Positions 1 through 64,000 of a DNA stretch of 64,000 bases are shown here, in pieces (positions within the stretch are counted from its first letter, which is position 1; the number at the start of each line of letters is the position of its first letter). The DNA is from Lentibacillus persicus (GTDB taxonomy: Bacteria > Bacillota > Bacilli > Bacillales > Amphibacillaceae): NCBI RefSeq assembly GCF_900112705.1, contig NZ_FOMR01000005.1, positions 1 through 64,000 of the forward strand, read 5' to 3'. The position numbers were made by a program, and so were the translations under genes. The notes under the pieces are model-generated. The model had not been told where the DNA came from. It saw nothing but the letters and a program-made list of their open reading frames with translations, and made no database searches.

Positions 1-206
1 CGGTCAAATATCACCGCTTTATTCACAGTACGAATTCCTTGGAACGTTTGAATCAGGAAGTGAGACGAAGAGAAAGAGTCATACGTATTTTTCCAAATAC
101 CCAATCCGCCTTTCGATTGATTGGCGCCGTCTTAATGGATGAGGCTGAAAAACAGAAGCAAAAGAAAAATATTATCGGAGTTCCCAACCATACCAAGAAA
201 AAATGA
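1..206 (+). pseudogene. IS256-family (mutator-type) transposase, C-terminal fragment cut by the window edge
   Basis: Reading from base 3, the frame gives about 67 residues ending at TGA 204-206. It contains the motif HSTNSLERLNQEVRRRERV followed by IRIFPN and AFRLIGAVLMD, the conserved C-terminal end of IS256/mutator DDE transposases (established family knowledge). The 5' part lies outside the window, so I cannot tell whether the element is intact. Bases 284-316, downstream of the stop, resemble an IS256-type terminus (TTTACACA... then GGACTTGAC), so the right end of the element is probably near 316-320. The gene immediately after it has lost its 5' end, as expected of an insertion. Confidence 0.85.
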
Positions 207-207
207 C

Positions 208-249
208 GATTTGGCAGGGTATGGGGCCGGCCCCATACCCTGCCAAATC
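208..249. repeat. 42-bp perfect palindrome after the transposase stop
   Basis: Bases 208-228 (GATTTGGCAGGGTATGGGGCC read in two parts, GATTTGGCAGG and GTATGGGGCC) are the exact reverse complement of 229-249, with no loop. It begins one base after the transposase stop codon. It may be a terminator/insulator hairpin of the insertion sequence or two head-to-head end sequences. No T-run follows, so a simple intrinsic terminator is unlikely. Confidence 0.85.
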
Positions 250-316
250 AATATTCACATAAGAGCACTAAAGGTTGAAAGCTTGTAACCCAATTTACAC
301 ATAACTATGGACTTGA

Positions 317-1051
317 CTATTCGTTGGCAGCACCGAGGGAAGTCATGGAAACGAGCAGTATAGCGACGCGGCCCAATTCAATGCGTGGGATACGCCGATC
401 ATCCAATGGGACAAGCAGCACACAGCGAATTATCCATTTGCGCTTGAAACAAACGCGCCAATTTTTACATTTGCATTCAATAATGGAAAAAGTCCGGGCA
501 AGATGAGGGGCCCCGGCAACAATCCGTGGAATGGGGATCACCCGAGAGATGGGAATGACTGCCCCGGTCCGAATCCCGGGAACGGAAATAAGGATGATAA
601 CCCGGGCAACGGCAACAATGGGCACCACCCAGGAAATGGAAATGCAACCCACCCCGGTAAAGGTCACGGTGGCGACCATCCCGGCAAGGGCCACAGTGGC
701 GACCATCCCGGCAAGGGCCATAACGGCGACCACCCGGGTAAAGGCTGCTCGGATGACAATCCCGGCAGAGGGGATGGCGGCAGTGGTGACGACGGTGATG
801 ATGGGCCGGTAACCCTCACCCCGGAAGAATTCAACAACACGACCCACTCCACTTCAGTAACAGTCGACATTACGGGTGCAACGACATTGGAAAATGCAAC
901 CGTTGAAGGCGACCTGACACTCGTCGGTTCAGCTTCTGACGATATGACTTTTTCAACTATTACGGTTGAAGGGGATTTGGATCTCACAGAACTCGAAGGT
1001 AACGTCTTCATGTTAAACGGCATAACGGTGCTGGGTGACACAGAGATTTGA
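317..1051 (+). pseudogene. 5'-truncated secreted surface protein (Gly/Asn/His/Asp-rich repeat region)
   Basis: The open frame runs from the putative IS end at 317 (the preceding in-frame codon is TGA) through an internal ATG at 503 to TGA. Residues before ATG 503 (GNEQYSDAAQFNAWDTP and following) look like normal protein in the same frame, so 503 is not the real start and the gene has lost its 5' end. The middle holds imperfect repeats of the type GDHPGKGH (about 600-760). The last ~80 residues (LTPEEFNN ... EGDLTLVGS ... VEGDLDL) are beta-rich and resemble a segment of the next protein around its residue 1180 (LKDFTTNDL ... GDLTLTGD). No start codon, signal peptide or RBS is visible. The original function is unknown; a cell-surface or secreted protein is the most that can be said. 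Confidence 0.6.
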
Positions 1052-1100
1052 ACCGACTCGGGAGACGGCACATAACGCGATTTGAATGGGGGAGGAAATC

Positions 1101-4100
1101 ATGAAGCTGAAAAAGTATCAACGAAGCTCAAGTATCTTTTTGACCATCATTATGGTAGTGAGTCTATTGACACCGGCTTCCGGCGGCATTGCCAAGGCGG
1201 CGGACGGCACAATATCGGTCGCTGATGCGATTGAAAATAACAGCGGAGAAGCGAGTGTTGAAGGCTACATTGTCGGCACGTTCCAGAACGGCCCCAAGGT
1301 CGTAACAGACCCGGCGGCGTACAGCGGCACCAACTTGGCTTTGGCGGATGACCCGAACGAAACCGATCCGGCCAATGTTCTCCCGGTGCAATTACCGTCC
1401 GGCGATGTGCGGGATAACTTAAATTTAGCCGAGCACCCTGAATTGGCTGGTGAAAAAGTTATTCTGACAGGGAATCTTGACGCGTACTTCGGCCAGCCAG
1501 GGCTTAAAGACACATTCGACTATCAAATGGCAGCTGAAGCACCGGCAGCTGAGAGCTTGATCATGTCAGAATACGTTGAAGGCAGCGGCTATAATAAAGC
1601 GCTCGAGTTTTACAATGGCACAGGTGAGGCGATCGATCTTACTGAATATTCCGTTGAACTTTACAGTAACGGCAATAGTGAAGCGAACGCGACACTTGAT
1701 CTTTCCGGCACGCTGGAAGAGGGACAGGCCTATGTAGTCTATAACGGGCAGGCGGCTGATGCTTTAATTGAAAAAGGCGACCTGGAAAACAACAGTGTCA
1801 CAAATTTTAACGGCGATGACGCGATCGTTCTCAAGGAATCCGACACCGTTATCGATTCGTTCGGTCAGGTCGGTGTGCAGGATGCGTGGGGTGAAAATGT
1901 CACGCTCATCCGCAAGCCATCTGTGACGTCAGGTGACACCACCACAGACGATGCATTTGATCCCGCAGACGAATGGACCGACCACCCGCAGAATACATTT
2001 GAAAATTTAGGCGCGCATGACCTCGGGGACAGTCCCCCGCCGGAAGATGAGCCTGACGTGCTCACAATCGCAGAAGCCCGCGCGCAAGGCACGGGGGATG
2101 TGACGGTTGAAGGAACGGTGACAGCCGAGTTGAACAATACCATCCACATCCAGGATGACACGGCCGCGCTGGCTATTTATCCAAAATCGGCCCTCGACGT
2201 GCAACGAGGTGACCGCATCACTGTCAGCGGATCACTCAGCGAATATAACGGCCTGCTGCAGCTGCAGAACCCGACACTTACCGAAGCCCCGGTACAGGGA
2301 GAGGGGACTGACCCCATCGAACTCACGGGGGCGGAACTGAATGAAGAAAATGAGTCGAAGCTGGCGCGCGTCGATAACGTGACGCTCGAGACCGCGAACG
2401 ATGGCGGCAATTGGATTAACTACACCGCAACCGATGGCACGGCGGAATTTCTCGTGCGTGATGAAAATGCAGCACTCGGGCTGACTGAAGGTGCGACTTA
2501 CGATTCAATCACAGGCATCGTGCAGGAATTTAACGGCGATTATCAAATTTTGCCGCGCGACACCGCTGACATTGTGGCGGATGATTCGGTCGTTCAGCCT
2601 GTGACCGCAACGCCTGAAGCTGGCACGATCCCTTCAGGCACGGCTGTCGAACTCTCAACGACAACCGAGGGTGCAGCTATTTACTGTACAACGAATGGCG
2701 ATGATCCGCTCGAAAATGGCACGCTTTATCAGGAGCCGATTACGGTCAATGACGATGTGACCATCCGGGCTGCGGCAACCCACGATGATCGCGACCCGAG
2801 TCCGGTCCAAACATTTGACTACTCGGTCTATGACGCGGAAGAAGGCGTGCAAATTCACGATATTCAAGGTGACGGGCACGCGTCGCCAATGGTCGGGCAG
2901 CACGTCGAAAATGTGGAAGGCATTGTCACCTACATTTATGACTTAAATGGCGGCAACTACCTGCACATTCAGACGCCCGACGATCAAACAGACGACAACC
3001 CCGCGACATCAGAAGGGCTTGTCGTGTACACAGGAAACGAGAAAGCTGACGTCTCGATCGGCGATTTGGTGAGCGTGAACGGAACCGCTGATGAATACCA
3101 TATCGACGGTTATTCCGATGCGTCCGAAACCGACTTGCCGGTCACCCAGATTAATGCACGCGGTGATCAGGGCGGTGCGGTTGATGTGCTGGAAAAAGAC
3201 GCCGGCCTGCCTGAACCGGTTGAGATCACCCAGGAAAATTTGCCCGATGAAATTGCGAGCGACGAAGGGTTTGATGAATTTGACCGGGAGCAATACGCGA
3301 TTGACTTTTGGGAAAGCCTTGAAGGCATGCGTGTGCAAACGGGTGATTTGAAAGCTGTTGCCCCGCAAGAGCACGGTGACTTGATCACAACGCTCGATGA
3401 AATGTCGACCGATACGATCAACGGCGGCCTGCTGCACACGGAAGACGATAAAAACCCTGGGCGCATCCAGTTCAAATTGCATGACAATTACGAGGCGCGT
3501 GATTTTAAAGTTGCAACCGGCGACACATTTGACGGCCCGATGACAGGTGTTGTCAATTACGGCTATCAAAACTATAAAATTTACGCGGATTTAGCCGATA
3601 TGGAAAATGCTCATTCGGCCGGACCCGCGGAACCGGAAACGACAACGATTAAAAAGCGCGACGATGAATTAACCGTTGCTTCGTATAATCTGGAAAACTT
3701 TTCAAATAACGCATCAAGCGGTGAAACACCTGACGCCAAAGCCGAAAAACTGGCCCGGGCGTTTGCACACGATATGGAAAGTCCCGACATTGTCGGTGTC
3801 ACCGAAGTCCAGGACAATAACGGCCAGGACGCAGGCCCCGATGATGCCGATGCATCGGAAAGCTACGAGCGGCTGATTGATGAAATTGAAGAAGCAGGCG
3901 GTGTCAGCTACGACTATGCCAACATTAATCCGGAATACAACGAGGACGGTGGTGCACCGGATGCCAATATCCGCGTCGGTTTTCTGTATAATCCGGACCG
4001 TGTCTCACTTGCTGACGACATGCCAAAAGGTGACGCGACAACGGCGATCGGCTATGAAAACGGAAAATTGACGCACAACCCGGGACGCATCGATCCGACG

Positions 4101-5945
4101 AATGAGGCGTTTGACGACAGCCGCAAACCGCTGGCGGCACAGTTTGAATTTAACGGCGAAGAAGTTGTTGTCGTCGCCAATCACTGGAATTCCAAATCGG
4201 GCGATACGCCATTGTTCGGTTCCACACAGCCGCCTGAACTCGGCAGTGAAGACCAGCGCATGGCAATTGCCAATGTGGTGAACGGTTTTGTTGACGATAT
4301 TTTGGCTGACAATTCAGAGGCCAACGTGGTGCTGTTGGGCGACTTTAACGACTTCCAGTTTTCCAACCCAATGGAGATGTTAGAAGGCGATGTTTTGACC
4401 AACTTGATCGACGATGTGCCTGAAGCGGAGCGCTACACGTACACGTATCAAGGCAACTCACAGGTGCTCGATCACATTCTTGTGTCAAGCAATTTGGCAG
4501 ATGCTTCTGAGGTCGATGTGCTGCATATCAATGCTGATTTCACCGACATGCACGGGCGTGCAAGCGACCACGATCCGGTGCTGGCGGCGATTGATTTAGC
4601 CGCTGATGAACCCGAGCCAAACGTTCCGGAAAAATCGTTCACGCTAAAAGATTTCACGACCAATGATTTGGTTGTAACATCACCAAGCGTTGCGATCAGC
4701 TTGGCTGCGTCATCTGAAATTGCAGGCGATCTGACGCTCACCGGTGATTATGCCAAATTGACCGGTGAAGGACTCGCGGCCACAAGCATCGAAATCAATC
4801 CGGAAAATGAAGGCGCAATTGTCGACTTTGCCGGCTATGAAATTGAAGAAGTCGAAGTGAACGGCGAAAATCTCAGTGAAATACGCGGAGCGGAGGGCAT
4901 TCAGGAAATAGACTATAAAAACGGCGCTGATCCGGAGACTATCACATTTACCGATTCAAATGGCGAATCACTCGGCACACCGACTTTTCCGATCGTGAAC
5001 AGTGCACCGGTTCTTGAGCAGCCAATCGATGATGTGACGATGGCAGCGGGGAGTGAAACGGTGATTGAATTAACCGATCATTTCAGCGACCCCGATGGTG
5101 ATGCGCTCAGCTTCACGTCAACGCACGGCACAATCGATGGTTCAACGTTTACGTTCAGCCCGGATGAGGGTACACATGACGTAACGGTGACAGCTGATGA
5201 CGGCGAAGCAACCGTTTCGGCTGAATTTACCGTAACCGCTGAGGCGCAGGAAGGCGATCCGTATTATGACGATGCATACGGAAAAGAAGGCGATGCGTTA
5301 AAAGATTCATTGCATGAGATCATTTCCGATCATGACCAGCTGTCGTATGATGAGGTGTGGTCGGCTTTGAGGGAAACCGATGAAGACCCGGACAATCCGG
5401 AAAACGTACGGCTTTTCTATTCCGGCGAGTCACGCTCAAAAGATAAAAACGGCGGTATGGTCGGTGATTGGAACCGCGAGCACGTCTGGGCGAAGTCGCA
5501 CGGGGACTTCGGCACGCGCACCGGCCCCGGCACCGACATCCATCATTTGCGCCCGACCGACGTGCAGGTGAACAGCTCGCGCGGCAATCTGGATTTCGAT
5601 AACGGCGGCGAGGCAGATGTGACCAATTGCGACGAATGCAAGCGCGACGGCGACTCGTGGGAACCGCCGAACGATGTGAAAGGTGACGTTGCCCGCATGC
5701 TGTTTTACATGGCGGTGCGCTATGAAGGCAACAACTATGTGGATCTCGAATTGAACGAGCAAACCGGAAACGGCAGCGCACCGTACCACGGCAAACTTTC
5801 CGTCCTGCTCGACTGGCACGAGCAGGACCCAGTCGACACCTACGAAATGAACCGCAACGATGCCATACATGACGAACAAGGCAACCGCAACCCATTCATC
5901 GACCACCCACAATGGGCAGAAGCGATCTGGGACAGGGGGACGTGA
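1101..5945 (+). CDS. Giant secreted double nuclease (YhcR/ExeM-type EEP nuclease fused to endonuclease I)
   Basis: The protein has 1614 residues with a signal peptide (MKLKKYQ... ending near AKAADG). ATG 1101 is preferred over the in-frame ATG 1086 because GGGGGAGG lies between them. Domains in order: an OB-like domain (~35-150); a lamin-tail domain (MSEYVEGSGYNKALEFYN, ~155-275); a second OB domain (~320-495); a chitobiase-like C-terminal fold (~505-585); an ExeM/NucH-type module (~590-850); an endonuclease/exonuclease/phosphatase domain (~855-1165, with ASYNLENF, ANHWNSKSGD, LLGDFNDF, SDHDPV); a cadherin-like domain (~1300-1385); and endonuclease I (~1390-1614, with NREHVWAKSHG, GTDIHHLRP and SSRGNLDFDNGG). 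It probably degrades extracellular DNA/RNA for nutrient scavenging. The last residues DRGT and the TGA stop lie inside a GGGAC repeat. No SLH or sortase signal is seen, so it is probably released. Confidence 0.9.
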   Translation: MKLKKYQRSSSIFLTIIMVVSLLTPASGGIAKAADGTISVADAIENNSGEASVEGYIVGTFQNGPKVVTDPAAYSGTNLALADDPNETDPANVLPVQLPSGDVRDNLNLAEHPELAGEKVILTGNLDAYFGQPGLKDTFDYQMAAEAPAAESLIMSEYVEGSGYNKALEFYNGTGEAIDLTEYSVELYSNGNSEANATLDLSGTLEEGQAYVVYNGQAADALIEKGDLENNSVTNFNGDDAIVLKESDTVIDSFGQVGVQDAWGENVTLIRKPSVTSGDTTTDDAFDPADEWTDHPQNTFENLGAHDLGDSPPPEDEPDVLTIAEARAQGTGDVTVEGTVTAELNNTIHIQDDTAALAIYPKSALDVQRGDRITVSGSLSEYNGLLQLQNPTLTEAPVQGEGTDPIELTGAELNEENESKLARVDNVTLETANDGGNWINYTATDGTAEFLVRDENAALGLTEGATYDSITGIVQEFNGDYQILPRDTADIVADDSVVQPVTATPEAGTIPSGTAVELSTTTEGAAIYCTTNGDDPLENGTLYQEPITVNDDVTIRAAATHDDRDPSPVQTFDYSVYDAEEGVQIHDIQGDGHASPMVGQHVENVEGIVTYIYDLNGGNYLHIQTPDDQTDDNPATSEGLVVYTGNEKADVSIGDLVSVNGTADEYHIDGYSDASETDLPVTQINARGDQGGAVDVLEKDAGLPEPVEITQENLPDEIASDEGFDEFDREQYAIDFWESLEGMRVQTGDLKAVAPQEHGDLITTLDEMSTDTINGGLLHTEDDKNPGRIQFKLHDNYEARDFKVATGDTFDGPMTGVVNYGYQNYKIYADLADMENAHSAGPAEPETTTIKKRDDELTVASYNLENFSNNASSGETPDAKAEKLARAFAHDMESPDIVGVTEVQDNNGQDAGPDDADASESYERLIDEIEEAGGVSYDYANINPEYNEDGGAPDANIRVGFLYNPDRVSLADDMPKGDATTAIGYENGKLTHNPGRIDPTNEAFDDSRKPLAAQFEFNGEEVVVVANHWNSKSGDTPLFGSTQPPELGSEDQRMAIANVVNGFVDDILADNSEANVVLLGDFNDFQFSNPMEMLEGDVLTNLIDDVPEAERYTYTYQGNSQVLDHILVSSNLADASEVDVLHINADFTDMHGRASDHDPVLAAIDLAADEPEPNVPEKSFTLKDFTTNDLVVTSPSVAISLAASSEIAGDLTLTGDYAKLTGEGLAATSIEINPENEGAIVDFAGYEIEEVEVNGENLSEIRGAEGIQEIDYKNGADPETITFTDSNGESLGTPTFPIVNSAPVLEQPIDDVTMAAGSETVIELTDHFSDPDGDALSFTSTHGTIDGSTFTFSPDEGTHDVTVTADDGEATVSAEFTVTAEAQEGDPYYDDAYGKEGDALKDSLHEIISDHDQLSYDEVWSALRETDEDPDNPENVRLFYSGESRSKDKNGGMVGDWNREHVWAKSHGDFGTRTGPGTDIHHLRPTDVQVNSSRGNLDFDNGGEADVTNCDECKRDGDSWEPPNDVKGDVARMLFYMAVRYEGNNYVDLELNEQTGNGSAPYHGKLSVLLDWHEQDPVDTYEMNRNDAIHDEQGNRNPFIDHPQWAEAIWDRGT

Positions 5946-6028
5946 TCACTGTCCCCATCTCCCCCGACGAGCATTGAATGAGAATGGGACAGGGGGACAG
6001 AGGGACGCCGTTCACGTCCCCTTGTCCC
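5929..6028. repeat. GGGAC/GATC palindromic repeats (2 copies)
   Basis: Copy 1 (5929-5956, plus orientation) overlaps the last codons and stop of the nuclease gene. Copy 2 (5986-6028) is a longer, fully two-sided palindrome starting GGGACAGGGGGAC and ending GTCCCCTTGTCCC, with GTTC instead of GATC at the centre. The arrangement, including the spacer GAGCATTGAAT, recurs at 7113-7204. Confidence 0.9.
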
Positions 6029-6067
6029 ACCTTGTCCCCCCATAGAATGTTTAGGAGGTTTGGTATT

Positions 6068-7111
6068 TTGACAACACGATGGATGAAGATGTTATCAACG
6101 GGATTTCTTGCATTTTTGCTCGTGCTGACAATGCAGGGTGCCGTTTCAGCGGCAAACATCAATTTCAATGATGTTGACGAAGGTGATGCGCACCACGAGG
6201 GCATTATGCAACTGGCACAAGAAGGAATAATAAACGGGTACGAAGATGGGTCGTTTGGAACGTTTGATAATGTAACACGGCAGCAAGTTGCTGTGATGCT
6301 TTCATTGGCAATGAATTTGGAGGCGCCGTCCAATATTGATCAAACGTTAGAGATTTACAATGATGTTAATCAAAACAGTCTGTATGCCGAAGAGATAGCT
6401 GCTGTAACACAAGCCGGCATTTTTAAAGGAAGCAATGGTAAATTTAAACCGACTAATGAAATAACCCGGCAACAGATGGCTACCGTTCTAGTACTTGGAC
6501 TGAATCTCAAAGACTATGAAACCAATCGTGATGTTGATATATATTTGGAAAATGTCGATCCATCACATGCTGAAAGAGTGCAAACATTGGCAAACCTTGG
6601 TATCACAACACAACTTAATGATTTTCGGCCGGCTGAAATGCTTGTCAGAGGCCAGTTTGCCACCTTCTTATATGAATCAATGAAGATTACAGGTATGCTG
6701 ACTGACGAAAATATAAGCACTTCCACATCTGAGGAGGAAGTTGTGGAACTTGTTAATGAAGAGCGTGTTAAGAGGGACCTGGAACCGCTGGAAATGCACA
6801 GTCGATTGAGTGACCTTGCGCGCAGGAAATCACGTGACATGGCACTCAATAATTACTTCAGCCACACATCACCGACATACGGATCGCCTTTTGATATGAT
6901 GCGACAGTTTGATTTCAGTTTCCGTACTGCCGGGGAAAATATTGCGGCAGGTCAGCGAAGTCCTGAACAAGTAGTGGAAAGCTGGATGAACAGTGAGGGG
7001 CATCGTGAAAATATATTGAATGAAGGATTTACTCACATAGGCGTCGGTTACGTGGAAGATACTGAGAGCCCTTACCGCACCTACTGGACACAACTGTTCA
7101 TGACACCATAG
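6068..7111 (+). CDS. SLH-anchored CAP/SCP-domain protein
   Basis: This 347-aa exported protein is predicted to start at TTG 6068, because AGGAGG lies 9 nt upstream; further upstream the frame runs through repeat DNA. A signal peptide (to ~residue 28, ending VSAA) is followed by three SLH domains (~29-205; EGIINGYEDGSF, ITRQQMATVL and a third, weaker unit), which by family knowledge bind pyruvylated secondary wall polymer. A C-terminal CAP domain (~225-345) shows VVELVNEERVKRDLEPL, FSHTSPTYGSPFDM, GENIAAGQ and WMNSEGHRENIL. CAP proteins of this YkwD type are secreted and of uncertain biochemical role. The first ~200 residues, leader and TTG start closely match the next gene, so the two arose by tandem duplication with exchange of the C-terminal domain. 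Confidence 0.9.
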   Translation: MTTRWMKMLSTGFLAFLLVLTMQGAVSAANINFNDVDEGDAHHEGIMQLAQEGIINGYEDGSFGTFDNVTRQQVAVMLSLAMNLEAPSNIDQTLEIYNDVNQNSLYAEEIAAVTQAGIFKGSNGKFKPTNEITRQQMATVLVLGLNLKDYETNRDVDIYLENVDPSHAERVQTLANLGITTQLNDFRPAEMLVRGQFATFLYESMKITGMLTDENISTSTSEEEVVELVNEERVKRDLEPLEMHSRLSDLARRKSRDMALNNYFSHTSPTYGSPFDMMRQFDFSFRTAGENIAAGQRSPEQVVESWMNSEGHRENILNEGFTHIGVGYVEDTESPYRTYWTQLFMTP

Positions 7112-7112
7112 C

Positions 7113-7204
7113 GGGACGAGGGGACGGGATCACTGTCCCCCAAAAGAGCATTGAATAAAGGGACAAGGGGACAGAGGGACGGCGTTCGCGTCCCCCTGTC
7201 CCCC
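7113..7204. repeat. GGGAC/GATC palindromic repeats (2 copies)
   Basis: Copy 1 (7113-7140, plus orientation) begins 1 nt after the preceding stop. Copy 2 (7160-7204) is the extended two-sided form with a GTTC centre. The layout matches 5929-6028. Confidence 0.9.
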
Positions 7205-7285
7205 TAAATTTAGTTATATCTGCTCTTTAATTTGATAGAGTTTTAGATTATTATGGATAATAGAATGTTTAGGAGGTGCGATATT

Positions 7286-8959
7286 TTGACAACACGATTT
7301 ATGAAGACGCTATCAGCAGGTTTTCTTGCTGGTGTGCTCGTATTGACGATGCCAGGGGCTGTGTTTGCTGAAGATCCGTCTTTTAGTGACATAGAAAAAG
7401 GCGATTCTCACTACGAGGGCGTTATGTCACTGGCAAAGGAAGGCATCATAAATGGTTATGAAGATGGATCATTTGGGACGTTCGACAATGTCACAAGGCA
7501 GCAAGTTGCTGTTATGTTAACACTGGCACTGGAGTTGGATATCCCATCTGATATTGAACAAACACTGGGAATCTACGATGATGTAAACCGTGACAGCTTG
7601 TATGCTGAACAGATCGCTGCTGTAACAAAGGCTGGCGTTTTCAAAGGAAGTAATGGTCAGTTTAATCCGGCTGCTGAGATAACACGGGAGCAGATGGCGA
7701 CAGTACTTGTACTGGGGCTTGAACTTACAGAACTTGAAAGTGAAGAGGACGTGGAAGTCAATCTCGATAATGTAAGCGAATCTCACGTTGACCGGGTACA
7801 AACATTTGCAAACCTTGGTATTACCAACCAACTGGAAGACTTTCGTCCGGCCGAGTCGCTTGCAAGAGGCCAATTTGCCACATTTTTATATAAATCTATG
7901 AAAGTAACGGGTGAGTTGAGTCATGAGTACATAGAAACGCAGTTTGATATAGATTTTTCTGATGCCGTAAATGATCAAACAAGTGCAAAGGTGGATGGCG
8001 CCGGTGACTTTAAAGCAACTAAAGAACTCGTAGCGCATTATGCCAATCCGAGCAATTTTAATAAAAACGATGATGAATTTTTTCAGTTCCTCAAATTATC
8101 TTATGAACCAGGGCTGGAAGCTGATGAATTGAATCGCGATGTTCTGAGGGGTAAAGGCACGCTTGAAGGACAGGGAGACGCATTTATCGATGCCGGCCAG
8201 GAGCTCGGTGCGAATGTTCTTTATCTCATTGCCCATGCTTTGCATGAGACGGGGAATGGAACGTCCGCGCTCTCAACTGGCATCGAGGTCGGGCTTAATG
8301 AAAAAGGCAAACCGAATTTGGTTACCGAAAAGAATGAAGATAACCTGACAGATATCAAAACAACTTATAATATGTTTGGTGTCAATGCATTCGACGATAG
8401 TGCCAATGAATCCGGGGCCAAAAAAGCTTATAACGAGGGTTGGTTCTCACCTGAAGAAGCTATCTTAGGTGGTGCTGAGTTTATTGTTGATGACTATATC
8501 AGTGAAGGCCGGGACACCCTTTATAAAATGCGGTGGAATCCGCAAAAATCATGGAAGCAATATGCCACACACGTTCAATGGGCAACAATTCAGGCCCGAA
8601 AAATAAAAGATTTATATGAAGAGACCGGGTTGCTCGATAAATATACATTTACATTCGAAGTACCGAAATATCAAAATCAGCCGGCTAATTCACCTCGACC
8701 ATACGGGGAAGATCAGTATGCGATTGACGAAACTAACGCAGGCACAATCTATGAAGTTGATACGAAAGGCGATGGCGATACGCTTAACGTACGAGAATGG
8801 CCTTGGGGAACCAAAACAGGGCAATACGAAAATGGCATAGAAGTTGAAGTCATCGGCGAAAACGGCAATTGGTATAAAGTAAAAGCTGACGGTACCACCG
8901 GCTGGGTATCCGGCGACTACCTCGTCGAACCAACAGAAGACGAACCAGAAGAAGAATAG
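7286..8959 (+). CDS. SLH-anchored N-acetylglucosaminidase with SH3b domain
   Basis: The protein has 557 residues from TTG 7286 (AGGAGG 7271-7276). A signal peptide (ending AVFA) is followed by three SLH domains (~28-205). Next comes a LytD/Auto-type glucosaminidase domain (~290-455: LGANVLYLIAHALHETGNG, with the conserved catalytic-region Glu in HETGNG, then YNMFGVNAFD and ATIQARKIKDLYEETG). The C-terminus carries a bacterial SH3 domain (~490-550: LNVREWPWGTKTG and WYKVKADGTTGWVSGDYLV). It should cleave the GlcNAc-MurNAc bond in peptidoglycan while tethered to the wall polymer. An acidic tail (EPTEDEPEEE) ends just before a GGGAC repeat. Confidence 0.9.
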   Translation: MTTRFMKTLSAGFLAGVLVLTMPGAVFAEDPSFSDIEKGDSHYEGVMSLAKEGIINGYEDGSFGTFDNVTRQQVAVMLTLALELDIPSDIEQTLGIYDDVNRDSLYAEQIAAVTKAGVFKGSNGQFNPAAEITREQMATVLVLGLELTELESEEDVEVNLDNVSESHVDRVQTFANLGITNQLEDFRPAESLARGQFATFLYKSMKVTGELSHEYIETQFDIDFSDAVNDQTSAKVDGAGDFKATKELVAHYANPSNFNKNDDEFFQFLKLSYEPGLEADELNRDVLRGKGTLEGQGDAFIDAGQELGANVLYLIAHALHETGNGTSALSTGIEVGLNEKGKPNLVTEKNEDNLTDIKTTYNMFGVNAFDDSANESGAKKAYNEGWFSPEEAILGGAEFIVDDYISEGRDTLYKMRWNPQKSWKQYATHVQWATIQARKIKDLYEETGLLDKYTFTFEVPKYQNQPANSPRPYGEDQYAIDETNAGTIYEVDTKGDGDTLNVREWPWGTKTGQYENGIEVEVIGENGNWYKVKADGTTGWVSGDYLVEPTEDEPEEE

Positions 8960-8960
8960 A

Positions 8961-9057
8961 GGGACAAGGGGACGTGATCGTTGTCCCCCGGGGTTAACAC
9001 CGGGGCAACGGGAACGTCCTCTTTTTAAGAGGGACAGGGGGACGGGATCGCTGTCCC
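8961..9057. repeat. GGGAC/GATC palindromic repeats (2 copies)
   Basis: Copies at 8961-8988 and 9031-9057, both in plus orientation, follow the stop of the glucosaminidase gene. Between 9058 and 9246 I see no gene. Confidence 0.9.
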
Positions 9058-9246
9058 GCCTTGTATGGTTATCAAGCTAAAGGAACGCTGTATCGAGCGA
9101 AGGCAATGTCAAACCGATCGGCATACCGACCGAAGCGAGCGAGAACCCCACAACGCCCAGCTCAACCCCATTTAAAACCCGTCCGCCTCCTACACCCACC
9201 AAACAAACCTGAACCTTAAGATTCCGAAACCCAACACCATTAAATA

Positions 9247-9275
9247 CAAAAAAACTTTCGGCCCAAAGCCGGAAG
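9247..9275 (-). terminator. Rho-independent terminator of the LysM endopeptidase gene
   Basis: Read on the minus strand, CTTCCGGC / GCCGAAAG (one G-U pair) forms a stem with a 5-nt loop, followed by a run of seven T. It lies about 75 nt beyond the stop of the minus-strand gene. Confidence 0.7.
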
Positions 9276-9309
9276 CTTCCCTAAACCTTATAAATTGATG
9301 GGCGGTCGG

Positions 9310-9336
9310 GGGACAGTGATCCCGTCCCTCCGTCCC
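9310..9336 (-). repeat. GGGAC/GATC palindromic repeat
   Basis: One copy in minus orientation, 12 nt beyond the stop of the minus-strand LysM gene, before its terminator. Confidence 0.9.
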
Positions 9337-9348
9337 GCTCGTCCCACT

Positions 9349-10524
9349 TTAATAGAATCGTTTGTAGCCGTCGAAGTGTTTTTCCCAGTAAGGGTTGTTC
9401 ACGTTCGAGACGGTTACGCCGCTTGATCCTGCGTGAATAAAGTCACCGCCGCCGAGGTAGATTCCCATGTGCGAAATCCCGTTCGCGCCGGAATACGTAT
9501 TTTCAAAGAATACAAGATCACCTGGCTGTGGGTTGTTCACGTATTGCGCACGGTTGTAATAACCTGCACTTGAGCGGCGCGGCATGTCTTTACCTGCTTT
9601 TTTAAATGTATATTGGATAAAGCCACTACAGTCAAAGCCGCTCGGTGATGAACCAGCCCAAACATAAGGTGTGCCGGTCAGCCCGTGTGCTGTACTGATC
9701 AATTTATTGACGTTATATTCTGCATCAATAGAAGAACTGCTGTTTGAACTTGAGCTTGTCTCTTTTTTGGTGGACTCTGACTCAGGCGACCCCTTAGAAC
9801 CGATGCTCAACTTTTGGCCAACCAAAATTAAATCCGATGATAGATTGTTCCAGCTCTTCAATTGACTGACGGAAACGCCCTGACTTCTGCTGATGGCTGA
9901 TAGCGTATCCCCCGATTTAACGGTGTAGACATCGCCTGACTGAGCGCTCGATCCGCTGCTCGCCCCGCTGCCGGAGCCACCATCAGAGCCATCGGACCCA
10001 CTATCAGATCCAACACTGGCACGCTCATCCGACGCGCTTGAATCTGCGCTGCTGTCAGAAATACCGCTGGAACCACCTTTTGAAACGATAAATTTATCGC
10101 CAGGATAAATCAGTGAAGAATCAAGGTTGTTCCATTTCATTAAGTCGGAAAGTGAAATATTATGTCGTGCAGCAATCTTGCTTAAGGTATCCCCGCTTTT
10201 GACTGTGTATGTAGACTTCCCGCTTCCACTGCTCCCGTTGGAACTGCTGGACCCATCCGAACTGGCGTCACCCTTGCTCGATGAATCGGCTAACTGCTTA
10301 GCCTCGGACGTTTCCAGGACTTGATTCGGAAAAATAATATTGTTCGATAAGCCATTCAGTGACTTTAACTCGCCGACGCTTGTGTTATGCTGCTGAGCAA
10401 TCTTCCATAATGAATCACCGCTCTTAACTTTATATGAAGCTGCTTCTGCATCCTCGGCAGCGAATAATGCCGAAGCGATAAAGGCACTTGCAGTTACGGA
10501 CATAAAGATTCGTTTATTTGTCAA
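9349..10524 (-). CDS. LysM (x3) NlpC/P60 D,L-endopeptidase, LytE/CwlS-like
   Basis: The 391-aa secreted murein hydrolase has a signal peptide (to ~residue 29, ending AEAAS). Three LysM domains begin YKVKSGDSLWKIAQQHN, YTVKSGDTLSKIAARHN and YTVKSGDTLSAISRSQG (~30-75, ~105-150, ~200-245), separated by Ser/Gly/Asp-rich linkers. The C-terminal NlpC/P60 domain (~275-391) shows the catalytic Cys in FDCSGFIQY, His in GISHMGIYL, and FIHAG. The family cleaves the D-Glu-(L)-DAP bond of the stem peptide. A TGTAAT-N5-TGTAAT motif lies 78 nt upstream of the start, the WalR consensus known to control lytE-type genes in Bacillus. The gene is followed by a GGGAC repeat and a hairpin terminator. Confidence 0.93.
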   Translation of the reverse strand: MTNKRIFMSVTASAFIASALFAAEDAEAASYKVKSGDSLWKIAQQHNTSVGELKSLNGLSNNIIFPNQVLETSEAKQLADSSSKGDASSDGSSSSNGSSGSGKSTYTVKSGDTLSKIAARHNISLSDLMKWNNLDSSLIYPGDKFIVSKGGSSGISDSSADSSASDERASVGSDSGSDGSDGGSGSGASSGSSAQSGDVYTVKSGDTLSAISRSQGVSVSQLKSWNNLSSDLILVGQKLSIGSKGSPESESTKKETSSSSNSSSSIDAEYNVNKLISTAHGLTGTPYVWAGSSPSGFDCSGFIQYTFKKAGKDMPRRSSAGYYNRAQYVNNPQPGDLVFFENTYSGANGISHMGIYLGGGDFIHAGSSGVTVSNVNNPYWEKHFDGYKRFY

Positions 10525-10601
10525 TGGAAATTACCCCCATGTAATAGCGTAAGATAATTATAGCATGAGCGTTGTCGAAAATAATAGACTCCAAGGTGTT
10601 T

Positions 10602-10618
10602 TGTAATCTATTTGTAAT
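10602..10618 (+). promoter_or_regulatory. WalR (YycF)-like binding box
   Basis: TGTAAT, five bases, TGTAAT: an exact match to the WalR direct-repeat consensus TGTWAH-N5-TGTWAH. It lies in the divergent intergenic region between two murein hydrolase genes and reads on the plus strand, towards the SLH amidase. Both flanking genes are of the functional class WalRK controls. Which gene it serves cannot be decided by eye. Confidence 0.6.
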
Positions 10619-10658
10619 ATAGTGCTGCCGGGGCTCCGCGCTTTCATACACGTCAAGG

Positions 10659-10685
10659 GGGACAGCGATCACGTCCCCCTGTCCC
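10659..10685 (-). repeat. GGGAC/GATC palindromic repeat
   Basis: One copy in minus orientation between the WalR-like box and the start of the plus-strand amidase gene. Confidence 0.9.
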
Positions 10686-10790
10686 AGTTCCTATTTTAGC
10701 AGATTTTGAGATTTGATATTGGAATATGTTGGCTTTTGATATATTATATTAATATAAGAAAAGTATCTAAAAGGGGCGAGTATATAGATT

Positions 10791-12671
10791 ATGAGAAGGT
10801 CAGTCATCATTGCATTTATAGCTGTTTTAAGTTTTTTGTCAGTTCCGCTTCAGTTCTCAGCACACGAATCCGGTTCTGACGATCATTCTGAGGAACCGAA
10901 CAAACAGGAGATTGAAGAAGGTACCGAAGTCCACGGCATCGATATAAGTGAATTAACTGAAGAGGAATTGAAATATGTGCCTGAATCGTGGCGCGACGGG
11001 AAAATAGAAGAGGACGAGACAGAACACCCGGAAGCAGAGGAACATTACGACCCGGAAGAAGATAATGAAAAAGAAGAACGCAACATCAGCCTGCAGGAGA
11101 GTTCATATATTAATAATTACATATTGAACAACGGTCTGTCCGCAGCTCAAACAGAATACAATCACCTCCATCATTTGCCGAAATTCGGCTACCGGTTCAC
11201 CGGACCCGAGGGGATTGTCGCCCACGAAACGGCGAATGATTACTCTACCATCGATGGTGAAATCTCTTACATGTCACGAAACTATCAAAATGCGTTTGTC
11301 CATGCATTTGTCGATCATGAGCGTGTCATTGAGGTCCACCCGACAAACTACGCTGCGTGGGGCGCCGGGCCTGTAGCCAACGAACGCTTCATTCACGTGG
11401 AGCTTGTCCGTGTTGATAATAAAAACCAATTCATCCGTTCGATTAATAACTATGCTACATATATCGCCGGCCTTTTGTACAAATACAACCTTGGCTATGA
11501 TAATGCAGAGTGGGATGGTGAAGGCACGCTTTGGTCGCATGAAGCAGTGTCAAGGTATCTCGGTGGCACCAACCACGTTGATCCGCATGGATATTTTGAA
11601 CGCTACGGCTATGACTGGGCTGCGTTTGCCCGTCTGGTTTATGCAAAATTGAATGATATGGGTATGCAGACCGAAAATACGAGCAAGCTTGGTAAAATTA
11701 AATCAGAAGAAGATCCAATCTATGGCGATCCGGAAGACAATCAAAACTACAAAAAAGCCGGCGAGACGTACTCAGACCATGTTTATTTTATTAAACAACA
11801 AGGCAAACTGCGCGGCCAGACATATTATTTGATCAGTGACCATCATAAACGCGGTGAGGGTGTCATCGGCTGGGTGAACAGCAGAGATATTAATGTTAAA
11901 TCTCACACTGGTATCGACAGCAAAGATAAAATCAAAGCTGTAAAAGGTTCCGGATCGGCTTATTCCCTGGCCTGGGGCGGTGAAAAAGATAAAGTTTATC
12001 CTGATTTGTCGACGATGGAAGGGGAAAAATTCGAAGTTGACTTGACAGAAGAGGTCGGCAGCACGACGTGGTACCGTGGTATGTTGAACGGTAAACGCGT
12101 CTGGATTCAGGAGAGACACGTTGAACAGTTTGCAAACACCATGTTTAATGACGTGCCACCGGGATCGAGTCATTTTGACACTATCTATGAATTGGTGGAC
12201 ATGGGTGTGATTAACGGTTATCCGACTGAAGACGGTGCGGAATTCCGCCCGGGCGAGTCACTTTCGCGTTCGCATGCGGCAGTCATTTTCACAAACACAT
12301 TGGACCTGCCAATTCCGGATGATGTTGACGGCGTTTTAAGAAACTTTGATGATATTGATGGCTCGCACATGTATGCAGATCAAATTGCAGCAACCTATAA
12401 AGCAGGCATTTTCAGAGGAAGCAATGGGAAGTTTATGGATCAGCCGTTGACACGTGAACAGATGGCAACGGTCATTGCAGAAGCATTTGATCTTGAGGAT
12501 GCAGAAGGCTATACTGACATAAAGCTGAGCAGCGTATCACCTGATCACAAACGAAATGTGCAGCTGCTCGCTCATCACGGCATCACATCAGTGCCTGAAA
12601 ACTTCCGCTCATACGAAAACGTCACACGCGGCCAATTCGCAACCTTTGTCTTCAAAGCCATGAAAAACTAG
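10791..12671 (+). CDS. SLH-anchored N-acetylmuramoyl-L-alanine amidase (Amidase_2) with SH3/GW-like modules
   Basis: The 626-aa protein has an N-terminal signal peptide (~1-24) and an acidic linker (~25-105). An Amidase_2 zinc amidase domain (~125-285) contains GIVAHETAND, FVHAFVDHERVIEVHP, WGAGPVANERFIHVEL and NHVDPHGYF. The His residues of IVAHE and HVDPH are the expected zinc ligands, with a Glu in FIHVEL. Two SH3/GW-like modules (~305-450; GWVNSRDINVK and WYRGMLNGKRVWIQ) are followed by three C-terminal SLH domains (~452-626). It should cleave the bond between MurNAc and L-Ala and be held on the wall polymer. The stop codon TAG shares its last G with a GGGAC repeat. Confidence 0.92.
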   Translation: MRRSVIIAFIAVLSFLSVPLQFSAHESGSDDHSEEPNKQEIEEGTEVHGIDISELTEEELKYVPESWRDGKIEEDETEHPEAEEHYDPEEDNEKEERNISLQESSYINNYILNNGLSAAQTEYNHLHHLPKFGYRFTGPEGIVAHETANDYSTIDGEISYMSRNYQNAFVHAFVDHERVIEVHPTNYAAWGAGPVANERFIHVELVRVDNKNQFIRSINNYATYIAGLLYKYNLGYDNAEWDGEGTLWSHEAVSRYLGGTNHVDPHGYFERYGYDWAAFARLVYAKLNDMGMQTENTSKLGKIKSEEDPIYGDPEDNQNYKKAGETYSDHVYFIKQQGKLRGQTYYLISDHHKRGEGVIGWVNSRDINVKSHTGIDSKDKIKAVKGSGSAYSLAWGGEKDKVYPDLSTMEGEKFEVDLTEEVGSTTWYRGMLNGKRVWIQERHVEQFANTMFNDVPPGSSHFDTIYELVDMGVINGYPTEDGAEFRPGESLSRSHAAVIFTNTLDLPIPDDVDGVLRNFDDIDGSHMYADQIAATYKAGIFRGSNGKFMDQPLTREQMATVIAEAFDLEDAEGYTDIKLSSVSPDHKRNVQLLAHHGITSVPENFRSYENVTRGQFATFVFKAMKN

Positions 12672-12727
12672 GGACAAGGGGACGGGCTCACTGTCCCAGG
12701 GGGACAAAGATCCCGTCCCCTTGTCCC
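12671..12727. repeat. Inverted pair of GGGAC palindromes, 57 bp, identical to 19633-19689
   Basis: A plus copy (12671-12697, centre GCTC) and a minus copy (12701-12727) lie back to back. The same 57 bases occur without change at 19633-19689, so identical composite elements bracket the csaB cluster. Confidence 0.95.
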
Positions 12728-12736
12728 ACCCAATTT

Positions 12737-12806
12737 GAGAAGGCTCTTTCTAGATATACTTGCTGTGATAAACATGCATTTATGTTAGAGGGCCTTCTCG
12801 TTTTTT
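12737..12806 (+). terminator. Intrinsic terminator after the SLH amidase
   Basis: GAGAAGGC at 12737-12744 pairs with GCCTTCTC at 12792-12799, followed by GTTTTTT. The loop is about 47 nt. Confidence 0.6.
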
Positions 12807-12891
12807 GTCAGCATTCGCCTCGATAATTTTTTGAGAAAAAAATTTTCACATATACGAATGTAGGATTGGGGCGTTGTTTCATGGTATAATG

Positions 12892-12900
12892 TATTATCGT
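12892..12900 (+). promoter_or_regulatory. Candidate extended -10 promoter of the csaB cluster
   Basis: TGGTATAAT is a TGN-TATAAT extended -10 element. No good -35 is visible at 17 bp. It would give a leader of roughly 165 nt before the csaB start. Confidence 0.45.
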
Positions 12901-13072
12901 ATACCGAAACGGTCGCTGTAATAATTCTTCAATTATAGGCGTCAATTAATCGTTTTACAGAATACTGGAACGGGCTGACGATTTAATAAATCCCATTGCA
13001 TTGTTTTGGTTAATTCGACGCAGGAGAGATCATTTTAACGTTTGTTATAAGCTTGGAAGGAATGAAATAGTA

Positions 13073-14239
13073 ATGACGATTGGGATTGTAGGTAACTACG
13101 GCAATGATAATCAAGGTGATGATGCCATTCTTGAGGGTATTTTAGTTCAGCTGGACGAAACCTATAAGATTAACAGGGAAGAGATTATTGTATTTTCCAA
13201 TAAACCGGATCAAATTGAGCAAAAACATGGTGTTCAATCTTTTCCGCTTTTCCAAAAGCGAAAAAGCGATCCAATGAAACTGATTGCAACAGTGATAAAG
13301 AATAAACCTATTATTAAGAAACTTGACCTTCTCATCATTGGAGGCGGCGGCATCTTAATGGACCTTTATAAAAATGGTCCAATTATTATCGGCATGTACG
13401 GTTGGCTTGCAAGACTGACTAAAACACCTGTAGTGATATATGGTGCCGGGGCCGGCCCGATTTCATCTTTTGCCGGCAAGCAGATTCTAAAATCGCTTGG
13501 AAATATGGCAAAACTTGTTACGGTACGTGACCCGAAATCAAAAGACTTATTACAGTCCATTGGCGTTAAAGAGCCGATATATGTGATTTCAGATCCGGCG
13601 TTTTATGTTAAACCGCCAAATGAAACCGAGGAAAAAAAAGAAGGATTCCAAATTGGTGTAACAGCAGTACCCTTTTACAATAAAAGCTACTGGCCAGTGG
13701 AAGACAGGAAAAAGTACACTGATTATATCAATGGGATGGCGCATAATCTAGATTCCCTATTACACGCCAACCCTTCTGCAGGGGTTAACTTTTTTTCCAC
13801 CAAGCATCCATTTGACACAGAAGTAACAAAAGACATTAAAGAACTGATGGTCTACAAGGACAGATGCACATTAGTTGATCAAGGTATCAATTACCGCGAA
13901 ATCTTGAACTTGGTTAACAAGCAGGATTTGGTAATCGGTACAAGGTTGCATTCATTAATTTTATCCCTGGTGGCACATACCCCGATTATTGCTGTCGCAT
14001 ACCATCATAAAGTTCAGGATTTTATGGATATGATTGATTGCAGCGAATTTGTATTGCCGATTGACCGTCTCAATCAGCGGGATGACTTATTTTTAAATCT
14101 TTACCACAAGCTGGATAAAGATTGGAACGTTGCATTGCAGCGGTTTACAGCGATTGCAGATAGGATGAGAGGCAAGCAGTCGAATGGTGCGGAATTGCTT
14201 AAGCGCATTTATAAGCGTCGCGATAAAAAGGCTGTGTGA
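13073..14239 (+). CDS. csaB: CsaB, polysaccharide pyruvyl transferase for the SLH ligand
   Basis: The 388-aa protein starts at ATG 13073, with GGAAGGA 12 nt upstream; the frame also extends to 13001 without support. The N-terminus IGIVGNYGNDNQGDDAIL, the glycine-rich IIGGGGILMD, YGAGAGPI and the C-terminal VIGTRLHSLILSL are the hallmarks of the polysaccharide pyruvyl transferase family (CsaB/WcaK). CsaB adds ketal pyruvate from phosphoenolpyruvate to ManNAc of the secondary cell wall polysaccharide, which SLH domains recognise. Eight SLH proteins in the window fit this role. It opens a five-gene plus-strand cluster. Confidence 0.92.
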   Translation: MTIGIVGNYGNDNQGDDAILEGILVQLDETYKINREEIIVFSNKPDQIEQKHGVQSFPLFQKRKSDPMKLIATVIKNKPIIKKLDLLIIGGGGILMDLYKNGPIIIGMYGWLARLTKTPVVIYGAGAGPISSFAGKQILKSLGNMAKLVTVRDPKSKDLLQSIGVKEPIYVISDPAFYVKPPNETEEKKEGFQIGVTAVPFYNKSYWPVEDRKKYTDYINGMAHNLDSLLHANPSAGVNFFSTKHPFDTEVTKDIKELMVYKDRCTLVDQGINYREILNLVNKQDLVIGTRLHSLILSLVAHTPIIAVAYHHKVQDFMDMIDCSEFVLPIDRLNQRDDLFLNLYHKLDKDWNVALQRFTAIADRMRGKQSNGAELLKRIYKRRDKKAV

Positions 14240-14334
14240 TAATAAAGGACGGAGAAACTGAGCTAAACCAGTGATACATACAAAGCTCTTATATTTGTAA
14301 TAGCACTCGCAGGAATGGCAGAAAGTGTGTTCAT

Positions 14335-15795
14335 ATGTTTAATTCGCGGTTTTTAAAACTATTAGGGGCCGTTACGATCATTAATATCTTTGCTCGGCTG
14401 TTTGGGTTTGCCCGAGAATTAACGATTGGCTACCAATATGGAACAAGCTATCAAGCTGATGGTATAATAACAGCCTTTACCATTCCAAACTTTCTATATG
14501 TCGTCCTTGGGGGCGCGATTACCACAGCCTTTATTTCTGTCTACAGCAAGCTGGACAGAACTGTAAAACATGACTTTGTTCAAACTCTAATGACATTTCT
14601 CTGTTTAACAGTGGGAACCACGACCATTTTGTTTATGATTTTCCCCGGATTTTGGATGAAACTCTTTTTTTCCGGTATGTCGGAGGATGCCCTGACACTA
14701 ACAACGCATTTATTCCTGGTGACAGCGCCCGCCACTTTGTTTTTAGTAGTGTCGATGGTCCTCAGCGGTCTTCATAATGTTCATGAGAACTACAGATACA
14801 GTTCGTTTGCTGCGTTAATATTTAACGGTGTCTATCTGTTTATAGGGGTTAGTTTGACCCCAATATTGAAGGAATATTCGTATGCACTTGGTGCGACACT
14901 TGGTGCGTTGTTCATGTTCCTTCTCCTTATTTATCAAATAAAAAAGCAGCAGATAGTGCCCCTTCGTTTTAAAATCGTTAAACACCCCGAACTGAAGCGA
15001 CTTGTTAAATTGGCCATGCCGCTAATATTGGGCGGGGCTACTCTTCAGTTCTACTTGATAATTCAGCGCATTTTTGCTGCTGGTCTCGATGATGGCGCAA
15101 TTGCAGCGATTAATTATGCATCAAAAATGACCCAGTTCCCTCAGGGCGTATTGATGACTAGTGTCACAACTATTGTCTATCCCATGCTGGCAAAATCCGC
15201 CGCTGATGGTGATTTTCAACAAATAAACCAGGCATATAAAAAAGGGTTTCGGATGTTGACCTTACTTTTGATACCTGCAAGTATATTTATCTTTTTTTAT
15301 GCTGAAGATGTCATTACGTTTATCTTTCAGTATGGTAACTTTAGTCAGGAGTCGACCAATGTAACGTATCCGCTGCTGCAGGTTTTTTCGTTATCAATTT
15401 TCAGTCTTGCCTTAAATACATATGTAACGCGCTTTTTTTATGCGTTGGAACGTACGCTTTTGCCAAATATTTTAAGCATTATTTCCGTATTTGGAATCAA
15501 TATAGCGGTCATTTCATTATTCATCGATCAATGGGGCGCATTTGCTATCGCAATTGGTACCGTGGTAAGTACCATCATCAACATGCTGTTACTCATTCTG
15601 TTTGCAAAGATTAAGCTTCAATTAATTGTCTGTTCAAGGGCATATCTGGTTCGGTTATTATCATTTGTCAGTTTGGTGCTGGTGATTTTCTGGCTGGTGT
15701 CATTCATAGATATAGCGGCAGTATGGCTTTCCTTGCTTTTGGGCGGTATGATAACGCTCATAACGATTGCCACCGGATTAAAACTTGTTAAATAA
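14335..15795 (+). CDS. murJ: MurJ/MviN-family lipid-linked precursor flippase
   Basis: This 486-aa polytopic membrane protein (about 14 hydrophobic segments) starts FLKLLGAVTIINIFARLFGFARE, the MurJ/MviN signature region, with ADGIITAFTIPNFLYVVLGGA. The MOP-superfamily flippase translocates undecaprenyl-linked saccharides. Its place directly after csaB and before glycosyltransferases suggests it exports the secondary wall polymer intermediate rather than, or as well as, lipid II; that assignment is inference. The RBS is weak (AGAAAGTG). Confidence 0.85.
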   Translation: MFNSRFLKLLGAVTIINIFARLFGFARELTIGYQYGTSYQADGIITAFTIPNFLYVVLGGAITTAFISVYSKLDRTVKHDFVQTLMTFLCLTVGTTTILFMIFPGFWMKLFFSGMSEDALTLTTHLFLVTAPATLFLVVSMVLSGLHNVHENYRYSSFAALIFNGVYLFIGVSLTPILKEYSYALGATLGALFMFLLLIYQIKKQQIVPLRFKIVKHPELKRLVKLAMPLILGGATLQFYLIIQRIFAAGLDDGAIAAINYASKMTQFPQGVLMTSVTTIVYPMLAKSAADGDFQQINQAYKKGFRMLTLLLIPASIFIFFYAEDVITFIFQYGNFSQESTNVTYPLLQVFSLSIFSLALNTYVTRFFYALERTLLPNILSIISVFGINIAVISLFIDQWGAFAIAIGTVVSTIINMLLLILFAKIKLQLIVCSRAYLVRLLSFVSLVLVIFWLVSFIDIAAVWLSLLLGGMITLITIATGLKLVK

Positions 15796-15891
15796 ATAGT
15801 GAATTAACGCGTGACAGGCAGACTAGTATACTAATTTAAAGTTGGATTTATACCGAGAAAGACCGGTGGGTGCCGGATATACTCCTTTTAG

Positions 15892-15900
15892 TGTTATAAT
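15892..15900 (+). promoter_or_regulatory. Candidate extended -10 (TGTTATAAT) before the GT4 gene
   Basis: TGT-TATAAT at 15892-15900, 35 nt upstream of the proposed TTG start. The same nonamer appears upstream of three other units (47921, 54796, 57521). No clear -35. Confidence 0.4.
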
Positions 15901-15934
15901 AATATTTATGATTTATAGAACGGGGAAATGTAAA

Positions 15935-17032
15935 TTGAAGATTTGTTTTTTGGCAGAAGTGGAGTCGAGTCATGCAGTTCGCTGGATTAACGCCATGGTC
16001 AATCGCGGGCACGATATTCATCTTGTCACCATGCACGATACCACATTGCACGATATCGATTACAGAGTCAGTGTCCATAAGTTAAAAGTCCCTGCACCTG
16101 TTGGTTACTATGCAAATTGGTTAGAAGCGGCAATTCTGGTAAAAAAGATTAAACCGGATTTGCTTCACGTGCATTATGCCACTGGATATGGAACACTTGC
16201 AAGGTTGGTTAATTATAAACCCGCTTTGCTTTCCGTGTGGGGAAGTGATGTGTATCTGTTCCCGGAACAAAGCAGGCGCAATGAATCGATAATACGCAAA
16301 AATCTAGCCTTCGTAGACCGAATCACTTCGACGAGTTACGCGATGAAAACCCAAACGGAAAAATTCGTCAAACCGGCATCTTCAATAGATGTTATTCCGT
16401 TTGGGATTGACCTGAATTTATTTAAACCCGGAGAGCCAAAAACCAATGATTCAATTGTAATAGGGACGATCAAACGTCTGAAACATGTCTATGGAATTGA
16501 TACATTAATTAAAGCGACAGCTGAACTAATCGCATACCTGCGATCAAATCACTTTGATGATATCGCAGGAAAAATAAGATTAATGATTGTCGGGGAAGGA
16601 CCGGACCTCAAAGAACTTCAGCAATTGGCAGAAAAACTGCAAATAGGCCATATAACTGAGTTTGTCGGGGCTGTCCCCAATAACCAGGTACCGCAATACC
16701 TCAATCAATTGGATGTTTATTGTGCATTCAGCAGAAGTGAAAGTTTCGGTGTTGCCGTGCTTGAGGCTTCAGCATGTGAAGTGCCTGTGGTGGTTAGTCG
16801 TGTAGGGGGGCTTCCAGAGGTGGTTAAAGACGAAGAAACCGGCTTTATGGTTGAACCGGACAATGTAGATGACAGTGTAAACAAACTTGCCCGATTGGTA
16901 ATGGATCAGGAAAAAAGAAGGCTGATGGGCAGTAAAGGCCGCGAATTTGTCCGGAATGACTACGCGTGGTCCCGCAACGTTGTACAAATGGAGAAGGTTT
17001 ATTTTGACATGATTTATAATAAAACAAATTGA
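15935..17032 (+). CDS. GT-B glycosyltransferase, family 4
   Basis: The protein has 365 residues from TTG 15935 (KICFLAEVESSHAVRW), chosen because GGGGAA sits 8 nt upstream; ATG 15908 is an alternative. It has the Rossmann-like N-domain with LHVHYATGYG and the C-terminal donor domain with FVGAVPNNQVPQYLNQLDVYC, SRSESFGVAVLEA and EVPVVVSRVGGLPEVV, the EX7E-type signature of GT4. It is cytoplasmic or peripheral and transfers a sugar from a nucleotide donor, probably in wall-polymer repeat assembly given its neighbours. Donor and acceptor cannot be read from the sequence. Confidence 0.88.
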   Translation: MKICFLAEVESSHAVRWINAMVNRGHDIHLVTMHDTTLHDIDYRVSVHKLKVPAPVGYYANWLEAAILVKKIKPDLLHVHYATGYGTLARLVNYKPALLSVWGSDVYLFPEQSRRNESIIRKNLAFVDRITSTSYAMKTQTEKFVKPASSIDVIPFGIDLNLFKPGEPKTNDSIVIGTIKRLKHVYGIDTLIKATAELIAYLRSNHFDDIAGKIRLMIVGEGPDLKELQQLAEKLQIGHITEFVGAVPNNQVPQYLNQLDVYCAFSRSESFGVAVLEASACEVPVVVSRVGGLPEVVKDEETGFMVEPDNVDDSVNKLARLVMDQEKRRLMGSKGREFVRNDYAWSRNVVQMEKVYFDMIYNKTN

Positions 17033-17081
17033 TTTATAAGCCCGCATCCTGAAAGCGCGAATGAAGGTGAGGAAGTATCAC

Positions 17082-18401
17082 ATGGAATTATACGAAAAGA
17101 TAATCAATAAAGAAGAGAGTGTCGCTGTTATCGGTCTGGGCTATGTTGGCATGCCACTGGCTGTTGCCCTTGCTGAAAAGGTAAATGTTATTGGTTACGA
17201 TGTAAATGAGAAGAAAATAGATTTATATAAATCAGGTATCGATCCTGCTGGTGAGGTAGACCATCATGTTTTGAATCAATCTCAAGTCGAATTTACGTCA
17301 GAAGAAGCGAAACTTAGGTGTGCAAAGTTTCATATTATTACTGTTCCAACCCCGATTAATTCGGATAAAACACCAGACCTTGCATCTGTTAAAGAAGCAA
17401 GTATAACGGTAGGACGCAACTTGACTGCAGGATCAATCGTTGTCTATGAATCAACGGTTTATCCAGGGGTTACGGAAGATATTTGTATTCCCATTCTAGA
17501 AAGCGTGTCGGGGCTTACGAGCGGCATCGATTTTAAAGTTGGCTATTCCCCCGAACGAATTAACCCGGGTGACAAAATAAACACATTGGAAACAATAACC
17601 AAAATCGTTTCGGGCATGGACGATAACAGTTTGGAGCAAATCGCCAAGTTATACGAATTAGTGATTGAAGCGGGTGTGCATCGAGCGACTTCCATAAAAG
17701 TAGCAGAAGCGGCCAAAGTGGCTGAGAACAGTCAGCGTGATATCAATATAGCATTTATGAACGAGCTTGCTATGGTGTTTGATCGCATGGGAATTGATAC
17801 AAAAGATGTTTTGGATGCAATGAATACGAAGTGGAACGCGTTGAAGTTCGCACCTGGTCTTGTTGGTGGACATTGTATAGGCGTTGATCCCTATTACTTT
17901 GTGTATGAAGCAGAAAGATTGGGTTATCACAGCCAGATTATTTTGTCGGGAAGAAAGATTAATGACGGTATGGGTAAATTTATTGCTGACGCTATTATTA
18001 AGCAATTAATTTTGGCTAATATGGTAGTAAAACAAGCAAAGGTCGTTATTTTTGGGGTAACGTTCAAAGAGAATTCACCTGATATTCGAAATTCAAAGGT
18101 GATTGACATTATAGCCTCGCTTAAAGAATATGGGGTTGAGCCATTGGTCGTTGATCCTGAGGCTGATAAAGAAGAGGCAAACCGCGAATACGGTGTCGAG
18201 CTGACTGAGTTGGAGACTATAAGAAATGCTGACTGCCTGGTTTTTGCGGTGGCGCATGAGGTGTTCGCCGGTCTGGATTGGGAGGAGATCGATAAGTTTT
18301 TTGGTGATTCTTCCGATAATCAGAAAGTGATGATTGACGTTAAAAGTATTTTTGATAAATCAGCCGCAGAGCACATGGGATACAGTTACTGGCGTCTTTA
18401 A
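17082..18401 (+). CDS. UDP-N-acetyl-hexosamine dehydrogenase (WbpA/TviB/WecC-type)
   Basis: The protein has 439 residues from ATG 17082, 8 nt after GTGAGGAA. The NAD-binding motif VAVIGLGYVGMPLAVAL opens it. TVPTPIN, ESTVYPGVTED and YSPERINPGD follow, then the central KVAENSQRDINIAFMNEL. The catalytic Cys lies in GGHCIGVDPYY, and GVTFKENSPDIRNSK in the C-terminal UDP-binding domain. The enzyme oxidises a UDP-(N-acetyl)hexosamine at C6 to the uronic acid in two NAD-dependent steps. TviB-like motifs favour an N-acetylated substrate, but UDP-Glc cannot be excluded. It implies that the wall polymer contains a uronic acid. Confidence 0.88.
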   Translation: MELYEKIINKEESVAVIGLGYVGMPLAVALAEKVNVIGYDVNEKKIDLYKSGIDPAGEVDHHVLNQSQVEFTSEEAKLRCAKFHIITVPTPINSDKTPDLASVKEASITVGRNLTAGSIVVYESTVYPGVTEDICIPILESVSGLTSGIDFKVGYSPERINPGDKINTLETITKIVSGMDDNSLEQIAKLYELVIEAGVHRATSIKVAEAAKVAENSQRDINIAFMNELAMVFDRMGIDTKDVLDAMNTKWNALKFAPGLVGGHCIGVDPYYFVYEAERLGYHSQIILSGRKINDGMGKFIADAIIKQLILANMVVKQAKVVIFGVTFKENSPDIRNSKVIDIIASLKEYGVEPLVVDPEADKEEANREYGVELTELETIRNADCLVFAVAHEVFAGLDWEEIDKFFGDSSDNQKVMIDVKSIFDKSAAEHMGYSYWRL

Positions 18402-18474
18402 TAACGTTAGCGAATTCACAACGCCGCAGAAGGGCTTCTGCTGACTACAGCACAAACAATGGAATGGTGGTTTT

Positions 18475-19629
18475 ATGTTAATCTTAATCATTGAAGTGTT
18501 TTTTTGGCTTTTTTTCTGTCTCTTAGTCTATACGTATGTTGGATATCCCTTCTTACTTTTCATGTTGAGCAAGGTTAAAAAAAATGCGGTGAGAAGAAAT
18601 GAATACTATCCAAATATCAGTGTTTTAGTTTCGGCTTATAACGAAGAAAAACATATTGAAGAAAAGATAAACAACCTCTTAGGTTTAGTTTATCCGAAAG
18701 AGAAATTACAAGTGATTATTGGCTCAGACGGCTCAACAGACAGGACAAGCGCCATTGTGAAAAAATATCACAAGAATGGTATACAGTTATACGATCAAAA
18801 GCATAACACCGGCAAAATCACTTTACAGAAAAACATGGTTGAACAAAGCACCGGGGATATCATTGTTTTTTCGGATGCGACTTCGTTATTTTCGGCTGAC
18901 GCGCTTAAACATCTTGCAAAGAATTTTTATGATGAAAAGGTCGGGGCAGTCGTTGGTGAATTAAGATATGCTGCGCGGGATACTGAAACATCAGAAGGAC
19001 AGGGCTTCTATTGGAATTACGAAACGTTTATCCGAAAAATGGAAAGCAATGTTAACTCTGTCATGGGCGCTTCAGGGTCTATGTATGCTATGAGGAAAAA
19101 GTTATATACCCAGCCAAAAGATGAGGCGATTAATGAAGACTTTGTACAGCCGATAAGTGTCATCAACAGTGGCTATCGAGCTGTATATGAAACAGATGCA
19201 GTGGCATATGAGGAGCCTACCGATAATACAGGAGATGAGTTCAGCATGCGTGTACGGGTGGTGACGCGTGGTTTTCGGGGCATTTCATACATGCTTAAAG
19301 AATTTGTGAACGTAAGAAAGAAACCCTTCACCATCATGCAGTTGTTCTCCCATAAACTCTTGAGGTGGCTTTCAGTCGTGCTGTTGATCGGATTGCTGGC
19401 GACAAATATAATCTTGCTTCCCGAAAATGGCTTATATGCCTTATCGCTTTTCCTGCAGCTTTTATTTTATGTGTTAGTTATCATGGGGTATGTAACCATT
19501 AAAATGGGAACGAATATCAAATTGCTGACAATTCCTTTTTATTTTTTTGTCACCATATTTGCCAGCTTTATCGGAATGATAAAATATTTAAAAGGCGAAA
19601 AAAAATCCACCTGGACCCCATTAAGGTGA
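18475..19629 (+). CDS. Membrane glycosyltransferase, family 2
   Basis: The 384-aa protein has an N-terminal transmembrane helix (~2-26), a cytoplasmic GT-A domain (~40-285: VLVSAYNEEKHIEEKINNLL, GSDGSTDRT, DATSLFSADAL) and two or three C-terminal helices (~295-370). The general plan is that of processive or wall-polymer GT2 enzymes. The acceptor is unknown. It ends the csaB cluster, and four bases after its stop begins the 57-bp inverted repeat pair. Confidence 0.88.
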   Translation: MLILIIEVFFWLFFCLLVYTYVGYPFLLFMLSKVKKNAVRRNEYYPNISVLVSAYNEEKHIEEKINNLLGLVYPKEKLQVIIGSDGSTDRTSAIVKKYHKNGIQLYDQKHNTGKITLQKNMVEQSTGDIIVFSDATSLFSADALKHLAKNFYDEKVGAVVGELRYAARDTETSEGQGFYWNYETFIRKMESNVNSVMGASGSMYAMRKKLYTQPKDEAINEDFVQPISVINSGYRAVYETDAVAYEEPTDNTGDEFSMRVRVVTRGFRGISYMLKEFVNVRKKPFTIMQLFSHKLLRWLSVVLLIGLLATNIILLPENGLYALSLFLQLLFYVLVIMGYVTIKMGTNIKLLTIPFYFFVTIFASFIGMIKYLKGEKKSTWTPLR

Positions 19630-19632
19630 AAA

Positions 19633-19689
19633 GGGACAAGGGGACGGGCTCACTGTCCCAGGGGGACAAAGATCCCGTCCCCTTGTCCC
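19633..19689. repeat. Inverted pair of GGGAC palindromes, identical to 12671-12727
   Basis: A plus copy at 19633-19659 and a minus copy at 19663-19689 form the junction between two convergent genes. The minus-strand GT-C gene reads through the minus copy and stops inside the plus copy, so its last ~14 residues are repeat-encoded. Confidence 0.95.
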
Positions 19690-21128
19690 ATCTTATTGTC
19701 AAAGGTTTTGTGGTAGTCGTAGCCTTTGAGTGATTTTCGCTGTAAATAGGCCCCCGCGGCACTGTTCGGGGTGATGCGCTCGCGGAAGTCATCAATGGAT
19801 TCGGGTTCGGCGAAATACGGCCGGAAGTGTACTTTCACAAATTGAATGTCCATGCGCAAATACCGTGCATGGACATTTTCAAATGCAACGATACTCGCCT
19901 CAGGAATCGCACGATAAGTTTCTTCAACTTCTGCGATCGTTTCCTTATAAGTCGGCTCGTCTGATGTGATGGCCATATAAACAGGCTGACCGACATTAAC
20001 AATAAAAGTCACACCGAAAATAACGACGAGCGCCCGCTTCCACGCTGTCCATGTCTTTCCTTCAACGCCCGCCGCCCAGCTGACGAAAAATAACGCAAAC
20101 ATGAACGTCGCAGGTCCGAGAAGCCTGAAATTAAATGCATCAAAATATGCTGTCCAGCGCATTGCAACAATCGCAATAAAATACACCGATCCAACAAACA
20201 AAAATAGCCCCGGAACGAGAAAATTGCCCCTGAGCACTTGCAGAAACGCCCGCAAATGTTTAATCCTGGTAAAGAACATCAACGCAGCCAAAATCAGCCC
20301 AAACGTCCAGTAAAGACTCGCCTCGCCCAACTCAATCGTAAATAAATCCCACTCAGTCGAAACAGCCTCGCGCAGCATTTCATAAAACTCAGCGCCAGTT
20401 TCGGCCTTCGGAACGCGCTCAACACCTGTCATCTTGCCGGTCTGTACCCAGTTGATCAACAGATAAACGCCTGCCATCATAATCACGGCGCTCCCGCTGA
20501 ACCAGCATAACAGCGTCGGCCGCCACTTTTTCCGGAATAAATAATAAAAACCGAGCAGCCCGACAATGCCCGCGCCGATCAATCCGATATAACGCATTAG
20601 AAATAAAAATAACGATGCGAAAAATAAATGGACGATATACCGGGGTTTCTCCGTTTCAATATAGCGTGCCAGACCATAAACAAGCCAGAGAAGCCCGAAT
20701 AAAAACGGCACTTCCGACCATGTATGGACAAATAAGTAGCTGACCGTGCTAATCGAAAACAATAACGCCACGATAGCTGAGCGCTCTTTAAAAAGCCGCT
20801 GCAGCACGACAAAACAGAGCGCAAGAAAAATGATATTCACCACTTTAGCTGCCCAAAACACACCAAGCCCCGTCACAAACGACACAATCGCTATCAAGAC
20901 GGGGTAGCCCACAGGCCACGTAGCAAAATAGGTGCTCATACCTTCAACATAATTCGCGGTCGATAAGCCATCACCGTTCAATAAATTTTGAGCAAGCTGC
21001 ATGTAGTGGGCGGAGTCAGAAGTGACATATCCTTCAGGGTCAAACGCGGCACGAACCAAAAGTGCCCCGCTATATAAAATAAACAACACGGCGAGCCAAA
21101 ACACATCAGGTGTCATCAAGCGTTTCAC
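19650..21128 (-). CDS. GT-C family membrane glycosyltransferase (candidate pentofuranosyltransferase)
   Basis: The polytopic protein (~492 aa, about 11-12 hydrophobic segments) has the large first extracytoplasmic loop of GT-C enzymes with an acidic motif near the N-terminus (EGYVTSDSAHYMQLAQNLL), as in polyprenyl-phosphate-sugar-dependent transferases. GTG 21128 is preferred because GGGGTGG precedes it and it overlaps the TGA of the upstream gene (GTGA coupling); ATG 21143 also exists. It is the last gene of the DPA-like operon, so a polyprenyl-phosphoryl-pentofuranose donor is a reasonable inference, not a motif-based assignment. The C-terminal residues MGQGDGIFVPLGQ come from the GGGAC repeat pair, so the native C-terminus was probably shorter. 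Confidence 0.75.
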   Translation of the reverse strand: MKRLMTPDVFWLAVLFILYSGALLVRAAFDPEGYVTSDSAHYMQLAQNLLNGDGLSTANYVEGMSTYFATWPVGYPVLIAIVSFVTGLGVFWAAKVVNIIFLALCFVVLQRLFKERSAIVALLFSISTVSYLFVHTWSEVPFLFGLLWLVYGLARYIETEKPRYIVHLFFASLFLFLMRYIGLIGAGIVGLLGFYYLFRKKWRPTLLCWFSGSAVIMMAGVYLLINWVQTGKMTGVERVPKAETGAEFYEMLREAVSTEWDLFTIELGEASLYWTFGLILAALMFFTRIKHLRAFLQVLRGNFLVPGLFLFVGSVYFIAIVAMRWTAYFDAFNFRLLGPATFMFALFFVSWAAGVEGKTWTAWKRALVVIFGVTFIVNVGQPVYMAITSDEPTYKETIAEVEETYRAIPEASIVAFENVHARYLRMDIQFVKVHFRPYFAEPESIDDFRERITPNSAAGAYLQRKSLKGYDYHKTFDNKMGQGDGIFVPLGQ

Positions 21129-21565
21129 ACCTGCCACCCCCATAAGCCAAACAGCCCGTACAGAACAGCAGCAACCGCAAGCCCGAGCACCAGCCCGCCA
21201 AAAATTTCAATCAGCGAATGCCCCATGCGCTCACGCAACGGCTCATAATCCTTTTCACCGTTATTCATGCGGTTGACAATGGCTGCCTGCTTGCCGACAT
21301 TAATTCGCAGCCCAGTTGCATCAATAATCACAATCGCAAGAAGCCCCGAGGCAACGCCAAACGCCGATGACAGCCACCCTTCACCAAAACCGATGAGAAA
21401 AGCGACCGACGAAACCGTTGCCGTATGGGTGCTTGGAAAACCGCCGTTCCCCATATGGCCGGCAGCGTCTTTTCCATATTTGAAAAAATGAATGGCAAAC
21501 TTCAACACGCCGGACGCCACCCAGCCAATTAATGGTGCGAGAAAATAAGGCAACGAAAAAAACAC
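21125..21565 (-). CDS. Divergent PAP2-family membrane phosphatase (DUF212, YuiD-like)
   Basis: The 146-aa membrane protein starts at GTG 21565 with AAAGGAG upstream. The motif GNGGFPSTHTATVSS is the divergent PAP2 core and MGHSLIEIFGGLVLG the second conserved His region. Length and motifs fit the DUF212/YuiD family, whose biochemical role is not settled. In mycobacteria a PAP2-like protein (Rv3807c) is linked to removal of the 5-phosphate from decaprenyl-phosphoryl-5-phosphoribose. Here the gene sits between the DprE1/DprE2 genes and the GT-C gene, so the same step is the obvious hypothesis. Confidence 0.82.
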   Translation of the reverse strand: MFFSLPYFLAPLIGWVASGVLKFAIHFFKYGKDAAGHMGNGGFPSTHTATVSSVAFLIGFGEGWLSSAFGVASGLLAIVIIDATGLRINVGKQAAIVNRMNNGEKDYEPLRERMGHSLIEIFGGLVLGLAVAAVLYGLFGLWGWQV

Positions 21566-21630
21566 TCCTTTCTTAAGGGGGGGCAGCCCCCCCTCACGGG
21601 AACGCGCCCTTCACCGGGGTCAGTCCCCCC

Positions 21631-22590
21631 TCAACCGGGAAAATAGGTCTTACGTTTAACAAAGAATACAATAATACCAAGAATGACGCCGAACCAGAGG
21701 GTGACAAACCGGATAATGAGCGAAACGGTAATCGCCATGCTGCCCGCGACGCCAAAATACATCAGCAGACCGGTGATGCTTCCTTCAGCGACACCAAGCC
21801 CACCGGGGATCATCGACAAGGCACCGGCGAGTGTGCCGAGACTGAACGTGAGAATGCTTGCGATAAACGACACGTCGAGACCGAGCGCGTGAATAATCAC
21901 ATACAGGCTCACGCATTCCAAAAACCAGGCCACAACACTGAGGCCAAACGAAAAGCTTAAAATACGGAACTGCATAAAAAACAGCATCTGCCGGTAAAAA
22001 TCATTTAGTGACACGCGGAATCGTCTCAACCGCCGCGGACCGGTCACCCAATCAATCACACGTGCAACAAGCCGCTGGCGTCCAAGCATCAAAAAGAACA
22101 CAACGACGCCTGCGACGACAACAATAACCGACGGCACACCAGCCGGATACGCGAGCAGTCCAACACCAATCAGCGCCAGCATTGCGAGCAAATCACTCAG
22201 CCGGTCATAAACAACGACCGGCGCCGACTTGGCAAACGGGACACCGCTTTTTCGCCGCAGCAAGTAGGACTTGATCAGCTCGCCCGCTTTTCCCGGTGTA
22301 ATCGACATCATTAAACCGATAAAAAAGATCGACGCATTTTCTTTCAAATCGACAGGAAAGGCCGCCCATCTGGAAAATGCATGCCATTTCCACAGCCGCA
22401 TCAGATAACTGAGAAACGTAAAAAGAAATGCCAGGCCTAAAAAGGAAAGTGGCATTTCAGTCATCACGCCGGATACGTTTTGCAAATCGCCCAACAAGAG
22501 AAACACAGCAACGACAATGATGCCAAATATGAGTCCGATCATTAGCCGGGGAATCAGCCGGCTTGATGACAGATTTTCATCATGTGCCAT
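21631..22590 (-). CDS. YbhN/UPF0104-type membrane protein (flippase-like)
   Basis: The 319-aa protein has about eight hydrophobic helices. TPGKAGELIKSYLLRRKSG and the C-terminal IPGGLGVAEGSITGLL are the signatures of the lysylphosphatidylglycerol-synthase transmembrane region / YbhN / AglD family. These proteins accompany polyprenyl- or lipid-linked glycan pathways and are often suspected of moving lipid-linked sugars. Its start codon overlaps the stop of the DprE2-like gene (TAATG), so translation is coupled. A role in flipping the lipid-linked pentose is inferred from position only. Confidence 0.8.
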   Translation of the reverse strand: MAHDENLSSSRLIPRLMIGLIFGIIVVAVFLLLGDLQNVSGVMTEMPLSFLGLAFLFTFLSYLMRLWKWHAFSRWAAFPVDLKENASIFFIGLMMSITPGKAGELIKSYLLRRKSGVPFAKSAPVVVYDRLSDLLAMLALIGVGLLAYPAGVPSVIVVVAGVVVFFLMLGRQRLVARVIDWVTGPRRLRRFRVSLNDFYRQMLFFMQFRILSFSFGLSVVAWFLECVSLYVIIHALGLDVSFIASILTFSLGTLAGALSMIPGGLGVAEGSITGLLMYFGVAGSMAITVSLIIRFVTLWFGVILGIIVFFVKRKTYFPG

Positions 22591-23330
22591 TACAGATCCG
22601 TCCGTTTAAAGAGCCATTCAGGAATCAATTTAACAACGAGCATAATCACAAGCCAGAACCACGGTGTATACAGCACGCTCCGGCGCCGCGTGATGGCCCG
22701 GTCAATATCGCGTGCCACCTTGTCCGGTTCAGCGAGGAGCGGTGAGTCATCGACCGTACCGTACGTCATTTTCGTATTAACAATCCCCGGCTTAATCGTC
22801 AGTACCTGCACGCCTGACTTATGCAGCCGATTGCGCAGCCCTTGCAAATACGCGCTCAAGCCGGCTTTCGTTGAACCATAAATATAGTTGCTCTGCCGCC
22901 CGCGGTCGCCCGCAACCGATGATACCGCGCCGATAAAGCCGCTCTTTTTCGCTTCAAAATAATTCGCCGCGATATTCAAAATCGACACAGCAGACGTGTA
23001 GTTGACATCAATCATCTGACGGGTTTCGACAAATGACGTTTCAGCTTCAAGTTGATCACCCATCGCGCCGTACATGAGCAATACACCGTCAATGCCGCCG
23101 TGCGCATCAACGACGTCGTTAAAAAATGCGTCGTGCCCGTCAAAATCGAGTGCATCAAACGCTCTGACCGACACCTTAATTTGATGGCGGATTTCCAAAT
23201 CGCTTTTCATCGTTTCCATCTGATCCGTCCGTCTGCCGGCAAGAATCAGGTTCATTTTTTTGGCCGCAAGCCGCTTTACTGTTTCCTGTGCAATCGAAGA
23301 GGTTGCGCCAAGGACAAGCACTGTCTGCAT
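22590..23330 (-). CDS. dprE2: DprE2-like short-chain dehydrogenase
   Basis: The protein has 246 residues from ATG 23330 (MQTVLVLGATSS; GGGGTG upstream); GTG 23339 is possible. The NAD-binding loop is VLGATSSIAQ and the catalytic motif IYGSTKAGLSAYLQGL has the Tyr-x3-Lys of SDRs, followed by KPGIVNTKMT. Its position directly after a DprE1-like oxidase matches DprE2, which reduces the 2-keto intermediate (decaprenylphosphoryl-2-keto-D-erythro-pentofuranose) with NADH to the arabino form. The SDR family is certain. The substrate rests on gene context and on YGSTKAG resembling the mycobacterial enzyme as I recall it. Confidence 0.82.
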   Translation of the reverse strand: MQTVLVLGATSSIAQETVKRLAAKKMNLILAGRRTDQMETMKSDLEIRHQIKVSVRAFDALDFDGHDAFFNDVVDAHGGIDGVLLMYGAMGDQLEAETSFVETRQMIDVNYTSAVSILNIAANYFEAKKSGFIGAVSSVAGDRGRQSNYIYGSTKAGLSAYLQGLRNRLHKSGVQVLTIKPGIVNTKMTYGTVDDSPLLAEPDKVARDIDRAITRRRSVLYTPWFWLVIMLVVKLIPEWLFKRTDL

Positions 23331-23359
23331 ACATAACACCCCGTCACTTCATAAATTTT

Positions 23360-24712
23360 TTAACCGAGTCCAAGTCTTCGTGACATGGAGGAGGAAAAAC
23401 GCCCCTCAGGGTCGAGTCGCTGTTTGACCGCCATAAATTCCTCCCAGTTCGGATACATCTTATGGAACGTTTCGATATCAAGCGTGGAATCTTTCGCCAA
23501 GTAAACGCGGCCGCCAAACGACACAACGATGTCATCAAGCTCTTTCAGGAACGAAAAGAGCCCTCGCTTAATCGGAATATCCAACGCGAGCGTATACCCT
23601 TCCATTGGAAACGACAAGAGTCCGTCGTTTGCTTTTCCTGAGCTTTTCAACACAGCAAGAAACGATGAACGTTTTTCGCTGCTTAATTTCTGCAAAAGCT
23701 GTCGAATGCCTTCTTTCGGCGCATTATCTTTCGGAAACACCGCCTGGTACTGCACGAAGCCGTTCTTCCCGTACAGTTTGTTCCAGTCACCGATCGCATC
23801 AAGTGGATGGAAGAACGACGTCAAATCGACAAGCTTCGATTCATTTTTATACGATTTATAGTAGAGCTGATTAAACGCCGAAATACTCCAGTAATTCAAC
23901 GCGAACGACGGCGCGTTCATCGGCACTTTCAGCCCGGGTTTTTTCGGAAGTGCGAGCGGGTCGCGCACCCCTTTGTCCAAATCGCTTCGCTCAGCGTGAT
24001 CACCGCGCATCAGGACCGAGCGGCCGAGCGCGTCACCCGTGCTCAGGCAGTCGATCCAGGCGACCGAGTATTTGTAGTTTGCATCATTTTCCTGAAATCG
24101 GTTAAATGCCTCATCAAGATTGTCTGCTTTCTCATACGTTGCTTTAATCTGGGACGTCTCAACACGCATCAGCTGAATCGTTGCCCTGACAATGATCCCG
24201 GTCAGTCCGATCCCGCCGACCGTCGCCCAGAAAACATCCGCGTTTTCGTCCCGGCTGCACGTCATAACTTGCCCCGATGCAAGTAGTAGATCAAAGCTGC
24301 TTACAAACTCGGAAAACGTACCGTCTGTATGGTGATTTTTCCCGTGCACGTCATTCGCAATCGCGCCGCCGACGGTCACAAGCTTCGTTCCCGGTGTTAC
24401 CGGCGGAAAAAAACCGCGTGGCAAAAAGACGTCAATAATCTCACTGAGCGAGACGCCCGCTTCGCACGTCAACAGTCCCGTATCAGCATCAAATGCAAGC
24501 ATATGGTTCAAATGATCGAGCACGAGCATGCCGTTATTTTCGTTCAGGGCATTATCCCCATAGCTTCGCCCGAGGCCGTACGCGATCTGACTCGAATCAT
24601 TGTCGTCAAGAATCGCTTGAATATCCTGTACCGTTTCCGGCTGATACACAAAACCGGTGTGCTTCGGAAAGTTGCCCCAGCCGGCCATTTGTTTCTTAAC
24701 TGGCTTTATCAT
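23360..24712 (-). CDS. dprE1: DprE1-like FAD-dependent oxidoreductase (polyprenylphosphoryl-ribose 2-oxidase)
   Basis: The ~450-aa protein starts at ATG 24712, or GTG 24721. The VAO-type FAD domain shows GLGRSYGDNALNENNG, PGTKLVTVGGAIANDVHGKNHH and FWATVGGIGLTGIIVRATI, nearly the same as mycobacterial DprE1, including the HGKNHH His. The C-terminal substrate domain shows GYTLALDIPIKRG and GGRVYLAKDS, keeping the catalytic Lys. At the position of Cys387 of M. tuberculosis DprE1, the residue attacked by benzothiazinones, this protein appears to have Ala (codon 23585-23587). The enzyme oxidises the 2'-OH of lipid-linked ribose-phosphate. It is encoded between the UbiA-type transferase and DprE2, 15 nt from the former. 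Confidence 0.9.
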   Translation of the reverse strand: MIKPVKKQMAGWGNFPKHTGFVYQPETVQDIQAILDDNDSSQIAYGLGRSYGDNALNENNGMLVLDHLNHMLAFDADTGLLTCEAGVSLSEIIDVFLPRGFFPPVTPGTKLVTVGGAIANDVHGKNHHTDGTFSEFVSSFDLLLASGQVMTCSRDENADVFWATVGGIGLTGIIVRATIQLMRVETSQIKATYEKADNLDEAFNRFQENDANYKYSVAWIDCLSTGDALGRSVLMRGDHAERSDLDKGVRDPLALPKKPGLKVPMNAPSFALNYWSISAFNQLYYKSYKNESKLVDLTSFFHPLDAIGDWNKLYGKNGFVQYQAVFPKDNAPKEGIRQLLQKLSSEKRSSFLAVLKSSGKANDGLLSFPMEGYTLALDIPIKRGLFSFLKELDDIVVSFGGRVYLAKDSTLDIETFHKMYPNWEEFMAVKQRLDPEGRFSSSMSRRLGLG

Positions 24713-24727
24713 CGCTTTCACATCCTG

Positions 24728-25603
24728 TTAATCGAATAAAGTTAATATAGTCATCACGCTGATAACGTACAGTCCGACGGTGACTAATATATGCCTGTCT
24801 TCAAGCAACACCTTCTCCGGCGCGCCGCCTTTCTGTTTCACATGAACTAAGTATAAGTAACGGAACAGACCGTATATGACAAACGGGATCGTCCACATCA
24901 AATGCGTCGTGGCACCCGCGGTAAATGTAAATACCGCATAGCTCACAATCGTGGCTGAAGTGACAATGCCAATCAGCTGGTCAAGAAAGGGAAGCGAATA
25001 ATCATCAAGCACTTTTCGGTGTTCACTGCCCGACTCCATTGCAAGCACCATCTCATGGCGCCGCTTGCCGATTGCCAGAAAAAGCGACAAAAGCATCGCA
25101 CACAGCAAAAACCAAGGCGTAAACGGCACATGAATAATGACCGCACCACCGATTGCCCTAAGGACAAACCCTGAGGCGATAAGCATAATGTCGATAATCA
25201 CCACATGTTTCAGTGTGAAACTGTAAAGCACATTAAGCATGAAATAAATTACTAAAATTAACGTGAACAAAGGACTAAAGAAATACGCGCTCCCGACCGA
25301 AATCACGAACAAAATAACACCAACGGTCAGCGCAAGCGTCGGATTCAGTGCACCTGAAGCCATCGGACGCATCTTTTTGAGCGGGTGGTGCCGGTCTGCC
25401 TCGATATCTTTATAGTCGTTCAAAATGTAAATGCTGCTGGCCGTGAAACTGAAGGCGACAAAGCCAAAAAAAGCGAGCCAAACCGCCTCGAATTCAGGCA
25501 GCGGAAACGAAAATAAAAGCGCCGCAAAGACGAGCAGATTTTTCGTCCACTGCTTTGGCCGCAGCTGCTTCCATAGTAATGGAATGGTATGTCTGTCGAT
25601 CAA
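24728..25603 (-). CDS. Polyprenyl-phosphate 5-phosphoribosyltransferase (DPPR synthase, UbiA superfamily)
   Basis: The protein has 291 residues from TTG 25603 (GGAG 8 nt upstream); the frame extends to ATG 25666. About nine transmembrane helices carry two Asp-rich motifs: ILNDYKDIEADRHHPLKKM with RPMASG, and YSFTLKHVVIIDIMLIASG with LRAIGGA. This pattern (NDxxDxxxDxxHPxKxxRP) is that of decaprenyl-phosphate phosphoribosyltransferase (Rv3806c type), which moves 5-phosphoribose from PRPP to a polyprenyl phosphate. It is the first gene of the minus-strand operon that also holds DprE1-, DprE2- and PAP2-like genes, which strongly supports this choice over quinone-pathway UbiA. Confidence 0.9.
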   Translation of the reverse strand: MIDRHTIPLLWKQLRPKQWTKNLLVFAALLFSFPLPEFEAVWLAFFGFVAFSFTASSIYILNDYKDIEADRHHPLKKMRPMASGALNPTLALTVGVILFVISVGSAYFFSPLFTLILVIYFMLNVLYSFTLKHVVIIDIMLIASGFVLRAIGGAVIIHVPFTPWFLLCAMLLSLFLAIGKRRHEMVLAMESGSEHRKVLDDYSLPFLDQLIGIVTSATIVSYAVFTFTAGATTHLMWTIPFVIYGLFRYLYLVHVKQKGGAPEKVLLEDRHILVTVGLYVISVMTILTLFD

Positions 25604-26003
25604 GGTAATCGCTCCGATTGCAAAAATAAAATTGGAAGTGGTTTCACAACACTTATTATTCCGCATTGATTATAACATAAGCCCACACAACGAAACTACT
25701 AAGATCCCAAGCTGTCATGAAATAGACTTCTAGTGCATGAGTCTGAGGTTTAGGGAATTTATTACCATAATTTTTACGAAAAAATTACAAAAGTCCTTGC
25801 ATTTATTTCCAAAATATGAATACAATAACAATTGTGGTTTATTTGAAAATGTAATGAATGTTTGCAAAAAATGAGTAAAAAGGACCTGGAAAGGCTTGCA
25901 AACTAGAAAAATAAACCATATAATGAAATATAACCTAGTACATTGCAGAAAAACCTCTGGAATCATACTTAGACGTGTCGAATATTGTCAAAAAAAGGCA
26001 GTA

Positions 26004-26032
26004 TTGACATTATATTACTCTGGCAATATACT
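26004..26032 (+). promoter_or_regulatory. Strong sigma-A promoter of the first S-layer gene
   Basis: TTGACA (26004-26009), 17-bp spacer, TATACT (26027-26032). One of the best consensus matches in the window; it lies 113 nt upstream of the S-layer start. The upstream stretch 25667-26003 holds no convincing gene. Confidence 0.85.
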
Positions 26033-26065
26033 GTAATGGACTTACATAGTCACTAGGTTAATAGT

Positions 26066-26109
26066 CTTTCTTCGGGACTTATTTCTTACTACATAGTCCG
26101 TAAAGAAAG
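26066..26109 (+). promoter_or_regulatory. Leader hairpin conserved with the second S-layer gene
   Basis: In the transcribed leader, CTTTCTT (26066-26072) pairs with AAGAAAG (26103-26109), and inside it GGACT (26075-26079) pairs with AGTCC (26095-26099). The loop contains TTTCTTA and ACAT. The second S-layer leader (30819-30848) keeps GGACT-N2-TTTCTTA-N3-ACATAGTCC. A role in mRNA stability or regulation is inferred. Confidence 0.65.
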
Positions 26110-26144
26110 CGTAATATAATTGCAAAGGGAGGATCATTTAAATT

Positions 26145-29100
26145 ATGCAGAAAAAAACATTCCGCAGAGCAGCCATTTCAACAATGGCAGCATCCGCAAC
26201 AGTAGCAGCAGTGGCTCCGGCAGTTGCTGCAGAAGAAGTAAGTTTTACTGATGTTACACCGGATCATACCCATTATGACAATATCCTGGCTATGGCTGAG
26301 CAAGGTGTTATCCAAGGTTATCAGGACGGCACTTTCAAACCATATGAATCAATCACACGCGGACAGGTTGCTGCGATGCTGACAAACGCATTGAATCTTG
26401 ATGTGCCTGAAGACCTGGACAGTGCACTGGAAGGTTACAGTGATGTTGATTCAAGCAACGACTATGCTGAAGCAATCGCGGCTGTAACAGAAGCAGGCAT
26501 TTTCAAAGGTAACGATGGCGAGTTCGGTGAGTATGACAACATTAGCCGTGAACAAATGGCAACTGTCCTTGTAGAAGGATTCGGACTTAACGACTACGAC
26601 AAAGGTGATGATGTTGAGCTTAACAAAGATCACATCAGTAAATCCCACGTAGACAATGTTCAAACATTGGCTAATCTTGGAATCACTAAAGCGTTGAATG
26701 AATACCATGCATATCAAGACATCCAGCGTGACCAGTTCACAACAATGGTTAAACTGACTAAAGATGTACTTGAAAATGAAACACCAATTTCTGAAGTTGT
26801 GCCTGAAGATATTAGTATCTCAACTAACTCTGTACAGGCTGTTGTTGGTGAAGAAGTAACAGTACGTGCGCAAGTAGCAGTTGAAGATGGTGAATCTGCA
26901 GCAGGAATTCCAGTCACATTCAACATTGACGCTAACGAAAGTGACTATGACAACCAAGATCAAACTGTTGAAGTTTACACTGATGAAGACGGCGTGGCTT
27001 CATACTCTTACACTCAATACTCCGGCGGTGAAGATCGCGTAGTGGCATATGCTACTAATGATACGACTGTGCGTGCGAATGACGGAATGGTTTATTGGGG
27101 TGTAAAAGATCGTCTAACTATTGAAGAAATAACGGAAGACAACACATTGGCTAATGGAGCTAAAAAAGTTTATAAAGTTAAGCAAACAACAACTGATGGT
27201 GATCCGGCTAGCGGTTGGGTGAATGTTGCTTTTGCTGAAAATGTTGAGGTTGATGCTGACGAGCTTGTTCGTGGAGTTGAAATTACCGATGCGTCTGGAG
27301 AATTTCTAGTAGAGGACGAGGTTGTAGTTGATGAAGCTGACTACCCTTACCAATTAAAAAATGGCGGCGAAAAATGGGTTAGAGTGCTACTCGATGAAGA
27401 CGGCGAAGCTACATTTACGTTAACTGGTGAAGATGCTTCTGTTACTCCAATAGTCTTTGACGATGGCCATCTTAAAGATGGGGACGAAGATGAGAGCGCA
27501 CAATGGAGTGGTGACGACCGACTAAACACAACAGAACTTCAAGCTCAAGCTTCAACTGTATCTTTTGAATATCAACAGAACAGAGAAGTAGAAGTTGAAG
27601 CAGAAGGAACGCAATATGCAGCAGCTATCTCTGCAGGTGGCGAAGGTGGCCGTGACTACAAAGCTACTATTAGAAAAGAGAATGGAGATCTAGCCCCTGA
27701 AGGCACTGAGGTTAAAGTAGCTTTGGATGACTCTAATGGGGATGTTACATTGGTAGATTCTGCCGGTGATGAAACCCCATTCGCTTCGAATGATTATGCA
27801 GAGTTAACTACAAATGAAGACGGTGTGATTGAATTTACTTTAATTGGCGAATCAACTACTGGTGATTACGATGCATACGCAGTACCAACAGTATTTATTG
27901 AGAACGGGAGCGAAGATGGATTAGACGATAGAGATGCGCAGGCTACTGGTGAAATTGTCTACTTCGTTGAGCCTGTTCTTGAAGAAGCAACTCTTAAAGT
28001 TTACGAAGCTGGAACAGATAATCAAGTAGAAGCCCTTGAACACGACGAAGCTAATGCAGAATTTGTTTACCAAGTAGTTGACCAAAATAACAAACCACAT
28101 AATGCTACTTCTCACACTGCAACGTTTGAAGTGAAGAATACTGGCTTTAACAATATTGTAGTAAAAGGACAAACGATTACTCCAGGTAACACTGAATCAT
28201 TTGATGTTACTGCAAATGATGATGGTAGTGCTGAACTAGAAGTTGATGGTTTGGGCGTAACGTCTGCTGAGGTGAACGTATCTAGCTCGCAGTATACTTT
28301 AGACAACAGTACTGCATCTGTTGACTTCACTGCAGATACTGGTAATTTAATTCCTTCAACTTATACTGGCACATTTGGTGATGACGAAACAGTAGAATCA
28401 AATGTGAATACAGGAAGCAATCAGATTAAGTTTGATGAATTTGACACAGCTAATTACGATCCAAGTGAACTATACTTTAACGGCGATCTTCTGGATGTAA
28501 ATGGTAATGTCGATGAAGATAAATTCTTTGGAGAAATTGAAGATATTGTTGAGGCAGGTGGAACTGTAGAAATTACTGCCAACAAACAATCTGATGGCAC
28601 TTATTCATTGACTGTGGTGGGTGTTGATGAAGGTGAAGCACCTGAAGGTCCTGCCGCTGTTGAAGTAAATAGCCCTAACGATGAGGAAGTAACATCCGAA
28701 GATACAATTGACATCGAGGGTATATCTGAAGCGAATACTACTGTATATGTATTTGATGATGAAAATGGTAATGGGGAGTATGACGAGGATGAAGAAGTTG
28801 GCACCCCTAAAGCGGTTAATGCGTCAGGTGTCTTTAATATAACAGCTACTCTTAATGAGAACACACAAAATGATTTCTTAGTAGTGGCTGAGAATACTGA
28901 AGGTGGTTTCAGCACTGCAGTAGAGGTTCCAACAATTACGCATGATACACTTGCTCCATTAGTAACAGGTGCAACATTAAGTGCTGGCGATGATACGTTT
29001 GGTGAAGTAGTTATTGATCCAGAAAATAATGAGATAACTATTGCACTAGACTCATCCGATAGCTCAGATGAAACTGTGACTGGTGTATTAAATTTTAATG

Positions 29101-29324
29101 AAGAAGGTAACGTGACTAACGAGAATGCTTTCCCGGGTGCTACTGATTTTGATTTCGGTGAAAATAGCTCGTTTGAGTATGACTTTGCAGGAAATCCAAG
29201 TCTTGACGATCTAAAGAATTATATTGCAAATAATGGTAGCGTGTCTTCTGATATAGAAGTAGAAGATGAACAAGGAAACTCTACAACCTATAATGTTAGA
29301 ATTACGTACACTATTAATCAGTAA
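26145..29324 (+). CDS. Major S-layer protein candidate A (SLH x3 plus Ig-like domains)
   Basis: The 1059-aa, very acidic protein has a signal peptide (MQKKTFRRAAISTMAASA..., cleavage near AVAAEE). Three SLH domains (~32-220: YDNILAMAEQGVIQGYQDG, ITRGQVAAML, ISREQMATVL) precede invasin/Big-1-like beta domains (~225-330) and further beta-sandwich repeats (~490-740, ~830-950). The consensus promoter, strong RBS (GGGAGGATC) and structured leader point to very high expression. Export probably uses SecA2/SlaP encoded at 43-46 kb. Residues ~490-720 are clearly homologous to the minus-strand paralog at 33.7-35.7 kb (GGRDYKATIR / GGRDFEATIR; DAQATGEI / DTQATGEM; TATFEVKN / TPTFEVKN). Confidence 0.9.
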   Translation: MQKKTFRRAAISTMAASATVAAVAPAVAAEEVSFTDVTPDHTHYDNILAMAEQGVIQGYQDGTFKPYESITRGQVAAMLTNALNLDVPEDLDSALEGYSDVDSSNDYAEAIAAVTEAGIFKGNDGEFGEYDNISREQMATVLVEGFGLNDYDKGDDVELNKDHISKSHVDNVQTLANLGITKALNEYHAYQDIQRDQFTTMVKLTKDVLENETPISEVVPEDISISTNSVQAVVGEEVTVRAQVAVEDGESAAGIPVTFNIDANESDYDNQDQTVEVYTDEDGVASYSYTQYSGGEDRVVAYATNDTTVRANDGMVYWGVKDRLTIEEITEDNTLANGAKKVYKVKQTTTDGDPASGWVNVAFAENVEVDADELVRGVEITDASGEFLVEDEVVVDEADYPYQLKNGGEKWVRVLLDEDGEATFTLTGEDASVTPIVFDDGHLKDGDEDESAQWSGDDRLNTTELQAQASTVSFEYQQNREVEVEAEGTQYAAAISAGGEGGRDYKATIRKENGDLAPEGTEVKVALDDSNGDVTLVDSAGDETPFASNDYAELTTNEDGVIEFTLIGESTTGDYDAYAVPTVFIENGSEDGLDDRDAQATGEIVYFVEPVLEEATLKVYEAGTDNQVEALEHDEANAEFVYQVVDQNNKPHNATSHTATFEVKNTGFNNIVVKGQTITPGNTESFDVTANDDGSAELEVDGLGVTSAEVNVSSSQYTLDNSTASVDFTADTGNLIPSTYTGTFGDDETVESNVNTGSNQIKFDEFDTANYDPSELYFNGDLLDVNGNVDEDKFFGEIEDIVEAGGTVEITANKQSDGTYSLTVVGVDEGEAPEGPAAVEVNSPNDEEVTSEDTIDIEGISEANTTVYVFDDENGNGEYDEDEEVGTPKAVNASGVFNITATLNENTQNDFLVVAENTEGGFSTAVEVPTITHDTLAPLVTGATLSAGDDTFGEVVIDPENNEITIALDSSDSSDETVTGVLNFNEEGNVTNENAFPGATDFDFGENSSFEYDFAGNPSLDDLKNYIANNGSVSSDIEVEDEQGNSTTYNVRITYTINQ

Positions 29325-29387
29325 GCTAAGAATTAGGTGAAGTGCCTGTCACTTTCCGAATAATGTCGAAGGCTTGTTCTTGACAAA

Positions 29388-29425
29388 AGTCCTGTAGAGA
29401 GAGATCTCCGCAGGGCTTTTCTTTT
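29388..29425 (+). terminator. Intrinsic terminator of S-layer gene A
   Basis: AGTCCTG (29388-29394) pairs with CAGGGCT (29411-29417, one G-U), then TTTCTTTT follows. Unlike most units here, no GGGAC repeat lies after this gene. Confidence 0.7.
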
Positions 29426-29581
29426 AGATTTAACTAACCACCACACCAAATGAAAATTATGTCAATTAATCCAACATTTACCGTGTATTCCCCTGACTTT
29501 TAAGGTAAAATACAGATAAATAAGAATTTTAATAAATTAGGCAAATTTGCGCGTAATCACCGTTTTGGAAAGGAGGCAATT

Positions 29582-30442
29582 ATGACAATCAACGCACCAA
29601 CGGAAACGCTTGGACGTTTGCAAAATAATGAGATGTACGTTCGTTCTAATAATGGTAAGCAGGACGCTGAAAATACATGGAAAAAGGTCATGGGTGATGA
29701 AGCGCGAAAAGTCAATCCGCTTTTCGATGTTCATATGAAACAAAATAATTTAATTCAGCAATCGATCAGCGCTAATGACTGGTCAGACTACAACGAGTTC
29801 CAGGCAAAGCAGGAACCGGCGTGGTATGAAAAGGTAGGCAATCAATATGTGCCCAACAAAATATATTATGGCAACCTGATTGAATCAAAGATCGATGCAA
29901 TGGAAGAAGCGGAGATGGCCGGCGATAAAGAAGGCGCTGTCAGGTGGAAGGAAAGTGTCCATGAAGCCGTAACTGACTTTAAAAATGCACCCGGTATTGT
30001 TCCGTATATTGTTGGATTGAATCATAACGCTGAAGTTGCTGCGCAATATGGTGTTGACGAACCGAGTGATGAATTTTTCGATAGTCCTTATAATTCAGCA
30101 AAGGTCCTGAATGAAGGCAAGTTTGAGGATAACATGTGGTATGAAGACCCCATTTTCCAGGAAGACAGTGAATTGAAGGCGCATGTTGAAGGGTTGGTTG
30201 CAGGGACATTTCCAGTTTCAGCTAATGAAGCGGAAACAAGTGAGCGGGATGAACAAGATCGTTCAAGCAGAACTGCCGTCACTGCTGCACTTGGGACAAG
30301 CTCGAATATAAATCGTTCAAATAAAAGCAACGATGTTGATACATCCTCTCTTAATAGCCACCAGGTTTTAACCAATAGTTTACAAAGTTTGCAGGAATCT
30401 ATCAAACCGAGTATAAATCAAGTGATTAACAAGTATACATAA
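29582..30442 (+). CDS. Orphan protein between two S-layer genes, function unknown
   Basis: The 286-aa protein has an excellent RBS (GGAAAGGAGG) just before ATG 29582, so it is clearly a gene. It has no signal peptide and no membrane helix. It is rich in Asn, Glu, Asp and Lys. Residues ~1-160 look folded (RLQNNEMYVRSNNGKQDAEN, WYEKVGNQYVPNKIYYGNL, PGIVPYIVGLNHNAEVAAQYG); the C-terminal ~80 residues are Ser/Thr/Asn-rich and probably disordered. I do not recognise a family. Its place between two S-layer genes, with its own terminator, suggests a cytoplasmic partner of S-layer production, but nothing in the sequence proves it. Confidence 0.85.
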   Translation: MTINAPTETLGRLQNNEMYVRSNNGKQDAENTWKKVMGDEARKVNPLFDVHMKQNNLIQQSISANDWSDYNEFQAKQEPAWYEKVGNQYVPNKIYYGNLIESKIDAMEEAEMAGDKEGAVRWKESVHEAVTDFKNAPGIVPYIVGLNHNAEVAAQYGVDEPSDEFFDSPYNSAKVLNEGKFEDNMWYEDPIFQEDSELKAHVEGLVAGTFPVSANEAETSERDEQDRSSRTAVTAALGTSSNINRSNKSNDVDTSSLNSHQVLTNSLQSLQESIKPSINQVINKYT

Positions 30443-30460
30443 TCGAATGAAATTCTGTGC

Positions 30461-30492
30461 GTCTTGTGGAGATATTTCCGCAAGACTTTTTT
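30461..30492 (+). terminator. Intrinsic terminator of the orphan gene
   Basis: GTCTTG (30461-30466) pairs with CAAGAC (30481-30486), then TTTTTTAT. Between 30493 and 30753 I see no gene, only AT-rich sequence. Confidence 0.75.
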
Positions 30493-30753
30493 ATGCTTAA
30501 CGGTTCGTACATAAGTCGAAAGAAGTGCAGGTGGGGGTCGTATTTAAAAATGAATCTTTGGAACTAATTTTAATAGAAATATGGAGATTTCATGAGTCTT
30601 TCGGCTCGATTTTAATTTTATAAAAGTATTTTAATGTCAATTTAAAGAGATTAAAGTCCCCTGAAAAAACCCTAGAGTGTAAGGCTTTTTGCCCGAAATG
30701 AATGGTTCCCTTAAATTACCAGTATAGGAAACCGTGATTTATAGTGACAAAGT

Positions 30754-30782
30754 TTGACAGTGTTGGAAAACGTTATTACAAT
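30754..30782 (+). promoter_or_regulatory. Strong sigma-A promoter of the second S-layer gene
   Basis: TTGACA (30754-30759), 17-bp spacer, TACAAT (30777-30782). Same architecture and distance to the start (110 nt) as the promoter of S-layer gene A. Confidence 0.85.
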
Positions 30783-30818
30783 AAATGAGAACGTTACTAA
30801 GAAAGATTTCCTTCATAC

Positions 30819-30848
30819 TTGGACTGTTTTCTTAGATACATAGTCCAA
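30819..30848 (+). promoter_or_regulatory. Leader hairpin conserved with S-layer gene A
   Basis: TTGGACT (30819-30825) pairs with AGTCCAA (30842-30848) around a 16-nt loop that keeps TTTCTTA and ACAT at the same positions as in the 26066-26109 hairpin. An outer stem of TTTCCTTC with GGAAA is possible. Confidence 0.65.
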
Positions 30849-30891
30849 GAGAATAGGAAAAAAATTCAACTAAAGGATGGGGTTATACTCT

Positions 30892-33468
30892 ATGAGTAAC
30901 AACAAATTCCGTAAGATTGCTGTACCTGCAATGGCAGCATCAGCTTCAGTATTGGCGGTTGCACCTGCAGTATCTGCACAGGATGTAAGCTTTACTGACA
31001 TTGACGAAAGTTATACACATTATGACAATATTATGACACTTGCTGAGCAAGGCGTTATTTCGGGTTATCCGGATGGCGAATTCAAGCCATATGAATCTAT
31101 TACACGCGGACAAGTTGCTGTAATGCTGGCAAACGCGCTTGAGCTGGAAACACCTGAAGACGTCGGCGAAGTTCTTGAAGCATACAACGACGTAGATGAA
31201 AATAGTGACTATGCAGAAGCAATTGCTGCCGTTACAGAAGCTGGCGTATTCCAGGGCAGTGATGGTGAATTTGACGAGTGGGGCAACATTACCCGCGAAC
31301 AAATGGCAACTGTTCTGGTTGAAGGGTTCAATCTGAATGATATCGAGCCTGAGCAAGAAGCTGAGCTTAACCGCGACCATATCAGTGACTCTCACGTAGA
31401 GAATGTTCAAACATTGGCTAACCTGGGAATCACGAACCAGTTGAATGATTTCCAAGCGTATAACGACATCCGCCGTGATCAATTCTCAACATTCGTTGTT
31501 CTGACTCAAAATGTTGTAGCTGAAAACGAAGCGCCAGCAGTTGAAAGTGCAACCGCGGTTGACGCTGACACTGTTGAAGTACAGTTTGAAGGTCAAGAAG
31601 AAGCTGTAGAAGTTGAACTTGACGAAGAGCTTGAAGACGGCGCAACAACCGTTTCATTCGAATATGACGGTCATACTTATGAAGAAGTTGAACTTTCTGA
31701 AGAGTTCGTTCTGCAACCAGCAGTAGAATCTGTAAGCGCGGTTACACCTAGTGAAGTTAAAGTTAACTTTAACAAACCTATCGAAGACGTTACTGAAGAC
31801 GACCTAGAAGTAGTAGACACGGAGTCTGGTGCTAAACAGTATGTAAGCTCAGTGTCTTCATCAGATGACAATGAATCAGTAACAGTAGAATTTTATGATA
31901 ACCTTGAAAGTGAAAGCACTTATGAGTTCACATTTGACCTAGGTGAAGAACAAACAGTTTCTTATCAGTATGATTTTGAATTAGGAACTGTACAAAATGT
32001 TGAATTTGAAGATCAAGCAGTATTAGCCGGTCAAGCTGAAGGTGACACCCCAACTCAACTTGATTATAAGTTATATGATGCTAACGGCGTTGATATAACA
32101 GAAGAAAATTCAGAAGATGTTACGTTTGAATCACCATATTCTGATATCACTGAAAACGGTGAAGTCTTAAATATGGATGCTGGAACAACGACGACAGTAA
32201 CAGCAGTATATACTGGTGAAAATGGACAAAAAGTAGAAAGTGATGAAATAACAGTAACAGCTGAAGCGGCTGAACCAGTAGAACTATCAAACTGGACTGT
32301 AGCTGAATCACAATCAGTAGATTTCACTGATGAGGATTATGAACAAGACACAGAAGCGTATTCTGATGACACACCAGATTACTTGAATGTAGAACTGAAA
32401 GATCAATTTGGTGATGTATATTCTTCTGATAACGTCACATTTGAATCACTTGATGATAGTGTAGCTGTTGTTGATAAAAACTCCGGTGAGATTCAAGCAT
32501 TCGAAACTGGTTCATTGCCAGTGAAAGTTTCAGTTAATGAAGACGACGAAGAAGTCTTCTCTCAAACTGTAGAGGTTGATGTTAAAGCTGAAAAAGTAGC
32601 AAGTGACATTGAATTAGAACAAAATTCAGTTACCCTTTCTACACAGGATGATGTTGGGGTTGACGTTGATGCAACAGTCTTAGACCAATATGGTAATGAA
32701 TTTGAGTCAGCAATTACTGCTGATGTAGGCGACTCCGAGTTAACTGCGAATTATAATTCAGGTAATTTGAACGTACAAGCTGGTGACGCTGAAGAAGGCA
32801 CATACACTGTTGAGTTATCAACTGGAGAAGATGTTGTTGAAGAACTTACAGTGACAGTAGAACAACCAGGTGAGTTTGCTGAATATGAAGTTAGAGGTCT
32901 TGAAGATACAATTGACTTGAACTCCGATGACCTGACTGCTAATCTCTCAGTAGTAGCTGTTGACGAAAATGGTCTATATATCGAAGAAGAGACTGAAAAT
33001 CTAAATGTAACTGTTAAGAACGAAGATGGCGAAGAAGTATCTGACGAAGTTGTAGAAGGTACTACGATTAATGCGGGTGAATTGTCAACAGGGGACTATA
33101 CTGTTGAAGTAACCTTGGATAATAAAGTTATTAAAACATCCGAATTCTCTGTAGTAGATACAACTGAACTACCAGAAGTATCATTTACAAGCAGTAATCT
33201 CGAAGTTGCTGCCGATGGTGATTTGCTGGATGAAATCACGGAAAACGTTGATATCTCAGATGAAGATGCTTCTATCGAAGGTGTTTCATTCGTTTCAGCT
33301 AATGATGATGTAGTTAATGATGAAGACTACACACTCTCAGCTGGAGAAACATCAATCTATGTTGAATCATTTGAAGTTGACGTAGATGGAGACCCAAGCA
33401 CCACAGATGATGTTGAAACAATTGAGTTCGATAATCCAGAAAAAATCAATGTAAATGTAACTGAATAA
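30892..33468 (+). CDS. Major S-layer protein candidate B (SLH x3 plus Ig-like/SbsA-type domains)
   Basis: The protein has 858 residues from ATG 30892 (MSNNKFRKIAVPAMAASA); GGATGGGG upstream overlaps an in-frame ATG at 30877 and favours the later start. The signal peptide ends near AVSAQD. Three SLH domains (~27-210; YDNIMTLAEQGVISGYPDG, ITRGQVAVML, ITREQMATVL) are followed by an SbsA-type Ig-like domain (VESVSAVTPSEVKVNFNKP, ~270-365) and several Big-2-like beta domains to the end. It is extremely Glu/Asp-rich, consistent with a saline habitat. It shares the SLH part, promoter design and leader hairpin with protein A, a tandem pair like Sap/EA1 of B. anthracis. The stop is followed after 2 nt by a GGGAC repeat. 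Confidence 0.9.
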   Translation: MSNNKFRKIAVPAMAASASVLAVAPAVSAQDVSFTDIDESYTHYDNIMTLAEQGVISGYPDGEFKPYESITRGQVAVMLANALELETPEDVGEVLEAYNDVDENSDYAEAIAAVTEAGVFQGSDGEFDEWGNITREQMATVLVEGFNLNDIEPEQEAELNRDHISDSHVENVQTLANLGITNQLNDFQAYNDIRRDQFSTFVVLTQNVVAENEAPAVESATAVDADTVEVQFEGQEEAVEVELDEELEDGATTVSFEYDGHTYEEVELSEEFVLQPAVESVSAVTPSEVKVNFNKPIEDVTEDDLEVVDTESGAKQYVSSVSSSDDNESVTVEFYDNLESESTYEFTFDLGEEQTVSYQYDFELGTVQNVEFEDQAVLAGQAEGDTPTQLDYKLYDANGVDITEENSEDVTFESPYSDITENGEVLNMDAGTTTTVTAVYTGENGQKVESDEITVTAEAAEPVELSNWTVAESQSVDFTDEDYEQDTEAYSDDTPDYLNVELKDQFGDVYSSDNVTFESLDDSVAVVDKNSGEIQAFETGSLPVKVSVNEDDEEVFSQTVEVDVKAEKVASDIELEQNSVTLSTQDDVGVDVDATVLDQYGNEFESAITADVGDSELTANYNSGNLNVQAGDAEEGTYTVELSTGEDVVEELTVTVEQPGEFAEYEVRGLEDTIDLNSDDLTANLSVVAVDENGLYIEEETENLNVTVKNEDGEEVSDEVVEGTTINAGELSTGDYTVEVTLDNKVIKTSEFSVVDTTELPEVSFTSSNLEVAADGDLLDEITENVDISDEDASIEGVSFVSANDDVVNDEDYTLSAGETSIYVESFEVDVDGDPSTTDDVETIEFDNPEKINVNVTE

Positions 33469-33470
33469 AA

Positions 33471-33497
33471 GGGACAGAGGGACGTGATCACCGTCCC
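33471..33497 (+). repeat. GGGAC/GATC palindromic repeat
   Basis: One plus-orientation copy, 2 nt after the stop of S-layer gene B. Confidence 0.9.
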
Positions 33498-33510
33498 CCG
33501 CCCATAACAC

Positions 33511-33549
33511 AAAAAACCCTGCACGCTTTAATGCGTTGCAGGTTTTTTT
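33511..33549. terminator. Bidirectional intrinsic terminator between convergent S-layer genes
   Basis: AAAAAACC then CTGCA (to 33523) mirrors TGCAGG and TTTTTTT (33537-33549). A-run and T-run on either side make it work on both strands. Confidence 0.85.
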
Positions 33550-33581
33550 GTGTTTGATTTGTTGTCCCGGACACTTCTAGC

Positions 33582-33667
33582 GGGACAGCGATCCCGTCCC
33601 CTTGTCCCACTTTTGTCGGGACGGTGATCCCGTCCCCGTGTCCCTTGTCCCTCGTCCCCGTGTCCCT
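33582..33667 (-). repeat. GGGAC/GATC palindromic repeats (2 copies plus a partial)
   Basis: Minus-orientation copies at 33582-33608 and 33618-33644, with extra half-units (GTCCC blocks) filling the gap to the stop codon of the minus-strand SLH gene. Confidence 0.88.
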
Positions 33668-35733
33668 TAGAATTCATAGTCTTTTGTGACGGATTTTTCT
33701 TCGCCTTTTGCGTTGGTGTATGTGATGGTTAGTTGTTCATAGAATTGAAAGTCTTCAATGTAGCTGCCGCCTGAGAAGGGATACTGCGATAATGAACCTG
33801 CAAACATGCCGTATTCATTTACATAAATGGTCCGCGTTTCTCTATCACCAGTTTCTTCAGATTGTTTATGCGAAAACGTTACGGTCGCTTCTTTAACTTC
33901 TTCAATATCTTCAAAAGCAACGGTTCCTCTGAAAGATACGTTATGATAAGTCCCAATCATTCCAGGAGGCTGCTCAATTTTAGCCTCCAGGGAATTGATT
34001 TTTAAATCATCACTTGGCACAGGGGTTGGCATCTCTCTTGGACCTAACATGCCATTTGCCACATGCAGATTTCCGGTCAAATTGAACTGATCGTTTTCAT
34101 CAGACTTCGAATTGTAGAAAACATAAGTGGAAGCATGCATTGATTCTTCTTCAAATGTGTCAATGGAAACTTGCTTGCGTTTAAAATACAAATCGGCTTC
34201 GTCATATGGCAATTCGTGTCTGTGATCATTAATGTACAGGGTAAGTTTTTTGGCCTCGCGATCATCTTCGTTTAAATTACCCGTACCAGTGTAGTACATA
34301 CCTTCTTTCAATTCAGCTCCTGCTTTGAATTGAAGCTTTGCTTCCTTATCCGGGATCGAAGTTTCAGGCGTGGATGCTTGCACAGATATATGTGCCGGGC
34401 CCTGTGCGGTCAGATTCATAATGGCTTTTCCATTTTCAGAGTCAATCTGCATCGTTTCGGACCCGTACTGTGGGAGGGTCTGACCCTCAATTTCCACCGG
34501 ATTCAATCCGAGATTTTTCACTTCAAAAGTCGGTGTATGTTCCAATGAGGTGCTCATTTTGCCGTTTTGATCCAGTAATTGATAAACAAACGATGCTTCG
34601 TCACCCGCTTGTACATCTTCAACTTTTTCCTCATTCTGATCCAGCGCTTTAAAGGTAGAATTTTTAAAAACAGCCTCGCTGAATGAAGTCATCTCACCTG
34701 TCGCTTGAGTGTCTTCAGCGTCCAGCTCGCCTTTTTCATCACCATTATCAATAAAAATAGTTGGTTGAGCATAAGCATCCATTTCACCGGTTAGTGTGAA
34801 ATTTATCGTGCCGTCCTTGTCGGTTTCTAAAGCATAGATATTTTCCGGATTTCCGTTAAAACGGGCCTCACCATCTTCTGCTGTTACAGTTTGACCGTCT
34901 GAATTTTTGAGCTGAACGTGGCCTTGTAACTTATCATCAGGGATCGTTACATATACGTCGGTCCCTTCAGGTGCCAATGCATCATTCCACCCGCGGATGG
35001 TTGCTTCGAAATCACGACCGCCGTCTGTGTTCTCAGTTAAAGCAGCGGCTTCACTTGTGCCTATGGAATTCACCTCGATGTCTTCTGTTACTGTCACACC
35101 GGACGCTTCCATTGATTTAACCACCATTGTTGCGAACTGTTGACGCAGGATATTGTCATACGCTTGGAAGTCATCTGTCTGGTTCGTAATGTTGAGATTA
35201 GCAAGCACCTGGACATTGGCTCTGTGTGAATCACTTATATTTTTGTCAGTTAATGGTACCTCGTCCGCATCAATTTTATCCAGATTAAACGCTTTGACGA
35301 GCACAGTCGCCATCTGTTCACGGGTAATGTTGGTATACGTATGAAATTTGCCGTTATCCCCGTGGAAAATACCTGCCTCTGTGACGGCCGCAATCTGATA
35401 GGCATAGTCACTACCGAGAGGAGAGACATCTGAGTACTGCGTTAAATTTGCCCCAACTTCTGGAGCTTTCAACTCCAAATCCAGAGCCTTCATTAAAATA
35501 GCTGCGACCTGCCCGCGTGTAATTGGCTCATACGGCTTAAACATGCCATTATCCCCTATGACAATTCCGTCATTTTTTAGCTTAAGGATACTATCATAAT
35601 GATCATTATCTGGCTCTACATCAGGGAAAACGGTGTCATCTGCGGCAGCTGCTACAGGTGTCACTGCTACTACAGCAGAAGCTGCGGCCATCGTAGCCGC
35701 CGCAAGTTTATGATAGTTCTTCGTTTCAAACAT
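33667..35733 (-). CDS. SLH protein, paralog of S-layer protein A
   Basis: The 688-aa exported protein has a signal peptide (MFETKNYHKLAAATMAAASA..., ending VAAAAD). Three SLH domains (~32-215) contain YDSILKLKNDGIVIGDNG, ITRGQVAAIL and ITREQMATVL. Residues ~240-500 are collinear with the middle of protein A (GGRDFEATIR, LAPEGTDVYV, AYAQPTIFIDNG, TPTFEVKNLGLNPVEIEGQTL), but the Big-1-like block and the C-terminal third of A are missing. The RBS is good (GGGGGAGGAT), but I find neither the consensus promoter nor the leader hairpin of A and B upstream. It may be an alternative or poorly expressed S-layer protein. The stop TAA abuts the GGGAC repeat tract. Confidence 0.88.
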   Translation of the reverse strand: MFETKNYHKLAAATMAAASAVVAVTPVAAAADDTVFPDVEPDNDHYDSILKLKNDGIVIGDNGMFKPYEPITRGQVAAILMKALDLELKAPEVGANLTQYSDVSPLGSDYAYQIAAVTEAGIFHGDNGKFHTYTNITREQMATVLVKAFNLDKIDADEVPLTDKNISDSHRANVQVLANLNITNQTDDFQAYDNILRQQFATMVVKSMEASGVTVTEDIEVNSIGTSEAAALTENTDGGRDFEATIRGWNDALAPEGTDVYVTIPDDKLQGHVQLKNSDGQTVTAEDGEARFNGNPENIYALETDKDGTINFTLTGEMDAYAQPTIFIDNGDEKGELDAEDTQATGEMTSFSEAVFKNSTFKALDQNEEKVEDVQAGDEASFVYQLLDQNGKMSTSLEHTPTFEVKNLGLNPVEIEGQTLPQYGSETMQIDSENGKAIMNLTAQGPAHISVQASTPETSIPDKEAKLQFKAGAELKEGMYYTGTGNLNEDDREAKKLTLYINDHRHELPYDEADLYFKRKQVSIDTFEEESMHASTYVFYNSKSDENDQFNLTGNLHVANGMLGPREMPTPVPSDDLKINSLEAKIEQPPGMIGTYHNVSFRGTVAFEDIEEVKEATVTFSHKQSEETGDRETRTIYVNEYGMFAGSLSQYPFSGGSYIEDFQFYEQLTITYTNAKGEEKSVTKDYEF

Positions 35734-35813
35734 TATAATCCTCCCCCTATGTAACTAGTAATTAAATCAAAACCCAATTCCTGTCACCATAGACCCATCT
35801 TAACATAAACCGC

Positions 35814-35887
35814 GGGACAGGGGGACGTGATCGGTGTCCCTCGCTCGGATGTTATCCGGGGGGACATAGGGACGGGATCGGTGTCCC
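35814..35887 (+). repeat. GGGAC/GATC palindromic repeats (2 copies)
   Basis: Plus-orientation copies at 35814-35840 and 35861-35887, each followed by a similar flank (GCTCGGATG-TATCC), so the flank was duplicated with the palindrome. Confidence 0.88.
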
Positions 35888-35933
35888 GCTGGTCCCCCGC
35901 TCGGATGCTATCCATTTTTCGGTGCGTAATACG

Positions 35934-35969
35934 AAAAAAAGCCCTGCATGCTTTCATCAGCAGCAGGGT
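35934..35969 (-). terminator. Terminator of the SEC-C protein gene
   Basis: On the minus strand CCCTGC/GCAGGG forms a stem followed by a T-run (A-run at 35934-35940 on the plus strand). Confidence 0.65.
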
Positions 35970-36020
35970 CGTTAAATTTTATCTAAATGGTGGATTGTTG
36001 TTATTCCAAACGCTTTTGGT

Positions 36021-36047
36021 GGGACAGTGATCCCGTCCCCGCGTCCC
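36021..36047 (-). repeat. GGGAC/GATC palindromic repeat
   Basis: One minus-orientation copy, 2 nt beyond the stop of the minus-strand SEC-C gene. Confidence 0.9.
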
Positions 36048-36049
36048 GC

Positions 36050-37030
36050 TCAGCGGGTGAGTTTGCGGTAGTTGGTGGAGATGCTGCCGGCTGAGCAGTT
36101 GTATTCGTTAGCGAGTTGACCTTGAGTAACGTTTTTATTATTCAGCAGATCTTTATGTACGAGATATTCTAGTGCTGCAGCGTAAGGGGCAGTGTTCCGG
36201 AATGATGGACTCGCCTTCTTACAGTAGTCCTGCCAAATTGTGACGGCTTTAAACAGAACATCGTCGCTAACATTTTTATCAATGACATGGTCAGCGAATA
36301 GCTGGGCAACGTCTTCATGAAGCGGATCATCCCATTTGCTGTCTTCTTTTCCGAGAATCAGTGCATCAGCAAAGAAATCCGGGAAGTTGTCGCGCAGTCC
36401 GCCATCTTTTTCTTTATATTTTTCAAGTAGCTTTTCAACTTTTTGAGTGTCATGGCGGTACAGTTTGATAATCGTGTAAAAGAAGCCGTATTGATCAGCA
36501 TATGGCACAAGTGTCCCAACAACCAGACTTCCTTCGATAAAGGCTTCACCTTCCTGATAGGGAATGACATACGTATCCTCGTAGAAGTCCTGAATTGTTA
36601 GCTGACTGCTGTTTTCGTCAACTTTTTTCACTTTATAAACTGACGGGAGACTTTCGCCCCATCTTGCAAATAAATCTCTGGCTTGTTTGCTCATTTTCTT
36701 GTGATGCTTTTTGAAAAAGTCACCAAAAACTGTGTCGCCGTGTGGGAGCATCGCAACATGAAAAAGGATCCAGAGTGTCAGACCGGTATGGTAAATATCA
36801 GCTGTGTCGGCGTCTTCATTAATAGATGATTTATCATAGCGTGTTTTTATGTTATCAAGATTGGTTGCGTAGGTCGACATGACCAATGAAATAAACTTCC
36901 TATGCAGTTGATAGAGTTCATTGTTGATCATCTGGATGCTTGAGTTCGGAGGGTTGGCTGCTCCATGGCAGTGTTTGTACTTTTTCCCGCTCCCGCAAGG
37001 ACAAAGTTCATTTCGCTTAATCTTGCTCAT
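36050..37030 (-). CDS. SEC-C zinc-motif protein of unknown function
   Basis: The protein has 326 residues from ATG 37030 ([19 protein letters not shown]), with GAGAGGTG upstream; the frame also extends to 37096. The N-terminal [14 protein letters not shown] is the SEC-C zinc-binding motif (C-x-C-x8-C-H) also found at the C-terminus of housekeeping SecA. The middle (~30-290) is not recognised. The C-terminus ([24 protein letters not shown]) resembles a helix-turn-helix. It is cytoplasmic. Standalone SEC-C proteins are common and mostly uncharacterised. The nearby SecA2 lacks this zinc tail, but a link is speculation. Confidence 0.8.
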
Positions 37031-37150
37031 ATTATTGGGCACCTCTCGTTTGTTTAATGACAATTTTATTATGACGGAAAAGGTGTACAAATTCAAGCAT
37101 ATCCTTACACGAAAGCCCTCTCAGCAATAATTGGGTATTTAGTCCCGGGT

Positions 37151-37264
37151 GGGACAGGGGGACGTGATCGGCGTCCCGCTCCACTTTATCGGGGGGGGAC
37201 AGCGATCCCGTCCCTTCGTCCCGCTCTACCGTACCGTGGGACAGTGATCCCGTCCCCCTGTCCC
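37151..37264. repeat. GGGAC/GATC palindromic repeats (3 copies)
   Basis: A plus copy at 37151-37177 and minus copies at 37196-37222 and 37238-37264, in front of the SLH subtilase gene. A TATAAT lies at 37282-37287 shortly after the last copy. Confidence 0.9.
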
Positions 37265-37327
37265 TGAGGTGGGTGTTGGTGTATAATAGTAATAGAGTTA
37301 AAGTTTGCTAGAGTGAGGATGTGTTTG

Positions 37328-39436
37328 ATGAGGTGGAGAGGTTATTACATATTATTTATTTTAAGTGTTGTGCTGTTTGGGATGGCGATGTCGACGGGGT
37401 CTGTTCTGGCTGAGGATAGCTCGCGGATTCAGTCTGAGTACCGCAAAGCTAAAGCATCTGCTGAATTGGCAGAGTCGGAAAACGCGCAGGACGGCGCAGC
37501 GGTTCATGACCGGCGCATTATAATTAAAGTGAAAAAGGATGCAACTTTTAAACCAATGAACCTCGGCTTGAAAAAAGTTGAGCAGCGCGCCCAAACCCAA
37601 TACATAACGGTCCGTGTACCGGAAAACGCTGATTATCACAAAAAGCTGACCATTGTTAGGGAACATCCTGCTGTTGAAATGGCAGAGCCCGATTACCAGC
37701 GCGAGCTTTCTTACATACCTGATGCGCCTGGTTACGGGGAGCAATGGTATTTGGATAGAATCCGAATGCCTGAAGCATGGGAGTTGGAACGAGGCTCAGA
37801 CGAGATAACGGTAGCTGTACTCGATAGCGGCGTTGACCGCGACCACCCTGATTTAGAGGGCCGCGTTTTGCCCGGCTATGACGTGGTGAATGACAAGCCT
37901 GATCCGACTGATAATCTCGGACACGGGACAAGGGTAGCCGGTATCATTGCAGCAAACCCTGATTCGCCAGGCATCACAGGGATGGATTTCAACGTAAATA
38001 TTTTGCCGATCAAAGTGGTAAATGCCGATGGTGAAATAGCGTCTCAGGATGTTCAGAAAGGAATTTATTATGCTATTGAACACGGCGCAGATATTATTAA
38101 TATGAGTCTCGGCGCAAATCAGTACAGCGAGCTTGAAGAAGAAGCGATTGCCGCTGCAGAGGAAGCCGGCATCACATTAGTTGCGGCCGCGGGTAATGAT
38201 GGACTGAATCGGCCGTTTTACCCGGCTTCCTACCCCGGCGTCATCAGTGTTTCAGCTACTGATAAAAATGACGAGCGACCGTGGTTTTCCAATTACGGCC
38301 GCTACGTTGATATTGCAGCGCCCGGCTTATCAATTTATAGTACGGCGCTTAACGGCGAACATACCATAGACGACGGCACATCGTTTTCCGCGCCAATGAT
38401 TAGCGGCATGTCGGCACTGTTAAAAGCGGCGCATCCGGACGCCGAGCGCGATCAAATCGAATGGATGATGGAAAAATCAGCCGATCAAGTCAGCGGAAAA
38501 AGGTGGACAGAGTCGCTCGGTTACGGGCGGCTGAACGCTTATTCAGCGCTTCAAACCGATATGCCTGAATGGTCGAACGATGTTTCCGATGAAAAAGATG
38601 GCGCAACAAACGTGCAGCTGGATGAGCCGATGGAAGCAACATTAGCATCCCCTATGGATACGGACTGGTTTCAGGTCGATGTCGATTTTGAGGGGTTGCT
38701 TCATGTGTCTATTCCGGACGATTCAAGCATGCTTGATTTAGTGTCAGCGACGGAAGGGCCCGATGGCGAGCGGCAATTTTTTGATAATGCTGGTAAAGGC
38801 AGCGGGGAAGATTTTGTTCTCCCTGTTGAAAAAGGAACCTATCATATTGCGGTGTTTGATGCTTATGATCACTGGTCCGAAAAAGGGTACCAGATTGAGG
38901 TTTCGAAAACTTATTTTGAAGATGCGGGCATGTACAGGGAACAAATCGATGCCCTCGTTGAAGACGGCGTCATCCGCGGCTTTCCCGATGGCGAGTTTAA
39001 ACCGGAGCGAAATATTACACGGTTGCAGGCGGTGAAAATGCTGTTGAAAGATATGGAAGTTGATTGGCACGAATATGATGCCGCCGATCCGGGATTTTCA
39101 GACATGCATCCGAAAATGGACGGGTTTCATGCGGTCGCAGCAGCAGCGGATATTGGTTTTATTAAGGGAAAAAATGATAACACCTTTGATCCTAACGGCC
39201 AGTTGACCCGCGGCCAAATGGCAGCCATCCTGGTCAAAGCGTATAGGCTGGAAGGAGGCAGCAGCCTGGAATTTGCCGATGTCCCGGATGACCACTGGGC
39301 ACACGACGTGATTAGCACACTCGTCCATAACAACATCGCCAAAGGCTACCCGGACAACACCTACCGCCCAGCCGAAAAAATAACACGCCAACACTTCACC
39401 ACCCTCCTGTACAACACGAGGGACAGGGGGACGTGA
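37328..39436 (+). CDS. SLH-anchored subtilisin-like serine protease (S8)
   Basis: The protein has 702 residues from ATG 37328, 8 nt after GAGGA; GTG 37313 is less likely. A signal peptide (~1-25) is followed by an I9-like propeptide (~45-115: RRIIIKVKKDATF, MAEPDYQ). The S8 domain (~125-405) carries all three catalytic motifs: Asp in AVLDSGVDRDHPD, His in NLGHGTRVAG and Ser in GTSFSAPM. A pre-peptidase C-terminal-like beta domain (~430-535) and three C-terminal SLH domains (~540-702; DGVIRGFPDGEF, LTRGQMAAIL, IAKGYPDNTY) follow. It is probably a wall-bound protease for nutrition or processing of surface proteins. The last residues DRGT and TGA lie in the GGGAC repeat, as in the nuclease gene. 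Confidence 0.93.
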   Translation: MRWRGYYILFILSVVLFGMAMSTGSVLAEDSSRIQSEYRKAKASAELAESENAQDGAAVHDRRIIIKVKKDATFKPMNLGLKKVEQRAQTQYITVRVPENADYHKKLTIVREHPAVEMAEPDYQRELSYIPDAPGYGEQWYLDRIRMPEAWELERGSDEITVAVLDSGVDRDHPDLEGRVLPGYDVVNDKPDPTDNLGHGTRVAGIIAANPDSPGITGMDFNVNILPIKVVNADGEIASQDVQKGIYYAIEHGADIINMSLGANQYSELEEEAIAAAEEAGITLVAAAGNDGLNRPFYPASYPGVISVSATDKNDERPWFSNYGRYVDIAAPGLSIYSTALNGEHTIDDGTSFSAPMISGMSALLKAAHPDAERDQIEWMMEKSADQVSGKRWTESLGYGRLNAYSALQTDMPEWSNDVSDEKDGATNVQLDEPMEATLASPMDTDWFQVDVDFEGLLHVSIPDDSSMLDLVSATEGPDGERQFFDNAGKGSGEDFVLPVEKGTYHIAVFDAYDHWSEKGYQIEVSKTYFEDAGMYREQIDALVEDGVIRGFPDGEFKPERNITRLQAVKMLLKDMEVDWHEYDAADPGFSDMHPKMDGFHAVAAAADIGFIKGKNDNTFDPNGQLTRGQMAAILVKAYRLEGGSSLEFADVPDDHWAHDVISTLVHNNIAKGYPDNTYRPAEKITRQHFTTLLYNTRDRGT

Positions 39437-39485
39437 TCACTGTCCCCCCCATGAGAGAGGGACAAGGGGACGGGAACTGTGTCCC
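39420..39485 (+). repeat. GGGAC/GATC palindromic repeats (2 copies)
   Basis: Copy 39420-39446 contains the stop codon of the subtilase gene. Copy 39459-39485 is a variant with GGGAACTG in place of GATCACTG. Confidence 0.88.
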
Positions 39486-39501
39486 CCGAGTCGAGTCGAA
39501 T

Positions 39502-39548
39502 AACCCTCGGATTCTATCAACCGATTAATGATAGAACCCGAGGGTTTT
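39502..39548 (+). terminator. Intrinsic terminator after the SLH subtilase
   Basis: AACCCTCGG plus TTCTATC pair with GATAGAA plus CCGAGGGTT, then TTTCG. A long two-part stem, beyond the repeat pair. Confidence 0.8.
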
Positions 39549-39621
39549 CGTGTTTCGGCATGCCACTGGATCCCGCCCCCTGCCGAGACTTCGTTACTTT
39601 CGAGGGGGCGGGGAACGACGA

Positions 39622-39657
39622 GGGGACGCCGATCACGTCCCCCCGTCCCCCTTGTCC
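39622..39657 (-). repeat. GGGAC/GATC palindromic repeat
   Basis: One minus-orientation copy followed by an extra CTTGTCC half-unit. The TTGTCC (39652-39657) is 17 bp from a TATAAT at 39675. Confidence 0.85.
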
Positions 39658-39680
39658 GTTACTCAAGGGTGCGGTATAAT
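39652..39680 (+). promoter_or_regulatory. Candidate promoter with a repeat-derived -35
   Basis: TTGTCC (39652-39657, last bases of a GGGAC repeat), 17-bp spacer, TATAAT (39675-39680). It points to the SLH 5'-nucleotidase gene 167 nt downstream. TTTACA-N17-TAATAA at 39719-39747 is an alternative. Confidence 0.45.
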
Positions 39681-39763
39681 GTTCTTAAGTCTGTGTGAAA
39701 GGGGTTTCACAAGAAATCTTTACATTCTATTAATCTTTTATTAATAAAGGATTGGTAGAATGA

Positions 39764-39829
39764 GGGACAGAGGGACGTGATCACTGTCCCACGGGGGAAA
39801 GGGGGACGGCGATCCCGTCCCCTTGTCCC
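39764..39829. repeat. GGGAC/GATC palindromic repeats (inverted pair)
   Basis: Plus copy 39764-39790 and minus copy 39803-39829, ending 8 bases before the ribosome binding site of the SLH 5'-nucleotidase gene. Confidence 0.9.
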
Positions 39830-39847
39830 ACTATAAGGAGGGGTTTT

Positions 39848-42034
39848 ATGTCAACTAGTAAGGGTTTGAGGAAGTTAGCGGGGGGTTCTTTGGCTGCGGC
39901 AGCAGCGAGTTTGGCGTTTGTGCCGGTTGTTTCTGCGGCGGAGAATTACTCGGATGTTGAAGAGGGGGAGAGCCATTACGAGGCGATCATGGCGTTGACG
40001 GAAGCGGGCGTCGTTCGCGGCTATGAAGACAATACGTTTGGCCAATGGCAGTCCATTACGCGCCAGCAAGTTGCTGCGATTTTTTACAACGCGTTTGATA
40101 TGGCCGAGCCTTCAGAAGACGAGCTAGCAGCTATTTTAGAAAAATATGACGACGTCGATGCGGATCACTATTACGCGAAGCAGATAGCAGCGGTTACTGA
40201 GGCAGGTATTTTTACCGGGTCCGACGGCTCGTTCAATCCGGGCAAAAATATTACGCGTGAACAGGTTGCCTCCGTTATTTTACTGGCTCAAAATCTGGCA
40301 AACTATCAGGTGATTGATGAAGAAACGATCAACCTTGATAATGTCGCAGAATCCCATAAAAAGCGCGTACAAATTCTTGCTGACCTGGGTGTGACGAACC
40401 AGACGGATGATTACAGACCTGCTGAAGACATTTCCAGAGGCGCGTTTGCGACGCTATTCCACAAGCTATCGGGCATTGCTAATGAGCTTGGGGAAAATTA
40501 CGAGCTTGACCTCATGCACACGAGCGACACCCATGCGCATGTCGATAATGGGGCAAAACGTGTGACAGCGGTTAAAAATTTCCGTGAAGAAAACCCGAAC
40601 GCACTTCTTCTCGATTCCGGCGACGTCTTTTCCGGCACGCTTTATTTTAACGAATTTAGCGGTCAGGCGGATTTGGCAATGATGAATCTGATGGAATATG
40701 ATGCCATGACATTCGGCAACCACGAGTTCGATCTTGGCGGTCAGGACGGCAGTCACGAAGGTCTTGCCGAGTTTATTAAAGCAGCGGAATTTCCGATAGT
40801 CAGTTCGAACGTAGACGTTTCAGCCGATGAACATCTGAGCCCGCTGGATGTTGGTGGTGTGACGGCTGAACCTGAGGATGGTTCGATTTATGATGGTATT
40901 GTTAAAACGGTTGACGGCGAGCAGGTAGGTATTTTTGGCCTGACAACGGAAGAAACGGCAGATATTTCAAGTCCGCTCGATGTCACATTTGAGGATTATG
41001 TTGACAGCGCTGAAAAAATGGTTGATGAATTTGAAGCGCAGGGCATCGATAAAATCGTTGCACTAACACATATCGGCTATAATGATAACCCGGAAATAAA
41101 TGACATTAACCTTGCAAAAGCGGTTGACGGCATTGACGTGATTCTCGGCGGGCACAGTCACACCGAACTGACAACGCCTGATACGATTACGGTTGACGCC
41201 AGCGGTGAAGAAAAAGCACCGACGCTTATCAATCATACATTCCAATACAGTAATTTTCTCGGGACAATGGATGTCAAATTTGATGAAAACGGACGGATTA
41301 TCGGACATGCCTCTGAACTGGTAGACATAAACGAACAAGAAGCTGATCCTGAAGCTGCAGAGGTACTTAAGCCGTATAAAGATAAAATTGACGAAACGAT
41401 GACTCGGGAAACCGGCGCTGAGGCGATGCATCCATTCCCGAATCCACGTGTGTCGGATGATTCGGATGTGAGCGTGCGCAACAGCGAAACGGCACTTGGT
41501 AATCTGATTACGGACGGCATGCTTGAAAAAGCGAAAGAATATAACGAAGACACGGTGATTGCGCTCCAAAACGGCGGCGGTATCCGGACGAATATTGATG
41601 AAGGCCCGATCACATATGGGGAAATCATGGAAGTTCTTCCGTTCGGTAATACACTCGCCACAATGGAAATCACCGGTGCCGAGCTTGAGCAGGCATTTGA
41701 GCACAGTGTTGCACAAGCGCCGCGTGAATTTGGCGGATTCCTGCACGTCTCGGGTATGAATCTCGAATATGACAGTTCCCAGCCGGCAGGCGAACGCGTC
41801 GTCAGCATGAAACTTGAAGACGGCACCGAAATTGAAGCAGACACGACGTACACTGTTGCCACCAACATGTTCACCGCAACTGGCGGCGACGGGTATGACG
41901 TCTTCAATAAAGTATACGAAGACGGCCGCGTACAAGACCTCGGCCTCTCCGACTGGGAAAACCTGAAAGAACACGTCGTAAACATGGGTGAAGTCGACAC
42001 CCAAACAGAAGACCGCATCACCGACATTCAGTAA
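39848..42034 (+). CDS. SLH-anchored 5'-nucleotidase / cyclic phosphodiesterase (UshA/YfkN family)
   Basis: The 728-aa protein has a strong RBS (AAGGAGGGG) before ATG. A signal peptide (ending VVSAAE) is followed by three SLH domains (~31-210). A calcineurin-like metallophosphoesterase domain (~218-470) shows the metal-binding motifs LMHTSDTHAH, LLDSGDVFSG, TFGNHEFD and ILGGHSHTEL. A 5'-nucleotidase C-terminal domain (~500-700: ALGNLITDGML, ALQNGGGIRTNI, FPFGNT-like VLPFGNTLATMEI, ATGGDGYDVF) provides substrate binding. It should release phosphate from extracellular nucleotides at the wall, complementing the giant nuclease at 1-6 kb. The stop is followed after 3 nt by a GGGAC repeat. Confidence 0.93.
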   Translation: MSTSKGLRKLAGGSLAAAAASLAFVPVVSAAENYSDVEEGESHYEAIMALTEAGVVRGYEDNTFGQWQSITRQQVAAIFYNAFDMAEPSEDELAAILEKYDDVDADHYYAKQIAAVTEAGIFTGSDGSFNPGKNITREQVASVILLAQNLANYQVIDEETINLDNVAESHKKRVQILADLGVTNQTDDYRPAEDISRGAFATLFHKLSGIANELGENYELDLMHTSDTHAHVDNGAKRVTAVKNFREENPNALLLDSGDVFSGTLYFNEFSGQADLAMMNLMEYDAMTFGNHEFDLGGQDGSHEGLAEFIKAAEFPIVSSNVDVSADEHLSPLDVGGVTAEPEDGSIYDGIVKTVDGEQVGIFGLTTEETADISSPLDVTFEDYVDSAEKMVDEFEAQGIDKIVALTHIGYNDNPEINDINLAKAVDGIDVILGGHSHTELTTPDTITVDASGEEKAPTLINHTFQYSNFLGTMDVKFDENGRIIGHASELVDINEQEADPEAAEVLKPYKDKIDETMTRETGAEAMHPFPNPRVSDDSDVSVRNSETALGNLITDGMLEKAKEYNEDTVIALQNGGGIRTNIDEGPITYGEIMEVLPFGNTLATMEITGAELEQAFEHSVAQAPREFGGFLHVSGMNLEYDSSQPAGERVVSMKLEDGTEIEADTTYTVATNMFTATGGDGYDVFNKVYEDGRVQDLGLSDWENLKEHVVNMGEVDTQTEDRITDIQ

Positions 42035-42037
42035 AGC

Positions 42038-42101
42038 GGGACGAGGGGACGGGATCACTGTCCCCCGGGAGAGCGGGACAGAGGGACGTGATCGCTGTCC
42101 C
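42038..42101 (+). repeat. GGGAC/GATC palindromic repeats (2 copies)
   Basis: Plus-orientation copies at 42038-42064 and 42075-42101 after the nucleotidase stop. Confidence 0.9.
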
Positions 42102-42136
42102 GCCCGTCCCTGCGTCCCACATAAATGTCAATGTAG

Positions 42137-42190
42137 ATGCCCTCTGGTTCTATCAGTGAATGGTAGAATCAATCAGAGGGCATTTTTTTT
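42137..42190 (+). terminator. Intrinsic terminator after the SLH 5'-nucleotidase
   Basis: ATGCCCTCTG pairs with CAGAGGGCAT and is followed by eight T. Confidence 0.85.
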
Positions 42191-42223
42191 GGTGAAATTG
42201 TTACACTTGGAGTTGCAATCAGG

Positions 42224-42250
42224 GGGACGCCGATCCCGTCCCCCTGTCCC
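42224..42250 (-). repeat. GGGAC/GATC palindromic repeat at the 3' end of the RAYT gene
   Basis: Minus-orientation copy starting 2 nt beyond the TAG stop of the transposase gene. Confidence 0.92.
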
Positions 42251-42252
42251 TT

Positions 42253-43014
42253 CTAAAGCCTCCCAATCACGCTCCTTGAAATTCCGGTCAAGCGGGAAAG
42301 TTGTCTGACCGACACGCCCTCCATCTCCTTCAATTCAAGTAAAATGGCGTTTCGCTCTTTGATTTCCAGACGCTGCAATGCGCTTGTATTTGTGACACCT
42401 TTCAATTTTAAAAAGCTGCGGATTTCCTCGTCTTCCAACCGTACTTTATCCGAATACGTCAGGCATGTATCATCATTTTTTTCCTGCATATACGCGGTGA
42501 ACAGCGGTATAGATTTCTTGCGATCGGGTGAGAAAAGGCGAAGACCCAAATCCACATCGACGAGATCATCGGATGAGGTGTAATAGGCGGCGATGCTTGT
42601 CCAGCGCGATGTCAAAACATCGTTGCTCAAGCCTGCTTTAAGAGGATTTTGATGAATGTAGCGAAGCACGGTTAAGAAGTAAGCCGAATCCAGAACGTTT
42701 TCGCTCCGGTAACGGCCCTGAAACAGCGGTCCGACACGGTCGTATTTGGCATTATACCAGTGGACGTAACTTGAACTGATGCGCTGGATAGCTTTGGCGA
42801 GCGGCTCCTTTTCTTCGCGAATCAGCAGGTGAATGTGATTATTCATTAAGCAGTAGGCGTAAAGCTTGAACTCGCTGACCGGTTTATAGCGTTTCAACGT
42901 TTCAAGCAGTTTGTATCTGTCACTGTCGTCTTCGAAAATTGCCTGCTTATTGACGCCGCGCATCATCACATGATAGACACCGCTCGGGCTTTTCAGACGC
43001 GGTCCTCTCGGCAT
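42253..43014 (-). CDS. REP-associated tyrosine transposase (RAYT, Y1/IS200-like HUH superfamily)
   Basis: The protein has 253 residues from ATG 43014, with AAGGAGGTGA just upstream; the frame extends to 43035. RPRLKSPSGVYHVMMRGVNK-type N-terminus, the HUH motif in YCLMNNHIHLLI, the candidate catalytic Tyr region SSYVHWYNAKYDR with GPLFQGRYRS, and LRYIHQNPLKAGL are the signature of Y1 transposases of the RAYT type. The C-terminus (VSVRQLSRLTGISRSVIGRL) is a helix-turn-helix. RAYTs nick single-stranded palindromic REP elements (known for TnpA-REP of enterobacteria). This gene has GGGAC palindromes 2 nt after its stop and ~130 bp before its start, and no IS ends of its own are visible, so it is the likely mobiliser of the repeat family. 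Confidence 0.92.
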   Translation of the reverse strand: MPRGPRLKSPSGVYHVMMRGVNKQAIFEDDSDRYKLLETLKRYKPVSEFKLYAYCLMNNHIHLLIREEKEPLAKAIQRISSSYVHWYNAKYDRVGPLFQGRYRSENVLDSAYFLTVLRYIHQNPLKAGLSNDVLTSRWTSIAAYYTSSDDLVDVDLGLRLFSPDRKKSIPLFTAYMQEKNDDTCLTYSDKVRLEDEEIRSFLKLKGVTNTSALQRLEIKERNAILLELKEMEGVSVRQLSRLTGISRSVIGRL

Positions 43015-43143
43015 TATGAACTCACCTCCTTTCAAACGTAGATTTGGTTTTATGAAATGAAAAAATGTTGGGAAAAATTACGGAAAAGCTGTTCGTGAAA
43101 ATAGTTGACAAGGCGTGGCGGGGAAGGTTTGAAATGGGTGAGG

Positions 43144-43209
43144 GGGACGCCGATCCCGTCCCCCCGTCCCACACCCCCGAGGGGGACGCCGATCACGTCC
43201 CCTTGTCCC
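43144..43209 (-). repeat. GGGAC/GATC palindromic repeats (2 copies)
   Basis: Minus-orientation copies at 43144-43170 and 43183-43209, upstream of the RAYT gene. The second overlaps the last codons and stop of slaP. Confidence 0.92.
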
Positions 43210-44089
43210 CCTGGATGGGGTAGGTGGTCCATTTGGTGAGGTTGATTTGGTTTTTGGTTAGCATGCTGGCGGGGAAGATGAATGTCCATGGTTTGCTTGT
43301 GTTGGCTTTGACGGTGAAGTCGTCCATTTTAAAGCTGCCGCGGGCAATCTCATCTCCGCTTGCGTCTTTTAGGCCGAGCGGGATTTGTTCGAGCTGGATG
43401 TTTTTCTCGGCGCCGTTTCGGACGAGTACCGTGACAGCCAAGTCACCATTTTCCTGTTTTTTTGCCTGAATGCCCATGAAATTCACTTCGCCCGGTTTCA
43501 ATGCCGGTGCGTCTTTCACAATTTTTTCGAGTGAGGCGCGGGTTTGCTCGGCGATGCTTTTCTCCCACGATTTTTCCAAATCCAATTGATGCGATTTTTT
43601 CAGCTCAAATGCGAGCGACCAGTCATTTCCCAAATTATCGATATCGCCGAAAATATCGTCATGCAAAAATTTAAACGTCCACGGCCGCGCGCTATTGGCC
43701 GGGATCGACTCAAGCTTGCTGAGGTCGAACGTTCTTCGTGCGACCGGTTCACGGTTGCCATCCAGCAGCAATACGGCGGTCTCGCCAAATTTAATCGATT
43801 TCGTCACGGTGCTGCGGATGAGCCCGGTGACGTCCAGAGCTTTTTTCGTTTTCAACAGTTCCATCCCGTAAATCGATATTTGATTGGCCTGGAGATTTGG
43901 ACTTTGCGTATTGTGAAACGCGTAAACGTAGCGTTCTTCCTCGGTTAATTTCCAGTTTTCCGGAATCGACAGCACTGTTTCGAGTGTCGTATCGTCAGCT
44001 GCTTCCAGGTCTTCGTTTTCCTGCAAAATGTCCTCCGCCTGCGCGGCTTTTTCTTCCGTTTTCTTTTTGCCTTTTGTAAAATTAAACAT
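43193..44089 (-). CDS. slaP: Accessory Sec system S-layer assembly protein (SlaP)
   Basis: The 298-aa cytoplasmic protein has a basic N-terminus (MFNFTKGKKKTEEKA) and an acidic linker (~15-40). Two related SLAP-type halves follow (~45-155 and ~180-290), each ending in a similar phrase (SARPWTFKFLHDD and TSKPWTFIFPASM). It lies 26 nt downstream of secA2 on the same strand, the arrangement known for B. anthracis secA2-slaP, where both are needed for S-layer protein export. The C-terminal residues GDKGT and the TGA stop come from a GGGAC repeat, which may have replaced the native end. Confidence 0.85.
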   Translation of the reverse strand: MFNFTKGKKKTEEKAAQAEDILQENEDLEAADDTTLETVLSIPENWKLTEEERYVYAFHNTQSPNLQANQISIYGMELLKTKKALDVTGLIRSTVTKSIKFGETAVLLLDGNREPVARRTFDLSKLESIPANSARPWTFKFLHDDIFGDIDNLGNDWSLAFELKKSHQLDLEKSWEKSIAEQTRASLEKIVKDAPALKPGEVNFMGIQAKKQENGDLAVTVLVRNGAEKNIQLEQIPLGLKDASGDEIARGSFKMDDFTVKANTSKPWTFIFPASMLTKNQINLTKWTTYPIQGDKGT

Positions 44090-44115
44090 AGCGTTTCCCC
44101 CTTTATCGCGTGCCG

Positions 44116-46491
44116 TTATGCCTGTTTCCGCGCAACTTCCCGGGCAGCGATTTTCCGCTTAATAAACCGAATCGAGCGTGAAGCCATTTCGAACGTCAGC
44201 CTGCTGAACATCGATTCAAACAGGGCATAGCCTTCTTTTTCATACAGCTGGATCGGGTCTTCCTGCTGATACTGGCGCATGCCGATTCCTTCTTTCAGCT
44301 GATTCATCGTGTCGATGTGCGACTTCCACACGTCATCGACGACGGCAAGCGAAAGCCCTCTGATCGATTTCACGATTTCAGTATCGTTTTCAAAGGCGAA
44401 AAACGCGTCGGTATGCTTTTTCCGGTACGGTTCAACAAAATCCTTCACCTCGTCAACGGTCTCAAACGTTTTATCATCAAGCGTCATTTCAGCAAGCAAA
44501 ATGCGGTTCAATTCATCCTCGAGCGGCTTTAAGTCCATCTCTTCCGGCGACGCATCCACGTTGAAAAAGGAATCGATAATCTGATGCGTCAAGTCACCCG
44601 TCTGCTTATGGAAAAATGCCAAAATATCATCGGTTTCCAAAATAGTATTGCGCAGCTCGTAAACGATCTCGCGCTGCTTGTTGAGTACGCCTTCCAGCTT
44701 GAGGTTGAACTCACGCATCTGGTAATGCATGCCTTCAGCGATCTGCTGCGCTGTCGTGACCAATTTATGGACGTTTGATGACGTCACAAGCCCGTCACTG
44801 TCAATTTTCAGTTTCGGCCGCGCGCGCTCCAGTTCATCCGGCGCATACCGGATAAACAAATAATCTTCCAGCGAAATGACAAATTGTGTGGAACCCGGGT
44901 CACCCTGTCGTCCGGAGCGCCCTTTCAGCTGGTTGTCAATCCGCTTCGCTTCGTTCCGCTCGGTGCCGAGCACATGCAACCCGCCGAGTTCGTCGGCTCC
45001 TTCGCCGAGAATGATATCGGTCCCGCGGCCGGCCATGTTTGTCGCAATCGTAATTTTGCCTTTTTGGCCTGCCATCGCGATCATCTGCGCTTCTTTCTCA
45101 ACGCTTTTGGCGTTCAGCAATTGATAATCCAAGCCGGCTTCATCAAGAATTTCGGCCATTTCTTCGGATTTGAGAATCGATGTCGTGCCGATCAAAATCG
45201 GCTGGCCTTTTTTATGACGGCGGCGGATTTCGTCGCGTAAAAAGTCATTTTTCGCCTCTTTCGTCTCAAAAACCATGTCAGGAAAATCTTCGCGCTGGTT
45301 CGGTTTGTTCGTCGGAATTTGCACAACACCCATGCCATACACTTTGTTCAGTTCTTTTTCCTCGGATTTCGCCGTGCCGGTCATGCCTGAGAGCGTCGGA
45401 TACATGCGGTAATAGTCCTGAATGGTGACCGAGGCAAACGTTTTATTTTCATCGGTATTCACAAGGCCTTCTTTCGCCTCGATCGCCTGATGCAACCCGT
45501 CACTCAGGCTGCGGCCTTCCATGATGCGTCCGGTGTTCATATCAACGAGCTTCACTTGACCCTCGTCCACGATATAATCGATGTCCCGGTCAAACAGCAC
45601 GCGTGCCCTGAGTGCCTGCAGCAGCGAATGAAAAAGTGAGCTGTGTTCAAGGTCGAACAGGTTGTCCACGCCGAAAACTTTTTCACATTTGCTGATGCCT
45701 TTTTCGGTAAAATTGACAACTTTTAATTCAAGATCAAATGTAAAATCCTCATCAGCCCTCAGCATCTTAATCGCGCTGGCGCACACTTTATACAGCCGGT
45801 CGCTCGGCTGATCCTTTCCCGCGATAATAAGCGGAGTACGCGCTTCATCAATCAGGACGCTGTCAACTTCATCTACGATCGCGAAATGGTAGTCGCGCTG
45901 CACTTTCTGGTCGGGCGACTGCACCATATTATCACGCAAATAATCAAAGCCGAATTCATTGCCGACCCCGTATGTAATGTCAGACAAGTACGCTTCTTTT
46001 TTCTCAAAATTGCTCAAGCCGGGGATGTTGAGACCGACCGACAGCCCGAGAAATTCATGGATCTGGCCGATCAGCTCCTTGTCACGCTGGGCGAGGTAAT
46101 CATTGACGGTGATGATATGTACACCTTTTTCCTCCAGCGCGAAAAGGTATGCGGGAAGGGAGGCGACGAGCGTTTTGCCTTCACCGGTGCGCATCTCGGC
46201 GATGTTGCCTTTCGTAAGGGCGAGGCCGCCGAGCAATTGCACATCAAAATGGCGCATGCCCAGTACCCGGCTTGAAACTTCGCGAACGGTTGCAAACGTC
46301 TCAACCGTCAAATCGTGAATCGATTCCCCGTTGGCGAGGCGCTCCTTAAACTCCGCCGTCTTCGCTTGCAATTCCGCATCCGTCAGCTGTTTATATGTAT
46401 CTTCCAATCTATTAATCTTCTTAACCAAATTTAAATAAGGTCTTAACTCACGTATGTTCTTAGGCTTCCGCGCCAGCAAATCATTGCTCAT
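44116..46491 (-). CDS. secA2: SecA2, accessory Sec translocase ATPase
   Basis: The 791-aa protein has Walker A in MRTGEGKTLVASLPAYL, the DEAD-like VDEVDSVLIDEARTPLIIAG, TITNMAGRGTDI-type motif (TIATNMAGRGTDIILGEG) and GRSGRQGDPG. The helical wing and scaffold regions are present, but the C-terminal zinc-binding linker of housekeeping SecA is missing: the protein ends IRFIKRKIAAREVARKQA. Length and this tail mark the accessory SecA2 type. It powers export of selected proteins through SecYEG, in this context the S-layer proteins. It forms an operon with slaP. Confidence 0.95.
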   Translation of the reverse strand: MSNDLLARKPKNIRELRPYLNLVKKINRLEDTYKQLTDAELQAKTAEFKERLANGESIHDLTVETFATVREVSSRVLGMRHFDVQLLGGLALTKGNIAEMRTGEGKTLVASLPAYLFALEEKGVHIITVNDYLAQRDKELIGQIHEFLGLSVGLNIPGLSNFEKKEAYLSDITYGVGNEFGFDYLRDNMVQSPDQKVQRDYHFAIVDEVDSVLIDEARTPLIIAGKDQPSDRLYKVCASAIKMLRADEDFTFDLELKVVNFTEKGISKCEKVFGVDNLFDLEHSSLFHSLLQALRARVLFDRDIDYIVDEGQVKLVDMNTGRIMEGRSLSDGLHQAIEAKEGLVNTDENKTFASVTIQDYYRMYPTLSGMTGTAKSEEKELNKVYGMGVVQIPTNKPNQREDFPDMVFETKEAKNDFLRDEIRRRHKKGQPILIGTTSILKSEEMAEILDEAGLDYQLLNAKSVEKEAQMIAMAGQKGKITIATNMAGRGTDIILGEGADELGGLHVLGTERNEAKRIDNQLKGRSGRQGDPGSTQFVISLEDYLFIRYAPDELERARPKLKIDSDGLVTSSNVHKLVTTAQQIAEGMHYQMREFNLKLEGVLNKQREIVYELRNTILETDDILAFFHKQTGDLTHQIIDSFFNVDASPEEMDLKPLEDELNRILLAEMTLDDKTFETVDEVKDFVEPYRKKHTDAFFAFENDTEIVKSIRGLSLAVVDDVWKSHIDTMNQLKEGIGMRQYQQEDPIQLYEKEGYALFESMFSRLTFEMASRSIRFIKRKIAAREVARKQA

Positions 46492-46575
46492 ACCACTGAA
46501 AACTCCTTAAAATAATCTCACACACTAGTATACCACGAAACACCATGTTAAGATAAGATATCAGAGGAAAAAAGA

Positions 46576-46652
46576 GGGACAGGGGGACGGGATCGCTGGC
46601 CCACCTCTCTCTAAATGCGCGGCGGGGGACGGTGATGACGTCCCTTAGTCCC
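46576..46652. repeat. GGGAC/GATC palindromic repeats (2 copies)
   Basis: Plus copy 46576-46602 (end degenerated to CTGGCCC) and minus copy 46626-46652 (GATGACG centre) between secA2 and the ligase-like gene. The RBS AAGGAG follows directly. Confidence 0.85.
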
Positions 46653-46667
46653 CGAAGGAGTATGAAG

Positions 46668-47888
46668 ATGGAAGATTTACATCAAAACGAGAAAGATAGT
46701 TTTAAACTTCCGGCGGCGTTCTTTTTTCTGCTGCTGCTCTTTAATATGTTTACGTTGACGGAGGAGCCGGTCAAGGAGCTGGCACTTCTGACGGTGGATG
46801 CGACTTATATGCTGGCGATTTTTGCGCTAGGATTTTTAGCCGCCGGCAGGATGCATTTTCCGCGGCAATTTAAACTGTTTTATCTCGGCATGCTGTCCTT
46901 AGCTGTCCTGTATGTGCTGATGTTTATCTTCAGCCCGGCGGCGCACGACCGGGAAATCCTGAGCACGATCTTGCTTGTGCTCAGCTTTTTGCTGGCGGTG
47001 GTTCAGATGCCGTGGAAAAACACCCAGCTCGATATATTCGCGTATATGAGTGCCGGGTTAATTCTTTTAATACTCGTTCACTGGTTAATTGACGGCTTGC
47101 AAATGGTTCAATTTCAGGGTCTGATCCGCAACCCAACCATTATGGGGTCCATGCTCGCTGCGCTAATGATTTTTCCGATTGCCCGGTTCAAAGCAGCCCA
47201 TTTAAGCGGCAAAATCATGCTCGGTGCAGCGATTGGAAGCGGAGTTCTGCTGATTTACGCCAGTTCGACGCGTGCGGTGCTGCTATTGTTAATAATTATG
47301 GCAGGTTCCAGAGTCGTTCTGCATTTATCCAAAAATCTCTTTTCAAAATTATTTTATCTGGTCCTGGCATTCAATTTGATTTTCACATTGATTTACGGAT
47401 CGCTCTCGCGCGTCAGTTTTCTTGAAAAGTTCAACGAATGGTCGCTCAACACGTTTAATAAAAGCCTGTTTTCCGGCCGGCAAAATATTTGGGATAAAGC
47501 AATTGCTCACGGGGCGGACAACCCGCTTTTCGGCCATGAGATTGGTATTTTGCCGAAAGATTTCATTGAGGGGACTCACTACGTCCATTCCCATAACCAG
47601 TACCTGCAAATTTTTCTGGAAAGCGGGCTCGTCGGCCTGGCGAGCTTTATCGTGCTGCTTTTCGGAATATGGACGGTGCTCATGAAGGGGCTGGACTTGC
47701 CAATTGCGCGCTGGGCGGCATGTTATTTTCTCGGACTGCTGTTTTATGAAACCGTTGATATGTCGCTGTTTCATTACCAGTTTTCCGTCGGCCTATTGCA
47801 ATGGCTAATTATCGGCGCTGCGTTGAGCACGGTCATGTACACCACCTACCTCCGCAAAAACGACCAGGAAACACCCAAAAATTTGTAA
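46668..47888 (+). CDS. O-antigen ligase / polymerase-like membrane protein (Wzy_C family)
   Basis: The protein has 406 residues from ATG 46668, 7 nt after AAGGAG; upstream in-frame ATGs lie in repeat DNA or too close to the RBS. About 11 transmembrane helices are visible. The large extracytoplasmic loop (~265-325) contains SGRQNIWDKAIAHGADNPLFGHEIG and YVHSHNQYLQIFLESGLVGL; the HxHN-type motif is typical of WaaL/Wzy_C proteins. It may polymerise lipid-linked repeats or ligate glycan to an acceptor (in S-layer bacteria, also O-glycosylation of S-layer protein). The choice cannot be made by sequence inspection. Confidence 0.85.
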   Translation: MEDLHQNEKDSFKLPAAFFFLLLLFNMFTLTEEPVKELALLTVDATYMLAIFALGFLAAGRMHFPRQFKLFYLGMLSLAVLYVLMFIFSPAAHDREILSTILLVLSFLLAVVQMPWKNTQLDIFAYMSAGLILLILVHWLIDGLQMVQFQGLIRNPTIMGSMLAALMIFPIARFKAAHLSGKIMLGAAIGSGVLLIYASSTRAVLLLLIIMAGSRVVLHLSKNLFSKLFYLVLAFNLIFTLIYGSLSRVSFLEKFNEWSLNTFNKSLFSGRQNIWDKAIAHGADNPLFGHEIGILPKDFIEGTHYVHSHNQYLQIFLESGLVGLASFIVLLFGIWTVLMKGLDLPIARWAACYFLGLLFYETVDMSLFHYQFSVGLLQWLIIGAALSTVMYTTYLRKNDQETPKNL

Positions 47889-47920
47889 CTGAAAAATAAT
47901 ATGGTTAAACTACCATTTAA

Positions 47921-47929
47921 TGTTATAAT
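47921..47929 (+). promoter_or_regulatory. Candidate extended -10 (TGTTATAAT)
   Basis: Same nonamer as at 15892, 54796 and 57521. It may have driven the decayed glycosyltransferase and now the two following genes. Confidence 0.4.
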
Positions 47930-47945
47930 AATTGGGTGTACAAAG

Positions 47946-47972
47946 GGGACACAGGGACGGGATCATTGTCCC
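47946..47972 (+). repeat. GGGAC/GATC palindromic repeat
   Basis: One plus-orientation copy, 57 nt after the stop of the ligase-like gene. Confidence 0.9.
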
Positions 47973-48031
47973 CCGATGAACGTGTGCGCCTCATCGCCGA
48001 CATCTGGCCGGATTAGGCGGTGTCTGCAGGG

Positions 48032-48469
48032 ATGTTAAAAAATGGCGGATTGTTATATAATGTGACAAAAGGCATCGGAAAATTGATCTACAAACGGTCA
48101 GCATATATTATGAGCGTGTCAGCATCTATGAAACAAATAAATTTATGATAAATCCAGTCACAAACATATCCATATATTGTATAATGGAGTTTCACCCGTA
48201 AGTATCGAGCAGGCAAATAACAGCAGCATGCTAAAAGTCGCATATGCCGGCAGTATCGGCATTGTGCAAAATTTGCAGGTATTGCTCGAAACCGCCCGGC
48301 GAGAATTTGTAATGATCGGCGACGCACCAAGTATGACGAAAACGCCCGTCAAAACCGCCGCTATGTGATCGAAAACTATAACCGTGAAGAAATGTTCGAA
48401 ACGTTTATCGCGTCACAATTAGCCAACCGAAAAACTGTGTACAAGGATGAGCCATATGGGAGTCACTGA
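48032..48469 (+). pseudogene. Decayed family-4 glycosyltransferase (three fragments)
   Basis: Three short pieces read like one GT4 protein in shifting frames. Fragment 1 (from 48032) gives GGLLYNVTKGIGKLIYK then SAYIMSVSASMKQ. Fragment 2 (about 48180-48345) gives YNGVSPVSIEQANNSS, LKVAYAGSIGIVQNLQVLL and FVMIGDAPS, the usual donor-domain start. Fragment 3 (to TGA 48467) gives YDENARQNRRYVIENYNREE, a typical GT4 C-terminus. The N-terminal half and much of the donor domain are deleted. The fragment ends within the start of the next gene, so the original operon order (GT, Rossmann protein, sugar transferase) is still visible. Confidence 0.65.
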
Positions 48470-49469
48470 ACAATTGAACGAAGAACTAAAATTTCTAAAT
48501 GGCTGCCGCTATTCAGCCATTACCATCAATAGCACGGCGAGGTATGGGAATGATTTTCTGACACTCCCGAGAAGACGTATGGCTGATGCCGCTGTATCCG
48601 GTTTTCTGATTGATGATTACGATCTGTTGCTGGAGACGCTTCAGTTCTTTGACGGAAAAGTCGATACAATCTTTGTCGATATCGAACAGAAGAAAAAACT
48701 CAACCTGTATGAAACGGCCAAAGCCCATGTCTATAAGTCCGAGCTCGTCACTCTGAAACCGAATGATATGGCGGTCGAAGCGTGTGATACGCTTGTCCGT
48801 CATGAGTTCCAGGATAATCTGGCCGGAAAAAATATCATCATTCTCGGAACAGGGAATCTCGCCGGCAAAATCACCCTTAAGCTGAGCGAGCGACAGGCAA
48901 ATATCTACATACTTGGCCGTTCCAAAGATAAGGAAACCGCCATTATTGAAGGGCTGAACACGTTTACGCCGGCATTTGCACCCGAAATCCGATCGGTTGA
49001 TGCACTGAACGGGCAGTACATCAAAGCTGATGCGGTCATTTCGTTTATTTCCGGAACGTTTGAGGAAGAGGCGAAAATTCGCCCGTATATTGATGCGGAA
49101 ACGTTTTTTGTCGATGGCGGCATCAACAATTTTAACGGCGATTTCATTAAGCAGTTGACCGGGCAAGGCAATACGGTGACACGGCTTGACGTGCGCATCG
49201 GCTTGCCGTATCAGTTTATCGCGACCGACGCGTATACGACGGACTTTTTCCAAAATGTGTACGGAAAATCGGTGATCGATAACGTCTGCATCGTCTCAGG
49301 CGGCTTCATCGGGGAAGAAGGGTCCGTCATCGTGGATAATAAAAATGAACCCGGCCAAATTGTCGGCATAGCAGATGGTATGGGAGGCGTGAAACGGCGT
49401 GAAAACCTCACTGAATCTGACAGAGAAGCAATCCAGACAATCCAGGAATCCTTTTCAGTCGGCCTTTAA
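48456..49469 (+). CDS. NAD(P)-binding Rossmann protein of unknown substrate
   Basis: The protein has 337 residues from ATG 48456, 8 nt after AAGGA. The C-terminal half opens with a dinucleotide-binding motif (NIIILGTGNLAGKITLKL) and continues IYILGRSKDKETA, DAVISFISGTFEEE and FVDGGINNFNGDFI, a fold seen in shikimate dehydrogenase/ornithine-cyclodeaminase-like enzymes. The N-terminal ~120 residues are not recognised. It overlaps the following sugar transferase gene by 71 nt and follows a decayed glycosyltransferase, so a role in making an unusual sugar or glycan precursor is plausible. No specific reaction can be named. Confidence 0.75.
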   Translation: MGVTEQLNEELKFLNGCRYSAITINSTARYGNDFLTLPRRRMADAAVSGFLIDDYDLLLETLQFFDGKVDTIFVDIEQKKKLNLYETAKAHVYKSELVTLKPNDMAVEACDTLVRHEFQDNLAGKNIIILGTGNLAGKITLKLSERQANIYILGRSKDKETAIIEGLNTFTPAFAPEIRSVDALNGQYIKADAVISFISGTFEEEAKIRPYIDAETFFVDGGINNFNGDFIKQLTGQGNTVTRLDVRIGLPYQFIATDAYTTDFFQNVYGKSVIDNVCIVSGGFIGEEGSVIVDNKNEPGQIVGIADGMGGVKRRENLTESDREAIQTIQESFSVGL

Positions 49470-50076
49470 ACGGCTCTTCGACATCGCCGGCAGCGCCGCA
49501 TGTCTCGTGCTGCTCACACCGGTCTATGCGGGGGTTGCAGCAAGCATTCTGGCCGAAGATGGCCGGCCTGTTTTATTCAAACAAAAGCGGACCGGCAAAG
49601 ACGGCGTCACGTTCGATATTTATAAATTCCGTTCAATGAAAGTGCAGCAGGCGTCCGGAACGGGGAAAACGGCTGACGACAAGTATAACTGGCCGGACCG
49701 CGTGCCGGATGACTTCGTATTCAAACCGGCGTCACTCGATAATCCAAACATCACAAAAGCCGGCAAATTCATCCGAAAATATAGCCTGGATGAACTGCCG
49801 CAACTTTATAATGTCTTAAAAGGCGATATGAGCCTCATCGGCCCGCGCCCGGAAATCATCGAAATCACCCGATGCTACGACGCCCAGCAACGCGAGCGCC
49901 TCACCGTCAAACCTGGCATTACCGGCTGGGCGCAAGTCAACGGCCGCAGCAGCATGAACCACGGCGAAAAAATCAAACACGACCTCTACTACGTCAACAA
50001 CACCAGCCTCACACTCGACATCAAAATCATCATCAAAACAGCCACCCAAGTCCTCCTCGGCAAAAACGCCAGCTAG
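49399..50076 (+). CDS. Initiating sugar-phosphate transferase (bacterial sugar transferase / PglC-EpsL type)
   Basis: The 225-aa protein starts at GTG 49399 inside the previous gene, with GGGAGG 11 nt upstream. A single hydrophobic segment (~25-48: FKRLFDIAGSAACLVLLTPVY) is followed by the catalytic region FKQKRTGKDGVTFDIYKFRSM, SLDELPQLYNVLKGDMS, LIGPRP and KPGITGWAQVNGRS. These are diagnostic of polyprenyl-phosphate phosphoglycosyltransferases, which load the first sugar-phosphate on undecaprenyl phosphate. It lacks the N-terminal helices of WbaP. The product may feed the ligase-like protein upstream or the capsule operon at 55 kb. Confidence 0.9.
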   Translation: MKTSLNLTEKQSRQSRNPFQSAFKRLFDIAGSAACLVLLTPVYAGVAASILAEDGRPVLFKQKRTGKDGVTFDIYKFRSMKVQQASGTGKTADDKYNWPDRVPDDFVFKPASLDNPNITKAGKFIRKYSLDELPQLYNVLKGDMSLIGPRPEIIEITRCYDAQQRERLTVKPGITGWAQVNGRSSMNHGEKIKHDLYYVNNTSLTLDIKIIIKTATQVLLGKNAS

Positions 50077-50084
50077 AGGTGGGT

Positions 50085-50155
50085 GGGACAAGGGGACGTG
50101 ATCGCTGTCCCCCGCCAAAATCGACGGGGCAGGACGGCGATCACGTCCCCCTGTT
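50085..50155. repeat. GGGAC/GATC palindromic repeats (1 good, 1 degenerate)
   Basis: Plus copy 50085-50111, 8 nt after the sugar transferase stop; a degraded minus copy follows at about 50126-50155. Confidence 0.82.
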
Positions 50156-50160
50156 TCTTC

Positions 50161-50352
50161 TGATCGTGCGGCAGCAGTCCGGAAACGTGCGAGAAGTCGA
50201 CAAAATCGTGCGACAGCAGTTTGGAAACGTGCGAGAAGTCGACAAAACCGCGCGACACCATGTCCGGAAACGTGCGAGAAGCCGGCAAAACCGCGCGACA
50301 CCATGTCCGGAAACGTGCGGGAAGCCGGCAAAATCGTGCGATACCGACCACA
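50161..50352. repeat. 21-bp tandem repeat array I (about 9 units)
   Basis: Units of 21-22 bp alternate between GAAACGTGCGAGAAG-type and AAA(T/C)CG(T/C)GCGACA-type, giving a 42-43 bp higher-order dimer. The core CG(T/C)GCG recurs at each step. It is followed at 50433 by the GATTTTC hairpin found beside every such array. Confidence 0.88.
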
Positions 50353-50432
50353 AATGGTGTGTGGAATCCATCAACTCGTACGGAAAACCGCATCCGACCA
50401 ACGAGACAACCTCGTTAAAGTCTCCAGACCTT

Positions 50433-50470
50433 AATAAAAGCCGATTTTCAGCATCAGCCGAAAATCCGCC
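50433..50470. repeat. GATTTTC...GAAAATC hairpin element, copy 1
   Basis: AATAAAAGCC then GATTTTCAGC, 4-nt spacer, GCCGAAAATC, then CGCCA. Copies at 52635, 54125 and 54634. Confidence 0.8.
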
Positions 50471-50485
50471 ATTTATCAAATACAA

Positions 50486-50515
50486 AAAGAAGCTCCCGGC
50501 GAACAGCCGGGAGCT
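50486..50515 (-). terminator. Terminator of the arylsulfotransferase gene
   Basis: AGCTCCCGG / CCGGGAGCT with a short loop; on the minus strand it is followed by TTCTTTTTG. Confidence 0.7.
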
Positions 50516-50584
50516 ACCTTAACCTTATTGAAGATAACCCATGAGCCGGTCCCGCGCCGTCCCTCTAAATATGGTAAATGAGAT

Positions 50585-50647
50585 GGGACGCCGATCCCGT
50601 CCCTCTGTCCCCAGCGGAGCGGGACAGCGATCCCGTCCCCTTGTCCC
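50585..50647 (-). repeat. GGGAC/GATC palindromic repeats (2 copies)
   Basis: Minus-orientation copies at 50585-50611 and 50621-50647; the second begins 3 nt beyond the stop of the minus-strand gene. Confidence 0.9.
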
Positions 50648-50650
50648 TTT

Positions 50651-52279
50651 TTATTCCGGATAGAGTGGCATTCTGATGGCGCGGTAGGCTTGTCTTCCGC
50701 TGTATTCTTCAAATCCTGCCACGGTGATTTCAAAGAGAACGTCGGCTTCGGCCTGGTCGTTCGTCTCGACAATTTTACTGATCCGTGGCGGTTCGTCTTC
50801 ATCGGGTGCGATATAGCCGGACGTAATCAGTCGGTTGCCGGTCTGAGGCAGGTACTGAGTATTACCGACGATCGTGGAATAAAACGCCTTTCCGCGCTCT
50901 TCGCCGTACGACCACACCTCGTCAACGCTCCCGTCCGACTCATCGATACGGTATTGCACCGCACGGCTGTACTGCCCACTTTCATCACGGTCGCCCCGTG
51001 TAATCACTTTATTATTATCAAAAAGCAACACATCAAGCGTATCGTCATTTCCATCCATATCCGGAAGTGTCTTCATGGCGTGCTGTGCTGCCGGGAATTT
51101 CACATCGTCACTTTCCGCCTCAAGTAAATAATTATCATATTTATCCGGCCAGCCTTCTGGTGATGCCAAAATCCACTCGATCTCAGCTTCAGGATACGAA
51201 AGCTTCATCACTGCATCCTGATGCCGTCCGGAAATCAAAATAGATTGATCGTTCTCGTCAAACCAGACCGCATTCAAATGGAACCAGTCATTATCTTCAG
51301 CGTATTCACCGTCATAGTCCTCATAAGCAGCTTTCGGAAAAAGCTCTTTCAAATCAATTTCCTGTATCGTCTCACCGGTCTCACGGTCGATCGTATGCAT
51401 GTAATCCTCCACATACTTTGAATCCGGCTCGTGTGTCGTCGCCAGCAAATTGCCATTCGGCAGCTCAATCACATCATGGTGAAGCAAAAAATCTTTCTCA
51501 TAACCGTCAATCGTAATCTCATATGCATTCGCCACGTTTCCGAGCATATCCATCTCCAGCAGCTGGTTATACTTTTCCTGTCCGCTTTCTTTTGTATTAA
51601 ACACCACATTGCCATTTTCCAACCGGTTAAAAATGTGCCGGAATGGCATGTCGGCATACCAGCGAACATCCGCGTTATGATCAACCGCGTACAAATAGTT
51701 CTTGCTCGGAATGACAAACGTCAGACCATCTTCCATTTGTCTCGGATTCGCTTTTTCGAGGTCTGTTTCAGGCAAATCCTCCGGCAGCGGTTCAGTCGTT
51801 ATGGAAAATTCAGTCGTCTGCGTATCGCCTTCCTCATCTTCTGCTTTTAAAACAACGGTATTTTCCGTGTCAGGATAAAGGCCAAGGACAGGAATTTCAT
51901 GACTCGTCGAATAGCCATCCCATTTTTTTTGAATCGGCACCTGGCCGTCCCCATTTCCAACAGCAACCTCAATTTCCACCGGCTCTTCCGTTTCAAACTT
52001 AACAAGCGCCGCAAGCGGTGTGACGCCATAAGGGTTAAGTTTGATAAACGGGTCCTCAAACGAATAAGAACCGTCCTCATATTCAGCCGACAGCTCGTCA
52101 TCCATCTCAGCCTGTTCAGCCATTCGTTCGTCATCGTAAGCCGATATTTGCTCAGCATCCGGGTTCGGTGCCGGATCAAACGTCTCCTCTTCATCATCTC
52201 CACCGGGCAAACAACCGGCAAGCATTATAAAAATCAAAGCAAAAATACCAACTAAAACTATCCGTCGCACACACTGCAT
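50651..52279 (-). CDS. Arylsulfotransferase (ASST)-family lipoprotein
   Basis: The 542-aa protein has a lipoprotein signal (basic start, hydrophobic stretch, lipobox LAGC at ~20-23). An acidic linker leads into an Ig-like N-terminal domain (~75-165) and a beta-propeller (~175-535) with FLLHHDVIELPNGNLLATTHEPDS, WFHLNAVWFDENDQSILISGRHQ and PAAQHAMKTLPD. These repeat-bearing His motifs are typical of ASST-family aryl-sulfate sulfotransferases, which move sulfate between phenolic compounds without PAPS. It sits on the outer face of the membrane. Whether the Bacillota members keep sulfotransferase activity is uncertain. Its nearness to polysaccharide genes leaves glycan modification possible. Confidence 0.82.
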   Translation of the reverse strand: MQCVRRIVLVGIFALIFIMLAGCLPGGDDEEETFDPAPNPDAEQISAYDDERMAEQAEMDDELSAEYEDGSYSFEDPFIKLNPYGVTPLAALVKFETEEPVEIEVAVGNGDGQVPIQKKWDGYSTSHEIPVLGLYPDTENTVVLKAEDEEGDTQTTEFSITTEPLPEDLPETDLEKANPRQMEDGLTFVIPSKNYLYAVDHNADVRWYADMPFRHIFNRLENGNVVFNTKESGQEKYNQLLEMDMLGNVANAYEITIDGYEKDFLLHHDVIELPNGNLLATTHEPDSKYVEDYMHTIDRETGETIQEIDLKELFPKAAYEDYDGEYAEDNDWFHLNAVWFDENDQSILISGRHQDAVMKLSYPEAEIEWILASPEGWPDKYDNYLLEAESDDVKFPAAQHAMKTLPDMDGNDDTLDVLLFDNNKVITRGDRDESGQYSRAVQYRIDESDGSVDEVWSYGEERGKAFYSTIVGNTQYLPQTGNRLITSGYIAPDEDEPPRISKIVETNDQAEADVLFEITVAGFEEYSGRQAYRAIRMPLYPE

Positions 52280-52335
52280 ATGTATCTATCCCCCCAAAAA
52301 TAGTCCAATAGAATTATACAACAAACTAATAAAGA

Positions 52336-52399
52336 GGGACAGAGGGACGGGATCACCGTCCCACGTTAAAGAGGGACAAGGGGACGGGATCACTGTCCC
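52336..52399 (+). repeat. GGGAC/GATC palindromic repeats (2 copies)
   Basis: Plus-orientation copies at 52336-52362 and 52373-52399, upstream of the minus-strand lipoprotein gene. A half-unit (GGGGACACCCC) follows at about 52411. Confidence 0.88.
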
Positions 52400-52529
52400 C
52401 CGTTGGTGCGGGGACACCCCTTGATTAGTGAAAGGGAAAGTTTATCCAAAAAATCTATTATAAATGTTAATCCACTCTGAGAGGGCACCTAAATTCTGTC
52501 CCTGATACTTGGCGAACGATAGCGGTGCC

Positions 52530-52634
52530 AACTCGTGCGGGAAGATCACAAACTTGTGCGATAACAGTCCCAACTCGTGCGACAACCCCTCAAACTCGAG
52601 CAATAGCAACGTCACTCCGTCGCGCCCAAACCTC
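52530..52634. repeat. 21-bp tandem repeat array II (about 5 units)
   Basis: Units begin AACTCGTGCGGGAAG, AACTTGTGCGATAAC, AACTCGTGCGACAAC and AACTCGAGCAATAGC, then a degenerate unit. Adjoins a hairpin element at 52635. Confidence 0.85.
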
Positions 52635-52677
52635 CAAATAAAGCCGATTAGAGGCGCCAGCCGAAAATCCACCATCT
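52635..52677. repeat. GATTTTC...GAAAATC-type hairpin element, copy 2 (degenerate left arm)
   Basis: AAATAAAGCC, GATTAGAGGC, GCCA, GCCGAAAATC, CACCA. The left arm has changed from GATTTTCGGC. Confidence 0.75.
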
Positions 52678-52694
52678 AATCCATAGGAATCAGG

Positions 52695-52721
52695 GGGACA
52701 CCGTTCACGTCCCCCTGTCCC
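52695..52721 (-). repeat. GGGAC/GTTC palindromic repeat
   Basis: Minus-orientation copy with GTTC at the centre. Confidence 0.88.
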
Positions 52722-52839
52722 AAAATCAAAGTAGGTTTATAAAATATAAATCGCTTTTTTCAAAAAAGTCTGCTATTCTATGATTAGTTAAAAACACCAA
52801 CGACCCCCTCTATCAGCCCACAATAGGATGTGATCAGAT

Positions 52840-53780
52840 ATGGAAAAAGGTGACACACCTCTTATTCTTGAACCACCAGCACCGTACCTTGACCAGGATG
52901 GGCTTTGGAAAAAGGTCATTACGGAATTGTTCGAACCATTCGTCCTTTTCTTTGCCCCGGATCTTCACCCGGAATTGGATTGGAGCAAACAGCCCGATTC
53001 GCTGGAACAGGAATTTCATCGTGTTTTCCCTAAGAAAAAAGGCACCAAGCATACCGACAAACTGATGAAAGCCCACCTGAAAAACGGCGAAGAGCAATGG
53101 ATGCTCATTCACATTGAAGTTCAGGGATATAAGGAAGATGACTTTGCCGAGCGCATGTTTCAGTATTTTTACCGCATTTTTGATAAGTACCACAAGAAGA
53201 TTTACGCCATCGCTCTCTTCGCTGATCCGCTGAAACATTTAAACCCTCCCAATATACGTATCAATTTCACGGAACAGAACTAAACTACACGTACAACACA
53301 TATAAAATAATGGATCAGGATGAAGAAAAATTATTGCTGTCCGATAATCCGTTTGCCTACGCTGTTTTAGCCGGTTTGTATATGATAAAAAGCAGGAAAA
53401 ATGCCAGTAAGCGATATCAGTATAAACGCCGATTGATGGAATTGTTAGTAAAGGATCAAAAGGTAGATGCCCGTGGGTACGCGGGGGTATTGTTATACTT
53501 CATTGATTATTTGTTGGAGGTGCCCACTGATATGAAAGAGGCGTTGCAGGAGGAAATCGAACCAATGATAGAAGAGGAGGGGATACCTATGGGTGAAACG
53601 GAATTTCCTGATTCACCAACTTTGAAACCGATATATGATAAGATCAGGAAGGAAGGGAAGAAGGAAACTACAAAAGAAATAGCATTAGCCATGCTTCGGA
53701 AAAATTTTGCGGATGAAGATATCCTGGATGTAACGGGAATTACTGAAAAGGAATTGAACGATATAAAATCGGAACTGTAA
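52840..53780 (+). pseudogene. Rpn-family (YhgA-like) PD-(D/E)XK nuclease/transposase, frameshifted
   Basis: The first part (52840-53283) reads LDQDGLWKKVITELFEPFVLFF, EFHRVFPKKKGTKHTDKL, WMLIHIEVQGYKEDDFAERM and YRIFDKYHKKIYAIALFAD. The IHIEVQ block is the PD-(D/E)XK core of Rpn recombination-promoting nucleases. It stops at TAA 53281, but the other frame continues without gap as ELNYTYNTYKIMDQDEEKL and SDNPFAYAVLAGLY, the family's C-terminal half, to 53780. A single indel around 53265-53280 therefore splits one gene of about 310 codons. A sequencing error is possible. The end is again followed by a GGGAC repeat. Confidence 0.8.
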
Positions 53781-53787
53781 CGCTTAA

Positions 53788-53814
53788 GGGACAGGGGGAC
53801 GGGATCACTGTCCC
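53788..53814 (+). repeat. GGGAC/GATC palindromic repeat
   Basis: Plus-orientation copy 7 nt after the stop of the Rpn pseudogene. From 53815 to 53884 I see nothing. Confidence 0.9.
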
Positions 53815-53884
53815 TCCTTTAGCGTAAGTATGCTCCCGGTTCGCTGAAGCGCGTAGGGAATTAACCTAATCTAATAAGATCCGC

Positions 53885-53995
53885 TTAGCCCTGTCTAGCT
53901 TTCATATCGCCCAACTCTTTTTTGACAGTAAGATCATGGTAAATCGTTAACAGAATAATAATTAAACCAAAGACACCAGATAGATTTTTTAACAT
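53885..53995 (-). CDS. Small membrane protein, 36 aa, function unknown
   Basis: On the minus strand ATG 53995-53993 is preceded by AGAGGTGAT at a good distance. The product reads MLKNLSGVFGLIIIL, LTIYHDLTVKKELG, then DMKARQG, stop. It has one hydrophobic helix (~residues 5-19) followed by a charged tail, a common layout for small regulatory or membrane-associated peptides in Bacillaceae. I do not recognise a family. Confidence 0.65.
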   Translation of the reverse strand: MLKNLSGVFGLIIILLTIYHDLTVKKELGDMKARQG

Positions 53996-54124
53996 CTTTT
54001 ATCACCTCTGGGATTAGTATGTAATCCTGTTAAGAATTTCATGCAGATTATTTTAATGTTTTGCTCGTTGGTTTCTCATATAAACTGCCGCTATTCAACC
54101 AAAGACGCCCCACCCAACCCCTCC

Positions 54125-54163
54125 TAATAAGCCGATTTTCGGCCCTCAGCCGAAAATCTACCA
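54125..54163. repeat. GATTTTCGGC...GCCGAAAATC hairpin element, copy 3
   Basis: Perfect 10-bp stem (54134-54143 with 54149-54158), 5-nt loop, preceded by TAATAAGCC. It directly precedes array III. Confidence 0.85.
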
Positions 54164-54165
54164 TG

Positions 54166-54600
54166 AACTCGTGCGATGGCAGCCCTAACTCGTGCGAAAT
54201 TGGTCCTAGATCGTGCGAGAATCTCTCGAGGCCGTCCGGCGGCATCCCGGAAACGTGCGGGGAGCTGGCAAAAACGAGCGGCAGGAGCTCCAGAACGTGC
54301 GAGGAGTCGTCAAACTCGAGCGAGAGCAGCCCCGAAACGTGCGGGGAGCCGTCAAAAACGAGCGGCAGCAGCTCCAGAACGTGCGGGAACCCGGTAAAAT
54401 CGTGCGGCAGGAGCTCCAGAACGTGCGAGGAGCCGTCAAAATCGAGCGGCAGCCTCCCAGAAACGTGCGGGAAGCCGTCAAAAACGAGCGGCAGCAGCCC
54501 CAAAACGTGCGGGAATCCGTCAAAATCGTGCGACAGCACCTCCCACTCGAGCAACAGCCACCGCATCTCGTGCGACAACCACCCCTCGTTCGACCAACAC
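54166..54600. repeat. 21-bp tandem repeat array III (about 20 units)
   Basis: About 20 consecutive 21-bp units, almost without length change. Each has CGTGCG, CGAGCG or a close variant at bases 5-10 (AACTCGTGCGATGG; GAAACGTGCGGGGAG; AAAACGAGCGGCAG). Central units form a 42-bp dimer. Because 21 is a multiple of three, open frames run through it on both strands; they are not taken as genes. Confidence 0.92.
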
Positions 54601-54633
54601 AATCACCCCCCCTCAGGCACAACCATCCCAATT

Positions 54634-54675
54634 AAAGCCGATTTTCGGCGCCAGCCGAAAGTCCACCACCTACCA
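54634..54675. repeat. GATTTTCGGC...GCCGAAAGTC hairpin element, copy 4
   Basis: ATTAAAGCC, GATTTTCGGC (54640-54649), GCCA, GCCGAAAGTC (one mismatch), CACCA. It closes array III. Confidence 0.85.
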
Positions 54676-54709
54676 AACCAAACAAGAGGGAATCAATGGT
54701 AAATCAGGG

Positions 54710-54736
54710 GGGACACCGTTCACGTCCCCCCGTCCC
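54710..54736 (-). repeat. GGGAC/GTTC palindromic repeat
   Basis: Minus-orientation copy with GTTC centre, ahead of the capsule operon. Confidence 0.88.
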
Positions 54737-54795
54737 GCCTGATATCAGACCTTCTTCCTATCCTTTGAAAATTATCCTCACAATCCATTAATCTA

Positions 54796-54804
54796 TGTTA
54801 TAAT
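54796..54804 (+). promoter_or_regulatory. Candidate extended -10 (TGTTATAAT) upstream of the capsule operon
   Basis: Would give a ~370-nt leader filled with GGGAC palindromes. A second TATAAT at 55157-55162 lies just 20 nt before the first gene. Neither has a clear -35. Confidence 0.4.
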
Positions 54805-54840
54805 GCCGATTGTAGTGTCGAATCGTGTAACATCGATAGA

Positions 54841-54867
54841 GGGACAATGGGACGGGATCACTGTCCC
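54841..54867 (+). repeat. GGGAC/GATC palindromic repeat
   Basis: Plus-orientation copy in the capsule operon leader. Confidence 0.9.
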
Positions 54868-54996
54868 CCGGCGGGACAGCATACACATACCCGCCGGCAC
54901 CCGGTTAATCAGTGGGACACCAAAGGGGCAGGGTACACGCCCCACAGCCCCGCCATACAACGCGACGGGGAAGGGGAGGCACCTGGGGATATCAGT

Positions 54997-55144
54997 GGGA
55001 CACGGATCCCGTCCCTCCGTCCCCCGACGGCAGCGGAACGCCCGGCGCCCAAGCCATCACAGTCCAACCACCGGGACGCCGATCCCGTCCCCCTGTCCCA
55101 TCACCGGCCCAACCACCGGGACGCCGATCACGTCCCCCTGTCCC
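54997..55144 (-). repeat. GGGAC/GATC palindromic repeats (3 copies)
   Basis: Minus-orientation copies at 54997-55023, 55073-55099 and 55118-55144. The last two share the flank CCAACCACCGGGAC, showing recent local duplication. Confidence 0.9.
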
Positions 55145-55182
55145 ACCGGAAAATAGTATAATGCGCCATTGGAGGTACTAGA

Positions 55183-55956
55183 ATGGAAGAGACGATTTCC
55201 CTCAAGGAGATTTTTGAGGTTCTAAAAAAACGCTTGCTTCTGATCATTACATTTATTGTCGGGGCGGCTTTAGTCAGCGCACTCATCACATATTATTTGC
55301 TCACCCCGCAGTATGAATCGAAATCACAGTTCATTGTCAACCAGAGCCAGGAGCAAACGCAGGAGTCGCAATTCACACGAAATGACGTTCAGACAAGTGT
55401 CGAACTGATCAATACGTATAATGTCATCATCACAAGCCCGGTCATCCTGGAAGACGTCGCAGGTGAACTGAACGCAGATTACTCAGTCACCCAGCTGTCG
55501 GAAAAACTGTCGGTCCAATCGGCTGAAAATTCACAGGTCGTCACCGTGACAGCAACCGACCCTGACCCGGCAACCGCCCGCGACATCGCCAACACGACGG
55601 TCGCAACATTCCAGGAAAAAATTCCGGACATCATGAACGTCGATAACGTCAGCGTCCTGTCCGAAGCGGAACTCTCAGCCAATCCATCACCGGTGAGCCC
55701 GCAACCGATGCTCAACATCGCGATCGCCATCGTACTCGGCGGCATGCTTGGTGTCGGGCTGGCGTTCCTGCTTGAATATCTCGACAATACCGTAACAACC
55801 GAGTCCGATATCACAGACAAACTGGGCGTTCCGGTCCTTGGTGTCATCAGCCATGTGGATGATTCAGACATTCGCTCAGGCGACATGCAGCAACAAATGA
55901 CCAGACGAAAGCGGGGTGGTTACAGTGGCACGCAAACGCAAAAAGAATCAATCTAA
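55183..55956 (+). CDS. Capsule chain-length regulator / kinase activator (Wzz, CapA/YwqC-like)
   Basis: The 257-aa protein follows a good RBS (TTGGAGGT). Two transmembrane helices (~20-42 and ~175-197) flank an extracytoplasmic domain (~45-170); the Wzz motif region at the second helix shows SPVSPQPMLNIAIAIVLGG. The N-terminal ISLKEIFEVLKKRLLLI and the C-terminal LGVPVLGVISHVDDSD match BY-kinase modulators. It pairs with the next gene, whose start lies inside it, and controls polymer length and kinase activity at the membrane. It is the first gene of the capsule operon. Confidence 0.92.
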   Translation: MEETISLKEIFEVLKKRLLLIITFIVGAALVSALITYYLLTPQYESKSQFIVNQSQEQTQESQFTRNDVQTSVELINTYNVIITSPVILEDVAGELNADYSVTQLSEKLSVQSAENSQVVTVTATDPDPATARDIANTTVATFQEKIPDIMNVDNVSVLSEAELSANPSPVSPQPMLNIAIAIVLGGMLGVGLAFLLEYLDNTVTTESDITDKLGVPVLGVISHVDDSDIRSGDMQQQMTRRKRGGYSGTQTQKESI

Positions 55957-56617
55957 AATGCGGCATCTCGTCTCAAAAATGAACCCGCGTTCACCGATCG
56001 CCGAGCAATACCGGACCGTCCGGACGAATCTGCAGTTTTCATCGGCCGATCATGAGCTGAAAAGTCTGATCGTTACGTCATCCGGCCCTGAAGAAGGGAA
56101 ATCATCCTCTGCGGCGAACTTGGCTGTCGTCTATGCCCAGCAAGGCAAAAAAGTGCTGCTCGTCGATGCCGATATGCGCAAACCGACCGTGCATTACACA
56201 TTCCGGCTCGACAACCTGAACGGCTTGAGCAATATTCTTGTCGGTGACGCCACACTTCAGGATACCGTCACTTTCACTGATGTCGACAATCTTGATGTCA
56301 TTTCATGCGGCCCGATTCCGCCAAATCCGTCCGAGCTGCTCGGTTCCCGGAAAATGGAACAGTTCATCAAAGAAGCGAAAATGGCGTATGATATCATCTT
56401 GTTCGATACACCGCCGGTCCTTGCCGTCACCGACGCGCAAATTCTGGCCAACATTTGTGACGGCTCGATGCTCGTCATCCGCAGCAAGCAAACCAATTAC
56501 GAATCCGCGGAAAAATCAGTCGAAGTACTCACCTCCGCAACGGCTAAATTCCTCGGCACCGTGCTCAACGATGTCGAAAAAAAGAAAGCCAATTACTATT
56601 ACTATTACGGCACCTAA
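55925..56617 (+). CDS. CpsD/CapB-type bacterial tyrosine kinase
   Basis: The protein has 230 residues from GTG 55925 (GGGGTGG upstream), overlapping the modulator gene by 32 nt. It shows the N-terminal NPRSPIAEQYRTVRTNL interaction motif, Walker A GPEEGKSSSAANLA, Walker A' LLVDADMRKPTVH and Walker B IILFDTPPVLAVTDA. The C-terminal tyrosine cluster NYYYYYGT is the autophosphorylation site region. It should phosphorylate itself and partners such as UDP-sugar dehydrogenases to tune polysaccharide synthesis, and be dephosphorylated by the PHP phosphatase(s) encoded next. Confidence 0.93.
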   Translation: MARKRKKNQSKMRHLVSKMNPRSPIAEQYRTVRTNLQFSSADHELKSLIVTSSGPEEGKSSSAANLAVVYAQQGKKVLLVDADMRKPTVHYTFRLDNLNGLSNILVGDATLQDTVTFTDVDNLDVISCGPIPPNPSELLGSRKMEQFIKEAKMAYDIILFDTPPVLAVTDAQILANICDGSMLVIRSKQTNYESAEKSVEVLTSATAKFLGTVLNDVEKKKANYYYYYGT

Positions 56618-56622
56618 TTTTC

Positions 56623-56655
56623 AAAAACTCCTTGTCAAACGGCAGGGAGTTTTGT
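56623..56655 (+). terminator. Intrinsic terminator after the tyrosine kinase
   Basis: AAAACTCC / GGGAGTTTT stem around a loop of about 14 nt, then TTGTTATTG. It may attenuate rather than end transcription, since capsule genes continue. Confidence 0.6.
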
Positions 56656-56746
56656 TATTGTAAAAAATAGTAAATTAGTAAAAAAGTCCTATGACGTGAT
56701 TAACACTATCATGAAGCGGGCATTGTTAATTAAGGAGTGATCCACA

Positions 56747-57499
56747 ATGATTGATATCCATTGTCATATTTTACCCGGGCTCGATAACGGTCCGAAATTA
56801 TTGAAAGAAACGGTCAAAATGGTCGAAACGGCTGCGAATCAGGGCGTTGACACCATCATTGCAACACCGTCCCACAACAACGGCACGTATATTAATGAGC
56901 GGATGGACGTGGTCGGCGCAACCGATTTCGTCAACGCACAGCTGCAACAGTACGGCATCCCCGTAAACATCGTCCCTGGTCAGCAAATCTATCTTTATGA
57001 AGATATTGTCAGCGACTTGAAAAATGACCGCTTGCTGCCGCTCAATCAATCGACAAAATATGTTCTGGTAGAATTGCCGCAAACGCACGTGCCGCCATAC
57101 ACCTCCCGTATCATCTACGACCTGCAAATGAGCGGTTATATCCCCGTTATTGCGCATCCCGAACGAAATGCTGCCATTATCGAGAAACCGCCCATCCTAT
57201 ATGACTTGGTAAAAAACGGTGCCGCCGTACAGGCAGACGCCGACAGCATCACGGGCAAAAATAGGAAAAAAGTGCGGAAATTAACGACGCAATTAATCGA
57301 TGCCAACAAGGTTCACTTTATCGCTTCAAACGCCCACCATTCAAAACAATACAACTTAGCCGAAGCATACAACACACTCGACCCGGACACAGCAGCAATG
57401 TTAAAGCAAAACAGCGAACATCTCCTGGCTGATGAATCAATCGTAAAAGAAGAACCCGAACGCATTACAAAAAAAGGCATTCGCAAATTCTTCAGCTAA
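56747..57499 (+). CDS. CpsB/CapC-family PHP protein, first copy, with altered metal-ligand motifs
   Basis: The 250-aa protein has a strong RBS (AAGGAGTGATC). It opens MIDIHCHILPGLDNGP, the PHP motif of manganese-dependent tyrosine phosphatases that act on the BY-kinase. HPERN (motif III) is intact. However, three sites differ from the second copy and the usual family pattern: DNG for DDG, TPSH for TPHH and SNAH for SDAH. The Asp and His of the last motif are metal ligands in PHP enzymes, so activity may be lost or changed. It is followed after about 70 nt by a second, regular copy. Confidence 0.88.
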   Translation: MIDIHCHILPGLDNGPKLLKETVKMVETAANQGVDTIIATPSHNNGTYINERMDVVGATDFVNAQLQQYGIPVNIVPGQQIYLYEDIVSDLKNDRLLPLNQSTKYVLVELPQTHVPPYTSRIIYDLQMSGYIPVIAHPERNAAIIEKPPILYDLVKNGAAVQADADSITGKNRKKVRKLTTQLIDANKVHFIASNAHHSKQYNLAEAYNTLDPDTAAMLKQNSEHLLADESIVKEEPERITKKGIRKFFS

Positions 57500-57520
57500 C
57501 CTGTGAAAGCTTGACATCTT

Positions 57521-57529
57521 TGTTATAAT
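57521..57529 (+). promoter_or_regulatory. Candidate extended -10 (TGTTATAAT) for the second PHP gene
   Basis: TGT-TATAAT in the gap between the two PHP genes, 41 nt before the proposed start. A TTGACA at 57511 is too close to serve as its -35. Confidence 0.4.
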
Positions 57530-57569
57530 AATGATTAGTTAATGCTTAATTTGACAGGACGTGACGCGA

Positions 57570-58334
57570 TTGATCGATATACATTGTCATATATTGCCAG
57601 GAATTGATGACGGCGCACAAGCAATCACCGACAGCCTAGCGATGGCCCAAACCGCATCTGAACAGGGCATTCACACGATTGTCGCCACACCGCATCATCG
57701 CAACGGCGCATACGATAACGAAAAAAACGACATCCTACACTATACGACCCAGCTAAACGACCAACTCAAAGAAGAAGACATCCCGGTAACCATTCTGCCC
57801 GGTCAGGAAACGCGAATTAACGGGGATATGATCGATGAAATCAACAACGGCCAGATTCAGCCACTCAACGGCACGAAGTATGTCTTCGTCGAGTTTTCAT
57901 CGAATCACGTGCCGCGCTATGCCAAGCAAATGTTGTTTGACATTCAGGTGGCAGGCCATATCCCGGTTATCGTCCATCCCGAGCGGAACTCAGCCATCTA
58001 TCAGCACCCATCGATTTTGCATGAATTCGTGCAGAAGGGCGCACTCACGCAGGTTACTGCCGCAAGCCTTGCCGGCAAATTCGGGAAAAATATCCGCAAA
58101 TTTTCGCACCAGCTCATCGACGCAAACATGACCCACTTTATCGCATCCGACGCACATAACACCACCACCCGTGGCTTTGTCATGGACGAAGCCTACCAGG
58201 AACTGAGTGATGAACACGGCCAGGACATGACCTACCTCTTTATGGAAAACGCACAGCTGTTAATCAACGGCCAGAACGTCAACAAAGATGAACCACAGCC
58301 AATCAAGAAAAAGAAGTTTCTTGGCATATTCTAG
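57570..58334 (+). CDS. CpsB/CapC-family PHP tyrosine phosphatase, second copy
   Basis: The protein has 254 residues. TTG 57570 is preferred because it aligns with the start of the paralog (LIDIHCHILPGIDDGA) and lies 11 nt after AGGA; GTG 57561 is the alternative. All PHP motifs are present: HCH, DDGA, TPHHRNGAY, FVEFSSNHVP, HPERN and SDAHN. It should dephosphorylate the CpsD-type kinase and thereby regulate capsule synthesis. The two copies are clearly paralogous over their whole length. Confidence 0.9.
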   Translation: MIDIHCHILPGIDDGAQAITDSLAMAQTASEQGIHTIVATPHHRNGAYDNEKNDILHYTTQLNDQLKEEDIPVTILPGQETRINGDMIDEINNGQIQPLNGTKYVFVEFSSNHVPRYAKQMLFDIQVAGHIPVIVHPERNSAIYQHPSILHEFVQKGALTQVTAASLAGKFGKNIRKFSHQLIDANMTHFIASDAHNTTTRGFVMDEAYQELSDEHGQDMTYLFMENAQLLINGQNVNKDEPQPIKKKKFLGIF

Positions 58335-58556
58335 TTGACGCGCCGGATATACCCTTATCCGGTTTTTCCAATTTTTGAGGGTGTACATCACATTCTACAG
58401 GTACTAAGATTTAGGATAGCTATTAAATTAGGAAACGCGAACCGTGTCGAAAGCATCATTTTTCGCCGCAACCCGTCATTTTTATGAACGTGTAACAATC
58501 ACTTAACATTCCCATGTTATAGTGACTAAAAGAAAGAAAAGAAAGGGGTGGTACAT

Positions 58557-60386
<1,830 letters not shown>

Positions 60387-60422
60387 TCCATTCTTTTAAT
60401 ATTTTTTGAAGAGAGCAGTACC

Positions 60423-61766
60423 ATGATAGGAATGATTTTAGTAATGAATCCAACTATGAATTCGCCAAAAATCAACTATTGGAATATATTAGCGTGTTTA
60501 GTTTTTTTAGCACCTTTTATATTTCTAATTCTGGCTAAACCGAATGATTGGTTCGGTATAATATTAATTCTGCTGACAATAATTTTTATTTTTACACAGA
60601 GAGTATTTATTCAAAAGAAAGCCACTATAATTGCTATTTTAATGGTTTTCTTTATAAAAGTATTAATTTCCCTAGTGAACTCGAATTATTTCACAATTTA
60701 TGGTGCTGGTGCAGATTCTAAGGGTTTTTTTAATAATGCAACTCTGATCTCACAAAGTGGATTTGATATCAACTTATTGAATACAGGCGGAACTCTTTAT
60801 GAGAATATTCTTGCACTTATGTTCAATATTGTTGGTGTTTCGCAATTCAATGGTGAAATGTTATCCATTTTTGTATTTATCGTTGCTGTTAGCTTTTTAC
60901 TCAAAATAACTGAACGATTATATGGTTCAAATAATAACTATAATACGTTGCTTGTCTATCTGTTTGGCTTATTACCGAGCATGCTTATCTATACATCCAT
61001 TATCATGCGAGAACCTTTCCAGGTATTGTTCTTCTTGATGTCTGTTTATTATTATATGGAATCTCAAAATAATGGAACCTTTTCTCTTAAAGTGTCTATT
61101 AAATTTTTAACTGCGGTCTTTTTATTGGGACTTTTTCATAATGGATTATTGTTATTCACATTTGTTTTGATAGGCATTTACGTCTTTAAACTATTTAGAA
61201 ATCAATTAAGAATAAAAAGTGTTGTAATTAGGCTTGCAATCAGCGCTTTGATCCTATTCTTATTTATAGGTTTATTGGACGCCTTGGGTATATCCACTCA
61301 AGCAAGTGAAGCACTCCTTAGTGGGGATATGACTTCATATGTTGATAACTATCGAGATGGAGGTATTGCCTTAGATGCTCGAGCGCAATATGGGGTGGAG
61401 TTAGATACCAGTAATATTTTTATGGTGCTTGGCACGCTTCCACTAGTTTTCACCAATTATATGGTTGCACCCTTTCCCTGGCAGGTATCATCAGTGATTG
61501 ATATTTATGCATTCATGGAAAACATTTTCAGAGCGATTCTTCTGTATTGCTCATTCAGGTGTTTAAAAAGGCTAGAAAATAGTAAAAGGAAAACGTTAAT
61601 TGGAATAATGGTTTTGTTTATTATTGTGGAAGTTTTATGGTCATTAGGAACGGTCAACTGGGGAACCGCAGTTAGACACCATCTAATTGGATATGCTTTA
61701 GTATTAGTTATGGGAACACCGTTCTTAAAGGCAAAATTGATGAACTTAGGAAATAGTTTTAGATAG
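60423..61766 (+). CDS. Wzy-like polysaccharide polymerase (multi-span membrane protein)
   Basis: This ~447-aa protein is almost entirely hydrophobic, with about 11-12 helices and one larger periplasm-facing loop (~295-345: ALLSGDMTSYVDNYRDGGIALDARAQYGVEL). There is no strong motif, as usual for Wzy. Its place between a sugar dehydratase and a Wzx-type flippase supports polymerase. ATG 60444 with AGGAATG upstream is an alternative start. The gene is markedly more AT-rich than the preceding capsule genes, as are the next two. Confidence 0.7.
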   Translation: MIGMILVMNPTMNSPKINYWNILACLVFLAPFIFLILAKPNDWFGIILILLTIIFIFTQRVFIQKKATIIAILMVFFIKVLISLVNSNYFTIYGAGADSKGFFNNATLISQSGFDINLLNTGGTLYENILALMFNIVGVSQFNGEMLSIFVFIVAVSFLLKITERLYGSNNNYNTLLVYLFGLLPSMLIYTSIIMREPFQVLFFLMSVYYYMESQNNGTFSLKVSIKFLTAVFLLGLFHNGLLLFTFVLIGIYVFKLFRNQLRIKSVVIRLAISALILFLFIGLLDALGISTQASEALLSGDMTSYVDNYRDGGIALDARAQYGVELDTSNIFMVLGTLPLVFTNYMVAPFPWQVSSVIDIYAFMENIFRAILLYCSFRCLKRLENSKRKTLIGIMVLFIIVEVLWSLGTVNWGTAVRHHLIGYALVLVMGTPFLKAKLMNLGNSFR

Positions 61767-61943
61767 CTAAGAATTACTATATAAAAAGTAAAAAATGAAG
61801 TTTAGAATTTAAATTATTTATTGATATCGCAAATTTCCAATCACCTATAATCTTATTTAACAGTGACTCTCTATTACCAACTTTTATTACTTTTGATATC
61901 AATGATAAGCACACTAGGGATTACAATGATAAGAGGCTTATAA

Positions 61944-63389
61944 ATGATAAAATACTTAATACATTATGCCCCAGCCAAAATGATACCTGGGCTAGTTAAC
62001 TTTTTAGGCTTGTTAGTTTACGCTCGTGTTTTTACTCAAGAAGAATATGGTCGGTATTCTTATGTTCTAGCCGTCCTCGGACTAATTCAATCTGTATTAT
62101 TTCCTTGGATTAGAATGAGTTGCACGAGATTCTACCAACAATATAAAAAGGAAAATCGAGCAATAGAGTTTGAAAACTTTACATTTTTTATATTTTTAGT
62201 TGTAAGTACTATCCTATCTGTAGCCTGGGTACCTTTTATAATCTTATATAACGGTGAAGGCCAAATTGAAAGGTTATTTATTCTTGGTCTTTTTGTAGTC
62301 ATCTCTCAGGCTTTATTTGAACAGTTAATGGCCTTATTGAGGGCTAAACTTTTATCAAAAGCTTTTGCCTACAATATGGTTTTGAAGGCCATATTGAGAA
62401 TTTCAACAGCTTTATTGCTTGTGTTTTTATTCAAGGTTAATGAAGAAGCATTATTTATAGCCTTAATAGTTGCACACAGTGTTCCTATTATTATTTATAC
62501 AAAAAAGTATTTTACCTTTAGATGGGAATATTTCAAATTTAGCAAGTCCTTTGCAAAAAAAGTGTTTAATTATGGTTTTCCGTTAACTTTTACATTTTTA
62601 CTAGTATATATCATAAACTCATCTGATCGTATACTAATCCAGCATTTTCTGAATGAATCAGCTGTTGGTTTATATTCAATACCATATGAATTTACCACCT
62701 TCACATTAACTAATATATTTATGGTGGGTAGTATGGCCTTCTTTCCTGTTATTGTAAAAGAGCTTGAGCATGATGGCATCCTAAAATCAAGAGAAAGGAT
62801 AAGTCAATATTCAATCTTATTATTATCTATTACTTTACCAAGTGCTATCTTTATGATTATGACAGCACGATTTATGGCTGGATTGTTATTAGGTGAAAAT
62901 TATAGCAGTGAAAATGTTGTTTTTATCATACAACTAATGTCCATTGCAACTCTTTTACAAGGTTTTAAAGCTTATTTTTTTGATTATGCATTTCAACTAG
63001 GGCAAAACACTTATAAACAAATAATCCCTGTAATTTTCTCAGCTATTGTAAATGTTATCGCGAATTTGATACTGATTCCTGTTTATGGGGTTGTCGGAGC
63101 CGTTATAGCGACACTATTTTCATATAGTATAGGGATTATTTTGAGTATAATAATAGGATATAAAATTTTCCCTTTGGCTTTTCCCATAAAACAAGTAGTT
63201 AAGGTATTGACTTCAAATTTTATTTTATTACTTATAATGACGCTCATACCATTTAATAATATAAATTGGTTAAATCTCATTTTGATATTTATTATTAGTG
63301 TTACCAGTTATTTAATACTATTATTAATATTTAATGTAAAAGGTTATAGAAACACTCTGCATAAAATTTTGAGGAAAAAGGTGTATTAA
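61944..63389 (+). CDS. Wzx-type polysaccharide flippase
   Basis: The 481-aa protein has about 14 transmembrane helices. The N-terminus (YAPAKMIPGLVNFLGLLVYARVFTQEEYGRYSYVL) and SSDRILIQHFLNESAVGLYSI are typical of the Wzx/PST family of the MOP superfamily. It should flip undecaprenyl-linked repeat units to the outer face for polymerisation. The 177 bp upstream hold no gene. The TAA stop overlaps the ATG of the next gene. Confidence 0.88.
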   Translation: MIKYLIHYAPAKMIPGLVNFLGLLVYARVFTQEEYGRYSYVLAVLGLIQSVLFPWIRMSCTRFYQQYKKENRAIEFENFTFFIFLVVSTILSVAWVPFIILYNGEGQIERLFILGLFVVISQALFEQLMALLRAKLLSKAFAYNMVLKAILRISTALLLVFLFKVNEEALFIALIVAHSVPIIIYTKKYFTFRWEYFKFSKSFAKKVFNYGFPLTFTFLLVYIINSSDRILIQHFLNESAVGLYSIPYEFTTFTLTNIFMVGSMAFFPVIVKELEHDGILKSRERISQYSILLLSITLPSAIFMIMTARFMAGLLLGENYSSENVVFIIQLMSIATLLQGFKAYFFDYAFQLGQNTYKQIIPVIFSAIVNVIANLILIPVYGVVGAVIATLFSYSIGIILSIIIGYKIFPLAFPIKQVVKVLTSNFILLLIMTLIPFNNINWLNLILIFIISVTSYLILLLIFNVKGYRNTLHKILRKKVY

Positions 63390-64000
63390 ATGAAAAAGAA
63401 AATATTCTTTGTTATACCTACCCTGGCCGGCGGAGGAGCTGAAAGAGTATTTGTGAATTTAGTTAAAGAAATCGATAAATCACTTTACGAAGTAACGCTT
63501 ATTTATCTTTCTAGTATAAATAAAGTTTATGAAGTACCTTCAAACGTGCATGAAGTTGATTTAAAAGTGAAGCGTGTAGGACGTGCACCTATGAGACTTT
63601 TGAAACTTATTAGAAGGGAAAAACCGGATGTAGTCATATCAACATTAGGGCATATGAACCTTCTAATGTTGCTATTAAAAAATTTTTTCCCAAAGAAAAC
63701 CAAATTGGTCACTAGATTAACAAATATTCCTTCTAAGAATTTAAGCGCCAATCCAATAAATAAATTTATCCAAAAAAAAATGTATATACTTTATAAACTT
63801 TCTGATAAAACAATATGTCAATCTGAATTGATGAAAAATGATTTTGTAAAATACTCACATATTTCTCAAAAGAAAGTTATAAAGATATTTAATCCAGTAG
63901 ACTTTAATGAAATTTTGTATAAATCAAAAGAAGATCCCCAATATAATTTTAGTAAAGAGGAAAAAAGCATTTTTTTTGTCGGACGTTTAAATGAAGTGAA
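63390..64000 (+). CDS. Glycosyltransferase family 4, N-terminal part (cut by window end)
   Basis: ATG 63390 overlaps the stop of the flippase gene (TAAATG), with AGGAAAAAGGTG upstream. The visible 203 residues begin KKKIFFVIPTLAGGGAERVF, the typical acceptor-binding start of GT4 enzymes, and include PDVVISTLGHMNLLML, ICQSELMKNDF and the beginning of the donor domain (SIFFVGRLNEV). It is cytoplasmic and probably builds the capsule repeat unit. The catalytic end lies beyond the window. Confidence 0.88.
   Translation, partial: MKKKIFFVIPTLAGGGAERVFVNLVKEIDKSLYEVTLIYLSSINKVYEVPSNVHEVDLKVKRVGRAPMRLLKLIRREKPDVVISTLGHMNLLMLLLKNFFPKKTKLVTRLTNIPSKNLSANPINKFIQKKMYILYKLSDKTICQSELMKNDFVKYSHISQKKVIKIFNPVDFNEILYKSKEDPQYNFSKEEKSIFFVGRLNEV

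Follow-up and report, generated by a model that had tools for sequence, protein, structure and literature searches.

A clustered REP-like palindrome family and a RAYT-type transposase gene in Lentibacillus persicus

The repeat family and the transposase gene among its copies

The window, a stretch of 64,000 nt at the start of contig NZ_FOMR01000005.1 of Lentibacillus persicus, contains at positions 5929-55144 (49 kb) a dense family of short palindromic repeats with a transposase gene among them (Table 1). The repeat measures 27 bp in all: its first 8 nt are the tag GGGACARG, and the other 19 nt form an imperfect palindrome (GGGACGKGATCRCYGTCCC) inside which the GGGAC of the tag recurs. A pattern scan allowing up to 3 mismatches recovered 47 non-overlapping copies in the 49 kb, bearing out the original prediction of about 47 copies of a ~27-bp palindrome; a similar scan returned 69 rows, near-palindromic copies being counted on both strands, against a mean of 0.42 and a maximum of 3 in shuffled sequence. 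The 3.3-Mb genome holds 69 copies (71 scan rows minus 2 overlapping better copies), of which 9 lie on the rest of the contig and 13 on other contigs; these 22 copies outside the 49-kb region are mostly singletons. Genome-wide, most copies are intergenic and some overlap gene ends. GGGAC, which the search pattern itself demanded, stands at the start of 67 copies with at most 2 mismatches, and the bases before it are variable. The classical GT[AG]G tetranucleotide was not found at the 5' foot of these 67 copies, nor was a fixed target tetranucleotide ahead of the head, where the sequence is merely rich in A and has a G at the second upstream position (60%). The window has no Rfam match at gathering scores.

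The transposase gene, which the original prediction does not mention, encodes a protein with the signature H-x-H plus Y---NP. It matches PF01797 (E 3e-14) and scores 68.3 bits against NF047646, under the curated cut-off of 80. Residues H60, H62, Y119, N123, P124, R237, Q238, T243 and G244 are invariant in 12 transposase sequences, its own included. The structural model (mean pLDDT 88) ends in C-terminal helices, and its best PDB match in Foldseek is 4er8, a REP-associated transposase with a REP hairpin (E 1e-8), which a profile search also puts first (E 0.0025). The protein is a RAYT/TnpA_REP relative with a predicted C-terminal helix-turn-helix (HTH), the latter read by eye from the sequence and the modelled helices. 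The proposed likeness of the repeat to REP/BIME elements was right, and a RAYT-type gene sits within the cluster. PADLOC matched nothing for this protein or for two ORFs at 52.8-53.8 kb.

Table 1. Repeat copies, transposase gene and REP-independent terminators in the window
Feature	Coordinates	Strand	Remark
REP copy	5929..5955	+	supplies TGA stop of gene ending at 5945
REP copy	6002..6028	-	
REP copy	7113..7139	+	1 nt past stop 7111
REP copy	7176..7202	-	
REP copy	8961..8987	+	1 nt past stop 8959
REP copy	9031..9057	+	
REP copy	9310..9336	-	12 nt past stop 9349, minus gene
REP copy, single	10659..10685	-	
REP copy	12671..12697	+	completes TAG stop; doublet with 12701..12727
REP copy	12701..12727	-	doublet partner of 12671..12697
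Terminator, REP-independent	12737..12799	+	beyond doublet 12671-12727
REP copy	19633..19659	+	3 nt past stop 19629
REP copy	19663..19689	-	doublet partner of 19633..19659; within 3' end of ORF 19650-21143
REP copy	33471..33497	+	2 nt past stop 33468
Bidirectional terminator hairpin, REP-independent	33518..33542	.	beyond stop-abutting copies of both convergent genes
REP copy	33582..33608	-	
REP copy	33618..33644	-	22 nt past stop 33667, minus gene
REP copy	35814..35840	+	
REP copy	35861..35887	+	
REP copy	36021..36047	-	2 nt past stop 36050, minus gene
REP copy	37151..37177	+	
REP copy	37196..37222	-	
REP copy	37238..37264	-	
REP copy	39420..39446	+	supplies TGA stop of gene ending at 39436
REP copy	39459..39485	+	
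Terminator, REP-independent	39502..39546	+	beyond copies 39420 and 39459
REP copy	39623..39649	-	
REP copy	39764..39790	+	
REP copy	39803..39829	-	
REP copy	42038..42064	+	3 nt past stop 42034
REP copy	42075..42101	+	
Terminator, REP-independent	42136..42184	+	beyond copies 42038 and 42075
REP copy	42224..42250	-	2 nt past transposase gene stop
RAYT/TnpA_REP-type HUH-Y1 transposase gene	42253..43035	-	start uncertain: TTG 43035 or ATG 43014
REP copy	43144..43170	-	upstream of transposase gene
REP copy	43183..43209	-	supplies TGA stop and last residues of S-layer assembly gene 43193-44089
REP copy	46576..46602	+	
REP copy, degenerate	46626..46652	-	
REP copy	47946..47972	+	57 nt past stop 47888
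REP copy	50085..50111	+	8 nt past stop 50076
REP copy, degenerate	50131..50157	-	
REP copy	50585..50611	-	
REP copy	50621..50647	-	3 nt past stop 50651, minus gene
REP copy	52336..52362	+	
REP copy	52373..52399	+	
REP copy	52695..52721	-	
REP copy	53788..53814	+	7 nt past stop 53780
REP copy	54710..54736	-	
REP copy	54841..54867	+	
REP copy	54997..55023	-	
REP copy	55073..55099	-	
REP copy	55118..55144	-	

Arrangement of copies relative to each other and to genes

Neighbouring copies no more than 200 nt apart are mostly arranged head-out: the order +- outnumbers -+ by 13 to 2 in the window, 18 to 0 in the relative G017 and 34 to 1 in the relative G024. A fixed doublet spacing is clear only in G024 (28 of 34 at 61-62 nt) and is variable in the window and G017. 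Of three doublets folded, two form one long hairpin (z -7.6 for 12671-12727, and -6.8), while the third (7113-7202) gives two hairpins. Two doublets lying 7 kb apart are 95% identical across 66 nt. Some doublet spacers in the window contain terminators.

Gene ends were assessed on calls from a simple codon-usage script, the Pfam-supported gene 49399-50076 being added by hand for the orientation, synteny and placement counts. All 16 stop-adjacent cases originally named (10 on the plus strand, 6 on the minus strand) do have the copy in the sense of the gene. The distance of 0-12 nt claimed for them does not hold in every case: heads lie 17 nt inside the coding sequence in three genes and the gap is 22 nt at 33667. 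In three genes the element itself supplies the TGA stop (copies at 5929, 39420 and 43183) and in one it completes a TAG (12671). The orientation rule also survives tabulation over the genome: among copies that overlap a gene end or lie at most 15 nt from a stop, 30 are same-sense and 3 opposite. Under a slightly altered counting rule they number 30 and 2, where random intergenic placement yields 6.6 +/- 2.4 same-sense copies, 16 at the most in 2000 simulations. Copies outside the window, mostly singletons, are same-sense in 14 cases and opposite in 2. Start codons are faced by 17 heads and 10 tails, in agreement with the claim that copies before genes are usually inverted; pooled over three genomes the figures are 75 and 23. 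The further claim that genes internal to operons are free of copies is valid in the window but fails in G024, where 7 of the 25 co-directional gaps with copies leave at most 56 nt outside the copies and resemble operon junctions. The variant elements of G017 and G024 have the same placement at stops as the own element.

At one gene end, the ortholog in the relative G004 terminates as ...YPIQ-stop and the own protein as ...YPIQ-GDKGT-stop, the tail being encoded by the element; judged from this one ortholog, an insertion occurred precisely at the native stop. Comparison of REP-adjacent gene ends with G004 orthologs was clean in only one of four cases, and it revealed no empty site at the nucleotide level. 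For other REP families, PMC3733652 describes copies that lie no more than 20 bp from stops and copies that provide the stop codon.

Related genomes and the nearest known systems

In a sample of 119 genomes of the family, the own included, at least 10 copies of a GGGAC...GTCCC palindrome occur in 19 of the 27 genomes with the transposase gene versus 3 of the 92 without it (Fisher p 5e-13), with up to 187 pattern rows per genome among the relatives; 8 of the 27 carriers have fewer than 10 copies. At 10 of 13 RAYT loci the stop of the RAYT gene has a copy some 30 nt away or less, in the same sense in four (the own, G017, G024 and L104) and inverted in six. The gene is placed between inverted copies in L112, L119, G068, G074 and G138; outer inverted repeats in L119 were considered as terminal repeats and rejected, being parS-like palindromes. 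Flanking repeats of the relatives fit a GGGGWSAS motif (GGGGACAG), where the own element has GGGGACGK. Within 20 kb on each side of the RAYT gene the general pattern was absent from three of eight relatives (G004, G028 and G045). Of these, G028 has another palindrome type, and G004 has just 2 copies with at most 1 mismatch genome-wide and none of the pattern near its RAYT, though its transposase gene is 60% identical to the own. The match to the gene in G024 contains a TAA.

Copies are concentrated round the gene in the four genomes tested for distance, which were picked since gene and copies were known there, leaving out G008, G022, G062, G065, G074 and others. Besides the 47 of 69 copies in the 49 kb holding the gene in the own genome (distances there being tabulated for contig C4 only), the gene has 27 of 72 sites no more than 50 kb away in G017 and 8 of 23 in G007 (1.8 and 0.6 expected), and 21 of 66 in G024 among the matches listed (1.7 expected). 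These tests used all 92 matches in G017, all 23 places in G007 and, in G024, the 73 exact matches among the matches listed, of 164 with at most 1 mismatch. The gene ranks in the top 0.4-1.7% of all 50-kb centres in G024, G017 and G007. Density does not fall monotonically with distance from the gene, and a second REP cluster, without a RAYT match, is present in G017 at 3.84-3.89 Mb. Most of the sequence inspected in G017 (120 kb) and G024 (134 kb) was taken from parts dense in REPs. The replication terminus was considered as the cause of clustering and rejected: the RAYT loci of G017, G024 and G007 lie about 0.8-1 Mb from dnaA on ~4-Mb chromosomes, and not opposite it. The open-access literature searched yielded no report of a concentration of REPs round a RAYT gene, of local hopping or cis preference of REPs, or of RAYT and REP with Firmicutes and palindromic; the matches listed there for the motif string GGGGACAGG with REP were all unrelated by title.

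The kind of repeat is already known. The TIRtron/TIRYT elements (Di Nocera 2013, PMC3733652) are TnpAY1 subclass 2.1 (Quentin 2018, PMC6006769) and RAYT group 1, and their flanking repeats carry a GGGG[AT][CG]A[CG] motif, with dimers and clusters dispersed in some genomes. The HUH-Y1 protein, the Y---NP signature, the probable C-terminal HTH and, in the five relatives named above, the position between inverted copies are held in common; on such features, and not on a tree with reference sequences, we provisionally assign the transposase to subclass 2.1. Reports on this subclass describe it as lacking REP-like sequences close to the gene; here a 27-bp palindromic REP family accompanies the gene and reaches 69 copies in the genome. 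This element has GGGGACGK in place of GGGGACAS, and the pair of copies closest to the own gene share one orientation. REPINs (Bertels and Rainey 2011, PMC3116915) are likewise inverted doublets able to fold, spacer included, as one hairpin and form clusters beside RAYT genes, their singlets being thought remnants; they differ in host phylum and sequence, and the present family has fixed spacing only in G024 and copies concentrated round the gene. With E. coli REP/BIME and TnpA_REP, the family shares palindromes at gene 3' ends, partly within 15-20 nt of stops, and a cognate HUH-Y1 gene whose product best matches 4er8; it differs in having no GT[AG]G tag, in the GGGAC tag repeated in the palindrome and in the extra, predicted HTH. 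The description of Bhal-1 in Bacillus halodurans, a 74-bp stem-loop family of 36 copies (PMC2267715), offers a lead: likened by description and not by sequence, it could be a similar moderate-copy family of REPIN-like size in Bacillus.

Origin of the cluster and of the same-sense rule

We propose, with a probability of about 0.85, that the repeat is a non-autonomous mobile REP, most likely copied by the HUH-Y1 transposase of 42253-43035, and that the same-sense rule is mainly geometry. The proposal draws on what can be read from sequence: the gene and its predicted fold, the co-occurring REP families, the head-out order, the concentration in four genomes and, as judged from a single ortholog, the insertion at a native stop. 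By analogy with E. coli TnpA_REP and the IS200/IS605 enzymes, the transposase would cut and move copies as single strands. Its activity may be greatest in the neighbourhood of the gene encoding it; copies would then pile up there, and they would survive where harm is small, above all between a stop codon and a terminator. As copies tend to form head-out doublets, the head of the outer copy would face the neighbouring gene and give the same-sense rule; the mostly single copies outside the window would be covered by this geometry only if their partners have decayed. If the copies also influence RNA ends, or ribosomes at the stop codon, that influence would be incidental.

The original prediction had taken the orientation rule and the proximity to stops as suggesting a selected role in 3'-end formation, mRNA stability or translation-transcription uncoupling. 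In the form considered here, a same-sense hairpin behind the stop would shield the 3' end of the mRNA or stall ribosomes, and selection would maintain its orientation. The same-sense excess at stops, which extends to the mostly single copies outside the window, would fit such a role, as would the report, cited in PMC12306157, that E. coli REPs stall ribosomes when a stop lies 15 nt away or less. However, heads face start codons too, the RAYT stop is abutted by inverted copies at more loci than by same-sense ones, short co-directional gaps of G024 are also filled, and the variant elements of G017 and G024 are placed alike at stops; with only 22 copies outside the 49-kb region, the majority of the genome's genes lack the element. 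The claim is unsupported, head-out geometry largely accounting for the same-sense rule, and we consider a selected role unlikely and not needed to account for the pattern; copies may still affect RNA or ribosomes, by analogy with E. coli REPs. A reading in which the copies themselves terminate transcription of these units is very improbable. Standard terminator scans gave no clear excess over shuffles, and a folding script was therefore used. It found no REP-independent terminator within 260 nt at six ends (7111, 8959, 42253, 47888, 50076 and 53780), a few single copies with T-rich flanks appear terminator-like (minus 7206-7164, 33499-33477 and 50603-50585; plus 50132-50148), and the copy that follows stop 8959 pairs with DNA downstream of it, ahead of a T-run, all of which would suit terminators. 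Yet the consensus lacks the T-run after the element that an intrinsic terminator (hairpin, then T-run) would show, 7 of the 18 ends examined (12671, 33468, 33667, 36050, 39436, 42034 and 50651) have a separate REP-independent terminator farther out than the copy, and the two ends without a REP that were inspected, 29324 and 30442, carry ordinary terminators.

Two further readings concern the place and not the gene ends. The cluster might mark an S-layer or surface locus, with the copies as recombination points shuffling cassettes of SLH-protein genes, rather than the transposase; the region has seven genes for SLH-domain proteins, and the near-identical doublets 7 kb apart are in keeping with this. 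We regard it as very improbable, as the clusters of G017 and G024 lie round the transposase gene among apparently metabolic genes (judged from predicted proteins). In G004, the syntenic S-layer locus is free of copies over 60 kb, a weak comparison because that genome has hardly any copies anywhere and none near its own RAYT. Alternatively, the repeats are REPs of this transposase, but a tolerant region of the chromosome gathers gene and copies with no local spreading. The second dense region of G017, which is without the gene, and the richness of the window region in surface genes speak for such tolerance; the fact that four genomes have an excess of copies at the gene, with gene content differing among the three inspected, the high rank of the gene among 50-kb centres, and dnaA positions that do not put the clusters opposite the origin speak against it. 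Because the G004 comparison is weak and three RAYT neighbourhoods are without copies, we give the tolerant region serious weight, while leaning away from it, and advance only tentatively, as a possibility with the odds against it, that Bacillota RAYT subclass 2.1 enzymes spread REPs locally, at or near stops, and that the gradient of REP density records the present or past site of the RAYT. Under transposition by the 42253-43035 enzyme, the tidy placement beside stops looks mainly like a by-product of the build of the element and of the sites where it is tolerated.

REP elements are common bacterial repeats, and the manner of their spread has remained unclear. Three points are new: a RAYT subclass reported without REPs is seen here with them, the REPs are concentrated round the gene, and one element has, as judged from the ortholog, inserted precisely at a native stop. 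The strict orientation and stop proximity of a repeat alone are, as a warning, no evidence of a selected regulatory role, and elements inserting at stop codons rewrite protein C-termini. A transposase gene in a local cloud of its own REPs, in several Bacillota genomes and in differing neighbourhoods, is a tractable system that suggests short-range dissemination; if the local reading is true, REP dispersal would be distance-dependent, perhaps cis-preferring, instead of genome-wide.

A REP family clustered around a transposase gene

The 27-bp element (consensus GGGACARGGGGACGKGATCRCYGTCCC; base frequencies from 67 own-genome copies with at most 2 mismatches) occurs in the window in 47 copies (Table), the number that the original prediction had approximately given. 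The Lentibacillus persicus genome (3.31 Mb, 23 contigs) yields 71 rows at ≤3 mismatches, or 69 copies once 2 overlapping rows are dropped; 47 fall in this 49 kb, 9 elsewhere on the same contig and 13 on other contigs, giving densities of 0.96 per kb in the cluster versus 0.007 per kb in the remaining genome. An ORF within the cluster codes for a Y1 transposase (PF01797, E 3e-14), and a copy of the element starts 2 nt beyond its stop codon. The protein scores 68.3 bits with the NCBIfam model for REP-associated tyrosine transposases (RAYTs), under the cut-off of 80. Its alignment with 11 relatives shows that both HUH histidines and the Y---NP residues are kept, as are C-terminal residues of an apparent helix-turn-helix (HTH), and the top PDB match of its AlphaFold model (mean pLDDT 88) is 4er8, a RAYT with REP hairpin (E 1e-8). 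By RAYT sequence, the closest relatives with a name belong to Bacillota, and the sole other PF01797 match of the genome has an open frame of 140 aa. Judged by signature and HTH, the protein fits TnpAY1 subclass 2.1 (RAYT group 1).

In many relatives with the RAYT gene the palindrome takes a form particular to them, resembling GGGACATGGGGACAGGTTAGTTGTCCC in genomes G024 (164 at ≤1 mismatch) and G017 (92 copies), and being a symmetric GGGACANNGGGTCWGACCCNNTGTCCC in G007 and G008 (23 places in each). Among 119 genomes of the family, own included, with the gene called at E up to 1e-40, at least 10 copies of the general pattern are present in 19 of 27 genomes with the gene versus 3 of 92 without it (Fisher p 5e-13), leaving as exceptions 8 with and 3 without the gene. 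RAYT surroundings fetched for 8 relatives, 20 kb on each side, contain copies in G017, G024, G022, G007 and G008; the general pattern was not found within this distance in G004, G028 and G045, which counts against the co-occurrence, and the G028 surroundings contain a palindrome of another type. The own genome also contains a pair GGGGTCAGACCCC...GGGGTCTGACCCC (Table) similar to the G007/G008 type, so that it may harbour several types of REP.

Features of the window, the own genome and relatives (C4, own-genome contig; C1, contig of G017; L-handles, fetched stretches)
Feature	Coordinates	Strand	Observation
REP cluster	window 5929-55144		47 copies
RAYT gene	window 42253-43035	-	inside REP cluster
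Folded doublet	window 12671-12727		one long hairpin, z -7.6
Folded doublet	L090:399-486		one long hairpin, z -6.8
Folded doublet	window 7113-7202		two separate hairpins
Similar doublets	window 12670 and 19632		7 kb apart; 95% identical over 66 nt
SLH-protein genes, neighbouring	window 6042-6341 and 7260-7559		common 300-nt stretch, 74% identical
Adjoining ORFs	window 52840-53777		N- and C-terminal parts of one Rpn-family nuclease model
GGGGTCAGACCCC...GGGGTCTGACCCC pair	L077 near 14080 (C4 about 230 kb)		like G007/G008 REP type
Second repeat family	L074:5974-6235 (C4 about 89.5 kb)		adjoins REP copy
Second repeat family	L078:5508-5653 (C4 about 241 kb)		adjoins REP copy
Second repeat family	L075 after 12100		beside REP copy, judged by eye
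Array of AATCGTGCGRGRCC-like units	L077:16842-17093 (C4 about 233 kb)		21-nt spacing; 84-nt stretches 65-73% alike; adjoins REP copy
Second dense REP region	G017:C1:3836000-3890000 (L182, L183; 3.84-3.89 Mb)		
TGTTTCACGTGAAACA palindromes	L119 7246-7261 and 8130-8145		enclose RAYT and two REP copies

Doublets and the orientation of copies

Neighbouring copies ≤200 nt apart stand in plus-minus rather than minus-plus order, with the GGGACARG end (head) outward and the opposite end (tail) inward, at 13:2 in the window, 18:0 in G017 and 34:1 in G024, where the spacing is 61 or 62 nt in 28 of 34 doublets. This matches the REPIN arrangement, described as an inverted doublet able to fold as a hairpin (PMC3116915); three doublets were folded (Table). 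From the orientation rule and the proximity to stop codons, the original prediction had inferred a selected role in 3'-end formation, mRNA stability or translation-transcription uncoupling. The orientations themselves are correct in all 16 stop-adjacent cases that it named, and genome-wide tabulation, as it had proposed, gave 14 same-sense versus 2 opposite among the own-genome copies beyond the window, mostly singletons. As the outer ends of a head-out pair face neighbouring genes in either direction, they yield both a same-sense copy at a stop and an antisense copy at a start. Across three genomes, copies ≤15 nt from a stop comprise 80 heads and 5 tails, and those facing start codons 75 heads and 23 tails; since heads face starts as well as stops, the rule is not about transcription as such. 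The weak point of this explanation is the singletons outside the window, which are read here as decayed doublets, in line with how the REPIN authors (PMC3116915) read singlets; strand-specific insertion or selection could instead have produced those that abide by the rule.

Among 13 RAYT loci, the copy at the RAYT stop is same-sense in four (own, G017, G024, L104) and inverted in six (L109, L111, L112, L113, L119, L126), and the pattern was not found beside the stop in L037, L106 and L108. A plus-gene-minus unit of RAYT gene and copies is seen in L112, L119, G068, G074 and G138. In L119, from a Syntrophomonas MAG, the flanking TGTTTCACGTGAAACA palindromes are parS-like.

Copies at gene ends

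Same-sense copies near stops number 30, compared with 6.6 +/- 2.4 (maximum 16) in 2000 random intergenic placements. Relative to the gene end, offsets peak at -17 (six copies, TGA within GTGATC) and at -1 (four copies, TA|GGGAC), and a further six copies lie 35-50 nt inside it. The distances of 0-12 nt in the original prediction need correction for three genes with an element-borne TGA stop, one with an element-completed TAG, and the end at 33667 (22 nt). Where copies overlap gene ends, the predicted proteins acquire tails, GDKGT and RDTGTGSLSPKRL among them. The terminus of the S-layer assembly protein is YPIQ-stop in G004 and YPIQ-GDKGT-stop here, so that the element appears, judged from this one ortholog, to have been inserted exactly at the stop codon; comparison with G004 orthologs at four gene ends next to REPs gave this one clean case, the other three being too diverged to judge. 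Stop proximity and element-supplied stops recall published families, which lie no more than 20 bp from 3' ends and in many cases provide a TAG stop (PMC3733652); ribosome stalling by E. coli REPs ≤15 nt from a stop is reported, as cited in PMC12306157.

With the copies masked, 7 of 18 gene ends (12671, 33468, 33667, 36050, 39436, 42034 and 50651) have an element-independent terminator farther out than the copy that abuts the stop, and 9349 has a weak one; none was found ≤260 nt from ends including 7111, 8959, 42253, 47888, 50076 and 53780. A few copies with T-rich flanks scored as terminator-like in scans. The element is not the terminator as a rule, though it may have a role in termination at ends without a separate one. 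Internal operon genes, predicted to be free of copies, are so in the window; unlike there, 7 of the 25 copy-bearing gaps between co-directional genes in G024 leave only 24-56 nt outside the copies, so that doublets also occupy apparent operon junctions.

Side observations touch the repeats and genes of these loci (Table). The common SLH stretch and near-identical doublets may reflect a duplication and a doublet that was copied. A second repeat family adjoining some REP copies forms arrays of degenerate 20-21-bp units (e.g. AATATGTGCCGGTGC / GAAATATGTTCCGGAGC). The Rpn-family ORF pair, with weak matches (20 and 25 bits versus a cut-off of 52), is perhaps a broken gene.

Concentration around the gene and known systems

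When copies within 300 nt are merged into sites, 21 of the 66 sites in G024 lie ≤50 kb from RAYT (1.7 expected), as do 27 of the 72 in G017 (1.8 expected) and 8 of the 23 in G007 (0.6 expected), and the gene ranks in the best 0.4-1.7% of all possible centres. In these genomes and the own contig, density peaks ≤25 kb from the gene and then declines, though not monotonically. Our preferred reading is that the enzyme acts locally, close to the gene encoding it, the main rival being a tolerant chromosome region. The RAYT neighbourhoods are unlike, with surface proteins in the own genome and apparent metabolic genes in G024 and G017. The second dense region of G017 contains no RAYT match, which counts against a simple local story and favours a tolerant region; it may mark either a lost transposase or such a region. 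In G004, the 60 kb of the syntenic S-layer locus are free of copies, but as hardly any such copies occur anywhere in that genome, this leaves the choice between gene and locus undecided. A replication terminus as the cause of clustering was rejected, since dnaA positions speak against it.

Quentin et al. report that subclass 2.1 genes had no REP-like sequences nearby in either automatic or manual searches, and link the subclass to TIRYTs with GGGG[AT][CG]A[CG] repeats (PMC6006769), a motif present in the palindromes of relatives studied here. According to Di Nocera et al., TIRs form families of moderate abundance, many of them arranged as dimers or clusters, and most REP families are dispersed through the whole genome (PMC3733652). 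The present family joins these systems, as a palindromic REP in Bacillota concentrated around its gene.
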